Shown one piece after another: positions 1-64,000 of a DNA stretch of 64,000 bases; positions within the stretch are counted from its first letter, which is position 1, and each line of letters begins with the position of its first letter. The stretch lies in contig JARUPZ010000005.1 of the NCBI GenBank assembly GCA_031213475.1, forward strand, positions 10,053,260 through 10,117,259, read 5' to 3'. Position numbers and translations under genes: made by a program. The notes beneath the pieces were generated by a model. It was not told the DNA's origin. It was given only the letters and a program-made list of their open reading frames with translations, and ran no database searches. The DNA is from Nereocystis luetkeana. Lineage: Eukaryota > Sar > Phaeophyceae > Laminariales > Laminariaceae.

Positions 1-29
1 GACATCAGCCTTTTTTGCATGGCGATCAG

Positions 30-3000
30 ATGGTGGACTACCTGTCGGCACTGCTGTCGATCTGCTTCATGACGTTCCTGGGCTTCACCGACGACGTGCT
101 GGACCTTCCTTGGCGGTGAGGCGCTTGAAGGGGGGCTGCCCTTGTATTATTTATCTTGCTACTGCCACCACTACTATTGTTGTAGGCAAGCACTGTGTGT
201 ACTACTGATTGTACATTGGAGAAGGGCTGTACCGAGGGGGGTAGCACACTCGTACCACTGGATGTATGCTATCGATACTATTACGGGGGACCATAGTTAA
301 TAGGGCCTATGGTATACATAAAAACCTATATATTTAACCATTTTTACTAACAATATTTGGTCCTACTAACTATGGCCCCCCGTAATAGGAGAGGCGAGTT
401 TCATCGCTATCGAACAACGAAACGTACTGTACACCGTCTCGTTGGCTATCGCCTACCTGGTAGTATATAGTCAATTTCGTTGTAGCCCTCCCAATTATGA
501 ATATCTCCGTTTTTTTCTACGTACCCTTTTCAGGCAATGACAGCACTGCCCCGTTTTCAAAACCGTTTCCACGTCTTTGTGTTGTCTCTTACTGGACACA
601 TTTAAGACTGGGAGTGTGTACTTGTCTAGGAAAAATAACAGGAAAAAACAGGTGCCGCGTCTTATACGATGCCAAAATATGTATTTATGTTAGACACAAC
701 ACCCAGCGTGAGATATAAGTACTTCGAATTATTAAATTATTTAGTAGTAAGCTTTTGGCCATTTTATTTCGTATTGTGACACATCCCAGCCAAGCAAGCA
801 CGCACAGCAGACAACACAGCTCTGCAGCAGCATGCAGCAGGAGCAGCCACTGCTCTGCATCTGGAGCGCACAGATAGCAACGCCATGCAATCCAAACCCC
901 CAACCCAAGTACAACCCGCTTCTCGGTGTGGTATGAACTCGCAGCCACCACCCTACAACAGCGGCAATCTCGGTGGCGTTCACGGGCATCCAACACGCGT
1001 GACTCAACCGACAGCCTCTCGTAGGAACTGGAAATAGTCGACCACGGTAATTCCCCGACCACAGCGAGTACACACAACACAACGAAGACCACACTTCACG
1101 GCACAACTCGGCACACATGCCGTAATTCCAACGCCCCGCCCAACTAAAGGCCGACTGGCGGGTAGCAAGCGCTCACACGATGGCGACCCGCCCAGTGATC
1201 TCTGTGACCCAAGAGACCTGACACGCTCGTAGCGTGACTGACTGCTCTCTTGCTCAGCCTGCAGCGTGAAGAAAGTGATTGTCTGGTACAACTTTTCCCC
1301 CCGATGTGATCGTTTCCTCCGTATATACTGCGGTGCACAACTTCATAATGCCTCCCGTACGAATGCCTACATATATTCCGAGCGTTGAAGACCAGTCTGG
1401 CTCGAGGGCAAGCCCTGCTGTGCTGCTGCTGCTGCTGCTGTTGATGCTGCCATTCTATTTCTTACGTACTCCCAAAGCTGAGACACGCGCCGAAGATGCG
1501 AGCGAGGAACTCGTATTTTCAGGCTTTTGAGAGCCGCAGCTCCTTCTTCAAGTTTCCGGAGTGAATTACTGCCCGCTGTGTGAAGTTAGTCCTCACCTTG
1601 TATTGTGTATGTTGATCAAGAAAACTACCGACTGTGACTCCATGTTATTAAATCATTTATTCGCTTTTTGTGTCCAACAGAAACCGCTATGCTAAGTTTT
1701 AAACACTGTGATAAATGCGGCTATATTATGTACAATACTCTTATGAACTTTCTTGCTTACGGAAGGACCTATTATTTACGAATAACCGGAGTAGTTAATG
1801 CGTCTAGTGACCTGATGCGGATATGTTTTTGTGAAGTTGAGACGTGAAACGTGTACTGTAAAGTGTGCGTATATATTGTTTGTGTATGCTTCTGTGTAAA
1901 TTTGCCACAGTAGCGTGAGTAGTACTCCCATTCAGTGCTGTCGGTATGCTCGTTTTTATGTATGTATTTAAAACGAGGGTCTTATCTGCAAGCCTTTGTT
2001 TCCTTCCTTTATATTTTCCTCTTTTGTTGTTGTTGTTGTTGTTTTTTTGCGTTTGTTCCTCCAACGGCAAAAGGTATAAGCTCCTGCTACCGACTGTGGC
2101 AACCCTTCCGCTTCTCTGCGCCTACGATGGCAGCACGTCGGTCGTTGTACCCAGGTCAGTGTGTAGGAGTTCAGGGTAAAGGCGTTAGTGTTGGGGTTTC
2201 AAACGAGAATCGAGCTCCATACGATACCGATGGACGGAACACTTCGCGATACCCCCCCCCCCCCCCGCCCCCCCGCCCCCTCCCCACTATATAGACCCTC
2301 CCCCCCCCCCTCCAAACTACCTCGAACTCCCTCTCCCTCTGTTCCCTCCCACGTCCCCGCTATCTTGAATTTCCTTCGCCCTCTCCGCACTATTTCGATC
2401 CCCGCCCCCCTTCCTCCCCGCTATGTCGAACTCGTGTTGCTGCCCGATGAAGGCCGCTGGACCAGCTCATGGTCGCCGGGGGCGGAGGGGCGTTGACGCT
2501 TGTCGGTAGAGCCGTTTCGTCGGTATTCCCCTTGACCGTGCCCGGCGACGCTGCCGGGAGGCTTCTCCTAGACCTAGGTGACGGCTGCGAATGTGGAAGG
2601 TGTTAGGGAGTGGCAGCGGTGGTGGTGGTGGTGGTGGTGGGGTGTTGATGTTGGTGTTGGCGGTGTTGGTGTTGTGGTGGCGGTGATGGTGATGGTGGTG
2701 ATGGTGTTGGTGTTGGTGTTTGTGATGTTGGTGATGGTGATGGTGATGGTGTTGGTGTTTGTGATGTTGGTGATGGTGTTGGTGTTGGTGTTGGTGGTGT
2801 TGGCGTTGTGGTTGTTGTTGGTGTCAAGTGTTGATAGTGTTGTGGTTGTTGATGATGCTAAAAGTAGTGGCGTCAGCGGGGACGTGTTATACTTTCAGAC
2901 AGGGGGGGGGGGGGGTTGTAGCCGTTTGCCAACAGTCTGGTCTGGCCCGAAAAGGAGGATGAAACACACGGAGCACCCCGATGCGCTCGGAAGCACCTTT

Positions 3001-6000
3001 TGCGCGGCTTCCTCCCGATATACACGGCACGCGTTGGTGGTTCTGAGGTACAATACTGCACACCTCGCGCAGACGATTATCTATCTGATCTATCTATCTA
3101 CAAGAGATTGTCTAGTTCCTCCCCTGCCGTTGTCAGAGGTGGTGCGAGATCTATGTACAAAACAGATCCCACCTAGGATACGCCATGAGCTAGGTCGTGC
3201 AGCTTCTACGGCTCCAACTCGGCAACACGATGAGCTAGATCACACAGATCATTCAGATCGTCTGCCCCAAAATATCTCGATCTGCAAAGTAGGAACGATC
3301 TGTCTGTTCTCTCCGAAGTGTGCAATGCTGATATCGATTCGGAAGCGGCACGAGTTTTTTTTTTTGCTTTTTCGTGATCGCCTGCGTTTCGGAGGACTGA
3401 ACCAAAAATACCTCCGGAGGGCTGAAAAAATAATATCGCACGTCGGCACAGATTCTATGCGATGGTTTGAAAAGCGTAAGCCTGACTTCAAACAAACCTT
3501 AGGTCCTAAGCCCCAACGGTGTGGGAAACTTCTCGGAAGTTTATGATGTGTAGCGAGAGGAGTTACGGTGTTGTGTGGAATCTCAACCCTTTTGTTTCGA
3601 AGCTGGTCCAGATCGCTCGTACGTGTGTCACTGACAAGAAAAAAACCCTCTTTGTTTCTGGTGACCCTGACCCGACGCCTTCGTTGACCCCTACACACAC
3701 ACACCCTCCCCGCGTGCTGGTCGCGTCTTGCCCCCGATACGCCCCCCCCCCCCCCCCTTCCGTCCCCTAGGCACGGCGTACATGGTGTACATGGGGATGC
3801 TTGCGGTCTTTTGCACCAACGCCGTCAACATTTACGCCGGCATCAACGGCCTCGAAGCCGGGCAGGTGGGATGGGAGCGGGAGGGGGGGTCTCGGGGAGG
3901 TCCGGGAGCCCAAGCAGTTGGCCGACGCTGTTCAGTGAACACCTTCTCAAGAGCTTGCGCAGGAAGGGGGAGGGGGTGGGGGTGGGGGTGGGGGGTAGGG
4001 GCGGGGGGCTCGCTTCCCACTGCGTCTTGCACCGTGTTTGGAAGTGATCACCGGGGTCAGCGAGGGCGCACGACACCAATTTCCCAAACACCTCATCATT
4101 AAAAAAATAAACGAACCAGAGGGGGGGGTGTACTCGACAGGAGATATATATGTACTCGATCTCATGCATGGATGTAGTCGTATGACCATAGACCCTCGCA
4201 TCCCTACAGTGCCGGGACGGAGCATGTCGGGTTTTTCACCGACCAGGCAGGCATTGCTTGCACCCAAGCGCGAAGCGCCGTGAGGTGTCTGGCGAGTCGC
4301 ATGAAGGGTGAGCTGCATCCTACTAAGAACCGCCTGTGAGGCACACTCGCATATGGATGATAGCTTCAATGGCTTCATTTAATTTTCACCAGAGGGGGGG
4401 GGGGGGTTCTGTGCAAATGAAGAGAACACACAATTGCGTTTTTTCCCAGGGCTCCTCAGGGAGGTCGTGACGGCTCTAACCCGCAGATCGCCTGAAGGAA
4501 GTATCTCACGGGTCGGGTCGGGTTGGGTTGGATCGGGTCAGGTCGGGTCGAGTCGGGTCGGGAAGTTTTCAGCTTCTGGCGAATCGGGTCCAATTACCTC
4601 ACCCGTCGGGCCGCCCTGATCCTCGAGGCTTTTGTCCCGACCCGTGAAAGGCGGTGTTTATTTTTAGTACGTGTTTGTGGTTGGAGTTGCATAATCCCCC
4701 CTATGGCTTGCGTCTCTGAAATAGTGGCGTGGTGGTGATGTGGGGAGTTTTTGTTTTCTTGTTTTTTTTTCGGAGGCCCCATCATGGTACAAATCATCGG
4801 GTATGACTTCACCACGCACGACGCAAATAAGCATCGGACTCATCGCGTGCAGTACCGGAGACATATCGCATCCGTGTGATAACCACGCCTGCCTCTCCAA
4901 AAAAAAGGGGGATGAGCGCCCAAACGTCGGAGGTGTCTCTATCCGGAGCAGCAACGGTACTCCGTCTCGAAAGCGATGCGCGGTTGATGGTCAAATGACT
5001 AAGGCGAGCACCAACTGATTACGGCCTCCCCCCCCACTCCTCCCCATTCACCCCTCCCCCTCCCCGCCCGCTCGCCCGCCCCTCGCTTTGATCTTGACAT
5101 CGCCACTCGACGAAACGAAACGAACCCAACCGACCTGAACCGGAACGAACCGGAACGAAACGGAACAAAACGGAACGAACCGGAACGAACCGGAACGGCC
5201 AGTCCTTCGTGGTGGCGTGCGCAGTCCTGGCGCACAACCTGCATGAGCTCCGCTGCGGCAGAAATATGGGTGATTGTTTTTTTTTTCGAAGTGTGCGTAT
5301 ACACGATCTTGCTTTTTATCACCGGCGAATACAAGCTTCCAAAGATGAGACAGAGAGATAGATGATTATCTAGTGATCTACAGCAGATCATCTAGTGTCT
5401 CACCCTGTCGTTTTGAAGAGGCTGCGCACGGCCTTAACCCTTGCTTCAGATCCATCTTCGGGGACAAATCACTTGGAATCTGACTGGTTTGTCCCCAAAA
5501 CGGGGCTGCAGTCCTAAAAAGGTTAATGCATAGTGCAGGTTCAAGCCCCAGGAAAGAGGGTGCTAGATCGTGCAGTTTCTCCCCGTGCAGTTTTTTTCCG
5601 GCTCCCATCCGACGACACGAGCTACATTGTGCACATCAGGAGTCTATCTTGCTCTGGATGATCTAGATCATCAAGTGGGAATGATCTATCTGATCTGTCT
5701 TGAGGTTGTGGTTGGTTACGAAAAGTGCTGGTAGTCGTTACTAGCCAAGAAGAGCATTATATGCATTACACCAGGTATCGAACTCGCTTTGCGTCCGACG
5801 AGTACCGATTGTCGTCAGCCATTCCGTGGACGACTTGAACACTGTTTTATGCTTGAGTGCCGCCCGGTGCCACGTTGCTGCATGTTCAGGGACGGCCTCC
5901 CGGGGCATTTTAGCGTGCCGAGACCAGCACTTGACGCGCTTCTGGGCGCCGAGTTTTTTATAGCGTTCGACGCCCGAGAGCGCTTCCCTAACATGATGCT

Positions 6001-7432
6001 TCCTCCCTCTTTCATTTTTTTTTCATGCCCTCCGCAAAGATGCGGGCGTCTACGGTCATAGGACTACTGCCATGCTTGACATCCGTACCCCCCCCCCCCC
6101 CCTCCCCGCCTCCGCCACCCCTCCCCCCTCCCCCGACGATTTTTGTTGTTGTTGTGGGGTGAGCGAAACCCTCTGTTGCAGAAAACCACACCTTCTCCGC
6201 CATGCTGCTGCTGCCCTTTATTGCCACCACACTGGGGCTGCTCCGATATAACTGGTGGGTATCGTGCTATACTACTGATAGTGTATCTCACAGCCTCTTG
6301 CAGTTTCGGGGTCTCCTTGGTATGAAGGCGTTTTCCGGGTGTAAGTAGTACGTACGCGAAAGGTTGCTCCAATACCGTTGGTGGGTAACGCGCTATGCTG
6401 TTAGTGTGTATTCCACCTTCTTGTAGTTTCGGGGTTTCCTCGGTATGAAGGCGTTTTTGGGGTGTATGTAGTCCGTACCTGAGGGGTTGGTCCGATATAA
6501 CCGGTGGGTAACGCGCTGTATTATTAATATTAATGTTGTGTCACACAGCCTCCTGTAGTTTTGTATTTTTTTGCTCGGTGTAAGCGCTTTTCGGATGCGT
6601 GGTGCTTGTGTACGTACCAGGTAGTATATGTACGTGTGCACGTGTCGTGGACAGAACTTACACAGCTTCTTGCACTTGGTATTTTTGCCTTGTATGAAGG
6701 TTTCGGTTCGGATGTACGTACGTGTGCGCGTGTATACATACGTACGCATGTGACGAGTTTAGGCTGGCCGCCCACAATATTTCGTGTTTAATATATGTTC
6801 TATGTACACATGAAGACGTTTTTCGGGTGTATGTAGTACGTAGTACGTGAAGAGGACAGGCCGCACCCTGGCGATGGCTTCAACATCTCGCCCCCCTACC
6901 CCTCCCCCCTACCTCGACCCCCCGCCCGTCCCCCCCCCCACTCGACCCCCCCCCCACCCTCATCTCGACCCCCCCCCCACCCCTGCTCCGTCTCGAAAGG
7001 GATCCGTGGTCAATGGTCAAATGACTATTAATACGGCAAGTAACAAATGAGACCCCCCCCCCCCGCCACCTCCCTCCCTCTTGGCTCCCACGGCACACGC
7101 TTCTGCCTGGTGTATACTTGGACGGTTTAAAAAATCCGTGGAAACCGCCTCCGAAGCGCGGTGCCATCCCCCCCCCGCCACCTCCCTCCCTCTCGACTCC
7201 CACGGCACACGCTTCTGCCTGGTGTATACTTGGACGGTTTAAACAATCCGTGGAAACCGCCTCCGATGTGCGGTGCCATGTGATGCTTCAGGTATCCGGC
7301 GAGGGTGTTCGTGGGGGACACGTACTGCTACTTCGCGGGAATGACCTTTGCCGTGGTCGGCATCCACGGACACTTCAGCAAGACGCTCATACTCATGTTC
7401 ATGCCTCAGGTATACCCTCTCTTTTATTTTCC

Positions 7433-7463
<31 letters not shown>

Positions 7464-10400
7464 TGCACCCTCTCGTTTCGCGGGCAGATTACTCGGAATG
7501 ATAACTTGAAAACGTGTCTCTGTGAAGGGTGCTACAGTTTATATAAACACCGTAGGGACAGCACTTTTTTTGCCTTGCAAGGCAGATTTTTATGAGGAGC
7601 TGTCTGGATGGAGGAGCTACCACTCTGATCGATACTCGTATCAGAGCCCGGATGGTTCTTGCATCCCGGTCAACATCGTCTGTGTTTGACGACGCTTCTT
7701 CGATGTAAACCTTAACCTTTCTCGTCCGGGTGTGCGTACGTACTTACCATTTTTTTTTCTTACGGTCCGTTTTTCGGGTAACGCATAGTTCCTCAAACGG
7801 AAGAAGGGGCCTCAGAACAACTGCCAGCACCCCTATTATACGCGGGACCACATTAAATAGGGGACCTACGGTACACACAGAAACCTATATATTTCGCTAT
7901 TTTTACCATCAAAATTTGGTCCTATTTACTGTGGTCCCCACACAAAACCTATATATTTCGCTGTTTTTACTATCAAAATTCGGTCCTATTTACTGTGGCC
8001 CCGACTATCAAAATTTGGTCCTATTTACTATGGCCCCCATTATCAAAAATTGGTCCTATTTACTATGGTCCCCACTATCAAAATTTGGTCCTATTTACTA
8101 TGGCCCGGCCAACCACACGGTGGGGGCCATAGTAAATAGGACCAAATTTTGACAGTAAAAATAGCGAAATATGTAGGTTTTTGGAAACCACAACGAATAT
8201 GACCAAATATTGTTATTTAAAATATGGAAATACATACCTGGTACCTGGTAGGTTTTTGTGTGTACCGCAGGTCCTATTTACTATGGTCCCCCGTAATAGT
8301 ACAGTGCAGTAGTACTATTAATGAAAGGATTAGGGCAGTGGATACCCCGAGCCCCCCGGTGATAAGCCAAAACAACCTTGACCCTTTCAGGACCGCAGTC
8401 CCGTTTTGGGGACAAACTACTTAGAATTTGACGGGTTTGTTCCCAAAACGGGATTGCGATTCTAAACGGGTTGACTACACAACGCTCTCTTATCCGTAGC
8501 GGGGGAGCCATAGTTAATAGGACCTGTGGTATACATAAAAACCTATATATTCAACCATTTTTACTAACAATAGTTGGTCCTATTAAATATGGTCCCCCGT
8601 AATATACAGTTTTTACTACAGTATAAAGGTTGGACGTGCCGATTTGATCGCGTTAAAAAAACCCCAAATGCTCTTGTCTTTGAGCGCTCTTAAATCGGAG
8701 TACCCACTGCTGTATCCCCTGTATATAGGACTGCACTCCTATTTTGTGGGACTATTCGCCTGGAAGTAGAGTCAGATTTATGATACTGGTGCAGCAGTGC
8801 AGCGTTAAAAGGGTACTATTACGGGGGATCCTATTAAACAGGGCCTACGTTCCAGACAAAAACCTATATATTTCGCTATTTTTACCAACAATATTTGGTC
8901 CTATTAACTGTGGCCCTCCGTAATAACAGTGAAGATTAGTACTTACCTGGTACTTGGACGTGGGGTGGGTAGCAGGAGTGCGTATGCGGCACCTGGTGTT
9001 TCACGAGGTTTGTTGGCGGTGTTGTTAGGGGGGGGGGGGGGGAGGGTAGAAGGCTTACAGCACTGTTGATTGGGCTTAGGGTGGAGGATGTTTTTTGCAG
9101 CAGCAAGAAAAGGTGTTGCAAACACGCACCTGCTGAGTTACACAGTACGAGGTTGGTGTTGGTGTTGGGGTGGTGTTGGTGTCGGTGAGGGTGTTGGTGA
9201 TGGTGGTGCTGGTATTAGTAGTGTTGGTGATGGTGTTGTTGGTAGTGGTGGTATTGTTGGTGTTGGTGGTGTTGTTATTTGTTGCTGCTGCTGTTGTTGC
9301 TGCTGTTGTTATTATTGGTACTGCTGTTGTCGTTGTTCAGATCACATGAACTCATGGTCCCAAGGCAGGCTCCAAAACATTGTGGAAGAGATCCTTGCTA
9401 TATAGTGACGATCATTGTATCTACTGTTGTTATCCGTGTCGAAAATAACGCGTTCCATCGCCGCTGCGAACACGATCGCGACGAAGGTGGTATCCTTTTT
9501 TTCATATATTTCCATGAAGTTCATACCCTGGTATGTATTTTCGATCAGCGGAACATCCACATTTTTGTGCAACTTCTCCCTTAATAGGTACCCTGGTAAG
9601 AATTTACGCCCCCTCCCCTCCCCTCCCTCCCCCCCCCCCCCCCCCCTCTCCTCCCCTCCCATATATCCCGTGAAACTATTACTAATACGGTAAATGTCTC
9701 GATATCGCTTTTTTATCCCCCCCCCCCCCTCCTTCCCCCTCCTCCGACACGGCATTTGCTTTTGGGTCGAACGTGCGCTGTGTTCTGACAATCGACGGAT
9801 TCTCGTACTGTTTTTTTTCGTTCTTGTTTTCTCATCGCCGTGGCCAGGTGTTGAATTTTCTTCTGTCGTTACCCCAGCTGTTCAAGGTCCTGCCGTGCCC
9901 GAGACATCGCCTGCCCAGGTGCGAAACTCCAAACGAGAACACTGCGCGAGAATCCCCAACAACAACCAAAAAGGAAAAAACCCCCGCCAAAACACGCGTC
10001 CGAGGGCAGGAGAAGAAAAAAAGACAAAAACAACAACAGCAAGACTAAAAACCAAATAAAGAAAAATATCGAAACATGGGAAAAAAAATCGTTTCGCTTC
10101 CCTTCCCTTCCCTTCCCTTCCCTTCCCTTCCCTTCCCTTCCCTTCCCTTCCCTTCCCTTCCCTTCCCTTCCCTTCCCTTCCCTTCCCTTCCCTTCCCTTC
10201 CCTTCCCTTCCCTTCCCTTCCCTTCCCTTCCCTTCCCTTCCCTTCCCTTCCCTTCCCTTCCCTTCCCTTCCCTCCCCTTCCCTTTTGCTCTGCCTGGTGT
10301 GTGTGTGCTTCGCTTCGACTTGGCCAGGATGAACACCAACACCGGGATGCTCGTCCCGTCGACCATGCCGTACCACGGCATCAACCCTGCCTGGCGCCTC

Positions 10401-13400
10401 CTCAGGTCGGCACCAGGTACAAACAAAAAAATACCTATATACACCTGTTAATTTCTCCAGCACGATTAGACGCGAAGCTGCGAGGGGAGAACGGGCTAAG
10501 GTCTTCTCTCGCGATGAAAACGCCTTCCAAGGCACTACACCGTAGTGAGGAGGTGGGATAAGCGCTTGCTATAGTTGTACTAGAGAGGGAGCAGGGGGAA
10601 TAACGGCCAAGACGTTGGATAGGGCGGGAAAAAAACACGACAGACACCAACAGGGAGGGTGCTCTAAAAGGCATAAGGGTGGCTTTGAAAAGAGCTTGTC
10701 AAGACCTGTCCATGGACACATCGATCGCTCGTCCCGCTTTCGCCAGTGTCCAGAAAATCAGCTTGGGAATTTCGTCCCAAAGGGGGTGCCGTTCACGGTA
10801 CGGTATGCGTCCACGAAGCTACGCACGGGCACCGGCGTTCATGCTCCGGGAAGGGGTTGAAAGGTCGCACCGAGGAGATGATTGATGAGTGGTTCTTGGA
10901 TAAACTAAGTCGTAGCGTTAACCCTATATTCCAGAACCCAGTTGCGTACGTATGCAGTTTTTGTTTTTTGCGCGTCCGCGCGTCTGCTCGTCACCCAGGA
11001 AACTCTCGTGCGCACAAACGTGTCGCGTGAGACACCGGCCTTGTGGGGCGCGCCATGGGGCCAATTGGCTCTAATCGGTTGGTTTCTGGTGTGGGGGCGT
11101 GGTACCGCATAACTCGCAAAATGAGGTGACACATCCAACTCGGACGAACCTCAACCATGGCTGAACTTTTCGACAACGGGGTTTGGGATACGAACAACCG
11201 CCCAGCGACGCGCCCGTGGAAAAATATCGACAGGGAATCTTCCCAAAAGCCGCCATTATCGGTTGTGTGCGCGGCCCCCCTTTTGATCCTTTTAAGGCAA
11301 AAACTGCAGAGTCCCGTTTTTGGGACCAAAGTACTCAAACTTCTAAGTAGCTTGTCCCCATAACGGGACTGCAGCCCTACAGGGGCTTGAGGTTGTGGGG
11401 AGAAAATCGGCTCTATAAAATTTCATGCTGTATAGGGGGTGTGCTATTTTATCACCCATGTGTGATACGGGGTGTACGGCGGTTTTAGTGTCGGAGGTGC
11501 GGCCAGTCGCCGGATCAGATACTACTAGTCTTGGCGCAGGAGCGCGTTCTAGGCAAGGGGTCGGATAGGACAGTAGTTCCGGGGTAGGGACGCCTTGAGT
11601 CAACGGGTTTAACACCAATTCTTGTGCAGGGTCGCGTTCAAGTCAAGGCGTCAAGTGCTATGCATAGTGCCAGTTTAGGGACGCGGTTAGTCGAGGGGTT
11701 TTAGTACCAGTTCTTGTGTAGGGGAGGGTTCCGTCAAGAAGGTCAACCCGCGGTCTCGCTATCAAAATCATCTTCGCTCGTGCAAGCGCGGCACCGGCGA
11801 TGCCTTCCAAGGGTCGCATGCCCCCCCCGACCCCCCCCCCCCCCCCCTCCCCTACCCAGCTTCCCAAGACAACACGTGGACGGAAACAGTTTCAGTAGAA
11901 GCGCCTGATGGGTAGAGGAGAGGTACTCCTGCTATTTATAGCCTACTCAGTCAGTAGCCTACTGCTTACTCAGTCAGTAAGCCTACTACCTACTCAGTAG
12001 CCTACTGCCTACTCAGTCAGTAAGCCTACTGGCTACTCGGTCAGTAGCCTACTGCCTACTCAGTCAGTAGCCTACTGCCTACTCAGTCAGTAGCCTACTG
12101 CCTAATCAGTCAGTAGTCTACTGCCTAGTCAGTCAGTAGCCTACTGAGTCAGCGCTGACCGACTAGGCTAGCAGGCGATCTCTTCAATTCAACAGGTGAT
12201 ATTATTGGGGGCTTTTTCCGTCCGCTTGTTGTCTTGTGTGATGCGGGGCCACCCTACCGCCCCGCGCGCGTGGTGGCGGTGGCCGAGCGTGGATTGCTGA
12301 GCCTTTTGCAGGCCTGCGACATTCCTGTCGTTTTCGTACGGGCACGGGTCACGTACACGTTTTTTTTATGTTATCGTCTATTGTTTTTTCCCTGAACTAG
12401 GTTTATCGTCCACTGTTTTTTCCCTGAACTAGATTTCTTTTTTCCACTCCAGAATTGTTGTTGGACTCTACCTTGCAACCATGGGTTGGATTGTGACGAT
12501 GAGTTAGTTCATGTTGACATAACAACATCAACCACAAGTTTCTTGCTCTTCTTTCAGCCCACCCCGCGTGGTCGCTCGTTCGCGTGCGCGCGTGCTCGCG
12601 TGCTCACCTTTTGGCTGCCTGCGGCACGTGTGTGTTCTATCGACCCCGCGCAGATGACGAGGTGATCAACTTCACCCTGATCAACTTCGTCCTGCACGTC
12701 TTGGGTCCCATGCGAGAGCGCACCCTCTGCACTCTCCTGTTGGTGAGTGGCTCTGACCTCGGGGCATTTGTTAGAGTTACCCGTGTTCGAGGTTTCGTAG
12801 TCTGGTACTACTTGAGATACCAAGCGGCCGTTCTTGTCTGTACTATTTATTACGGGGGACCATAGTTAATAGGACCAAATATTGTTAGTAAACATGGTTC
12901 AATAGATAGGTTTTTATGTATACCATAGATCCTATTAACTATGGCCCCCCGTAGTAGTAGGGATGGAAGCTCCCGGTACAGGGTGCCGGAAATTACCGGT
13001 ATTATTCTTCGGCTGTAGGTAGCTCTAAAGCTGATTTGAGGTGTTTACCTATAGGTGACTGGTGATACCCCTGGGAGCTGCCATCCTTGGTATATACCTA
13101 ATCGTACTGTACGAGGAAAGGTGATACGCCGACTGTTGGTCGCAAAAGTCGAGTCGGGAAGCCCCCGCAGACACGCACACGGAGGCGTTTCTCCCACCCA
13201 CCCACCCACCGTGAAAACACTTCCATAAAGGTTGAGTAGGGTGGTGCAATCGCGTGACAACGTTTTCTTCAGCAGAAGGCAGATCCGCGCCTTGAGCTAT
13301 TTTGTTTTCGGCGGGCAGGAGCGAAGTGTCTGGTCTGGTGCTCTGTCTGCTGTGCTCGATGTGCTGCTATAGTTTTTGGCGGTGGTGCTAGGATTTGATG

Positions 13401-14691
13401 GCTTGGCGTTTTCAAAGCCCCCTTTTTTTGCGTGCGATGAGTGGCGCGCGGCCTACAAGTTGAGCTCGAATGTAACGCGTGATGACCCAATTATACGCGT
13501 GATGACCCAACTACGGTAAAATGTACGAACAAGGAAGGCAAAGGACATAAGGGAGTACTATTACGGGGGACCATAGTTAATAGGACCTATGGTATACATA
13601 AAAACCTATATATTTAACCATTTTTACTAACGATATTTCGTCCTATTAAGTATGGTCCCCCGTAATAGCTATCAACAGCCAAAAGAACAAGCAGGTTGTC
13701 CTCGGCCCGGCGCCTATTTGATAGGAAGGTTCGAACACGCTGGCGCCAACCGCGGCGTCAAACTATTGATTTTCGCGCTTGCGTAAAGGAAACGAGGTAA
13801 CACGAAATACAGAAAAAATAATCGGGCAGGTTGTTCACGGCGCGATGCGTAGAAGGGCTCGAACACACGGGGCGCCAAATGCAGCGTCACAAGGAGTTTT
13901 CGTGCTCGAGCGGGCCTCCGCTGGGGGCACCGAGGGACGCGGCTTAACCCTTTCAGGACCGCAGTCCCGTTCTGGGGAATAATCCACTCAAATTCACAGC
14001 AACTTGTCCCCAAAACGGGACTGCGGTCCTAGAAGGCTAACTTACGCTTTTAGGGCTGCAATCTCGTTGTTGGGATCAATTGGGGACGAATTACTTGGGA
14101 CTTGAGTGGTTTGCCCCCAAAACGGGACTGCTCTTCTAAAAGGGTCGCGAGGGGCTCACGCGATCGGGTCACCCCGACGGTTGACGGCAGGAGGGCGTAG
14201 ACAACGAGCTACGGCGAACCGCTGCAGCTCTAACCTTGACCTGCACAACACCTCCGCGCGAGAAGCTCCGCATTGGCTGCTGTAGCACAGGGTGCCCCCC
14301 CCCCCCCCCCCCCCCGACACACACCCTGCCCCATCCCTCGCGCCCCCTCAAAGCAAGCGTCTATTGAGAAACGTGCCGGAAAAGGCAGCCTCGCTCCTAT
14401 CGTACGCATTTGGCACTGATGGTCATTTCTGACCTCCCTGAGCCCTCGTTCAACCAACGTGCCCTACGACTACGACCATGCATGATATAGAGCACACCCC
14501 CCCCACCCGCCGCCCCCGCGCGCACTGCACCCCCCCTCCCCCCCCCCCCGTTTGCCATTACGCCTGGTGGCAATCGTTCTGAACCCTTCTGCTGCTGCTA
14601 CACGGGTCTTTGACAGGCGCTGCAGGCGGCGGCGTGCGCCTTCGGCTTCGTGATACGTTACTACCTTGCCGGCCTGGTCTATGGCGTATGA
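30..14691 (+). CDS. ALG7: UDP-GlcNAc:dolichyl-phosphate GlcNAc-1-phosphotransferase, 3' part (11 exons placed)
   Basis: Catalyses the first step of dolichol-linked N-glycan precursor synthesis in the ER membrane (DPAGT1/ALG7, PNPT family, multi-pass). Exons placed by GT-AG sites and reading phase: 30-115, 2074-2154, 2510-2577, 3771-3865, 5203-5269, 6182-6254, 7292-7409, 9848-9918, 10328-10405, 12654-12742, 14617-14691 (stop TGA). Family motifs seen in order: [13 protein letters not shown] (catalytic DD), [44 protein letters not shown], and a C-terminal hydrophobic end [19 protein letters not shown] that resembles plant and animal homologues. All junctions from exon 1 to exon 9 keep phase. Between 10405 and 12654 the phases do not match, so at least one further exon is missing from this model (a candidate open stretch is 12240-12350). 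The 5' exons lie upstream of the window. Introns are filled with MITEs and microsatellites. Identification is firm; the exact exon 5, 10 and missing-exon borders are inferred. Confidence 0.93.
281..385 (+). mobile_element. PAL1 MITE, complete
   Basis: 105 bp, flanked by TA on both sides. Ends are TTACGGGGGACCATAGTTAA and its inverted form ending CCCCCGTAA. The centre is ACATAAAAACCTATATATTTAACC..TTACTAACAATATTTGG. It is the reference copy for the other PAL1 entries. Confidence 0.85.
2600..2825 (+). repeat. (GGTGTT)/(GGTGAT) microsatellite
   Basis: Mixed hexamer GTTGGT / GATGGT repeats for about 220 bp in the ALG7 intron after exon 3. The same type occurs at 9150-9330 and 25613-25720. Confidence 0.9.
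3060..3300. repeat. GATC-rich diverged repeat
   Basis: Clusters of GATCTATCTATC, GAGATCTATG, CAGATCCCACCTAGGATA and GAGCTAGATCACACAGATC. The same kind of sequence recurs at 5350-5710, 16990-17330, 25800-26060, 29220-29500 and 36470-36750. Confidence 0.5.
4118..4400 (-). repeat. PC-A dispersed repeat, poly-C bounded
   Basis: Between two G runs on this strand. Shared blocks: TGTACTCGAYAGGAGATATR, GACCATAGACCCTCGCATCC, GACGGAGCATGTCGGG, GGCGAGTCGCATGAAGGGTG, CTACTAAGAACCGC. In the opposite sense the unit ends GAGTACA followed by poly-C. Confidence 0.75.
4507..4564 (+). repeat. (GGGTC)n short tandem repeat
   Basis: Degenerate pentamer GGGTC/GGGTT/GGATC. Not telomeric: the unit varies and is internal. 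Confidence 0.8.
4952..5040 (+). repeat. PC-B dispersed repeat with C-rich end
   Basis: ACTCCGTCTCGAAAGCGATGC, GGTCAAATGACTAAGGCGAG, then a C-rich tract. Confidence 0.65.
5105..5197 (+). repeat. (CGGAACGAAC)n tandem repeat before ALG7 exon 5
   Basis: Pentamer-based CGAAA/CGGAA/CGAAC tract ending five bases before the acceptor of exon 5. That acceptor therefore lacks a usual pyrimidine tract. Confidence 0.85.
5350..5710. repeat. GATC-rich diverged repeat, split by PAL2
   Basis: GATTATCTAGTGATC, CAGATCATCTAGTG, then after the PAL2 copy GCTAGATCGTGCAG, GATGATCTAGATCATC and GATCTATCTGATCTG. Confidence 0.5.
5433..5526. mobile_element. PAL2 palindromic repeat
   Basis: Inverted repeat of the type TTAACCCTT..AGGACTGCAGTCCCGTTTTGGGGACAAA, with the reverse ending in AAAAGGTTAA. 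About 95 bp. The ends and the GGGGACAAAC..GTTTGTCCCC core pair. Confidence 0.7.
6983..7063 (+). repeat. PC-B dispersed repeat with poly-C end
   Basis: GCTCCGTCTCGAAAGGGATC, GGTCAAATGACTATTAATACG, AACAAATGAGAC then C12. Relative to the other PC-B copies it has an extra ATTAAT (scar at 7026). Confidence 0.7.
7064..7283 (+). repeat. Tandem duplication of about 112 bp upstream of ALG7 exon 7
   Basis: Units begin CGCCACCTCCCTCCCTC at 7064 and 7176; both contain CACACGCTTCTGCCTGGTG and TATACTTGGACGGTTTAAA. The second ends 8 bp before the exon acceptor. Confidence 0.88.
7835..8296. mobile_element. Composite PAL1 array
   Basis: PAL1 ends flank an internally amplified half: the unit ATCAAAATTTGGTCCTATTTACTATGGCCCC-like (about 37 bp) is repeated five times between 7909 and 8110, followed by an inverted half. 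Two tandem CCTGGTA insertions lie at 8235-8250. Confidence 0.75.
8378..8474. mobile_element. PAL2 palindromic repeat
   Basis: TTGACCCTTTCAGGACCGCAG to CTAAACGGGTTGA; a well preserved hairpin. Confidence 0.75.
8499..8602 (+). mobile_element. PAL1 MITE
   Basis: TA-flanked copy. The left terminus is changed to GCGGGGGAGCC; the right terminus GTCCCCCGTAA is intact. Confidence 0.8.
8819..8923 (+). mobile_element. PAL1 MITE, complete
   Basis: TTACGGGGGATCC to CCCTCCGTAA, flanked by TA, 105 bp. In an ALG7 intron. Confidence 0.85.
9150..9335 (+). repeat. (GGTGTT)n and (TGCTGT)n microsatellite
   Basis: GTTGGTGTTGG-type hexamers pass into TGCTGCTGTTGT triplets. Confidence 0.9.
10097..10288 (+). repeat. 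(TTCCC)n microsatellite
   Basis: About 190 bp of nearly pure TTCCC pentamer between ALG7 exons 8 and 9; it opens long false ORFs on both strands. Confidence 0.97.
10440..10550 (+). mobile_element. SINE-2 fragment in an ALG7 intron
   Basis: CACGATTAGACGCGAAGCTG, GGGGAGAACGGGCTAAGGTC and TCTCTCGCGATGAAAACGCC match the SINE-2 body with changes. It lies just after exon 9 of ALG7. Confidence 0.45.
11283..11390. mobile_element. PAL2 palindromic repeat, diverged
   Basis: TTGATCCTTTTAAGG..CTGCAGAGTCCCGTTTTTGGGACCAAAG, then CTTGTCCCCATAACGGGACTGCAGCCC. Confidence 0.6.
11470..11765 (+). repeat. Degenerate minisatellite, unit about 75 bp
   Basis: Three diverged units share GGGACGC.TTGAGTC-like starts, ACCAATTCTTGTGCAGGG / ACCAGTTCTTGTGTAGGG and TTCAAGTCAAGG / TCCGTCAAGAAGG. 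Confidence 0.5.
11930..12160 (+). repeat. Minisatellite GCCTACTGCCTACTCAGTCA
   Basis: Units of 16-22 bp, TAGCCTACTGCCTACTCAGTC, repeated about ten times. The ACTCAGTCAGTAGCCTACT core can form short hairpins. Confidence 0.92.
12850..12954 (-). mobile_element. PAL1 MITE, complete
   Basis: 105 bp, opposite orientation. The right terminus is GTAG instead of GTAA. It lies 107 bp after ALG7 exon 10. Confidence 0.8.
13561..13665 (+). mobile_element. PAL1 MITE, complete
   Basis: Inserted at GTACTA; 105 bp, nearly identical to 281-385. Confidence 0.85.
13944..14147. mobile_element. Two PAL2 repeats in tandem
   Basis: 13944-14040 is well preserved; 14042-14147 is more diverged. Both carry the CAGTCCCGTT..GGGGA / CCCCAAAACGGGACTG pairing. 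Confidence 0.7.
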
Positions 14692-15109
14692 TTTGTATGC
14701 GCTATTAGTAGAAGTGCACAAGGTGTATGAAGTGTATGCGCTAGATTTGTATGAGCGCTGCACGACGCCGGTGATGGTAGGCGTTCGCCAATGCGCCGCG
14801 CCAGCTCTCCTTTTGCTTTTTGATTATGGGGTGATGCGATGAGCCGGGGATATTTGTGTACTGGGCGGGCGGGGGGGGCGGGTGGGTGGGCCGGAGGGCC
14901 GGCCGACGATGATTGCCGCTTACGGTGTGAGTCTGATGCCACCACCTCTGTCGCTGTGTTACCAAACGCGACGCACGTGTGTTTTTGGAGCGGCGTGAGT
15001 CTGATGTCGCAACTCCTGTACTCTGTTTTTGCTGAAACGTGCACCGTTTTGTTTGTTTGTTTGTCAATAAGCGCTAACGTGCCTCTGCGCTTGCGGAGTT
15101 TGACGCTTG

Positions 15110-15206
15110 TTAACCCTTTTAGAACTGCAGTTCTAAGTTTGGGCGCAATCCACTCAATTTTTAAGTAGTCTGTCCCCAAATCGGGACTGCGGTTCTAAAA
15201 GGGTTG
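15110..15206. mobile_element. PAL2 palindromic repeat
   Basis: TTAACCCTTTTAGAACTGCAG to CTGCGGTTCTAAAAGGGTTGA, near-perfect arms. Confidence 0.78.
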
Positions 15207-15621
15207 AACGCACGCCGGAATAATACGATTTACAGTAAACCCTGGTGGCTGCGCATGTGATGTGTGCGTGTGTGTGCGTGCGTTGGCGTTACGACGGAAG
15301 GCGGCTTAGCTCGTGGTGGGGTCCATGTGTTTGCTCGACTCCGCACTCCGATCTCCATGTTGATGGTACAACGGGGCCATCGTAGTAGTGTCAGCAGCGC
15401 CAGACGGACTACTCAGAGCCATCCCACGTACTATTTACATTAGGGTTGGGGGGGGATACTTCATTTTTATGTGCCAATAGGTTGCTTCCTCTTCCTCGCA
15501 CGCGGAGCTCTACGAGGTATTAATAGTCATTACCCGGACTGGTAATTTGTTGTGGAACATTGTTCGTATGCGCAACCTGGCCGAAAAACCCGACTGGGTA
15601 TAGGTCAACAAGGCTGGGGCT

Positions 15622-15720
15622 TGAAACCCTTTTTAAGACTGCAGTCCCGTGTTGGGGACAAACCGCTCTAATGCCAAGTAGTTTGTTCCCAAAACGGGAC
15701 TGCGGTCCTGAAAAGGCTGT
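15622..15720. mobile_element. PAL2 palindromic repeat
   Basis: AACCCTTTTTAAGACTGCAG to TGCGGTCCTGAAAAGGCT, with the GGGGACAAACC / TTTGTTCCC core. Confidence 0.75.
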
Positions 15721-16002
15721 GACTAATAATGCGTGGTATAATAAAGGTGTAGCACTTTCAGGCCAAACTGGTTCTGGACGACGGCGCTCCGTAGCCGAGT
15801 GGCTATAACCCGGGTACCCAACCATGTTTCTTTGAAGGACTGTTCGTCGTACACGATAGATGGATAGACAAGCCATGAGGGGTTGCTCATCTTCTCACAC
15901 CCTTCGGCTTTGGGCAAGAGATGAGAGAGGTTCTCACAAATGAGTCTTGGAGTCTCAGAACACAAAAAAAATACCTACCGGTAGTAGGTGGCACCCGTAG
16001 CG

Positions 16003-16102
16003 TTATCCTTTTTTTAGTACTGCAGTCCCGTTGTGGGGGACAAACCGCTTGAATTTTGGGTGGTTTGTCCCCCACAGCGGGACTGTAGTCCTTAAAGTGC
16101 CA
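16003..16102. mobile_element. PAL2 palindromic repeat
   Basis: ATCCTTTTTTTAGTACTGCAG to CTGTAGTCCTTAAAGTG, with the core GTGGGGGACAAACC / GGTTTGTCCCCCAC. Confidence 0.75.
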
Positions 16103-16370
16103 CATTAAAAAGGATACTTCCCTCTGCGTGCATGCAGTCCCTCGGTCGGTAGATGACCCCCCCCGGTCACAGTCACAAAAAAAAGTTGATCTCCTCCTCG
16201 GACAGATCAGATACATCATGATCTACGTAGATCGTCTATTTTCTCACCTGGGTTGCGAGAGGCCGTGCAGAATATTCGTCGTATTAATAGTACAGGACCC
16301 AACCCAGCGAAAACATGTGCTACTCGTACGGCTGTACGAGAGCATGAGCTCTACTGCAGATCATGCAGCT

Positions 16371-16475
16371 ATTGCGGGGGACCATAGTAAACAGGACCAA
16401 ATGATTCTATTAATAGTAATAATAGGGAAATATACATGTTTTGAGCGTACCGCAGGTCCTATTTACTATGTTCGC
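16371..16475 (-). mobile_element. PAL1 MITE, diverged
   Basis: ATTGCGGGGGACCATAGTAAAC at the left; the right end has decayed (TATGTTCGCAAATA). It contains a TATTAATA scar at 16408. Confidence 0.6.
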
Positions 16476-16819
16476 AAATACTGTAGATTGGGAGTGATGA
16501 TCTCCCTTCGACCATCTACTGTAGACGATCAAGCGCGGATCGAGGGTCTGCCCGAGGAAAGTTCGGGCCCGAAGACACCCGCTCTGCTCTATAAATTCGT
16601 ATCGCATTACACGCAGTACCTGGTATGCGTATGTACCTGCCGCACGTCGTACCATACTGGGCGGAAACGTAAAAACTCTCGCTGGGCTTTCTGCTGCTGT
16701 GCTGTCAGCAACCAGAATCAAGTGTAAGCGTGTAAACATAGGGGACATAGGGGAATACGTGCTTCTTTGGCTATACCGTGGGTTCTGGTTACCATAGGCC
16801 CACGTATTGCTGCAAAGAC

Positions 16820-16912
16820 GACTCCATGCTTGACCCAAGTAGTCTGCCCCCCAAACACGACGTGGGTGCGACATCTAAAGGGGTTACGCCCGAAACAGTA
16901 GTCCTAAAAAGC
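16820..16912. mobile_element. PAL2 remnant
   Basis: CCCAAGTAGTCTGCCCCCCAAA..CACGACG and a later CTAAAAAGC are all that remains of the pattern. Confidence 0.35.
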
Positions 16913-16989
16913 TCGTTATGTTTCCATGGCAACACGTCTTTGTGCGAGCGTCCGACCTTCTACTGTACACACCGGACATATCATAATTT

Positions 16990-17330
16990 GACATAATCTA
17001 TATCATGACGCAGACAGATCATGAGCTAGATAATTTAGATCTTGACGGAAAAATCTCGCTGTAGATTATCTAGGTCTTAACCCGGACAGATCGTCATCTA
17101 GATAATCTAGATCCTAACCCGCGGTAATGAGATGCCGAAGCAGGATCTGTGCAGTACGGATCCAACCTAGGAAATAGGTTGCTAAATCATGCAAGTATAC
17201 GGGTCCCACGAGGAAAAATAAGCTACTAGATCCTACAGATCATGCAGATCAGGGATATATTTGCCCTGAAAGATCTAGATAATTTAAGTGGAGATCGATC
17301 TTCTGTTCGATGTGTTAAAACCTCCATATT
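16990..17330. repeat. GATC-rich diverged repeat
   Basis: AGATCATGAGCTAGATAA, GATTATCTAGG, ATCTAGATAATCTAGATCC and GGATCTGTGCAGTACGGATCC are the best preserved parts. Confidence 0.55.
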
Positions 17331-17691
17331 TTTGCAGCAAATTGAGGGAACAGCAAGGCAACGCATATCGTTGGAGCTACACGCTAAAGCGACAGATATG
17401 TTTGGCCCAACCCCCCCGCCCCCCCCCCCTCGACTACCAGGAGCTCTCCACATAAAGCGAAATCGCACAAAAAACAAACGCTATATCACTACTCTTCACA
17501 TATAAAATAGTCAACTGGGGCAGCGCCAGGCTCTAACGAAACTATTTGAACGCGTATAGTCATCGCTCATCTGCCTTCAACTTTTGAGCCGGACTGAGCG
17601 ACGAGATAAAAATAAAACGAGGGCGCGCTACAAGCAAACCGTCTTGCAGCTCGTGAACCCGCAGTGCACCGGCAGTGATAACGCGATGGGA

Positions 17692-20600
17692 TCATTGAGC
17701 GAGCCCCGGAAAGTCCGACCTCGTCCTGGAGTAGGGCAGGTACATGTGCTGATTCAACGGCTCGAGGCGGCTCGCCCTCCTGAGCGAGGGGGGTGGAGGC
17801 ACGGCGTCGAAGGGGAGGCTTGGTCCGGCCTTTTTCTCCAGATTGAGAGCTTGCTGATGCGTTACCGTCTGGAAGGAGTGTGCGCGCGAGAGGCGGGTTG
17901 GCATGCAAGTGGGAAGTGAAGAAAAAATGGCAACTGAGCAAACGAAACAAGAACGCGAGAGCCGTGCCTGGATCGGACCGGATTATATTGAAAACGAGGG
18001 GGGGGGGGGGGGAATTGGGATGCAAGGGGGAACGCCAGTCGCACGCTATCGGCGCGACAGGCGGGGAGGGTGACGGTGCAGGGATGGTGGGAATGATGGA
18101 AAAGGTTGAGCAATGCCGTGCGAAACCGATTGCAGGGAGAGGGGAACGCAAATATGCTGCCGGACTGTGTATTGTGTGCTGCAGCCGCGCAAGAGTAGAG
18201 GTGACGCTAGGTAGGCGTGCCGGTGGTGGGGCCAACATCCAGCGAACGGAGGGTCGCGGTGAGTCGTGCGCCGCCCTAGGGGGGGACAGCAACCTACGAC
18301 GAAGCTCTGTTTCTCGGGGGGCTTTTTTTGCATTTGAAGGGAAAACGACGTGGCGGCAGTTCGTCGGGCATACTATCACCTGAGGGTAGAGAAGGGCCTT
18401 CTTGATGGTTGCTCCCCTCCCGATGATAGTCTCACGAAGCTCTGGTGGCGGACCATGCGAGTACATATCACAGGGCAAGGCAGTTTCATCGCGTCAGCAT
18501 ATTTTCTTCTCGCGGGACTGTCTGGCGAATCAGGAGCTCGACCACAAAGACGGTACTCTCTCAGCAGCCCCCCCCCCCTCCCTTGCGTTAGGAGACTAGA
18601 AAGGGGTGATCAATAGGGTGGAGTTTACAAGTATACTCTGGGAGTATCCCGGTACATACCCGAGAACTATCCTGGGGTACCCGGGTAAACCCTCGGGTAT
18701 GATAATGGGGGGCACCCGGGTACATACCCGGTTATTATCCAGGAGGTACCCAGGCATATATCCGAGTATGGCGAAAGAAAAGATCGCACCCGGGTACCCC
18801 AGAGTACATAGCCTGTCACACACCCTTGAAACACTACAGTGCGCGACACAGCACTAAAATAGTGTGTATTGGTCGCACAGGGCGAAATAAGGCCCCTTCC
18901 ACCGACTCAGTCGGGCGCGACTTTTTGTAATATGTCGCGTTGCTTCCGTCAGCGCGTCAACAAGCGCATACAAAACTACTCGAGAGACAGGGAGAGCGAG
19001 AGAACAAGAGGGAGAGGGGGAAATACATGAAATAGTTAGACATATACCGGTAAACTTGAATACGAGGGAAAAAGAGACGCCGTCGGTGTGTGGCAAGTAC
19101 CTGATCGTTGGGAGACACCCATGTTGGCAAGCATCTGCATGTGGGAATGCCGCGACGCCTCCTTCATCGCCGCCAGCTTCCCCTTGCAGCCGGCCGCTTC
19201 CACGTCTCGCGGCACCATGATGCGGGACGATGGGGTAGCCGGTTCCTCCACTCTGAAGCTCCCTTCGAATGGCACTGTAGGTCTGTACAGGCGAGAGTCC
19301 GCAGTATGCACGAAAGGCGCGGCCCCCTTCCTGCCAGGCTGTTATTTTTGTAGTCAGTTTGGCGAAGGGGAAGACATACGCTTGTTTGGTTGATCCTTCC
19401 GTGAGTTGTGTTTGGCTGCAGCATGTATGCCGGAGCGTACTGGTGCTGTACACCATTAGTCACCCGTTGATTTCGGGTGTCCAGCCGGTGGCAAGTTCGT
19501 TCTAATCATGTACCTCGTGTACGAGTACGTACCACATTGCGGTAAAACCATTGGCATTTTACTCTGGTTTGCATTTATGTGTACCAGTACATCGTCAGCA
19601 TGGGAAACACGACGACCACTAAGGTACCGGCCGATGTCGGGGTTACGTTCGTAGCTCTAGGGCTATCAGCGGGCGGAGGCTAGGGAGAGCTAGAACTGGA
19701 GGTTAACGTTTACTGCAACTTTCCGGCCGGTGCAACATGGAGCTATTTCCAACCAGACACCGTATGTATTTTAATAGCTGAGTACGCGTGGTGATGCCAT
19801 CATCATTGTTCGTACCGGCATGGTACACGATCAGCATCGGAAACACGACGATGACTTGGTTGCTAAAGTGCCGACTGAAGTTCAGGTCACCTGAGGTTAC
19901 CAGGTATACACGTAGCTCTACAGGAGGCTGCGTATGGATAATTAAACTACATTTTAAAATAGGGATAACGCCTATTACAGTAGTAGTCAGTATCATCTAG
20001 TCGCAGATGGACGACACAGGGTTTCCTGGTACAACATAGATCGTACTACAATACGTAGGCAGTACCCATCTAGGAGTAGTGATCTGATCCGGATGACGGT
20101 TTTCATATGATGCAGTACCAGTACCCAACGTCATGTCGTACAATCTTGTTTACACTCGTACACACAACACGTGCTTTCTGGTGCCATAGCGAAGCTACAG
20201 TTCTCATATGGGAAGACAGGACAGTAAGCAAAGTAACCCACCGGTACACGCCAGAGGTTGTCCAGGAACCTAAGCTTTGTCATGCGTCATGGAAGTACCT
20301 ACGCACGCACATGTGTCGGATACTGAAACGGGACAGTTTTATTTGGTCGAATAGAATACCCTGGAATACACGTGGAATGCCCCAGGAAACAAACTAGGGC
20401 CGTCAGGGATTTTTGAGGAGATATCCATTGGATTTTTTTTGGGGTCATGCCTCATTCATTCTGAGCTGCGAGAGCACGAGCCCTCCTAAGTCACTCTCCT
20501 CTCCTCCTTGTCTTCTACATTCCTCTCCTGCAACAACATGCTTTGCGAGAGCTCTGAATGATGGGCAATATCAATATAGTGGCTTGGGGTCATCACACCA

Positions 20601-22200
20601 TCTCGTCGTCTTCTCTTCTATCGATTTTTTCGTACAAAGGGCCGATCTTGACGACACGTATTATATTTCGTTTTCCCCTGAAATTTCGGCATTTTACCAA
20701 CTTCAGCTAGGGTTGAATATTATCGAGTACGCGCCTCAGTTGGCTGGCGAAATAATCGTCCGCCCGGCACAGAACCGTCGCTACAGCAGCTGCGCTCGCA
20801 GAACCCACCCGTGCGATGGTCCCACTGTCATCGGCATGACTCGTAGGCATGTGTCCGTGCCTTGGGGAGTGAAATCCATCACCAACTCGTCACTCTACTA
20901 CGCCCAACGCGACAAAGTTTCAGCTATTGCCCTCACCGAGCTCAGTCGGTCGGCCACCTCGGTTCGGTCACCTTGTGAACCCGGCCACGAGAGCCCAGAA
21001 AACTGTTGCGCCTTCTGCGTTTGGCTATGACTTACGAATGACCTTGGCATCGACCCTTGTCAGCTTTGTGCGCTCGCGAGTGGTGACACAGCTCGAGCGG
21101 GGGTGTTGCCCGATCCTCTAAAGCCTTGTACGACCTATATTTCCTGCAGAACCCTAAAACTTCAAGACGTTATTTTTCGGGATCGGAGTTTTTCGGAATA
21201 TCCCGAAAATAATGCGAGAAAATGCAGAAAAACAACTGAAAAACACTCCTCGTTAAGATCGTGACCCTTATAACCTTGACCTTCGTGCTTTGCCTCAATC
21301 TATAGATCGTGTATGATCCGGCCATGGGCAATCGGGTCTAAGCGTACACACCAGCTTTGAGCTGCTATCTACGCTAATCGTTAGTCCTAACGAACTTCAG
21401 CAATAGAGAGGGTTAGGGTTAGAGCTACAGTACGTATTACAGTGATATACCTAAACTACGTAGACTCTGAGGTTTTGTTTTGCCAGGCAGTGCCAGGTGT
21501 TATTGTACGTACGCGGGCATGGCGTACACGGCCATCCTGACTAATCACTGTGGGACTATGGGTTCCAGGGTGGCAGTCACAGATCTCTCTTGCGTCAGCC
21601 CCCCGATCGCCTGCCTGAGCTTGCCGAAGGCTGCCAATAATGACAACTGTTGCACAAACAAGACAGCCCAATCCTACTCGTACGTAGAGGACGTATTAAA
21701 TGGGTGTTTCCGGCGGCAGTGTGTTGCGCAGTCCCAGGCAGAAACTACTACTGTACGACGACCAATACCGTTACCGTACGACGAGCTCAACTCGAGCGAA
21801 ATAGCTACAGACATACCTTATCCATCAGCGGTGGCGCGCCGTAATCTTTGATTACCCATCCCACGTCTCTCCGTTCTTTGTCGAAGACTCGGCAATCAAA
21901 CCATGGCGGCTTTGTGTTCTTCCTTCCGAAGCCTTCCCAGTGATACGACGGTGCCGGCCTCTTACCGCTGTTACCGCTGTTACCGCTGCTGCTGTGTCTT
22001 TGCGACTCCTTCATCATGCCCTGTTGCAGCCAGGCAGAGGTGGTCGAGGCGTGCCAAACTCAGATACCTACGGGCAGTAGTTCTTCTCCGCTTGCTCAGT
22101 CGTTCGCCCGATCCCTCAGCCCTCACCCGCCTACGCCCGCCCCGACCCGCAGCAGCAGACCCTTTACGTAGCCCTTTCGAGCCTGCTGGGTGCTCCGTGA
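17692..22200 (-). CDS. Unrecognised basic protein gene, C-terminal four exons
   Basis: Four - strand exons join in phase: about 22200-22068 (5' limit unresolved), 19282-19101, 18441-18380 and 17868-17692 (stop TGA). Splice sites read AG|GT at each border. The first exon is strongly basic (GLRKG...GRGGRRRVR...LSKRRRTTARR), like a nuclear localisation signal. The next encodes FRVEEPATPSSRIMVPRDVE and a likely helix KLAAMKEASRHSHMQMLANM; then ELRETIIGRGATIKKALLYP; the last ends LNQHMYLPYSRTRSDFPGLAQ. I do not recognise the family. Support comes from phase agreement at three successive junctions and protein-like composition compared with the antisense frames. It lies divergent to the MYND gene. 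Upstream exons were not found. Confidence 0.6.
18630..18805 (+). repeat. CCCGGGTACATACCCGG palindromic minisatellite
   Basis: Irregular repeats of ACCCGGGTA and GGTACATACCCG arranged head to head; the region lies in the last third of the - strand gene's intron. Confidence 0.7.
19283..22067 (-). other. Large intron of the - strand gene
   Basis: No repeat family is dense here. An open frame at 20413-21030 (+, 205 codons) lacks protein character; a CCAGGTA scar lies at 19898. Confidence 0.4.
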
Positions 22201-22813
22201 TGATGCTTCTACTCCTTGCAAATACCAGGCACGGATACGAAGGGCGTGCACCCCACACGGCTCTAGACTCTAGACTGCTGCACGTAGACAACAGAGGGCA
22301 CACCCATACACTACTGTATAGGCACCAGCCACAGCCAGCCAGCCTGAACAGCAGCAGAGCAGAGGTCGTCAAGTACTTCAAGTCTCAAGTCTCGAGGAAA
22401 AGCCGTCACTCGTCAATACAATCTACAGTCCGAAACGGGTTCCTTGCGTAGGGAAGTTGCACCGCGTATTTAGTTCCACTATCTCGATCTGATGAAGAAG
22501 TTACACCGCATTTCTACAGTATTCCATGATTTCGATTTAGTTTATTCGATGATGGAACTGAAGGATGAAGAATGAAGCATGAGTTATTAATAGTTGCTTT
22601 TGCGCCGCACATCACGAAGCCCAGCTCCGCTCTCCGCTCCGCTCACTGCTCATCACCAACAACGGGCCCTTTAGCTCGGGAGAGACAGGCGCGTGTCGTG
22701 AACCTCAGCTTGCCAAGGATCGTGGCCATAGGTGGGTGCAATGTCATTGTCGGGTATTGCTGCTTGTGTCGGGCAGGTATGTGTCGCCCAGGCAGGTCGG
22801 TGATTAGCGATTC

Positions 22814-22960
22814 ATGTTGAATCAACACAGCATTTCGAAGGCCTTCAGGTTTTCGCTGCAAAGCGCGGTCTGTGTAGCGGCTGCAGCCAACCGGGTGCTC
22901 CATCACCTCAAGAAAAGCTGTCGTGGCATGGCCGCGGTTCTTCGTCGCCGGCTGGCGTGA
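22814..22960 (+). CDS. Possible small ORF, 48 residues
   Basis: ATG at 22814 to TGA at 22958-22960. The product begins MLNQHSISKAFRFSL and ends in a basic tail (HHLKKSCRGMAAVLRRRLA), which could form an amphipathic helix. It could equally be a terminal exon or chance. No family is recognised. It lies in the gap between the divergent - strand gene and the MYND gene. Confidence 0.2.
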   Translation: MLNQHSISKAFRFSLQSAVCVAAAANRVLHHLKKSCRGMAAVLRRRLA

Positions 22961-23503
22961 GTTGGTGAGACTTTCTTTATCCTCCCCTCAGGAACTACCA
23001 GGTATAGGTTACGGCGCTCAACACACCTATAATACTATTAATAGGACTGCAGCAGCAATGTGAGCATGATAGACATACCTTATTAGCTCTATTTACTGCA
23101 CAGCTGCAATACAGCAGCAGTACGCACTCCGTTTCAGCAGAACAGCTACCGGTAGTAGTTATTAATACCAGGTACCTGGTACCATGGTACCTGGTACCCT
23201 GGTAGTAAATAGTGTTTCGTTGTGTCCAGAACGGCACCCCGTGAATCGCTTTTTTAGAGCGGTGCACAGAGCATACCTGAACAGCCTACCGACCTGGAAG
23301 ATCCGGGTTCCCAGATGGTAATGGGAACTCCCTCTTGGACACCTCACATATTATACTCGTACCAGTTGCTTTTACTTCTCTCGCTGCCGTGGCGCGAGGA
23401 AACCGTCTTTGGTGATGTCATTCACGAGCACGTACGTACCTCTTACCTGGTACTGGTATGTCCGTACGTTAAAATAGACCAGATTTAAACTACTGCACTA
23501 CTA

Positions 23504-23694
23504 TTACGGGGGACCTATAGTAAATAGGGAACCTATAGTAAATAGGGGACCTATAGTAAATAGGACCAAATATTGTCATCATAGTAGCACTATGTACGAG
23601 TAAATGTAAATACCAGGTACCAGGTACCAAGTATATATTTTTGTGTGTACCGTAGGTCCTACCTGGAATTTACTATTAATAGGGTCCTCCGTAA
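23504..23694 (-). mobile_element. PAL1 MITE enlarged to 191 bp
   Basis: Both PAL1 termini and TA flanks are present, but the copy contains a triplicated CCTATAGTAAATAGGG unit, tandem TACCAGGTA insertions (23611-23626), a CCTGGAA insertion and a TATTAATA (23674). Confidence 0.75.
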
Positions 23695-23730
23695 TACTAT
23701 TAATACGGTACCTGGTACGTACGGGGACAT

Positions 23731-23795
23731 TAACCCCTTCAGAACTGCAGTTCCGTTCTCGGGGACAAGCCGCTCAAACTGGAGTCCTAAATCAC
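23731..23795. mobile_element. PAL2 left half
   Basis: TTAACCCCTTCAGAACTGCAG..TTCCGTTCTCGGGGACAAGCC; the right half is missing. Confidence 0.55.
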
Positions 23796-24005
23796 ATCCG
23801 GCTTTTCAGGCCTTGACACTTGGTGCCGACACCTACGTATAACCCGAGTGTAGCGCTATCCCTAACCCTAAACGCAAGGGCTCATCTGCCAGAGCTTTTC
23901 ATACGAGAGCTTGCAGTCTATGGTACCAGTACAATTCAGCTTCAACTGATCTCTAGGGGAGTAAAAACTGTATCTTCATGAGTACCCTACAAACTAGGTG
24001 TACTA

Positions 24006-24110
24006 TTACGGGGGACCATAGTAAATAGGACCAAATATGGTGAGTAAAAATAGGTAAATATATAGGTTTTTGTATGTACCATAGGTCCTATTAACTATGG
24101 CCCCCCGTAA
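24006..24110 (-). mobile_element. PAL1 MITE, complete
   Basis: 105 bp, TA-flanked, in the divergent gene interval. Confidence 0.85.
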
Positions 24111-24639
24111 TACTAATACTACGGTTGTACTGAAAGAGCACGTCGTACACTATAACGGGAACCATTCGTAGTAATAGTATTCAGGACCCATCGCATGTAT
24201 AAAAACCTGTCTAGTACGGTATTTCTCACGATTAAAATTTGGTATGTTTCCCTCATCTCGCGACCGCTGGAGAGGCGATTGCCGATTTCTTCATCGTCTT
24301 CTCCTTCGCGCGTTCAAGTCCGCCGCCCATCGTGGAGTAATTTGAGAACTGTAGGAATTTTCGCGTTCTTCTTTGTAGCACGCTCATGTTCGCCGTGGTT
24401 CCCCTCCCCCCCCCCCCCCCCCCCCCTCCTCTTCCCCCTCCTCTCCTCCCCTTCCTCCTTGGTACGAGAAAACAGAGCAACTGAGAAGGAAGGAAGCTCG
24501 TACCAACTGACGCTGTCTTGGCGTTAGGCAGCCTCGCCGAGCATTCACATTGCCAGTCTCGGGTACATCGCTTGCACGCCAGGCGTTTTTCGTTGTTGTA
24601 CATACGTAGCGGGTGTGCAGCAGTCGTGAGCTCGTCATC

Positions 24640-27600
24640 ATGGACCTCGATAAGTTCGAGGACGAGATGAAAGCGCTGGCGGTGTGCGTCAAGTGCCTGG
24701 ACGAGAGCAAACCGCGGCAGAGCCTTCTGTGGTGCTCCGGCTGCAGGACGGTCCTCTACTGCTCGGTGACCCACCAGAGGAACCACTGGAAGCACCACAA
24801 GACCTTCTGCCGAACGAGAAAGTGAGCACGCAAACGAATCAACATCCGCGCTAAGAAGACGAAAAGAGCGCACGGGTAGTCTATCGCGCTTTAGCGAAAG
24901 AGCGCAAATCAGGCGCGTGAAGAAAGGACGCAAAGAAAAAACGAGAAGAAACACCCCCCCCGCCCCCCCCCCCCCCCCGGTCACCCCCCCCCCCTCCCCC
25001 CAACTCCCACCGACCCTGCCTCTCCGTGCGGATCTCCGAAAACACCTCAGGGTGGCTATGGCGTCGGCTACACCCGCCCCAGAAAACAGCGAGGGTTGGG
25101 TGCCCCCGCTCCCGTCTATTCAAGGGGCTTCTAGGAAGGACGAGTGCGAGGTTTATGTTTCTGTCTGCGACGCTACGGGGGTCTTTTCCATCCTCGGCAT
25201 GTTCTGGAGGAGTGGGAAGGCCAGCAGACTGTGCAACCTCATGGTCAAGCTCGGGAAGGTGGGGAGGCGTAGATTGGGGAAGGGTTTGTGTTGGTGTTTG
25301 ATGTGGGTGTTAGAGGTGTCGGGGAAGGGCGGGGGGGGGAGGGGAGGGAGGGGGGGGTGTACTCGATAGGAGATATGTACTCGATCTCATGCATGGCCGT
25401 AGTCGTATGACCATAGACCCTCGCATCCCTACAATGCCGGGACGGAGCATGTCGGGTTTTCACCGACCAGGCAGACATTGCTTGCACCAGACTCGAAGCG
25501 CCGTGAGGTGTCTGGCGAGTCGCATGAAGGGTGAGCTGCATCCTACTAAGAACCGCTTGTGAGGCGGACTTGCATATGGATGACAGCTTAAGGGGGGGGG
25601 GGGGGGGGGGGGTTGGTGCTGGTGTTTGGTGTCGGTGTTTGGTGTTGTTGTTGTTGTTGGTGTTGGTGATGGTGATGGTGTTGGTGATGGCGGTTTAGTT
25701 GGTGTTGGTATTGTCGTTGCTGGAGTTTTTCTCAAACGGCCTCATCGCCAAAGTCTAGCCCGTTGTCACAAGACGTGCTCCAATAACATCTGGGAGTGTG
25801 TGTTTCAAGCCATCCTAATCCTTCGGTGCCTCGGACAGATCAAGATCGTTCCCACAGTTCATGATCTAGATCTTTCATGGCAAGAAAATCCCTGATCTTT
25901 ATGATCTAGCTCAGGTTGCCGGGTGGGAGCCGTGTAATCTGCTTGGCCTTTAACTGGTTTCCTGGGTTGGATCTGTACAATGCAGATCCTGCACAACCTC
26001 TGAAAGCGGCAGGTGAGGAACTAGATGATCTATTTGTAGATAGATAAATCATGATCTGTACGGGGTATGAAGTTTTGTTGAGACTTCGTAGGTTAAGAAA
26101 AAGGAATTAAGCTTATTGGGCGATGACAACATCGGCCACGACCTATTCATTCTGCCGCTATGTACACCTATAGTAGTATCGGAACGGCGTTGCGTACGAA
26201 ACAAGGACTTTGACTGTACAACGCTCTCTCTGCGTGGTGTAGACTACTCGTACTGCTAATTTTTTGCTCGCTCCAGAGATGGAGAGACCGGACTTCCCAG
26301 TTGTTTGGACGTTGTACATGGGTCCCAGTGGTTTCGTATCACACGGGTGATAATATCATACACTTACGGTATCACGGGTGATACGATAGCGCACTGTATC
26401 ACACGGGTGACAGGAAAACACACTTACCTCATCACACGGGTGATAAGATGGCACATACCGTAGCACACGGGTGATAATATCATACACTTACCGTATCACA
26501 CGGGCGATAAGATAACACACCGCATCGCACGGGTAATGAGATAACACCACCGTATCACACGGGTGATAATATCGTACACTTACCGTATCACACGGGTGAT
26601 AATATCATACACTTTCCGTATCACACGGGCGCTAAGATAACAACCGTATCACCCGGGTGATAATATAACACTACCGTGTCTCACGGGTGGTATGATGACA
26701 CACCGTATCACACAGGTGATGGGCAACACACCGTATCACACGGGTGATGAGATAGCACACTTCCGATATCACATGGGTGATGAGATAGCACACTTCCGAT
26801 ATCACACGGGTGATAAGATGGCACACCGTATCACACGGATGGTACTACTACACACTTACCATATCAAACGGGTGATGAAATGGCACACACCGTATCACAC
26901 GGGTGATAATATAACACACCGTATCACACGGGTGATAAGATAACACACCGGGTGAAAATATAGCACACCCCCTCGGAGGAATCGGCGAGCCGAGTTCATC
27001 CAAACCCAAGGGGGGGCACAAAAAACCGAAATGGTGACCTGTATGTGGGAAACATTTCGACGAGATGATTCTTTCTTACCCATTGTCGATAGAAAAACAT
27101 ATACCAGGTATACCAGTACTGATTATAGAATACATCAGCTGCAGTCTCAGTGACATTCACCCGAGGGGGGGGGGTGTCAACATGCGTGTTATATATATAG
27201 ATATATATATAGTGTGTTATGCCCCGCAGAAAACAAATCAGTCAATTCGACGCTGTCATCCACGTGCAAGAAAGTCCTCCTCACGGGGCGGTTCTTAGTT
27301 GGGATGCAGCTCACGTTTTGTGCGACTCGCCCAACACCTCGGATTTTTGGCTTCGTTCTTGACACAAGCAAATGTCTGCCTGATCGGCGAAAAAGCCCGA
27401 CTGTGCCCCGTCCCGGCGATACCAGAGATATCAGGGTCTATGGCCATACCACTACGGCCCATGCGCGATATCGAGTGCATTCCCCTCTTGCCCCCTGGGT
27501 GCCACCGCACAATCTCTTCACCCCATTCAACCACGACCGATGCTGCTGCTGCCGCCGGTTCGGCCCTCGCTTGCTCTTCCGCGGATTCTGCTGTTGTTTG

Positions 27601-29942
27601 GGTGTTCGTTTCGTATGTTTTTATTTTTCCCCTTGTTTGCTTGCCCCCCCCCCCCCCCCCCCCCCCATATTTCCCTTCCCCTCCCCCCCCCATGTTTCTT
27701 TCCGCCCCTATTTTTTGGTTTTTCATGTTTGCTTTTCTCCATGCCCCCCCCCTTTCCCCCCCCCCATGTTTTGCTTTTTCTCATGCTTTGTTTTCGCTTC
27801 ATGTTCGCCCCCCCCCCCCCCCATGTTTTTACTTTTCCCATGTTTTATTTTCCCCCCATTTTTTTTCCCTGTGTTGTGCTTTTCCCCCGTGTTTGCTTTT
27901 CCGTCTCCCCCCCCCCACCCACGTTTGCCTCCCCCCCCCGACCATTTTTTTCTTTTTCCTCTTTTTTTTTTTCTTCCATGGTTGCTTTTTCCCATGCCCC
28001 CCCTCCCCCATGTGAGTTCTTTTCCCAATGTTTTTCGTTCGCCCCGTGTGTGTCTTTTCCCCCCGTGTTTTTCCCTTCCCTTATGTTTTTTTCTGCTCCA
28101 TCCCGGCATTGTAGGGATGCGAGGGTCTATGGTCATACGACTACAGCCATGCATGAGATCGAGTACATCTCTCCTATCGAGTACACCCCCCGCCCCCCGC
28201 CCCCCCTCGTGCTTTTGTTTTCCCTCATGTTTCGATTTTTCCCCGTGTTCGCTTTTACCTCATATTTTTGTTTCCCCCATGTTCGACCACGATCACAACA
28301 ACGTCAGGGGCCGGTGTCGTGCTTGCAGACGAAGCTGCCAGACTGGGAGCCGCGCACCCGGCTCGCCGCGCTCAAGACCCTCACGGTCCAGGGCAGCGCC
28401 GACTACGTGAGGGTCACCACCGGGATGGCGGCGAGCCTGACGCAGCGCGCGTTGGACGAGTGGCAGGCTAACGACATGGCCGGCGGCGGAGAGGTGAGAA
28501 CGATCGTAGCCTCTCCGGCACTAACGTGCTGCTTGGCTGTAAACATATTGGCCCACCCAGCGAGCAGGACCTAGTCATCCGAGCAGGCCCGAGAACCTTG
28601 GTTTGACGACCATCCCGGTGTGGCCTCGAGCATAGACTGTTGTATGTTTCGGACTTGCAGCAGTGCAGCGTTCGTCGCTGAGCTTATCGATTTTCTTTAC
28701 CCTGGACATGTTTGTATCATGCTCCGAATCGCCGTCTTGGAGGTCTCCTTTGGTTATTTCCTACTCGTCGACCTATAGCGTATGATACAGCAAGACCTTA
28801 ATTTTTCAGCTCGTGTGCGTGTGTGTTTGTGTGTGTGTGTGTGTGTGTTTTTTTTTTGGTGTAAATGTATTGTACGACTGGAATCAGGTTCGGCTAAAAG
28901 TTTTACACAAGGAGCAGACGCGGGCTACGATAGAGGTGGTATTTTTTGCCTTGCAAGGCAAACAATTCCGATTGACCGGGCTTCTCAACTGAGAAACTAC
29001 CCGATACCCTTATTACAGGGGGAACATGGTTAACGGGACCTATGGTATGCATAAAAACCTATATATTTAACCAATTTTAGTAACAGTATTTGGGCCTATT
29101 AACTATGGCTCCCCGTAAATAGTCCCTTTTTTTGTTGACTGTTGTTTTCGAACGATAGCTTCGACAGGCCGAGGTTTAGGAGTTTGTTTGAAAAAAAAAA
29201 ACTTTGGGGGAGAGACGTAGAGCTTCTCATGTCAGGAGCATCAGACAAGAATAGATGCTACTCCTGCCGGAGCACACTCCATGGGTGCCAGATCACGATT
29301 TGGACGATCTAGATCCTGTATTTTCCCCGCTGTGTGATTAAATGTGCGCGAAGAGCTGCATCAATCACAGATGGCACCCGCGGCAAGCATGTGTGCAAGG
29401 CAAGAGCCCGTGTTACACAGATCCCCACCCCCCAAACATGCTGTGCACAAGAGCTGTGTCGTACCGATCCCACCCGGAAAAAAATGTGAGACCTAGAGCG
29501 GTAGATCGCTCTGAGTCGCAGAACTGCTGCGGACGCTATGTGCTCGGTGTGGGATGGCTGGTAGCCCACACTAGGACAAGAAACAAACGAGTACGCTCCC
29601 CCCTCCCCCGCCGCGGTCGGTCCTTCCTCGCCAATTTGGAAAACATGTTTTATTGTTCTCGGTGTCGTGCGTGCAGGGCTTGGTTCCCGGGCAGTACAAG
29701 GCAGGCGCGGCCAATTTTTTGTTCGAGGTGTTCGAGGTGCCGGGGGTAGGGGGAGGAGGCGTGGATAACTGCGGCTTGGGGGAGTACCTGGCTTCCGAGG
29801 CGCACGGTAAAGAGCGACATGCGCTGCTCACTTCTTGCTGCGATCCCACCCTCGTACGTTGTTTCCATACGTTACATGGAAACATTTTGCTATTCTTATC
29901 CCCTCCCTGTTTTGCCGCCTGTGGCCATCATCTGCCACTGGA

Positions 29943-29974
<32 letters not shown>

Positions 29975-32900
29975 GGTTGTCTCTGTGCCTCCTTGAAACC
30001 GCCACACACGTTTTTTGCGGCAAATTACTTGATATCTCTGTCCGATAGTACTTGCGAGGGTAAATAGTTAAGCCCTTTGTAGGCGGAGGCGTCGCAACTT
30101 GCCCTGCCCACTGCGCTTCGGTTGTTCCATCTCTCTATTCCCCAGTAAACCATCAACAGTGTTACGCAATCATTGCGGGAGCGCCTTCCGCCACTGCCCC
30201 CCCCCCCGCCCCCCCCCCGGCCCCCCCCCCCCCCCCCCACCCCCCAACCCCCCCCACCCCCCCTCCCCCCACGACCGCGGTGAATATTGGACCAGCCTCT
30301 TCTGTGGGAACCCTGCGAACCGCCCTTCGCTGCCCTTCCTCTCACCCCCTCCTTCCCGCGGTGAGTATTGAACCAGCCTCTTTCCTGGAAACCTTGCGCG
30401 CCGTCCCTCAGCTATTCCCCCTCCCCCCCGGCCCGCGGTTGGAAAACTGGACCAGCCTCCTTCAAGGAAACCCTGCTGGAGTGCTGCGACGGCGGCGATA
30501 CTCTGGACGTGTTCTTCTTCGGCCTGCTCAACGAGCGACGGGAGTTCAGGTGAACGCTTGCTTGTTTGACGAACGACGCTTGACACACACGAAGATCGAG
30601 GACTTTTGGCCGAACCTCATATTTGCAGGCTGTATGTCGTAGTCCGATCGCTCGAACTACTACACTGCTGTACGTTCGGGTGTTGTGTGACCCGATGCGG
30701 GATATGTATCGGGTATCAATATAAAGGGGAATATAGCCACCGTTTGGACTCTAATATGAAGACCCAATGGATCTTATATTCCCGAACAGAGCCATGCATC
30801 CCTTGTTGAGAGGGACAAAGTCGGAAGCTGTGCAAACCCAGTTTAGCTAACCTGATACATAATGGTTATCCTACTATACCCGAAGTAGCAGTATAATAGC
30901 AAGTACAATGAGGCGTCCATGTTTTACGTGAGTTCAACATTCAACAGATCATGAAAATCCAAAGCGCTTTTTTTTCGTCCCCGCCATATTTGTAGGATAG
31001 GGGGGCCCGTACACAGCAAAACCTTGATGCTTCTGAGGGTGTACCTCGCCTTACGGGCGCTATACCCTCTCACCCACGCACCGCACGCTTCTAATGCGAG
31101 CTACGACACGCGTTTGTTAAGTAGTAGTTGGCTGGTTCGCCAGCCAACTGAAAAAAAAAAACTACCTGGGAAGTCGGAGGTCGTATACAGCCAACCCCCA
31201 TCCCCTACCGATCGTCCCCTTCTCCAGTTGGGGCTCCGTCTCGAAAGGAAGGCGTGGTGGTCTATGGCAAAATAACTAAGACCAGCAACGAATGAATACC
31301 CCCCCCCCTCCCCCCCCCCCCAGCCCCCCCTTGGTGCAAGCAATGTCTGCCTGGTCGGTGAAAACCCGACATGCTCCGTCCCGGCATTGCAGGGATACGA
31401 GGGTCTATGGTCATACGACTACGGCCATGCATGATATCGAGTACATAGCTCCTATCGAGTACACCCCCCGCCCCCCCCTCCCCCCCCCCCCACCGCCTCC
31501 CGGTTGGTGAGGGGTCCAATATAGCCGACGAAACGGGTGGCAGGTCTTTCTGTTTATGATTGTTTTTTGTCCGGACCGCAGCCATCGCGTATTTGGGGGA
31601 CACAAATTACTTACCCCGGTAATAAGTTGACTGGTTTGTCCCCCAAAACGAGACCACAATCTGCCTTGAAAAGGGTCAAGATGCGCCCTTCCTTTATTTG
31701 GTGATGCACTCCCTGTCTTGGGAACAAAAATTTCTTGGAAAATGGAGTGAGTGCAGCGTGTACTATTATGGGGGACCATAGTAAATAGGACCTACGGTAC
31801 ACACAAAAACCTTAATATTTCGCTTTTTTTACTACCAAGATTTGGTCCTATTTTCTATGGTCCCCCGTAATACACTATACTTGAAAGAGCCGAGGAGCTC
31901 GGCGTACCTCACCCCCCCCCAAAAAAAATGACTTTTGAGAAACATGGTGGAGCGCTTAACCGTTTTGGTCAGGATTACGGTCTTGTTTGATAGAATTCGA
32001 CTTGGAGTGGGTTGAATCAAGACGAGAACAAATCCTGCGGCCGAGGCACCCCAACGATAGTCAGTCTCGTTTTGTGGATATAACGTTTTCGGGGAAAAAA
32101 CTTGAAAACTGAGTAGTTTTGTTCCCAGAACGGGACCGGCTGTAGTAGTAAAGGGGCCGAGGACCCCCCCCCCCCCCCGCCCCCCGCCCTCCCCCTCCCC
32201 AGTCGTTATTTGGTTGGTCGTAGCCCCGTTGGTCGCAGAGTTGTATCCTCTATCGATAAAAAGTCCCAAAGGCTGGGGAGAAACGTAGCGGAACACAATT
32301 GTGGCAAACACTTTGTCAAATGGGACCCGAAATGTGTTTGCGGCCTCTCTTCTGGGTGAGGAGCTCTGTCAGCCAGAAAGGTCTGGACGAAAATATCCCC
32401 CCCACCCCCCCCCCCCCGCCCCGACCGACTTTCCCTCCAAGAGGCTTTCCACGCGCACATTGTCGTCATCATTGTCAGGATTGTTTTCGATTTTGGTTTT
32501 GCTCTCTGTTGTCCCGTCCCGTCCCACCTTGCTGACACGCTCAGGGATTGCTACTCCTTTTTGGAAGGGCTGGCAAAGTGCGGAGGGGCGGAATCTTACG
32601 AGGAGGCGTTGCGCAAGCTCAACGAGCTGGGGGACGGGGATGTGCGCCGGACAACCGCCCGCCTGTGTGACCACGCGAGCCTCTGCTTCCACCTCGCGGG
32701 ACTGTCAGGAGTAGCCTCGGCCATGCACATCGCCAAAGAGGCCTGCGAGCAGGTATGGTTTAGTTGCGTTGGGCGGAAGGGGCTTAGGCTGGTCGAGGGT
32801 GGTGTTAGTGTTCATTTGGTTTTGGTTCGGTTTGGTTCGGTTCGGTTCGGTTTGGTTTGGTTTGGTTTGGTTTGGTTTGGTTTGGCTTGGTTTGGTTTGG

Positions 32901-34479
32901 CTTGGTTTGGTTTGGCTTGGTTTGGTTTGGTTTGGTTTGGTTCGGTCTGGTTCGGTTTAAGTTGGGTTCGGGTCGGGTCGGTCTGGTTCGGTTTAAGTTG
33001 GGTTCGGGTCGGGTCGGATCGGGTCCGCGCATGGAACAGAAGAAATCCCGTCTGACAATCCCGAGGAGGCACTTATTCCGGGTGGCGGTTATATTGAAGT
33101 TCATGTGACAAACATGATTTCGTTCGACAACCAGATGCTGAAGTTTTGTTTCAAAAAGCGCCAAGAACTCAACAAGAGATATACCGGTAGGAGTTATAGA
33201 GCAAACAAGCAGCTTTTATTTACAAGTAAGCACATTTTCATTTATAGTCTGGACGCCCTACTCTTACTAGAGCACCCTGTAAGCATGCCCCCCCCCCCCC
33301 GACCCCCGCTGCCTCCCACCACCTAGCCACTGACTGCAGTTGCGCCCACCGCTTGTCCCCCCCCTATACCCGCTCAATGCGTTGTGCCGAGCAGAACTTT
33401 GAGTCGAGCCCGTTCGCCAAGGCCATGCTTTACAGAACAGCGTTCGACAACGCAGCGGGAGACACCGTGCCGCACCCCCACCCCGAGCTGTCCGAGCAGT
33501 ACAAGGAGGTGGTGTGGACGTCCCTGCAGAGAGCGCAGGTGAACGAGGGAGTGTGAACTGCCCTTTCTACGCGTGCGCGTAAAACCGCGGTGCCGTGGTA
33601 TGGATGCTTCGGTAGCCCCCCGGGCTGGCCGTGACCATCTCTACCGTTCATCCAATGCGCAGGGTTTGGACCGAGCCTCCCCGTGCCCAACACCTCACGG
33701 CGCTTCGCATTGTTTTGTGCCCCCATTATCGTTAGCCGCTGCATTTGATGACTGTGCCCTTCCGCACTCCACCGCCTTAAGGGAGCAATGACGTCGGTTG
33801 ACGGCAGCGTTTTTTTGACACACAGCCGTCGAGGACCGCCGTCAAGGAGCACGAAATCTAACGTCGGTTTGACGGCGCTCTTGCCCTTGGCGGGCGTCCG
33901 TCAAGGACCGCCGTCAAGGACAGACACCCTTCAGCCGTCAAGAATCTCCCCACACTAAAATTTAGTCTGACGCGGGCTACGGCAGGGGTTTGTGTCTTCT
34001 TCTCAGGCTCTTCTCTCGCGGAGTTCCTTGGCGGGCGCCGTGCTGTTCTTCTCCCTGCTCCTCGCCTGCTCGCCGTACGATAGGCGACACCAGGCGAATG
34101 TGTTTTCTACTCGAGGATGGACGCCCACACTATTTTCAAGAACCTTGCTACTAAAGCTGGGGGTACACATGCCAAATGGGGTCAACAACGCCATTGGGGG
34201 GGGGTATCCGCCCGTTTACCTTGTTTTTTTTTAGCTTTTTTTTATCCGCTCGTCGGGTTTTCCTTCATCACGCCGCTCGCCCTCGGTGGAAACGTCTCTT
34301 TTTTTTTTCTTTTTTTTTTTAAATCCAACCTCATTGTGTTTTCCCACCGAATCCCCCTTCCCCCCCCCCCCTCTTCTTGGTCGGTGCTGTGGCAGGAGGC
34401 AACGGGGCAGTCGATGGTGGAGCTCACGCCTATCTCGGCTGAGATCAAGACTCTCCTCGAGCTGGGGATTCTCCTGTAA
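24640..34479 (+). CDS. MYND-type zinc-finger protein (8 exons, about 404 residues)
   Basis: Exons 24640-24821, 25051-25258, 28329-28493, 29677-29806, 30456-30549, 32545-32752, 33395-33538 and 34396-34479 (TAA) join with matching phase at every border, giving 1,215 coding bases. The N-terminus carries a MYND finger: C16-x2-C19, C32-x2-C35, C41, then H45 where the family normally has Cys, then H53 and C57. MYND fingers usually mediate protein-protein contacts, often in chromatin or signalling proteins. The remaining 340 residues match no domain I recognise; they are mixed helical, with TKLPDWEPRTRLAALKTL, SFKETLLECCDGGDTLDVFF and LARLCDHASLCFHLAGLSG-type stretches (the last reads TARLCDHASLCFHLAGL). 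The start was chosen because this ATG opens the finger exon. A read-through of exon 7 would stop at 33554-33556, but its GT donor joins in phase to the last exon. An additional in-phase exon cannot be excluded in the 3 kb intron 2. Confidence 0.75.
25345..25612 (-). repeat. PC-A dispersed repeat
   Basis: Full-length copy, about 95% like 4118-4380 by eye, lying between a G-rich tract (25330-25356) and a G21 run (25590-25611). In intron 2 of the MYND gene. Confidence 0.78.
25800..26060. repeat. GATC-rich diverged repeat
   Basis: ACAGATCAAGATCG, CATGATCTAGATC, TGGATCTGTACAATGCAGATCC and AGATGATCTATTTG. Confidence 0.5.
26330..26965 (+). repeat. Minisatellite GTATCACACGGGTGATAAGAT
   Basis: About 20 units of 27-32 bp: CCGTATCACACGGGTGATAA plus ATATCATACACTTA or GATAACACA. 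The core ATCACACGGGTGAT is nearly palindromic. A single reverse unit occurs at 11436-11475. Confidence 0.95.
27253..27500 (+). repeat. PC-A dispersed repeat, diverged
   Basis: GCTGTCATCCACGTGCAAG, GGTTCTTAGTTGGGATGCAG and ATGTCTGCCTGATCGGCGAAA; ends ATATCGAGTGCATTCCCC. Opposite strand to the copies at 4.1 and 25.3 kb. Confidence 0.65.
28098..28212 (+). repeat. PC-A repeat, 3' part with poly-C
   Basis: TCCCGGCATTGTAGGGATGC to CTATCGAGTACACCCCCC. Confidence 0.7.
29013..29118 (+). mobile_element. PAL1 MITE
   Basis: TTACAGGGGGAACATGG to GGCTCCCCGTAA in an intron of the MYND gene. Confidence 0.8.
29220..29500. repeat. GATC-rich diverged repeat
   Basis: GATCACGATTTGGACGATC, TAGATCCTG, ACAGATCCCCACC and GTACCGATCCCACCC; weaker than the other copies. 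Confidence 0.4.
29944..29973 (+). repeat. Poly-G run, 30 bases
   Basis: The longest uninterrupted homopolymer in the window; more than twenty other C or G runs of 9-20 bases are spread over introns. Confidence 0.97.
30200..30455 (+). repeat. Poly-C tract and triplicated splice-acceptor segment
   Basis: Three units of about 76 bp begin at 30282, 30358 and 30433: CGCGGTGAATATTGGACCAG, CGCGGTGAGTATTGAACCAG, CGCGGTTGGAAAACTGGACC. Each continues into CCTC..CTT..GGAAACC-like sequence; only the third is followed by the real exon (30456). Confidence 0.8.
31225..31500 (+). repeat. PC-B repeat, poly-C, then PC-A repeat
   Basis: PC-B (CTCCGTCTCGAAAGG..GGTCTATGGCAAAATAACTAAG..AATGAATAC) runs into poly-C (31294-31330). 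It is followed at once by PC-A (TTGGTGCAAGCAATGTCTGCC to CTATCGAGTACA) and again poly-C. Confidence 0.7.
31563..31678. mobile_element. PAL2 repeat, diverged
   Basis: GACCGCAGCCATCGCGTATTTGGGGGACACAAA / TTTGTCCCCCAAAACG, ending in GAAAAGGGTCAAG. Confidence 0.55.
31766..31870 (+). mobile_element. PAL1 MITE, complete
   Basis: Inserted at GTACTA; TTATGGGGGACC to GTCCCCCGTAA, 105 bp, in a MYND gene intron. Confidence 0.85.
32812..33025 (+). repeat. (GGTTT)n / (GGTTC)n pentamer array
   Basis: About 210 bp of TTTGG/TTCGG/CTTGG, then two GTTTAAGTTGGGTTCGGGTC units. It follows the donor of MYND exon 6. Confidence 0.93.
33786..33935 (+). repeat. Two tandem copies of a TTGACGGC / GCCGTCAA hairpin repeat
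   Basis: Each copy starts ACGTCGGTTTGACGGC (or ACGTCGGTTGACGGC) and ends CCGTCAAGGACCGCCGTCAAGGA-like; the arms are complementary. Confidence 0.7.
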
Positions 34480-34683
34480 ACAATACGAGCAGTTGGTACA
34501 TTAGGTCCTGTTTCTATGCTACCACCCCCCGTACTGCCGCATTAGTTCCTGTAGGCAATTCGATCGGTAGGTGGTCAGTGTTTCTGTGACACCACCCGCA
34601 GATCCGCAGCAGCAGCAGTACGGCGCTCTGACAATATGAACAGTAGATAGTCTGCGTTTCTCTGGTGTTTTCGGCAGGTCTAA

Positions 34684-34690
34684 AGCAACC

Positions 34691-34729
<39 letters not shown>

Positions 34730-34738
34730 GCAGCGCAG
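34684..34738 (+). repeat. (CAG)n microsatellite
   Basis: About 16 CAG units 3' of the MYND gene. Confidence 0.93.
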
Positions 34739-34904
34739 CACGCTAGACAATACGCGCGATACGTAGGTAGTCTGCGTTTTTTTTCTGATGCCCCCCCGCC
34801 CCCGCGCATAAAACAAAAAAGCAGCAGCAATGCAGTACAATCGTACAGACAACACGAGCAGCAGGTACAGTGTGTGCCCCCTCTGATATTCTCCCCAGGC
34901 CCGC

Positions 34905-34967
34905 GGCAGCAGCCACAGCGGCAGCAGCAGCGGCGGCAGTAGCAGCGGCAGTAGCAGCGGCAGCAGC

Positions 34968-35038
<71 letters not shown>

Positions 35039-35085
35039 CAGCAGCAGCAGCATCAGCAGCAGCAGCAGCAGCAATTTGTCCCCAA
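34905..35085 (+). repeat. (CAG)n microsatellite
   Basis: GCAGCAGCGGCAGTA mixed, then about 24 pure CAG, then CATCAGCAG; gives false poly-Ala/Gln/Leu ORFs. Confidence 0.95.
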
Positions 35086-35089
35086 AAAT

Positions 35090-35670
35090 GTGGGTGCAGC
35101 TCTGGGATTAAAACCAAAAGCGGCCTTGGCGTGGCGAAAACGACCTGTCTCCAATTCTAGCGTATGTGACCAGCAGCGAGCAATGCTCCCGGAAAGAAGT
35201 AGCGCGAGCTTGTTGCAAGTTAACGGCCAGCGGGGGCTGAGGGGGGGGGCGTGATATTGGAAAGGTCGGGTCGATTCCGTATAGACAGGAGCCGGCTGAT
35301 CGTTGGGTGTTCATGCGTGTTACTGGTATGAAACTGGCGGGTGGGCGCGGGCAGCAAGCACTGCGACCGTTTCGGTCGTATGTCGAACCGAAGCTAGCAG
35401 CAGGCTGAATGTCAAAACACGCTCAGACAGGGCATGCCTTACTCTCGCGCTGCTGGGTGCTCGTCAGCCGTGTCGCGTGAGCTGGTGGAAGGGCGGTGAT
35501 AAACTCTCAAACCTGCGTGTTTGGTGTTCGGAGATTTACGTTTTTTTGTCGGAGGTTTTCGGCATTCTGACGATGCAGATCTCCGGCTTCTTCACGCTTC
35601 CCATACTTCCAGTGATGGCGTAGTCTCCGGTTTCTCTTTTTTTTTTCTTCCTCGTCTAACGACATCTGTT
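35090..35670. other. Gene-free stretch
   Basis: No recognised gene or repeat. Confidence 0.4.
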
Positions 35671-35674
35671 TGTC

Positions 35675-35830
35675 GTAGCGTGGGTAGGCACAATTAGACG
35701 CGAGTCTACGAGGGAAGAAAAAGTGTTGAACTCTTTCCCCGTGATAAAAACGCACGGCAGGTACCTTGATGGGGATTGGGGGAGAATAGCCTATTTGTTG
35801 TGACCCCGGATCTGTGTCCAGCTGTACATA
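35675..35830 (+). mobile_element. SINE-2 copy, truncated
   Basis: Begins GTAGCGTGGGTAGGCACAAT and shares GACGCGAGTC..CGAGGGAAGAAAA, GATAAAAACG, GTGACCCCGGATCTG with the better copies at 37640 and 62160. The 5' tRNA-like head is absent. Confidence 0.6.
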
Positions 35831-36469
35831 CTGTACTTACGACTACGAGTAGGAGTGAGGGAGCAGGAGCAAGAGAGAGGCGAAAAACATAATTGGGGGG
35901 TGGAAAATAAGAAGCTAGCTGAGGACGACCTCCATACGAGAGGAGCCCCAGGTGTTTTAGGGTCGCCGCGAGATGCCTGATCGTAACTGCCTCCCATTGT
36001 ATCGCAGTCAACAATACTGTGGTTAAACCCTACTGCTGGTACACGTCGAAGGCGGCGACAATGCGCATGTGGTCTGCCCTTGCCCAGCGCTGGCGCCCTC
36101 TTCTTCCTTGAGGGAGCAAGGGGCGAGCCATCTCGCCGCACCTTGCTATGTGCGTACCAAATGTCCGTGCATGTTGCAGTTTACGTTGCGACACTTGCAG
36201 CGGGTGCGATTTCTTCACACTATGCCTTATGGTTGCAGCCTAGGCTATAGAGAGAGAGCTGTTCGCACCGTACGCATCGGGGCTGTGTGCCCGGTACTCG
36301 CAAAATCAGTAGAAGGGGGCGGGGGGGGGGTTGCTTTGCTTCTCGTAGGGGCGTGCTTTCAAGGTGGGAGATACTGCAGCAGAGGCTCTAAGAGGTGAGT
36401 TGTGCGTCGTAGGTGGTCCGGTTGGGCCTTCTTTAGTCGGTTCAAGGGTCACATACACACAAAGGACAA

Positions 36470-36760
36470 ATCACCCGCAGATCATCTAGATATCGTTTTC
36501 ACTTGATCTAGATTTTTCAGGGCAGATAGATAGATAGATATATAGATAGATTCCTCGTATGATCTGCATGATCCGTATGGTCTGCACGATGGTCTGCACG
36601 ATCTGTATGATCTGCATGATCTGTATGATCTGTATGATCTTTCTCATGACGCCGTGAGGGAGCGGTAACATCTGCATGATCTACAGTAGTAGTAGCACTT
36701 GCTTCCTGGGTTTGACCTGTACCACGTACGTACGCTAAAATCGTTGCATAACCTCTCATG
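36470..36760. repeat. GATC-rich diverged repeat with 10-bp tandem core
   Basis: CAGATCATCTAGATATCG, then a run of GATCTGYATGATCYGTATG units (36560-36640), then TGGGTTTGACCTGTACC as in the 25.9-kb copy. Confidence 0.55.
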
Positions 36761-36802
36761 ACGGTGGTACGAGGGTGTTATCTAGGTTATCTAGGTTATC
36801 TA

Positions 36803-36907
36803 TTACGGGGGACCATAGTTAATAGGACCAAGTGTTGTTAGTAAAAACGGTTGAATATATAGCTTTTTATCTATACCATAGGTCCTATTAACTATGGTCC
36901 CCCGTAA
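36803..36907 (-). mobile_element. PAL1 MITE, complete
   Basis: 105 bp, inserted into a run of TTATCTAGG repeats, so both flanks are the same repeat and the TA target is clear. Confidence 0.88.
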
Positions 36908-37635
36908 TAGGTTATCTAGGTCATCTAGGTTATCTAGGTTATCTAGGTGTCTATTATTTGTATTATCCGATTGAATCGACGAAGCCGATGATGGCCACCT
37001 TACATCGCCTTGTTGGCACCGATGGTCGCAACAGCACGCGTAAACTACGGCAGTTGTAATATGTATGTGCATGCATGCAATTTACCCCCTTTTGGGACGT
37101 CGAGATAGCGACCACATACGCGACAATTCCGGCGTAGTCAGCGGGAGCACCCCGCAGTGGTACCGGCAAACCATGGTCAACGCGTGCCGTGCGACTCCTT
37201 GCGTCGTGCCTCGGACACCAAGTGTCAAGAATATCTCTGGTACCAAATACACACTCAGGTGGCTGACCGAAGAGGGCCTTGAGAGGCGACCGCAGAGCCG
37301 CTGCTGGACTACAGTAGTAGCTCGGGCGTCACTTGATGGATTTCAGGCTGGTGACGATGTGTCTCGTGAAGAGACCCGCAGAGATGGATGTTGACGCCCA
37401 GTGATCGTGAGATACACTTGCGTTGTTCGATAGAGTAAGAGAGAGAGAGAGAGAGAGATGTGTTGAAATGTGGCGCTCATGTGGCCGTTTTTCAAGAGAG
37501 TGGGGATGCTGGAGAGTGGTGTGGGAGAGTGAGCTCGTGGGGTGTGCATAACCTATTCTACATGGCCCCATTATATGATATGACCATGTGCCAGTACGCC
37601 GGTACGCCAGTACCCCCGTATTCCAGTATATCCTA

Positions 37636-37889
37636 TTACAAAAGGATTCAATTGTTGAGAGCGCCTTGCAGCGTGGGTAGGCACAATTCGATGCGAGTCG
37701 ACGAGGGAAGAAAAGGCTGAAATCTTCTCGCGATAAAAATGAAGGCACGTACCGTATAGCGGGAAGGGGGGAGAAGAGCCTGCTACGAGGTGGCCCCGGA
37801 TCTGAGTTACGAGTTGGAAGGAGAGAGAGAAGAAGATGGACGAAGATAATGAATGGGATGGGCAAAAAAAAAAAAAAAAAAAAAAAAAA
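37636..37889 (+). mobile_element. SINE-2 copy with poly-A tail
   Basis: Starts AAAAGGATTCAATTGTTGAG and runs to an A-rich tail of about 24 A (37866-37889). About 95% similar by eye to 62160-62400. The tail shows retroposition. Confidence 0.75.
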
Positions 37890-37892
37890 TTG

Positions 37893-38220
37893 CGGGGGGC
37901 CGGTGTCCCCGGTGACTTGGTAGGTGGTCCGCGTGCCTATCAAGATCAATTTCGTGGGTTCAAGTTTCACCGAGTGCACGCTCGTAGGGACTTTTTCTTG
38001 CATAAAAAATTGATTGGTGGAAAGCGCGAGAGCGTGAGTGAGCTACATTCGACGAAGATCGACGAGCAGTGGGAATGCTGAACCCTATGCGCGACAAAAA
38101 ATAAAGGCACGTCCCGGGGGGGAGAAGGGACGGCACCTGTGACCACGGCTTATCCAGAAGATCGCTGAGGGTAAAACCTCTTACGAGTTAGGCTGGAAAG
38201 TAAAAGTAATGATGAAAATA
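37893..38220 (+). mobile_element. SINE-1 copy, tRNA-headed
   Basis: The head has CTTGGTAGGTGGTCCGCGTGCC (A-box-like) and GTGGGTTCAAGTTTCACCG (B box). The body is shared with 50746-51085: GACTCT/ACTTTTTCTTGCATA, CATTCGACGAAGATCGACGAGCAGTGGGAAT, CCACGGCTTATCCAGAAGATCGCTGAGGGTAAA (each matches the other copy with few changes). It follows directly on the poly-A tail of a SINE-2 copy. Confidence 0.75.
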
Positions 38221-38238
38221 AAATGAAATAAAAATAAA

Positions 38239-38333
38239 ATAGTAAATAGGACCAGATATTGTTTTAGGAGAAATACGGAAATATATAGTGTTTTGTGTGT
38301 ACGGTAGGTCCTATTTACAATGGACTCCCGTAA
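38239..38333 (-). mobile_element. PAL1 MITE, left end missing
   Basis: Starts at ATAGTAAATAGGACC and ends at GACTCCCGTAA. Confidence 0.65.
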
Positions 38334-38799
38334 TATGACGTCCTATATGACGCGAGTATTAATAGTCGTACTCTAATACAATGATTATTGTTTCTCAATG
38401 ATTGTTTGTCCTACCGACAAGAATATACCGTAGATCATCGTAGATCTACCGACATCGGAACAAAATACGAACGGACGTGACAACCTTGTTGTGTTCAACC
38501 CCCCCCCCCACCCTCGATGGGGGCCTGCGCATAAAAAGTACCCACTCGATGGAAGCTATTCTGAAGTCAATGACACCAATCAATCAATCAAATGAATGAG
38601 AAGGAAGGAGCAAATACAGCAAATAAAGTAGACAAGCCGAAAGTTGGCACGGAAGGGGGGTAGACTTGGTGCATGGGTTTCCTTTTGTTTCCGAGGTTTT
38701 CTTCTTTCGGGAAAGTTATTAATGATCCATGTTGAAGATCATGCTGCACATTGTCGGATGGCAAAATAAATAATAATAATAATCAATCCATCAATGCTC

Positions 38800-39110
38800 A
38801 GACGAATACGTTCAGGCCTTAGCATTGTCAGCTGCAACGTGCGTGTACGTCCCTGATACAACCAACGCAATTAACAACACACCTTATATAATATTCAGTC
38901 CTGAAGCGTTGTCAACGGCAATGTGTGGAATATGCCACACAACAAACAGTAGAAACTAAACGTGTCTGACGTGTTCATTCCTGAGGCATAGTCAGTTCAT
39001 GTGTAGTATGATGTCCGACGGTAGGAAATTGATACTCTTCAAAACTACGAAAAATAACATTTATGTTTAGTCCCAAGCATCGTCGGTGGCAACATGTATG
39101 TGTGGAGTAT
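38800..39110 (+). repeat. Degenerate minisatellite, unit about 85 bp
   Basis: Four diverged units: TCAGGCCTTAGCATTGTCAG (38811), TCAGTCCTGAAGCGTTGTCA (38897), TCATTCCTGAGGCATAGTCA (38975) and TTAGTCCCAAGCATCGTCGG (39065), each followed by CAACRTGY-type sequence. Confidence 0.6.
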
Positions 39111-39239
39111 GTGGAAATCTCTGATAGAAAATGATTCCAGCCAATCGCTATATATATATATGTTGTTTGATACGGACAGCGAATACTACTGCTTTGCTGT
39201 ACTAACTCACACATGCTAATAATTCACATGTCACGCAGC

Positions 39240-40849
39240 TACCGAAAAAATAGCTTCTACGTGTTTATATACACTGTCTTGTCCGTTCTGAATCTCCTAC
39301 CACTCACTGTCGTACTGTTTTGATTTTATTTAATTTTTTATTATCCGGCGAAATGGTAAAAGTAAAGCTTAAGCTCATACTCTAGCTTCCGCAAAACCAA
39401 CGAGAAATCGTCCAGCACCGCTACTTCCTGGCTGGAAAGTGTGGCGTAAATTGCCCTAACTCTGAAAATCTTACGGAAGCGTTGAGAGCCAACAGTCAGT
39501 TACAGCTTAATCATACTTAAAACTAAGACATAATACATCACCAGTAAGTAACCTCCACTAGACTCCCGATCGATGTTGATGGTGATGCGGATGCTGGTGC
39601 GGATACCGATCCGATGCTGATGCCTTTAAGTGATGCCGTATGTCGTTGCAGTTGCTCCTTCCTGTATAGCTCCGTTCAACCATTCCTCCATGATGGTCCG
39701 ATAACTTTTTAGTGTATTGTAGTTATTGAAGATTCGATTTGACAACAACTATCCTCATGATCACGAAGCTTGCTGCAGTGTTCTCTTCATGTCGAACCTT
39801 CTACGCGATGTACCCTGAAGGTTTGCGTGGTGCGCAGTTCGTTGCCGAGCTTGTCGCTGCTGTAGATTTTCACGATGATCGTCCCTCATTTTATCCATTG
39901 TTGAAAAGTTGCGATGCGAATTGCTATGGGCTTGATTCCTACTATTTTGGAGTTCGTGGTGAAGTGGAGTGCTCTCCAGCTGCTTGGTTATGTATCCCGG
40001 AAAATCCTCTTCAAGTTGTTCTTGTCCAACCGCCCCAGGATTTTCGACAGGTAAATCCTTTGTTTGTTACACGTGCTGTGCACTATGGGTAGGTCCGGTA
40101 TCGATGCCGACTGCCTAGACGTATTGCTTCATCATCTGGGTCCAGCGATGATGTAGCCATGCAAGATGTTTGGAGTTTTCAGATGTTACTTTTCCGCCAC
40201 CATTCACATCTTCTGATTTCGGTGCTACAGTGCCGTCCAAAACGTTTCGGGTATCCTTGTTGTCCACTTCGTTCTTCATGAACTTGATGCGGGGGCTGTC
40301 GATGTTTCCCCAGTCCTTGTTGCCCACGTAGGCCTTGATGATCTCGTTGCATGAATCCGATGTATTGTGGTGTCTATCCGTGGTCGTCGGGAATACGGCT
40401 GGTGACTGTTCGAAGAAGGACGCCTTGCGCTGATTTCGCAGTAGCCATGTTCGCCGACATGACTATTTCAGGCTTTAACTCGGTACCCGACATTATTATT
40501 CAAACTGCAGTTATTCCGTTGCTATACTTGATGGAGCAAAGGACCAAATCCAAAGGTGTGTTAATAATGTAGAATACTTTTGATTCGTTCGTAAGACCAC
40601 CTTGAATTTCTCCCTATCTATCCAAAAGAGATTTTACGGCAACAACAGTCATGGACACTCATTTTGCGGCGAATGTTCCCCCTGAAAATGGATGACGCCC
40701 GAGTCGTGGCATGATCATGACCGGGAGCTGAACAAGATGTTTAACGCCTTGCTGGTCTTCCCCATTCATTAACGATCAAGACCGCTTTACCAAAACCTGA
40801 TACCTGGTAGGCGATAGCCGCCTGCAACTTGTATTGCCGCAGGGTCAAG
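39240..40849. other. Degenerate sequence downstream of the copia remnant
   Basis: AT-richer than its surroundings, with broken open frames on both strands (for example 39739-40092 +, 40115-40327 -). It lies where copia integrase/RT would be expected, but no catalytic motif is legible. Confidence 0.3.
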
Positions 40850-41700
40850 ATGCACGTAGCTGAGCATGCTATTCGTTACCACTCTATTATTCCTGTTAGA
40901 AGTTGATTGTCGATGAAGTGACTTGATGCGCCGCTGTCAGCAGTCATAGTGAAGCTGACGACGTCGCTTGTAACGCTTGTTATTGAGGGCCTAGCTATGA
41001 AGAAGTAGCCTTTAACGCCTTGTAATGTGGAGGAGTAGCATGAAGAGTTGAGGGTGGTGTTGTTGCCGATGCAGTTCCTTGTGTTGTAGTTGTAGCGCTG
41101 TTGTAATTTTCTACTATCAATTTTACTACTAGTAGTGCCTGCCTGCCGTAGAACCAGGTGTATGTAGTAGCCGTGTTAGCTCGAGCTGATGTTGAAGTAG
41201 TAGCCCATTTTTTCCGCTTTAAAGTTCACCATTTTTTTTTTCACTTTGTTTGTTCCGATAGTTGCCGTTCTGGTGACTGAGGTATTCTGAGTTATCATCT
41301 ACCCTGGTAGGTCTGTTCTGTACGAACTACCCAATTTCTTGGTCGCTTGGTTCGTTTCTTTCATCGAACTTTTGAGACTCTTATACTCGTAGCAGTCTTG
41401 TGCGCAGTGTCCTGGCCTTTAGCGTATATTAAGGCACTTTACATTCTTCCTGCAAGTTGTCACCATAAGACTTAGAGCTGATTCAAACCCCTTCATTTTT
41501 CTCGAAGGCCCGCTTTTTGCGATAAGATTTGCATGCAAATCACGCGTCGTACATATTGCCCAGGAGATAGATGCATGGTGGGTTGAAACTGGCATTCGAT
41601 GGGCCATCACCATAATAAACTCATGGAAGGATTCACTCTAAGCCGTGTAGGTGCATTTGATAAGAGTTTTCGAGAAGAGTGAACGCGCGGATTGTGCAAA
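40850..41700 (-). pseudogene. Degenerate Ty1/copia-like gag-protease remnant
   Basis: On the - strand, 41480-41390 reads KCLNIR-stop-RPGHCAQDCYEYK, a decayed CCHC zinc knuckle of a retrotransposon Gag. Further downstream, 40970-40890 reads FTMTADSGASSHFIDNQLLTG, the D-S-G-A active-site motif of a copia-type aspartic protease. Order and spacing (knuckle then protease) fit Ty1/copia. Frames are broken by stops. I could not identify integrase or reverse transcriptase with confidence in 39300-40850, nor LTRs. Confidence 0.6.
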
Positions 41701-41904
41701 ACACTGCGGCCACGCAATCTTGATGGCCTCTTACTACGGCAAAGTATCTCGAAGGCTTGGCGCTGCAACTCGTTGGCGAAAAGAAGTGCCGAAGAGTCTT
41801 CTAAACATCCCGATACTCATCGTATCGCGGTGTGTGACTAGATAAACCGCAACTTACGAAACATTGGCTTAACAGGCTTACCAGGTAATTATTAACATCC
41901 TTCC

Positions 41905-42275
41905 TCAGGATAGAGATGCGCGTGAAGCCGGTGGATAGTCTCGAATGCCACTAAGAAGAGTTGATGCTGGAGTTCGAATCCCACGTGTGGGTCGAACGTT
42001 TGGGTTTACTTGCCAGAATAAATACATAACGGAAGCAACTGTTGAGAGAGCTCACTGCATGCAGTAAGCGTGGGTAGGCGCAATCAATTCGATGCGAGCG
42101 GATGAGGGAAGAACGGGCCGAAGTCTTCTCGCGATAAAATTGCAAGGCAAGAACCGTACGTAGTAGCGGGGAGGAGGGAGAATACCCTGCATTCGTGACC
42201 TTGGGTCTGAGGTACGGATGTAGCAAGAAAAGAGAAAAAGAAGGCCCGCGAAGATGATAAGTGGAATGCATGAAA
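41905..42275 (+). mobile_element. SINE-2 copy with tRNA-like head
   Basis: B box GAGTTCGAATCCCACG at about 41970 is followed by GTGGGTCGAAC and TTTACTTGCCAGAATAAATA. The SINE-2 body follows (GTGGGTAGGCGCAATCAATTC, TCTTCTCGCGATAAAATTG, GGGTCTGAGGTACG). More diverged than the other copies. Confidence 0.65.
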
Positions 42276-44239
42276 CAAGACATTTAATGCGCCGAGGTGT
42301 GGTTAGGTGTTTGTTCTATAATAATAGGGGTCGTAGTAGCATTTTTCGGCCATTTTTTCATTTATTTACTGACTACTTACTACTACTGTGCAGTGAGTAG
42401 ATAGACGCTCCTCAACCGATTCTTAACACCAATCTCGCCTGACCCCCGTTCGCATTTCTTCAGCGATATATCTGTGTATGCAACTAGAAACCTACTCTTT
42501 GCTATATACCTGGAATGGTATGTATGTTGATATTGTTGCTGTTGTAGGTCGATTTCCTCATCAATTCGGATTAATGTAGGACTCGCGGACGCACTTCCCT
42601 AGGGCGTGTCAGCCCCGGAGCTCGCCGTGGGTACGCGGGCGTGGGGTGCAGATGAGGGGAAACCGGGTGCCTTGCGCCGCGGTGGACCGCGCTCGGTCCG
42701 GACACGAGCGCACAAAAACCTACCTAGGCCATCGGGCTGCTCTGCACTACGTATCGAAGGTCAGCTTTCGGGGTGGGTGACTCACGAATTGTACCTGGTG
42801 TATTGTAGACCTCCTTAGGTGAGGAGCCCCAAAAAAGTAGGTGCTACCGCTACCGCACAGCATGCGTCTGCTTGCCAATAAATAGATAACCGGCTCGGGG
42901 TCTCCAAGGGAGGAGGTGTTAGGCTCCAGGGGTGACGGTAGAAGATATGCCTGAACTCTATCGCGTTTCGTGCACAACGTGCGGAGCTCTACATACACCT
43001 TACCCGAAGACTGTCTCTCTGTCTGGGAGAAAATTTGTACCAGGTACAGAAACCGATTTTTTGTTTTATTTCCCATCCCATCCCGGAGGGCCCCCAAAAA
43101 AACAGAACTAACTGCTGGATCAAAAATCCATTTAAAAAACAAAATCTTTGTCCTTTTTGGCCACGGGGAGTACCAGGAAACCATTTCCCCCCCAACAAAT
43201 CCCCAAACAATCCTACATAAACGTTTCCTACATAACTTCCTAGATGAAAACAAACCAGAGGCATTCGTGTGCGAAATAGCCGGTTAGAAACCGGAACAAC
43301 GTGGCGCAACCTTTCCCTGCACCCCTGCTGACGAGCGCATCGTGGCGCACACAAGCACGCAGAACGGACTTATGAGTTCCGCGGAGATTGCAGCAGCAGT
43401 CACAGCAGTACCTCTCATATGCAGGCTTGACTGTATAGCCACTACTGCCACAAGAGCCAAGGCTGTGAAGATCCCGCGTAGATATCGTCGAAGTGGAAAC
43501 AACTTCGGGGGCGGCCTTGACGTGGCACCGGGGAAGTAGTGGGAGGAATAACCTACCGTAGGTAATTGCTCATCTCAGATAGTCAGTTCAATATTGATAC
43601 CTGGTACGATTCAGACTATCATGTGTTCAAAACGAACAACGAGGGGTTGGCGGTTTTCGCATGGCCGGCTCTCTATGAGGACAAGCGAGGAAGTGCATCG
43701 TTTACGTCAGCACAATTGACAAGGAGGAGCACTGTTTTTTCGCGTTCTAGTGTCGTCTATATATATAGCATAGTCTTGGGGTCGCACTTCCGCTCAGGTG
43801 TTCTCTTCCGGGTCAAGGCTATAGTGTTTTAATACTGCCTTGAATCAGGCTGAAATCCCGGCATTTACCTGGGTTCAAGTATTATTGGAATCGTATTCGT
43901 AGCACTTACTTGGGAGGCGCATCTTGAATTAAAAATCGGGGGTCTTCCCAGCGAGGCGCGAGCTTGGCTCTCAGCCTCCGTGGCGTGCGCGAATTTCAAA
44001 GGAAGAACGCTGCTTGCTCTTCTTCTCCATAAAAACAAAGAAACACACGTGAGTGAGTACCAACGAGTACCGACTTAATTATTTAATAGGCAAACCTGTC
44101 CAGGGATACAAGCGCCTCGACCTTGATCTTGACTACCTGGTAACTATTCTAGGACACACATCGAACATTAAAACAAGAAAAATTCCACATTATTATTAGG
44201 ATCGACTTGTATTATTGGAAGAAGTGCACGAAGTTAGGC
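42276..44239. other. Gene-poor stretch
   Basis: A GC-rich patch at 42600-42740 and an open frame ending at 43540 (+; AEIAAAVTAVPLICRL...RRSGNNFGGGLDVAPGK) are the only parts with some coding look. No family recognised, no splice model built. Confidence 0.3.
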
Positions 44240-44690
44240 AATTCTCCATATATATTTGATTCGAACAAAATGTGGCAGCTATTGATCTTCCAGTATGCTC
44301 CAGCTTCACCATTTCTAGCTTAAACGTGAAGGTGTTACCCCCTGAGCTACAGGGGCAAAATATCGATCGATTACCCAGCCCAGGGTAATCCTTACAACCC
44401 TCTCCCCCCCCCTCTAAACGGCGGCATCTTTGGGGCGTCAGAACCGTGTATACCTCTGTACACTGACCTACCCTCTCCTTCGTTTCATTACCTTGGAGAA
44501 CCAGGGAGATGTGTGTTTGTGCTTGTGTTTTTTCAGGCACGCGCAAGCGTCTCTGTAAAAAAAGAAACGTTCGAAGTGAGGTTCGAACCCGTGACCTGGA
44601 CGACGTCAAATTTTAATGTGAAGGGGTTGCCTACTACTACTGAGCTATCGGGGTAAAAGACCGATCGATTGCCCAGCCCAGGGTAATCCT
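44240..44690 (-). mobile_element. SINE-D copy 1, dimeric tRNA-derived SINE
   Basis: Read on the - strand: a conserved lead GGATTACCCTGGGCTGGG, then a tRNA-like unit with A box GATAGCTCAGTAG (about 44650) and B box GGGTTCGAACC (about 44590). After a 200-bp spacer come the same lead again (44391) and a second unit with CTGTAGCTCAGGGGGTAAC (about 44355). The second unit is truncated before a clear B box. Homologous to the + strand copy at 48.7-49.05 kb. Confidence 0.7.
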
Positions 44691-45932
44691 TATATCACTA
44701 AGGCCTGCACAGACAAACACCGTGTTTACGGACTGGTTCCCGGTGGCGCTGGCTGACATATACACATCATCGCATTGGGTCACACGGGAGGCCGCGCAGG
44801 CCGCACACGGTATGCATTTAAATTTCCTTCTGTTCTCAATCGTCACAACGGATGTGAAAGAGACTGAAAACAAGCAACAAGCACGTCGCGCTAGCTGTAT
44901 ACTATATCAAGCGCAATACCTTGGGCACGAGGTACCTCCTGAATCTTGTCAGAGAAAAAATCGAGCTGTTTTGTTCTTTGGCTCGCCAGCGGGGAGGGGG
45001 GGGCAGGGATATGTTTTTGGGCCCTCCCGTCCCATCCGCCAAGTTCACCCTAATGTGTACTTCTCCAGCTACTGTACCCGCCTTTCGGAATTCAGATCCA
45101 GGCTCACGTAGCCCCCCCCCCCCCCCCTGGTGCAACGATGATGGGCAACTCCAAGGGCTACGACTATAACGCATATAATAGTTGGACACAAACGGGATTG
45201 TCATAATAAAAGGACTTGGAACTGTCTGCGGCTCCCAGGTCGAGGACCCTCGCCAGTCATAACGTTTTCGGACCAAACATACCCCTCTAGCGTATGCACA
45301 TGCATACTAGTCGCGTGGTTCATGGTTCTCAGATTGATGGACCCGCGGGAAAAAATGGCCGCAACCGCTCGTGCGAAACGACTGCACCACGCAGGGGAAC
45401 ATGGCAGTACGTGGGACATGCGAATAAGGTATACCGTTACCTGCCTTGAACTTTAGGCTTTGAGCCTTTCTATCTTGCCCTCGTGGCCTTAGCACCCCAC
45501 CCCCCTCCAGGCCAATCCTAGGAAATTCTTGGCTCCGAGGTTTCAAAGCAGCCCCCCTCCCCCCTCCCCCGACTGCGGGATACAACTATATATATATATA
45601 CTTGTATAATATATATAGAGAGAAAGTAAGTGCAAGAAGGAACCTTTAAAAAGGGGGAAAAGGGATATATATCCGTTGATTCAGAGAGGAAGGTGCTGTT
45701 GAAGAGGGACTACTGCTGCTGCTGCTGCGGCAGCATAAGATGTTCGATTCAAATCGGAATGGAACATGCACGATACTTTACCGGAGGGTGCATTTAACAG
45801 CCATATGCTTTCGTGTCTGTAGCGCGAAGACGTGGTATCCGCACTTACTTACTTTCTTTCTTCCACCGCTCGCCGACACCAACACGCCGGATAAACGTTT
45901 CTTGCTTGCGATACTGCGCTGATTTTGGGGTT
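44691..45932. other. Gene-poor stretch
   Basis: An open frame at 44722-45111 (+) partly overlaps possible splice sites (GCGCAG at 44799) but gives no recognisable protein. Poly-C and TATATA tracts follow (45107-45125, 45585-45615). Confidence 0.3.
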
Positions 45933-46544
45933 CAAAGTGCTTTGACGAGGCTGCACTGTTGATCTGAGGTATTATTTTGATGCTTCGGAGATGGGTGTGG
46001 CTTGCCCTTCGGGGTTAATCGTTGTGCAGGTATTACGAGGGGCTATAGTTAATAGGACCAAATATTGTTAGTAAAATAGGTAAATATATAGGTTTTTATG
46101 TGTACTCTTGGTCCTATTTACTATCGTCCCCGGCCATATTGTAGTATGGTACGACCCCGTGATATAACGATACTGCCCGAATACATACCACTCCGGGTGT
46201 CTATCTATACAAGGTCCGCTTGGTGTCCATGTTAGTGTCAAAGTGCTTTGACGAGGCTGCACTGTTGATCTGAGGTATTCTTTTGATGCTTCGGAGATGG
46301 GTGTGGCTTGCCCTTCGGGGTTAATCGTTGTGCAGGTATTACGAGGGGCTATAGTTAATAGGACCAAATATTGTTAGTAAAATAGGTAAATATATAGGTT
46401 TTTATGTGTACTCTTGGTCCTATTTACTATCGTCCCCGGCCATATTGTAGTATGGTACGACCCCGTGATATAACGATACTGCCCGAATACATACCACTCC
46501 GGGTGTCTATCTATACAAGGTCCGCTTGGTGTCCATGTTAGTGT
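45933..46544 (+). repeat. Tandem duplication, 2 x 306 bp, containing PAL1
   Basis: 45933-46238 and 46239-46544 are identical by eye except one base (ATTATTTTG versus ATTCTTTTG). Each unit contains a diverged PAL1 copy (46033-46136 and 46339-46442). Near identity means recent duplication or an assembly duplicate. Confidence 0.9.
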
Positions 46545-48679
46545 CTACACGGTCATTATATTTACGCCCAGAGTAGTCCATACTTAGTATATAAGTACCA
46601 GGTACAATGATTTTATTCTCCATCTGTCTATGTACTTCGAAGTATAGTGTTTGTTCCAACTATCACACCATCCCCATGAAAAAGGATTCCAGAAACCATT
46701 GAGTCCGGGCATACCTGGCAGGTGTTACCTATCAGACCTGAGCACTTGACGACACCAGGCCAGAAACGTGAACGCCCTTCACGAAATCTCTACTGCGAAT
46801 ACTTCTACCCCCCCTTTTTCCCAACTCCTGTACGTACGTGATGTACTTCCCGCCACCCCCTTGCAGCTGCTACTATTAATAATAGGGCGTTCTACGATAG
46901 AAGTTCACCCTATTGTTTCTAAGGCTCCTCTCTTGAGGAGCTCCATACCTCACCCGAGAACTGACTTCAAGGAAAACAAAATTGCATCCCGATAAATAAT
47001 CCCATGGCCCAAGTATGCAAAAACGCCAATTATTTTCGAAACAAGAATGGCATTCTGACGAGTTTGGGTTAAGAAGGCCCGTCATCCAGATTTTTTTTGG
47101 CGGAAATGTGCTACCTCTTTCGTAGAACGGGTCTACCCTGTCACCTTCTGCCGCAAGGGCCAGGTCCTGTCCCCGCAACTTCTTCCAAACAAAGCTGTAT
47201 ACGCGTGGGTGGAGCCTGTGACGTAAAAGCACGACACACTCCTGTGATGTATACGTATGTGCGTGGAACCTGCCTGTGGCAAGAAAATACGGCCCAGCTG
47301 CTGGTTCTCTTCTCACTTACGGGATAGCGGCGGGCGGCGCGATTTTTCGAATGTGAAGCGTGTGCGACAGCCGCAGTACATACACACATCCCCTTTTTAC
47401 CTGGTACATATAGTCCACCGCATCATGGCACCACTAAAGCGCAGGATCGTCCGTACAGTGATACTACTGGTTTCATCACTCCTTCACCCATGCCTCGTGT
47501 CACTATTATTGTTGTGCTAGAACTGGCGATTCATCCACGCGGTGTTACGCGCTGAAGGATGGGCGTTTATTCAGGCTGAACTTAACGGGTCACAACCTGC
47601 TTGCTGCTCGTAATAAGAAGATGCTGATGCTGGTATACACATTTCTTGGGCAATTGTGAGGGGCAGGAAACGAGGCTCAACACCTGCTACAAAATGTGCG
47701 CGAAGGTTGCCCCTCCCCTTCCGTCCCCCCAAGACGCGCACATAGTTTATGGATACTGTAAGGCAGATATACTGTTATTGCTTTCTGCGACACAGCAGCT
47801 GTGCAAGAGAATAACAACTTTCTGGGAAGTTTCCGAGGCTCCTCACCCGAGTAGCTCTATAGTGTTGAGTGGTAGTAATTCTGTAGTATATGTAATAAAT
47901 CGTAAGTCGCCCAAACACTGACCTTGAGCAAAACAAATTGTCGGGTTGCGCGAACGAACTTCTTCGAGGTCATGTTTCGCGCGAGATATTGGGCTCCTGG
48001 TGTGAGGACAATATAAAATAAGGCACCACCGGGAGAATAAATGATGAAATGTTGAACTTACTGTAATAATAGCAGTAGAATGGCAACCCACGATGTGGGA
48101 CACACACCATTATTTGGAGATAGTGTGGCAACATCTTTGTAGTATGTAGCCAAAGGATAAGACGACCACCCACCAACTCGCCCAACACGACACATATTTT
48201 ACAGCTGCATGTGCCGTACTGACCATTGTGCGCTGCGACCTACCCCCCGGGAATGGATGGTACGTGTGTATACTATACAGTATGTTTACTCGCGTTCATT
48301 CGAAAAAATCCGGGTAATGGTCTAAGCAAATTGGACATTCACGGAATATTAAAACTCTCCCCCTCGCGGGAAACGCCTCAATACAAACTGGGAATCCCTG
48401 AAAGGGGATGGTATAGGTCAACCCCCTGCATCACAGATATTGTCGGTTGCCGCTCGCAAGTGAGCGACGCTCGGACATTAAGCCAACATGAAGCGAACGG
48501 TCGACGGCCGTAACTCGTTCGTCATAACATGCATCCTCAAGCGACAATGACAACCCAGTACGGATCCTTTTCTAACTGCCAGTGTACACTTGACATTATC
48601 GTTCTTGCAAGTGAAGTACTACCATACTTCTTACCAAACACGATTACCCTGAACTGGAACCATCGGAGGAGCGTCCTAT
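46545..48679. other. Gene-free stretch
   Basis: Mixed sequence without a legible gene; TATTAATA at 46874, TACCWGGTA at 46596 and 47398. Confidence 0.4.
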
Positions 48680-49055
48680 GCTATACGGATTAACCTGGGC
48701 TGGGCAATCGGTCGTCGTTTTAACCCTCAAATAGCTCAGTAGTAGGTGAAATCTTCACATTTATTTGACATCGTTGACGATACGGGTTTGAATCTCACTT
48801 CGAACATTTCTTTTATAGAAACGCTTGCGCGTGCTGCCCCTAGAGACACATCTCCCTCACCCCCCAGGTACCTAAACGGAGCAAGAAGGTCAGCGTACGG
48901 CCGTATACGGTACAGACGCCAAAAATATCCCGCAAGGGGGTGCTGTAAGGAGTACCCTGGGCTGGGTAATCGATCGATCCCTTACCCCTATAGCTCAGTA
49001 GGTAATACCTTCACACCTACCTGTTCATGATGGAAGTGCACAGCAGTTCAAATGT
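48680..49055 (+). mobile_element. SINE-D copy 2, dimeric tRNA-derived SINE
   Basis: Lead ACCTGGGCTGGGCAATCGG (48691), tRNA-like unit with AATAGCTCAGTAG (48730) and GGGTTTGAATCTC (48783). The spacer is shared with copy 1 (AGAAACGCTTGCGCGTGC, ACACATCTCCCT). Then the lead again (48957) and a second unit with CTATAGCTCAGTAGGTAAT (48989) and a weak B box CAGTTCAAATG (49041). Confidence 0.7.
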
Positions 49056-50284
49056 TTAGCTGGCCACTTGGGACCACCCCGTACGCTCTTACTAGAGCAC
49101 ACAGCAGGTACTTCGTACGTACCAGGAGCACATTACTCCTACAATGGGCAGATAATTTGGGCAGTGCGTTGGGCCACGCTGTCATTTGTACGACGTACAC
49201 AACAAACAAGAACATCCCATGTAACACCCCCCCCTCGCCCCAACGGCAGTTTCACGCGCGGACATATATATGGTGCAGGCGAATCGAGCACGGAACGGAG
49301 GCCTTTTTATACGGGGGGAGTGCTATGCGGCTTCGGAGAGGAGTATATCGGCACTGCGACACGCGAAGATTGCAACCACCTCACTGGCAGTCGATATCAA
49401 TGCCCGGTAGGCCGGCGGCGGGGGGGGGGGGGGGGGCGCGCGAAAGGGCATGCTGCCTAGGACACTGAAGCCCGGCATTGAGTCGTCGCCGTCTCTAGAT
49501 CAGGTCGGGTCAACATACTCACGCGCCTGCGAGGTAGCAGCAGCCTGTGGTCTGCTGCAACGGGAGCAACAGGTTGACTCACGACACGTATTTTATTAAG
49601 GAAGCGTGGTAATCTTAGCTACCACGTAAGTTTCATTTTTATCATTCCGTCGAAGGGGATAGCATACTAAAATAAAATAAGAATAGTCGTCATGTATGTT
49701 ATTGCTCGCCAGGCCATTAGCGGTAGATATCATAGGGTAGCTTGGATCTCTCCGCCTGTCTATGTAATACCGTTTTGTGCAACGCTTTGCTGTCACGATT
49801 ATTGTGCTGCAACTGCTGCCACTATTAATAATAATAATAGTAGTCTTGGTTCGTTTCTGTACTTTGAGTTTTTTTTTTTTTTTGTGCGTTTTTCTGCTTG
49901 GGTGCATACGATAGATAACCCCCGTCGATTGGTATACATCACGCTAAAAACAAAACATACCCAATACATTGAACACTTTCTGGCCCCTGTTGAGAAGTTT
50001 TACGTGCCCATGGACTTTTCTGGGCAATTTTTGGTCCACTTGCAGCCATGCCAATTATAGGGCACTATGTTGGTAACAGCCGAGAGGGCCTGACTTCGGA
50101 CGTTTCGAACAAAAAAAAGGGATGCCAAACGAATTGTCGAATTGTGTCGATCTAAAGTATACGTCGGGAAACTCTTGACGAGAGCTTTCGACTGTCGAAT
50201 GAGCCTACCCATCAGAATTTTCGCAACGCTTCACGCAATAAGCTCCTGGGTGGCGTGATGATATTACGAGGCGTATACTTGGCA
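49056..50284. other. Gene-free stretch
   Basis: Contains a G16-type run (49421-49436), AT-rich simple sequence and a T15 run (49869-49883). No gene seen. Confidence 0.4.
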
Positions 50285-50560
50285 GGCGGTTGGTTAACCT
50301 TCTACGAGCAGCCTAACAGACTGAGACCTTAGCAAATGACGTCTACCGGCAGGACATGGGTCATTGCTCGTGGGTTTAAATAAAACTGATTCGAATCTCA
50401 CGTCCACCATGAAAATCGCTTTGCTGGGAAAAGTGAGTTCGCCATGACATTGTCTAGATATGATAAAACACTCTTCCTGGGTCCCCAGAGATTGACCCGA
50501 ACTAAATCTGTGGACTAGACACGTACATACGGCTCTCTTTTTTATTACGGAGGCCAAGGA
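50285..50560 (+). mobile_element. Possible further tRNA-derived repeat
   Basis: A box-like GGTTGGTTAACC region followed about 95 bp later by GATTCGAATCTCACGTCC, a good B box. There is no second copy in the window to confirm it. Confidence 0.3.
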
Positions 50561-50745
50561 CCCCGCTGTTCTGAAGTGGAGGAGAGTGTATAAAGGCTTA
50601 TTACATTGGGTAGTGAGCGCTTGCTTGTGGCTAACCTTCCCACGAGCAGTAGCCCAAGGAACTAAAATGCCTTAACAACAGCAGTAAGCATTTCGGCAGA
50701 AAGGACACTTCGATATAATACCCCAGCAACTAGGACGCTGCGAAA

Positions 50746-51090
50746 TAAGCTGGTTGCAGGTCTCCTCGGTGGCTTGGTGGGTGGTTGGCGTGCCAACTAT
50801 TAATAGTGTGAGATCAGCTTCGTGGGTTCGAGTCTCACCGCATGCATACTCGTATGGACTCTTTCTTGCATACAAATTGATTAGCCAGCGGAAAGGGCGA
50901 GAGCATGAGCAACATTCGACGAAAATCGACGAGCAGTGGGAATACTGAACCCTCTGCGCCAAAAAAATGAAGGCACGCCCCGGGGGGGAGAAGGGACGAC
51001 ACATACCTGTGGCCACGGCTTGTCCAGAAGATCGCTGAGGGTAAAGATCTCCTACAGGTTAATCTGGGAAGTAGTGATGAAAAAAAAGAT
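50746..51090 (+). mobile_element. SINE-1 copy, tRNA-headed
   Basis: A-box-like GGTGGCTTGGTGGGTGG and a strong B box GGGTTCGAGTCTCACCG; body homologous to 37893-38220 throughout. Compared with that copy it carries an extra ATTAAT within CAACTATTAATAGTG (50798-50805), one of the proposed excision scars. Confidence 0.75.
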
Positions 51091-51339
51091 GGAATACTCC
51101 GGAGTATAAAATGAAGCTGACCTTTCCTTCCATAACTATTTGATCGTATCGAAAAAATCCCCGAACCCCGTCGACATGCCGCCGAAGTACTAAATCAAAT
51201 CTATTATATTTCGGTCCATTTCTTCAGCACAGAAAGCGGGAGTCAAAATTATCATTTTCCGACGAAGGAGCGATATCACTTCGGCAAACTTCCTAATGTA
51301 TTTGCCAATCAATGTTGTATGTTAATGTCTCTGTGATGC

Positions 51340-52560
51340 CTTAACGAACCCTGGCAGTGTGTGTATGTGTTTTTTTCTCTTCTCTTTTTCTCTTTCGATT
51401 TGTCTTCTTTGTTTTAGTGTGTTCTTTGTTTCCTTTCCTTTCGTTATTTCATAGAATGTGTATGTCGTGCCTGTCGTATCAAGTTGACATGGCATTGCAT
51501 TGCCCACCTGCGCTTGGTGCATACGTGGCAACGTAGTATCGTGACTTTCTTCGAAGCAGCAGTCCTCACGTTGCCGGAAAAGAAGACAGAGATAATGCTT
51601 GTACAAACACCAGACTAGACAACCCTCGCACCACCGCTCGTCATTGTGAAGCAGCAGACCGGAGGTATAAGCAGACGGCCCAGTTCTTATACCTACGCGG
51701 CATTATCCACGAAAACGCTGACCTCTCGCTCGAAATCGACCGACGGATCCGTCTCATGCGAGCATGCCTCAAACGGTTCGCCCCGGAGTTGTATGATAGG
51801 ACGACCGCCCCCCTTAGCCTTAATGTCCGAATGCTGAAGGTCGAGGTGATTGAGACCCTGCTGTAAGGGTGTGCGACGTGGACACTCAAAGCGGAAGGAA
51901 CACTTTGCCAAGCTTCGAACGGCTCACCACCAAAAGTCCTGTTGCGAATCATTGGGTTCCAGCGCCGACTTCGTACTGACTATGCCACCCTCTCGTACGC
52001 GAAGGCCCTCAAGATGACACGTTGCGAGAGCATCGAAGCGACTATTCGTGAACGGCGGCTCTTCTTGCGGGGGACGTGCACGGCAGACCAAGGAGCGATT
52101 GCCCAGTCGGGTAATGTTCGGGACGATGGCTGGTGGGGGGAACCCAAGACCAGGCGGACAGGTTAAGACTTGGCATAGATGCATAGTCGAAGACCTTAGG
52201 GAGTTCCGAGCCACCGAAGGGTCGACGGACGTTGCCCCCTTGGTGTTTGGAGTTGAGACCGCGTTGTGGTCCACTGCAGCCAAAAGGCGAGGAAGTGGTA
52301 CCGGGGGATCATTGAAGCAGCCGAACGGTCCATGGTGAGGTGGCACGAGGCTGAGGCAGAGATGAGTAGGCAGCGCCGCGCATCTGCCGTGGGTGGTGCC
52401 CAAGGGAACGGGGGTGGAGGGGGCAACAGGAGGAGTGGCTAAAAACCCGACCAAGGGAATGTGGAGAGGGGGGGGGACAGGAGGGATAGAAGGGAAACGG
52501 CGGTAGACGAAAGTAGGAATGGCAGACAGGGTAGCTAGGCACCAGGCCGACTAGGAATTA
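51340..52560 (+). pseudogene. LINE copy 1, internally deleted, 3' part of reverse transcriptase ORF
   Basis: Starts in a T-rich leader (51360-51430) followed by a segment shared with LINE copy 2 (ATGTGTATGTCGTGCCTGTC through GCATACGTGGCAACGTAGT). Directly after it the sequence jumps to the post-catalytic part of the RT ORF (FFEAA..LPEKKTE). It continues through DRRIRLMRACLKRF, LNVRMLKVEVIETLL and FQRRLRTDYATLSYAKALK, all homologous to copy 2. The RT palm motifs are missing. A TAA at 51864 and frame breaks make it dead. Confidence 0.75.
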
Positions 52561-52819
52561 GAACATGACCATACTACTAGTAGTGCCCCCAACTGGTGCA
52601 GCTGGTCCGAACGTGGTCTTCCCTTGTCTTCTCTTCTTGTTTTTGTTTTTTTCTTATTTGCGCTGATTCTCCGTGATTTCCATTTTATTTCTTTCTCTTC
52701 CTTTCCTGATTGATAAAACCGTACTGAAGGAGTCGTGTGGCGTGGTTGGATGACGAACCTGCTCTGCTCGTTTCGTATTGTCTGACGCCAAGGGGCTGGG
52801 CATAGTTGACGAACGCAGG

Positions 52820-52935
52820 GCGGAGACGGCAGTCTGGGTAGCAAGGTCCCAGGCGGATTAGCAGGGGGAACCTGGCTATACTACTCGTACCACAAACTGC
52901 TGCCGCCACCTGGAAGGTGCTTTGGGCTTTGGTCT
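52820..52935 (+). pseudogene. LINE fragment, 3' end of a third copy
   Basis: Homologous to 52515-52620, the ORF end and start of the 3' UTR of copy 1 (GGCAG..GGGTAGC.AGG..CCAGGC.GA.TAG, followed by a CTATACTACT / CATACTACT segment). It indicates that at least three LINE copies have piled up here. Each is followed by a T-rich tract. Confidence 0.5.
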
Positions 52936-54366
52936 GCCTGTTATTTCCCCTGTTATTTTTTTTCCCTTGTTTTTTTATCTTACCCTGTTTTACAAGTAGT
53001 GGTATTTTTGTTCTTTTTGTTATTTTTTCCAGCTCGTTCTTTTTCAAGTGTTGGCCACCTCGCCTGCGGGGGGGGGCACGACAGATTGTTTCTCCTGGTT
53101 TTTGCTTTCATTTTTTTCTCTTTCTCTTACGATTTGTCCACTTTGTTTTTCTTTTCTCTTTGATAGGTTCCCTTTTTTTTCTATTCCATAGATTGTGTAT
53201 GTCGTGCCTGTCGTATCTAGTATGATGAAACATGGCATTCATTGCATTGCCCACTGCTGCTGTGCTTACTGCATACGTGGCAACGTAGTATCTCAGTGTC
53301 GTAGCTTTGTGACCACATAACTTGTATCTCTTCTCTTCTAGCATGGATGATATGACGGCGGTAATTCGGGGTATGCCCAACTGGAAAGCGGTAGGACCAG
53401 ACTCCCTTCCGGCCGAGTTACTGAAAATCGACCACCCCGAGTTCACCCGGTATTTTCACAACCTACTTGCCAACGTGTGGAGAACGGGTGACGTCCCCCA
53501 GCAATGGAAAGATGCGACCATTGAGGTCCTTCATAAAAAGAAGGATCGCTCTGATTGCAACAATTACCGAGGGATTTCGCTTGTTGCCCATTCAGGCAAA
53601 GTTTTGCTGAAAATGGTCGCGTCCCGCCTCAGTAACTAGTGCGAGGTCAAAGGGATACTCCCCGAGGAACAGTGCGGCTTTCGCCCAGCACGATCAACGG
53701 TCGACATGCTGTTCGTTGTGCGCCGACTGCAAGAACTCGGACGAGCTAGAAAAATCCCCCTGTACATGTGCTTCATCGATTTGCAGAAAGCATACGACTC
53801 CGTCGACCGTGAGCTACTGTGGGTGGTGCTCGCACGCTTCGGCGTACCAGAGAAGATGCATACCATTATCCGCCAGTTCCACGAAGGCATGCGAGCCCGC
53901 GTGCGTACGGATGACGGCGACCACTCGCAATGGTTCGACGTCACTCAGGGGCTGCGGCAAGGATGTGTCTTGTCGCCACTTCTGTTCAATATCTTCTTCG
54001 CTGCTGTGATACACGCCGTGCTGATACGCTTCAGTGAAGACCCAGAATTTGAGGGACTTGGTTCACCTCGAGGAGGACATCGGTGAGAACGGGGTGAAGG
54101 TTGACCCACTAACTTACGTACGGAGGGCAGTGTGGGGTATGCTGTTACATGTACGCGGACGATGCAGGCATTGTGTCCAAGCCGGCGGAAGGACAAGTCT
54201 TGCGAAGATGATGACCGTGATTGTGACCGTTTTCGAAGCAGCAGGTCTCACCGTATCCGAAAAGAAGACGGGGACCATGCTGCTGCGGACACCGAATCAG
54301 GCACCCCGGACCTCACCGCTCGTCATCGAAGCAGCGGGACAGAGGTATAGGCAGACGATGCAGTTT

Positions 54367-55546
54367 CCAAGGTTGTGTTCGGTAAGGTACATACCGAGGC
54401 GTACCAGCGGTAATGTACCTCCGGTATACCGGTACCGAGAAGTCCGGTACCTTCGGTATGATCTCCATACCGGTACCGAGGACTTCGGTACGTTCGGTAG
54501 GTCCATACCGGTATCGGGAAGTTCGGTACGTTCGGTACGCAGTTCCTACCGGTACCGGTGGTGCCGGTACAACAATCCGTACCGGTAACGAGATGTTCGG
54601 TATGTTCGGTATGATCTCCATACCGGTACCGAGAAGTTCGGTACGTTCGGTACGAGGTCCATACCGGTACCGGGAAGTTCGGTACGTTCGGTACGTCGTC
54701 CGTACCGGTACCGAGCATACCGGTAGTTCGGTACGATGTTCATACCGGTACCGAGCGTATACCAGTACCGAGAATACCGGTACCGGATGCTCCGAAGAAT
54801 ATCCGCTCGTGTCTTCCCGGGCGTTTTTCGGGGGAAGACAAGGACTTGTTGGAGGCTGAAAGCACCTTCGACCTCCTCAACAACACGGAGGCGCCGACAG
54901 CCGATGGCATGTCCGCTGGCATGTCCGCTGGCATGGAGGAGGAATAGGTTGTCGTTTCAACTCTCTGTGTTCGACTTTCAATGGGGAGAGTCTCGGATTT
55001 ACTCCGTATAACATGAATACTATAATATTAATGCTGTTTTAATATTAATAGATGTTTTTTTGTTTGGTTTCAATGTTGCACGCACACATACAAATATTTT
55101 TGTTTTTCCACGTCATGCATTTTGAAATTGACATTTTGGGCGGGCAATATGAGAGACGCTCCGCACACACACACCACCGGTATCGCCGGTATCACCGGTA
55201 CCGGTACCGGTACGGGCTTCCATACCATACCGAGAAGTTCGGCACCTTTTCGGTATGATCTCCATACCGGTACCGAGGACTTCGGTACGTTCGGTACAAG
55301 GTCCATACCGGTACCGGGAAGTTCGGTACGTTCGGTACGCAGTTCGTACCGGTACCGGTGGTGCCGGTATAACAATCCGTACCGGTACCGAGATGTTCGG
55401 TATGTTCGGTAAGATCTCCATACCGGTACCGAGAAGTTCGGTATGTTCGGTACGTCGTCCATACCGGTACCGAGAAGTTCGGTACGTTCGGTACGATGTC
55501 CGTACCGGTACCGAGCATACCGGTACCTTACCGAACACAACCTTGG
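54367..55546. mobile_element. 1,180-bp inverted-terminal-repeat element built of GGTACCG minisatellite, inside LINE copy 2
   Basis: The ends 54367-54390 (CCAAGGTTGTGTTCGG...) and 55523-55546 are perfect 24-bp inverted repeats. The hexamer CAGTTT flanks both sides (54361-54366 and 55547-55552) as a target duplication; 7 bp is possible because of a shared G. Removing the element and one hexamer leaves the LINE frame open. Inside are two directly repeated arms (about 54391-54785 and 55207-55522) of a roughly 40-bp unit rich in CATACCGGTACCG and GTTCGGTACGTTCGGTAC, flanking a unique core of about 400 bp. No transposase is present, so it is non-autonomous. The superfamily is not recognised. Confidence 0.85.
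54837..54947 (+). CDS. Possible captured gene end inside the inverted-repeat element
   Basis: The unique core of the element holds an open stretch ending ...STFDLLNNTEAPTADG, a MSAG repeat and EEE before TAG at 54945-54947, followed by AT-rich sequence like a 3' UTR. The acidic, low-complexity tail looks protein-like and unlike the arms. It may be the last exon of a host gene picked up by the element, or chance. No family is recognised. Confidence 0.25.
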   Translation, partial: DKDLLEAESTFDLLNNTEAPTADGMSAGMSAGMEEE

Positions 55547-56824
55547 CAGTTTCTGTACCTGGGTGGCCTTGTCGTCGCAAGCGCTGACATTATGCCAGAG
55601 ATCATGCGACGGATCCGACTCGCATGGACATGCTACAATCGGTTTAAACGGGAGCTGTACGATATGGAGGATGCCCCGCTCACCCTAAAAGTGCGCATGC
55701 TAAAGGCCGAGGTGATGGAGACCCTGCTGTACGGGTGCGTGACGTGGACGCTTGGTTAGGAGCACTTCGCTGAGCTCGGAACGGCACACCACAAACTCCT
55801 CCTATCCTACGGATCATTGGCTTCCAGCGCCGGCAACGCACTGACCACCTCATGTCGTACGCCAAGGCCCTCAAAAAGGCACAATGCGAGAGCGTTGAGA
55901 CGACCATCCGCAAACAACGTCTCCTCTTTGCGGGGGCCGTACAGCGGACGACCAATGAGCGGCTGACCCACCGGGTGATGTTTAGGATGATGGCTGGTGG
56001 GGAGAACCCGGGACGAGGCCGACCGGAAAAGAACTGGGCCCAATGCCTAGCAGACGACCTCAGGGGTTTTCAAGCCACCGAGAGGTCCACGGAAAGCTCC
56101 CCCCTGCTGTTCGGAGTAGAGACGTTATTATGGCCAAGGGCGGCTAAGAAGAGCGGGAAGTGGTACCGGGGGGCCGTCGAAGCGGCGGACTGCTTCATGG
56201 CGAGGTGGCACAGGGACGAAGCACAGAAGAGTCGGCTGCGCCACGCAGTAGAGGACGCCAAGAACGGCGACAAGGGGAGGGGAGGAGGGGGGAGGGGCAG
56301 CTGTTCTGATACAGCTGTCGACAAATGCAGAATCGAAACGATAGATCGGGTGGCTAGGTATCGGTTCGACTGTTAATAGCTCTTTACAGAGTTTTGCCTG
56401 TATCTCCCTTTCTTTCGTGTTGCTTCGTCCGTGCAGCAGATACCTGCCCTTCCTGAGTACGTATGCTGTCCGTCTAGCAGCCTTTCTGAAGTCCTTACGT
56501 CGTTTGCATTCTGTTTTTTCTTCCTTTCTTTTCTTCATTTTTTCATTTCAGTTTTTTTTTTTTTTTGTTTTATTGTCTTTTGCTCTTATTTTCCCGGTCT
56601 CTTCCTTGTGTTGCTGTGCTCTCGTACCCTGTACGCTGGCACTTCACTTGCTTGACAATTGAATTTTGCGATTTAGTTTTATTTTTTTTCTTCCTCTGTT
56701 TCACAGTCTGTGACCACAGAATCAGTATCTCTCTAGGATAGGGAATCAGGACGGACACTGGGTGTACCGATGAAGCTGGGTAGAAAGGACGATTTAATGT
56801 GAAGACAACAACAACAACAACATT

Positions 56825-56890
56825 GAAGAATCGGCACGGACACTGGTTGTGCTGGATGTCGACGGGTGGAAAGAACGGTTTAATGTGAAG
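56825..56890 (+). repeat. Retroelement end motif
   Basis: GAAGAATCGGCACGGACACT, GGTTGTGCTGGATGTCGACG, then AGAAAGAACGGTTTAATGTG. The same block occurs at 60357-60417 (+), 62421-62459 (-) and 63818-63865 (+, partial). A related end just upstream (56750-56822) finishes in (CAA)n. Confidence 0.75.
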
Positions 56891-57123
56891 AACACACACA
56901 GAACTTGCACATACAGTATCTCTTCTAGGATTTTATTTTATTTTATTTGCCTTCTGACAATGTGCAGGGCGTTATTCATTCAAAATGAAAAAGCTGACAT
57001 AATTAATCGAATACCACCAACTTCATCGAACCAATTCTCCTTCCCTGCGTGTACTCACTTGAATATGCACCCCCACCATTTACCGAGATATTTTACCTAC
57101 TATGTATGTGTACGCCATGCTTC

Positions 57124-60100
57124 CTACTCCGCATCTACATTCCACCCCCACGCCACGGGAAGTAGTCCTACCCCCTCCTCCCTTCTCCCCCTGGCGGCCT
57201 GGTGGTCTCGCAGGGCGAGCTTATATCGGTGCACTCTGCGCGAGATCGCGATCTGGGTAGTCACCGATATAACCTGGAAAAGGTGCTCATTACAAACCCT
57301 TTTTCTTGCTAAAGATCCCCCGTCCGTTCCTCCAACGATGCTCGCCGCCAGCTGGTCGATGAAATCGCTACCTTCCTTCCCGAGGCGTCCAAAGCTTTCC
57401 ACCGCGAGGGTGACAAGTTTATGGCTGCGCTCGTCGAAGGACACTTGTCCTGCACGAGCGTAGTAGTTGCGCTTTCGCGCCTCAGAAATGGCAGCGGCTG
57501 ATCCGTCTCGATCAGCGCTGCCAGCCCGCATGTGGAACCTCGCTTGGGGGTCTGCATGCGTGATGTCGAGGAGTATCGCCTTGTTGCGGTACTCTGACGA
57601 CGTAGCGTGTCGGAGGCCTCCCCTCTCTCTGCTGCCCCAGCTTGTATTGCGCCTTGTGGGAGCTGTAATCGTTTGGGCGTCATGCGTCGGCAGTACCTCC
57701 ACATCATACTGTTCTGCCCCTCCTTCCTCGCTTGCGCGGAACGCCCTGTTCCGCCAACTTTCCGGGATTACGTTTGCAATTGCCTCCTCCGATACCCCAT
57801 GGATATCGCGAAGGTCCCTGACGCTGCTCCATATGCGGCGAACGAGGGCCGAATTGGCAACTCCCTTCGGACTTTTTCCCCTCATGGACCGGAGAGGTCG
57901 GCGAGGACCTCTGGCACCGTCGCCACTAAGCTCCCGATGGACGCTGACATTCTCCTTGATTCAGCCGACGACAGTCCAAACCCCCCGGCCCCTGTGGAGA
58001 GGCTCGCCTGCGCTTTTTGGCGCGGCTGTAGCGTCAACCGGTTCGCCGGGCATCCGTCCGCAAAGAACGGCGGTTCGTCCGCTGTCCCTGGAAACTCGAG
58101 AAGGCGCTCGAGCATCCACATTGCGCTAGTGTCTGCCCGCTGACACGCGGGTAGTGACAGCTCCGGGTCCATTACCCGCTCAATGTAGGAGGTCCGCTGC
58201 ACCATCGAACTGGTGGCGATTAGGTTCGCCGACTGTTTGTCCGGCATGCGCGGCAGGATGCGCGCGAGTTGCTCTGCTCCCCCATCTCGGACTATCTCCA
58301 CGGCGCTGTTCACCGCAAATGCATCAGTGCCTATGGGCACGCCAACCACCTTTACCCCACCCCCTTCGGCAATGCGAACACCGATGCCCCTCAGAAGTGC
58401 TATCTCTTCCGACGTAGGCATATACCCTTAGGGAGGTAAAGCAACCGTCTTTCTGGGGTTAATGGCAATGCCTATTTCGCACAGCTCGTGCTGGAGAAAG
58501 GACACTACTCTCACCGTGTCCGGTGTGATCTCTGACATACCGATGCTGATGCCATCGAGGTAGGCAAAGGCTCCAACACCCCGGGGTTCGAACTCCTCAC
58601 GGACCCGCTTGAGTATTGGCAGCAGTGGCATGCAGAACAGCGCCGGGCCCATGGCACCCCCTTGCTGCACTCCACTGGAACAGTCAATTTTGAGCCGCTC
58701 CCCCGAATCCATCTGGAAGAACGTAGGGGCGGGCCTCTCGCCGTAGCATTTAGCAATGAACGGCGTGAGCGCGGGCACGCAAGTGGCCGCCTCGGCAAGT
58801 ACTGCCGTCCACTTTACAGTGTTGAAGGCGTTGGAACAGTCTGTTAGGACGAGCCAGTTTCTTGCCTCATGGTGCACCCGGGCGCGTAGAGCTACCTGCT
58901 CCACCCCCCCTCGAACCCCTACCCCAAGTTACCTTGCCTCACGATTAATCTCTTCCAGCCGTGGCCGCCACTGCCGCATCGTCCCAGCTGCGAGAAGTCG
59001 TCTCCATGTCATACCTACTCATACGGGGCGATATTTTCCCCCCAAGGCAGTGAGGTTGGACTGCAAGAAGAGCTGACTGAATTCCGCCGGGAATGCACCG
59101 GGGTCGTCGAAGATCCGCCTCCAAAGGGCCTCGATGCTAGCTCCAAATTTCTCGCGACCGAAGCCGGTCCTGATGATCGACTGCAGGTGTGACAAGCGTA
59201 GACCGTCACTCCCCGCGCCTGATAACGCATTTCGGGAGTTGATTACGTGGAGAGCCACCTGCGAATCGAACTCTTGCTCTGGACGCCAGTTGGGAACACT
59301 CTCTTCCTCCGGTTCCGTAGAGCTTGCTGCCACCGCTGCCACTGCCGACTCGGGGATGGAGGCACGGTCTCCCCCCGGGAATTTGGCTTTCACCCGCTCC
59401 CATGTCACCTCGTCGCCGGACGCTCGAGCTTCCGCGAGAAGAACGCGTGCTGCCACTGATACCCCGCCCGAGTGGCGACAGGCTGACCACGCTCTCTCGT
59501 ACTTAGCCGCGTCTGTGGCTTCGTAGGTTGGGCCCCTGCGCGGTGTCGATGCTCGACTGGTGTACTCCATCAACCACGGGAGAATAAGCGTGATGTCACC
59601 ACGTTCGACGGACGCGAATCTCTCGCGTCGCTTCACGCGGCTGTCCTGCGAGTGTAGCAGTGCTGGCACTATGTACCACAGCTTGATGGCCCTCAGGAGC
59701 GAACGCGGCGTCTCGGAGTGTCTGCTTGGCCGATGCGCTCCGAGGGCGTGGTTCAGGAGACCGAGCACGTGGGTGAGAAGCTTGGCATGGACAGTAGCTA
59801 GCCCCGGCTGCACCTTAACAACGGTGATGAAACGTTGTTGGAGATGCTCGAGAGAAACATCATCGAGTGGCCCTGCTATTCCTAACGAATTCTGGTCCCA
59901 CGGGTAGCAAAGCTCTTCCCCTCGTTCATCGTAGTTGTTGTCTGGCCTCCCTCCAAGTCCTGCGACCGTAACCCGGACTCCTGGATCAGCCTGAACTGCT
60001 GCCTCCAGTGATTCCCGTCTCCCATGGCGGGCTGTGCACCCTCGTGTAGCGCAAATGAGTTGTGCGTGTGACCCACTCCTTCGAATAGCTTCCACCACAC

Positions 60101-60437
60101 ACCGCGCGTGCATAACGTGCTGGTTTCTACTCGGCAGCCCTACCACTCGGTGCCCCCGAGCAACTGCCGCTCGGCATCCCCCGCACATCACGCCGTCTTG
60201 ACTGGTGCAAATGGATGCACGGAGTCGCCCTACGCCCCCCGATGCTGATCCTCCCCCCTCGCCACCTTCTCCTTCCCTGGGGAGTCCTCTCTCTTCGCCA
60301 CCTCCCCCTCTCCATCCAGGATCCGAACGAAGCTCGCTGCCCCCTCTGAAGGATCGAAGAATCGGCACGGACACTGGTTGTGCTGGATGTCGACGAATAG
60401 AAAGAACGGTAAAATTTGAAGCAGAACGCGCACACAC
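57124..60437 (-). pseudogene. Non-LTR-type retrotransposon: zinc finger, reverse transcriptase, probable endonuclease-like C-terminus
   Basis: One - strand reading frame from 60437 to 57882 with three in-frame stops (59019, about 58936, 58428), then a -1 shift at the overlapping ATGA (57882-57885) into the last 253 codons. Near the N-terminus is a Cys/His cluster (CGGCRAAV...HARCVV...LICATRGC). RT motifs: LVLTDCSNAFNTVKW (motif A), SSGVQQGGAMGPALF (motif B), and AFAYLDGISIG (motif C, with Gly in place of the second catalytic Asp). The C-terminal ORF carries AILLDITHADPQA..., EARKRNYY and a FGRLGKEG segment, resembling the restriction-like nuclease domain found at the end of some retrotransposons. 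That last assignment is tentative. The lineage differs from the LINE at 53-56 kb. Confidence 0.75.
60357..60417 (+). repeat. Retroelement end motif
   Basis: Same block as 56825; here it sits, in the opposite sense, at the 5' end of the - strand retrotransposon. Confidence 0.7.
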
Positions 60438-60439
60438 GC

Positions 60440-61127
60440 AGACGACGTCTTTTCGATTCGAGCCGACCTGCGAATTTTGAGTTTTCGATTAAAATAACAA
60501 GTTCAAGCATTGTCGATTCCAACGAAAGTCCACAGCACAAACTAAAAAACAAGTCGAAAATGATCTCCGATCGCAATGGTTTGAAAAACCCTAAGCCTCG
60601 CTGTGGCATTTGTCAAGGGGCACCAGAAAAACTTACCCATGACAATAGAAATAGCAGTACTGCTGTACTCTGTGTGATCGCTGATATTCGTGTGGTAGTA
60701 AGGTTCGATTGCTCCTTTTTCACTGCACATATATATCCGCGAGTCTTCACTCTGACAGCACTCCAGATAGCAGGCAGGCGTGTTCCTCTTTCTTTCGTGT
60801 TCACGACTGCCGTGCGTTTCGTACGGTGCAGGCAGCACTCCAGACAGCAGCCGCAGTAGTCAGCAGCCACAACCTGGTTAGTGGTGGGAACGGGGATATA
60901 CTCCATTTTGTTATAGTTGAGAGGATATACCCGCGGCCATGTTAGTTCAGTTTTGCACATTGGTTTTATTTTGTGTGCGCTTTCTTCGTCTCGTGCATTT
61001 TTAGGCAGCCGAGTTCGATTTTTTGTGGTTTTTCGGGTCTTCCTAGGGCTCCAGCACCTTTGTGTGACCACGGACTCCTTCGGCAGAGAGTTAATGTGAG
61101 AACAACAACAACAACTATTATTAATAT
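60440..61127. other. Stretch between retrotransposon and TAC array
   Basis: No gene seen. It ends with GAGAGTTAATGTGAGAAC and (CAA)n at 61101-61115, a LINE-like tail. Confidence 0.4.
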
Positions 61128-61166
61128 CAACCTTTAAAAACTGCGGTCAGTCCCGATTCGGGGCCA
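61128..61166. mobile_element. PAL2 left fragment before the TAC array
   Basis: CAACCTTTAAAAACTGCGGTC and GATTCGGGGCC; cut off by the microsatellite. Confidence 0.4.
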
Positions 61167-61170
61167 CACT

Positions 61171-62420
<1,250 letters not shown>

Positions 62421-62459
62421 CGACATCCAGCACAACCAGTGTCCGTGCCGATTCTTCAA
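62421..62459 (-). repeat. Retroelement end motif
   Basis: Reverse of the block at 56825, next to A-rich sequence (62400-62420). Confidence 0.7.
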
Positions 62460-63250
62460 TCCTAGAAGAGATACAAGCATGCATGTGTGTTTCCACGTTA
62501 GTTAGTTTCCACTACGTGCATGCGTGTTTCCATCTGTTTCCATCTACCCATTGTCAATATTAATACTCGTATTATTAATACCATTAATTCTACCCTACGA
62601 CCGGATACAGGTAATAATCCGGCGCGAGGTCGACCAAACAAAGACTCTGTTTGATACGTCGCCCAAATCGAATCAAAATGGTAAAAGTACTATTAATACT
62701 GCCGTTCGTTTTCTTTTTTTGCATTTGCACAAAAACATACGCAGCGCATTAATAGTATCCTCCTGTCCACTCATTGTCATCCACGACGATGCGACAGCCA
62801 ATCAAAACCCTGCGAGCACCCAATCCACCCAGGACAGACAAGGAGAACGAATGTCATGCGTGGCTAACAGAAGAAGAAACGAGCTTTTGTCTGACGTGTC
62901 ACACAGCTTGCATTTTGAGTTTCAACCATTCAATCCTTCATACTCACAGCTGACTGACGTATTGTTACAGCTTTATGAAACCTACGTACAATACGTAGAT
63001 TTACAGCAGTATTAATGGTAGAAACCTACGTTCTCCACAGAGACGACCACAGGAGACGAGACGCCCTGCCTTTTCACTTCGCAACTTGTCTCTACTGCAG
63101 TATACCTGTCCACAAATTCTCCACAACGGAAGAGCGACACATCAGCTTCATTCTGCGCATACAGGGTACACTTGGGCTAGCGGGCGCAGTCGCCACACCA
63201 CCCGCTGTGATTGCTGAGAGAGGAGAGGTGACAGGCAACGCAAAACAAGC
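62460..63250 (+). promoter_or_regulatory. Probable upstream region of the ZIP-like gene
   Basis: AT-rich, with three TATTAATA scars (62558, 62573, 62691) and a CCAAT motif (62799). The open frame here has no protein character. Confidence 0.3.
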
Positions 63251-63361
63251 ATGGGAACTTCTGACGAAAACAACGAGAACGCTCCGGCTGCTTTTGGGCT
63301 CGTCGTTTTCGCTGGGCTGTCGACATGCGTCGGCGCGGGCTTCGTCTTCAACACTCGCCTG
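63251..63361 (+). CDS. First exon of probable ZIP-family metal transporter (partial)
   Basis: ATG at 63251 opens 37 codons and ends at a good donor (CTG|GTGAGC). After an acidic N-terminus (MGTSDENNENAPAAFG) comes a hydrophobic helix LVVFAGLSTCVGAGFVF. The AGLST..GAG pattern is typical of transmembrane helix 1 of ZIP (zinc/iron permease) proteins, which carry divalent metal into the cytosol. I could not place the next exon before the window ends. A CCAAT box (62799, CAGCCAATCA) lies about 450 bp upstream. With one exon only, another membrane protein is possible. Confidence 0.45.
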
Positions 63362-63817
63362 GTGAGCTATAGCCCCGCCCCTCCCTCCCTCCCCCCGTCC
63401 CTGCCTCTTGCCCCCCTCGCTTGCTGCTGGCACGAGACGACCCTGTTCTAGATTAAAACACAGCGCAACCAAGCCCGCGAGCGTGCGTTGCCTCTACACT
63501 ATCTCGTATTTTGCACTTCCTCGTGACAAGAGCGTCATCGTGATATCAACGTCGATTAATCGCACTTACTTCCAAGTCCATACACCAGGACTAAGCGTTG
63601 CAAATTGCGGAGTAGTGACGGTCGCCACTACCACGGTATCGTTTCGTTCTTAGGCGCACACTATGGAGAGGGACCATTATTGTACCCAAGTTACGTCTGC
63701 CCGGCCGCCCACTGAGTCCCACAACCCAGACGGTCGGCATCACCGCATGACGTGCGAGTATTAAAAAATGTACCACCACTGGCAACAGTTTTTTTACGGG
63801 TAACAGATAAGGACTCG

Positions 63818-63870
63818 GGTTGTTGTGCTGGATGTCGACGTGTAGAAACGTTTCGTGTGAAGAACTCTTA
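63818..63870 (+). repeat. Retroelement end motif, partial
   Basis: GGTTGTTGTGCTGGATGTCGACG, GTAGAAACG and GTGTGAAGAAC. Confidence 0.55.
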
Positions 63871-64000
63871 CTTACATATCGGTAACAGATCACCTACAGC
63901 GTGGTAGACCTCAGCAGCATGTACTACTACTGCTGTTTGCCTCCTGAATGCTCGTGGTTTTTCCTGCCCGTTGCTTGTGACGGGTCACATCCGCCGCCGC

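Follow-up and report, generated by a model that had tools for sequence, protein, structure and literature searches.

Why should a single eight-base word, TATTAATA, recur 21 times in a 64,000-nucleotide stretch of Nereocystis luetkeana DNA (hereafter the window, C5:10053260-10117259 of an examined genome of 465 Mb in 1987 contigs) that also holds copies of a short palindromic element, PAL1? A preliminary description of this DNA had read the octamer as the scar left by excision of PAL1 and had expected about one occurrence by chance. Every coordinate on its list of 21 carries an exact TATTAATA (Table 1), and the estimate of chance occurrence was sound, as 100 dinucleotide shuffles of the window gave a mean of 0.74 and a maximum of 4, and a second-order Markov model an expectation of 0.32. 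We argue that PAL1 is a miniature inverted-repeat transposable element (MITE) of 105 bp, a non-autonomous transposon of the cut-and-paste type, which inserts at TA and duplicates it, and that TATTAATA is mostly its excision footprint, closed by near-uniform joining after Tc1/mariner-like cuts; we put the probability of this explanation as a whole at roughly 0.88.

Abundance of the octamer and structure of PAL1

Among octamers occurring at least eight times in the window, only three registers of a TAC array are enriched above TATTAATA. Enrichment beyond the window was examined in part, on a grid of 20 pieces of 10 kb at fixed spacing along contigs C1 and C2 (200 kb), and was found there too, with 31 occurrences against 1.04 expected. 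In this grid TATTAATA is the most enriched of the 256 palindromic octamers and of the 256 A/T-only octamers, and it ranks ninth among all octamers seen at least 15 times, the words ahead of it belonging to arrays or high-copy repeats or, in the case of CTATTAAT, overlapping the octamer itself; a palindrome of the same letters, TAATATTA, occurs 11 times against 1.04 expected. The count of 31 includes three sites in a satellite (L015) and one copy of a repeat called R1, leaving 27 per 200 kb, which scales crudely to the order of 60,000 sites in the genome, a rough figure from two sampled contigs. One-mismatch neighbours of the octamer are enriched as well, mostly about 2- to 6-fold (TAATAATA/TATTATTA about 16-fold), which fits ageing scars and equally fits local arrays.

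The earlier account of PAL1 as an element of about 105 bp, with ends TTACGGGGG and CCCCCGTAA and TA outside both, proved accurate, and 14 of the 25 end pairs in window and grid (a set that includes a few chance long pairs) measure exactly 105 bp. PAL1 is short, has terminal inverted repeats and is present in many copies, as expected of a MITE, and the 200-kb grid holds 11 full PAL1-like copies, which its scars exceed about 2.5 to 3 fold. TA duplication and empty sites are evident in a 9-bp array and in empty and filled copies of a GTC/PC-B repeat, the only two settings in which filled and empty copies could be matched: for 37 PAL1 end pairs compared with the pool of sampled DNA, of which six had a spanning match, there was no clear plain-TA empty site. 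Both the TA target and its duplication are traits of Tc1/mariner elements, and membership in that group is unproven because no transposase was found: PF13358 had no match in the 465-Mb genome with 30 candidates scored (its control matched in 3 of 14 genomes), and PF01359 had none either (its control matched in no genome). An 18-base PAL1 end had no exact match in viral contigs.

Several features of the surrounding DNA may be recorded here. At L018:4056-4271 two PAL1 copies stand back to back with one TA common to both, and window positions 45932-46545 hold a 306-bp tandem duplication (99% match) in which a degenerate PAL1-like element of 130 bp is present twice. Searches of the window returned no Rfam match and no tRNA, and four of its open reading frames matched no Pfam family; the reading frame at 59019-60437 on the minus strand (472 aa, no Pfam match) resembles part of a retroelement.

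Table 1. PAL1 copies and exact octamers in the window (positions counted from its first letter)
Feature	Position	Remark
PAL1 copy, 105 bp, TA each side	281..385	end pair
TATTAATA	6522..6529	exact; pool matches: 1 plain TA, 1 other
TATTAATA scar, PC-B/GTC repeat	7026..7033	plain TA in 13 other copies, PAL1 in others
PAL1 copy, 105 bp	8819..8923	end pair
PAL1 copy, 105 bp	12850..12954	inverted partner of 13561-13665 copy
PAL1 copy, 105 bp	13561..13665	end pair
TATTAATA	15518..15525	exact match
TATTAATA	16282..16289	exact match
TATTAATA scar within PAL1-related element	16408..16415	plain TA in 42/65 pool matches
TATTAATA	22585..22592	exact match
TATTAATA	23036..23043	exact match
TATTAATA	23160..23167	exact match
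PAL1-like copy, 191 bp	23504..23694	internal tandem repeat near left end, scar near right end
TATTAATA scar within PAL1-like copy	23674..23681	plain TA in 10/11 pool matches
TATTAATA just beyond right end of PAL1-like copy 23504..23694	23698..23705	exact match
PAL1 copy, 105 bp	24006..24110	end pair
PAL1 copy, 105 bp	31766..31870	end pair
PAL1 copy inside 9-bp tandem array	36803..36907	empty site from array is a single plain TA
TATTAATA	38357..38364	exact match
TATTAATA after TAC	46874..46881	exact match
TATTAATA after AC	49823..49830	exact match
TATTAATA after AC	50798..50805	exact; one pool match, ambiguous
TATTAATA	55043..55050	exact match
TATTAATA	61119..61126	exact match
TATTAATA, first TAC-array interruption	61432..61439	exact match
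TATTAATA, second TAC-array interruption	61819..61826	exact match
TATTAATA	62558..62565	exact match
TATTAATA	62573..62580	exact match
TATTAATA after TAC	62691..62698	exact match

Empty, filled and scarred sites

The GTC/PC-B repeat presents one and the same TA in three states. In sampled DNA, copies of the family were defined by a GGTC..GAC core with at most four substitutions (n=14); plain TA stands in 13 of the 14 copies and TATTAATA in the one at 7026, in agreement with the six extra bases described there before. Genome-wide, GGTCATACGACTATTAATACGGCCATG with up to two mismatches had 11 matches, and none in a reversed control. Eight of the 11 hold the exact octamer (on C2, C3, C4 (two), C11, C15, C16 and C18) and the other three read CTAC, TAAA and TGTA between the TAs, a share that is not an unbiased spectrum because the mismatch limit favours TTAA. 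Alignments longer than 150 bp, at 74-92% identity, join 15 of the 55 pairs among these loci and take in seven of the eight scarred ones, the eighth (L052, C4:798246) matching by its core alone; the loci are dispersed and diverged copies, and some of their scars may be of shared descent. A PAL1 end at the same TA, GGTCATACGACTATTACGGGGG with up to two mismatches, had 41 matches genome-wide and none in the control. Twenty of these were read, with family membership judged by eye from the flanks: the PAL1 right end is present in 18 (it was not found in L061 and L072), the left flank places 15 in the repeat family and both flanks place 12 (L060, L064-L069, L071, L073-L076), and five are chance neighbours (L062, L070, L077-L079). 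The comparison of PAL1-present, empty and scarred alleles that had been suggested for strains was run on these paralogous copies and returned all three states, and because the TA of this family occurs empty, filled or marked, most TATTAATA are best read as fossils of PAL1 excision. Such paralogous copies, as distinct from an observed excision, point to an end-derived footprint of Tc1/mariner type.

The TAC array at window positions 61171-62113 consists of 87, 127 and 96 perfect units (310), and the suggestion that it is perfect once the extra bases are removed is correct, its only two interruptions both being TATTAA. Two substitutions per site, giving TAT TAA, were considered as their origin and set aside in favour of insertion, which fits better because two identical interruptions stand among 310 otherwise perfect units. 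Elsewhere, the position of scars relative to homologues with a plain TA was tested in part, since 12 of the 52 octamers of window and grid had a spanning homologue in the sampled-DNA pool and 40 had none, and it held at several sites. No class outnumbers plain TA at 7026, 16408, 23674, 6522 and L019_3152, and the spanning matches identify the octamer at 23674 as extra bases within a PAL1-like copy, as had been described. The site L012_5319 had 20 matches with the octamer and one other; three sites in L015 each had 101 or 102 other satellite variants and two matches with the octamer, with one plain TA for two of the sites; and L012_2882, L023_4371 and 50798 were classed as 'other' under the rule used, the matches of L023_4371 being, by eye, apparently plain TA beside a one-base gap. 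Elements of piggyBac or Kolobok type have TTAA as their duplicated target, and such a target was rejected for PAL1, because the empty sites seen show a plain TA and lack TTAA, and PAL1 copies are flanked by TA.

Some TATTAATA do not record an excision of their own: R1 carries the octamer in copies and the L015 satellite probably by substitution, and the reading of the octamer as an excision scar of PAL1, though supported, does not extend to these as independent events. R1 (L012:5229-5417 and genome-wide) is a high-copy repeat with 1795 first-look candidates, 40 of them scored; the octamer is found in 22 of 23 aligned copies, a share biased upward because 20 of the 23 were chosen among the best matches to an octamer-holding query, and we take it to be a single ancient sequence multiplied by copying, which may itself have begun as a scar. 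At L015:700-9600 lies a satellite array with TATTGATA and TATTAATA variants, in which neighbouring units read TATTGATA, one substitution away, and the octamer has probably arisen by substitution rather than excision. This satellite, the high share in R1 and the palindromic, A/T-only make-up of TATTAATA would also suit a regulatory or structural motif of the host, or a product of point mutation, unrelated to excision. Such an origin is hardly credible, however, given that the octamer forms a six-base insertion where homologous, dispersed copies of a repeat have a plain TA, is the sole interruption of the TAC array and has the same target context as PAL1, and that the reversed word ATAATTAT reaches only 3 in the grid against 1.11 expected.

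That target context was compared in 92 scar and 30 PAL1 flanks, 8 low-complexity flanks and 2 duplicate satellite copies having been dropped, and in both sets T is preferred at position -3, A at position -2 and C at position -1. Many scars had been said to follow AC, and 27 of the 92 do so against 1501 of 27672 background TAs (5.4%; p 3e-13), as do 12 of the 30 PAL1 flanks (p 2e-8 against the same background); TAC precedes the TA in 15/92 scars, 11/30 PAL1 flanks and 556/27672 background sites. Scars and PAL1 insertions have the target TAC-TA in common, independently of the homology argument. Where sites can be compared, the scar proves to be inserted at TA, and it stands at PAL1's repeat position and in its target context. 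Since the scar holds four element bases only, it could be left by any family whose terminal bases are identical, and the scars might stem from a different family, rare or lost today, with TT...AA ends and a TAC-TA target; that grid scars outnumber full PAL1 copies, 31 to 11 per 200 kb, would agree with this. Against such a source, PAL1 has the same target preference and is found at exactly the TA where the GTC repeat bears its scar, and TATTACGGGGG is the commonest 11-mer starting TATT in the 264 kb of window and grid (31 occurrences); we judge another family very unlikely.

Under PAL1 excision, scars may in turn receive insertions. In L003, PAL1 is inserted inside the R1 repeat's own TATTAATA, and among the matches listed, which reach into C3, at least 100 PAL1 ends directly adjoin an intact TATTAATA (0 mismatches). 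The full totals of this search, which allow two mismatches, were 5872 and 5823, with 35 and 40 for the control, and are not scar counts.

Footprint spectrum and a proposed route of joining

A survey of window and grid (264 kb), in which 0-6 bases of each PAL1 end were joined, found the TTAA footprint, TATTAATA, 104 times against 2.7 expected on both strands. The next, TATTAGTAATA, has a ratio of 28 on one occurrence counting both strands; joins of TTA+AA or TT+TAA (TATTAAATA/TATTTAATA) occur 7 times against 0.94 (both strands), TAGTAATA/TATTACTA 22 against 3.7 TATTACATA/TATGTAATA 7 against 1.6, TATTATA 54 against 22 and TATTTA 185 against 97. After AC, TATTAATA occurs 29 times against 0.13 expected, and one-end footprints reach at most 3.8 times expectation (TTA 2 and TAA 4 against 1.05 each; TT 7 and AA 9 against 4.6 each); controls in which ATAT or CCGG replaces the TTAA core stand at 7.8 and 6.5 times expected, on 1 and 3 cases. 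Blunt joins of 3+3 or 4+4 bases after AC numbered 0 in the 264 kb. After TAC, TTAA is found 18 times against 0.04, the highest one-end forms being TAA (3 against 0.29) and TT (5 against 1.27). End-derived footprints other than TTAA are much rarer, and some of them are mildly enriched, on few cases. Two bases of each end had been proposed as the residue: the letters TTAA fit, but 1+3, 2+2 and 3+1 bases all give the same letters.

This spectrum also bears on deletion by the host without any transposase, in which the palindrome is lost through hairpin slippage or cleavage and rejoined via the TA of TATTA/TAATA. PAL1 has a strong predicted hairpin (-41 kcal/mol, folded as RNA), and a two-base TA overlap, worked by hand, does yield TATTAATA; slippage should, however, equally yield TAATA, TATTA and other TA pairings, and AC+TAATA occurs 19 times against 13.2 expected. 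AC+TATTA occurs 75 times against 13.2, a count from which the TATTA product is not cleanly separated because TATTA sits in every scar (29 such sites). We regard host deletion as quite unlikely.

For excision by a transposase, we propose the following course. PAL1 would insert at TA, preferring TAC-TA (by symmetry TA-GTA), and duplicate the TA; on its exit, the break would usually be closed in one way, so that TA becomes TA-TTAA-TA, with six extra bases. The cuts would be made by a Tc1/mariner-like transposase encoded elsewhere, most likely in the manner of Sleeping Beauty and mariner, by nicks 3 nt inside each end that leave TTA as 3' overhangs. The terminal TA of one overhang could pair with that of the other, and filling of the single-base gaps would then give TAT-TA-ATA, which is TATTAATA. 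Full pairing of TTA would leave a T:T mismatch and hence TATTATA or TATAATA, both of which are uncommon. Alternatively, 2-nt TT overhangs might be filled in and joined bluntly without pairing; both models give the same letters, and the 3-nt model is favoured. Scars would multiply further through copying of host repeats, and PAL1 could re-insert into them.

A more tentative idea, to which we give slightly less than an even chance, is that PAL1 ends are built for uniform self-repair, the TA of the 3-nt overhangs annealing to produce one 6-bp insertion (TA + TTAA) and thereby a countable fossil record of excision. If so, the scar would preserve the reading frame and add a stop codon in just one frame out of three, so that a jump would cost the host little; fossil excisions, some 60,000 in order of magnitude by the crude scaling above, would outnumber surviving PAL1 copies; and scars, with two TAs each, would be targets for re-insertion.

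Relation to known systems

Stowaway elements end in CTCCCTCC, and the PAL1 ends, TTACGGGGG/CCCCCGTAA, do not agree with this. DNA transposons often leave footprints of mixed kinds on excision, and in rice, for example, only 8 of 94 putative excisions are given as perfect and the rest as having deletions, filler or both (PMC4423477). With a single, exact and searchable eight-base footprint, excisions could be tallied within one genome, with no need to compare strains, and excision-to-copy ratios and host repair rules would become directly measurable. The octamer was not found in the literature sampled, from which we claim no absence from print.

Stowaway and plant mariner-like elements resemble PAL1 in being small, palindromic and TA-flanked, in leaving end pieces between two TAs on excision and in inserting beside old footprints (PMC1925063, PMC4561436); Stowaway footprints in a beta-amylase intron are of several kinds, among them TA...GTA and TACTCC...AGTA, whereas one four-base footprint dominates for PAL1. 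Sleeping Beauty and mariner share with PAL1 the TA target, staggered cuts with 3' overhangs (of 3 nt in those systems) and a small footprint, but the Sleeping Beauty footprint is the 3-nt overhang and the PAL1 scar has four bases (PMC7827188). ISY100, of IS630 type, also targets TA and cuts two nucleotides in, but is bacterial with a known transposase, and no such genomic scars appear in the part of its description consulted (PMC2170065). A parallel in repair may be drawn with mPing/Tourist, where overhang microhomology likewise steers excision repair toward a uniform product, but the target site duplication is 3 bp and supplies that microhomology, and excision is mostly precise (PMC4561436); in PAL1 it would be the terminal sequence of the element that supplies it.
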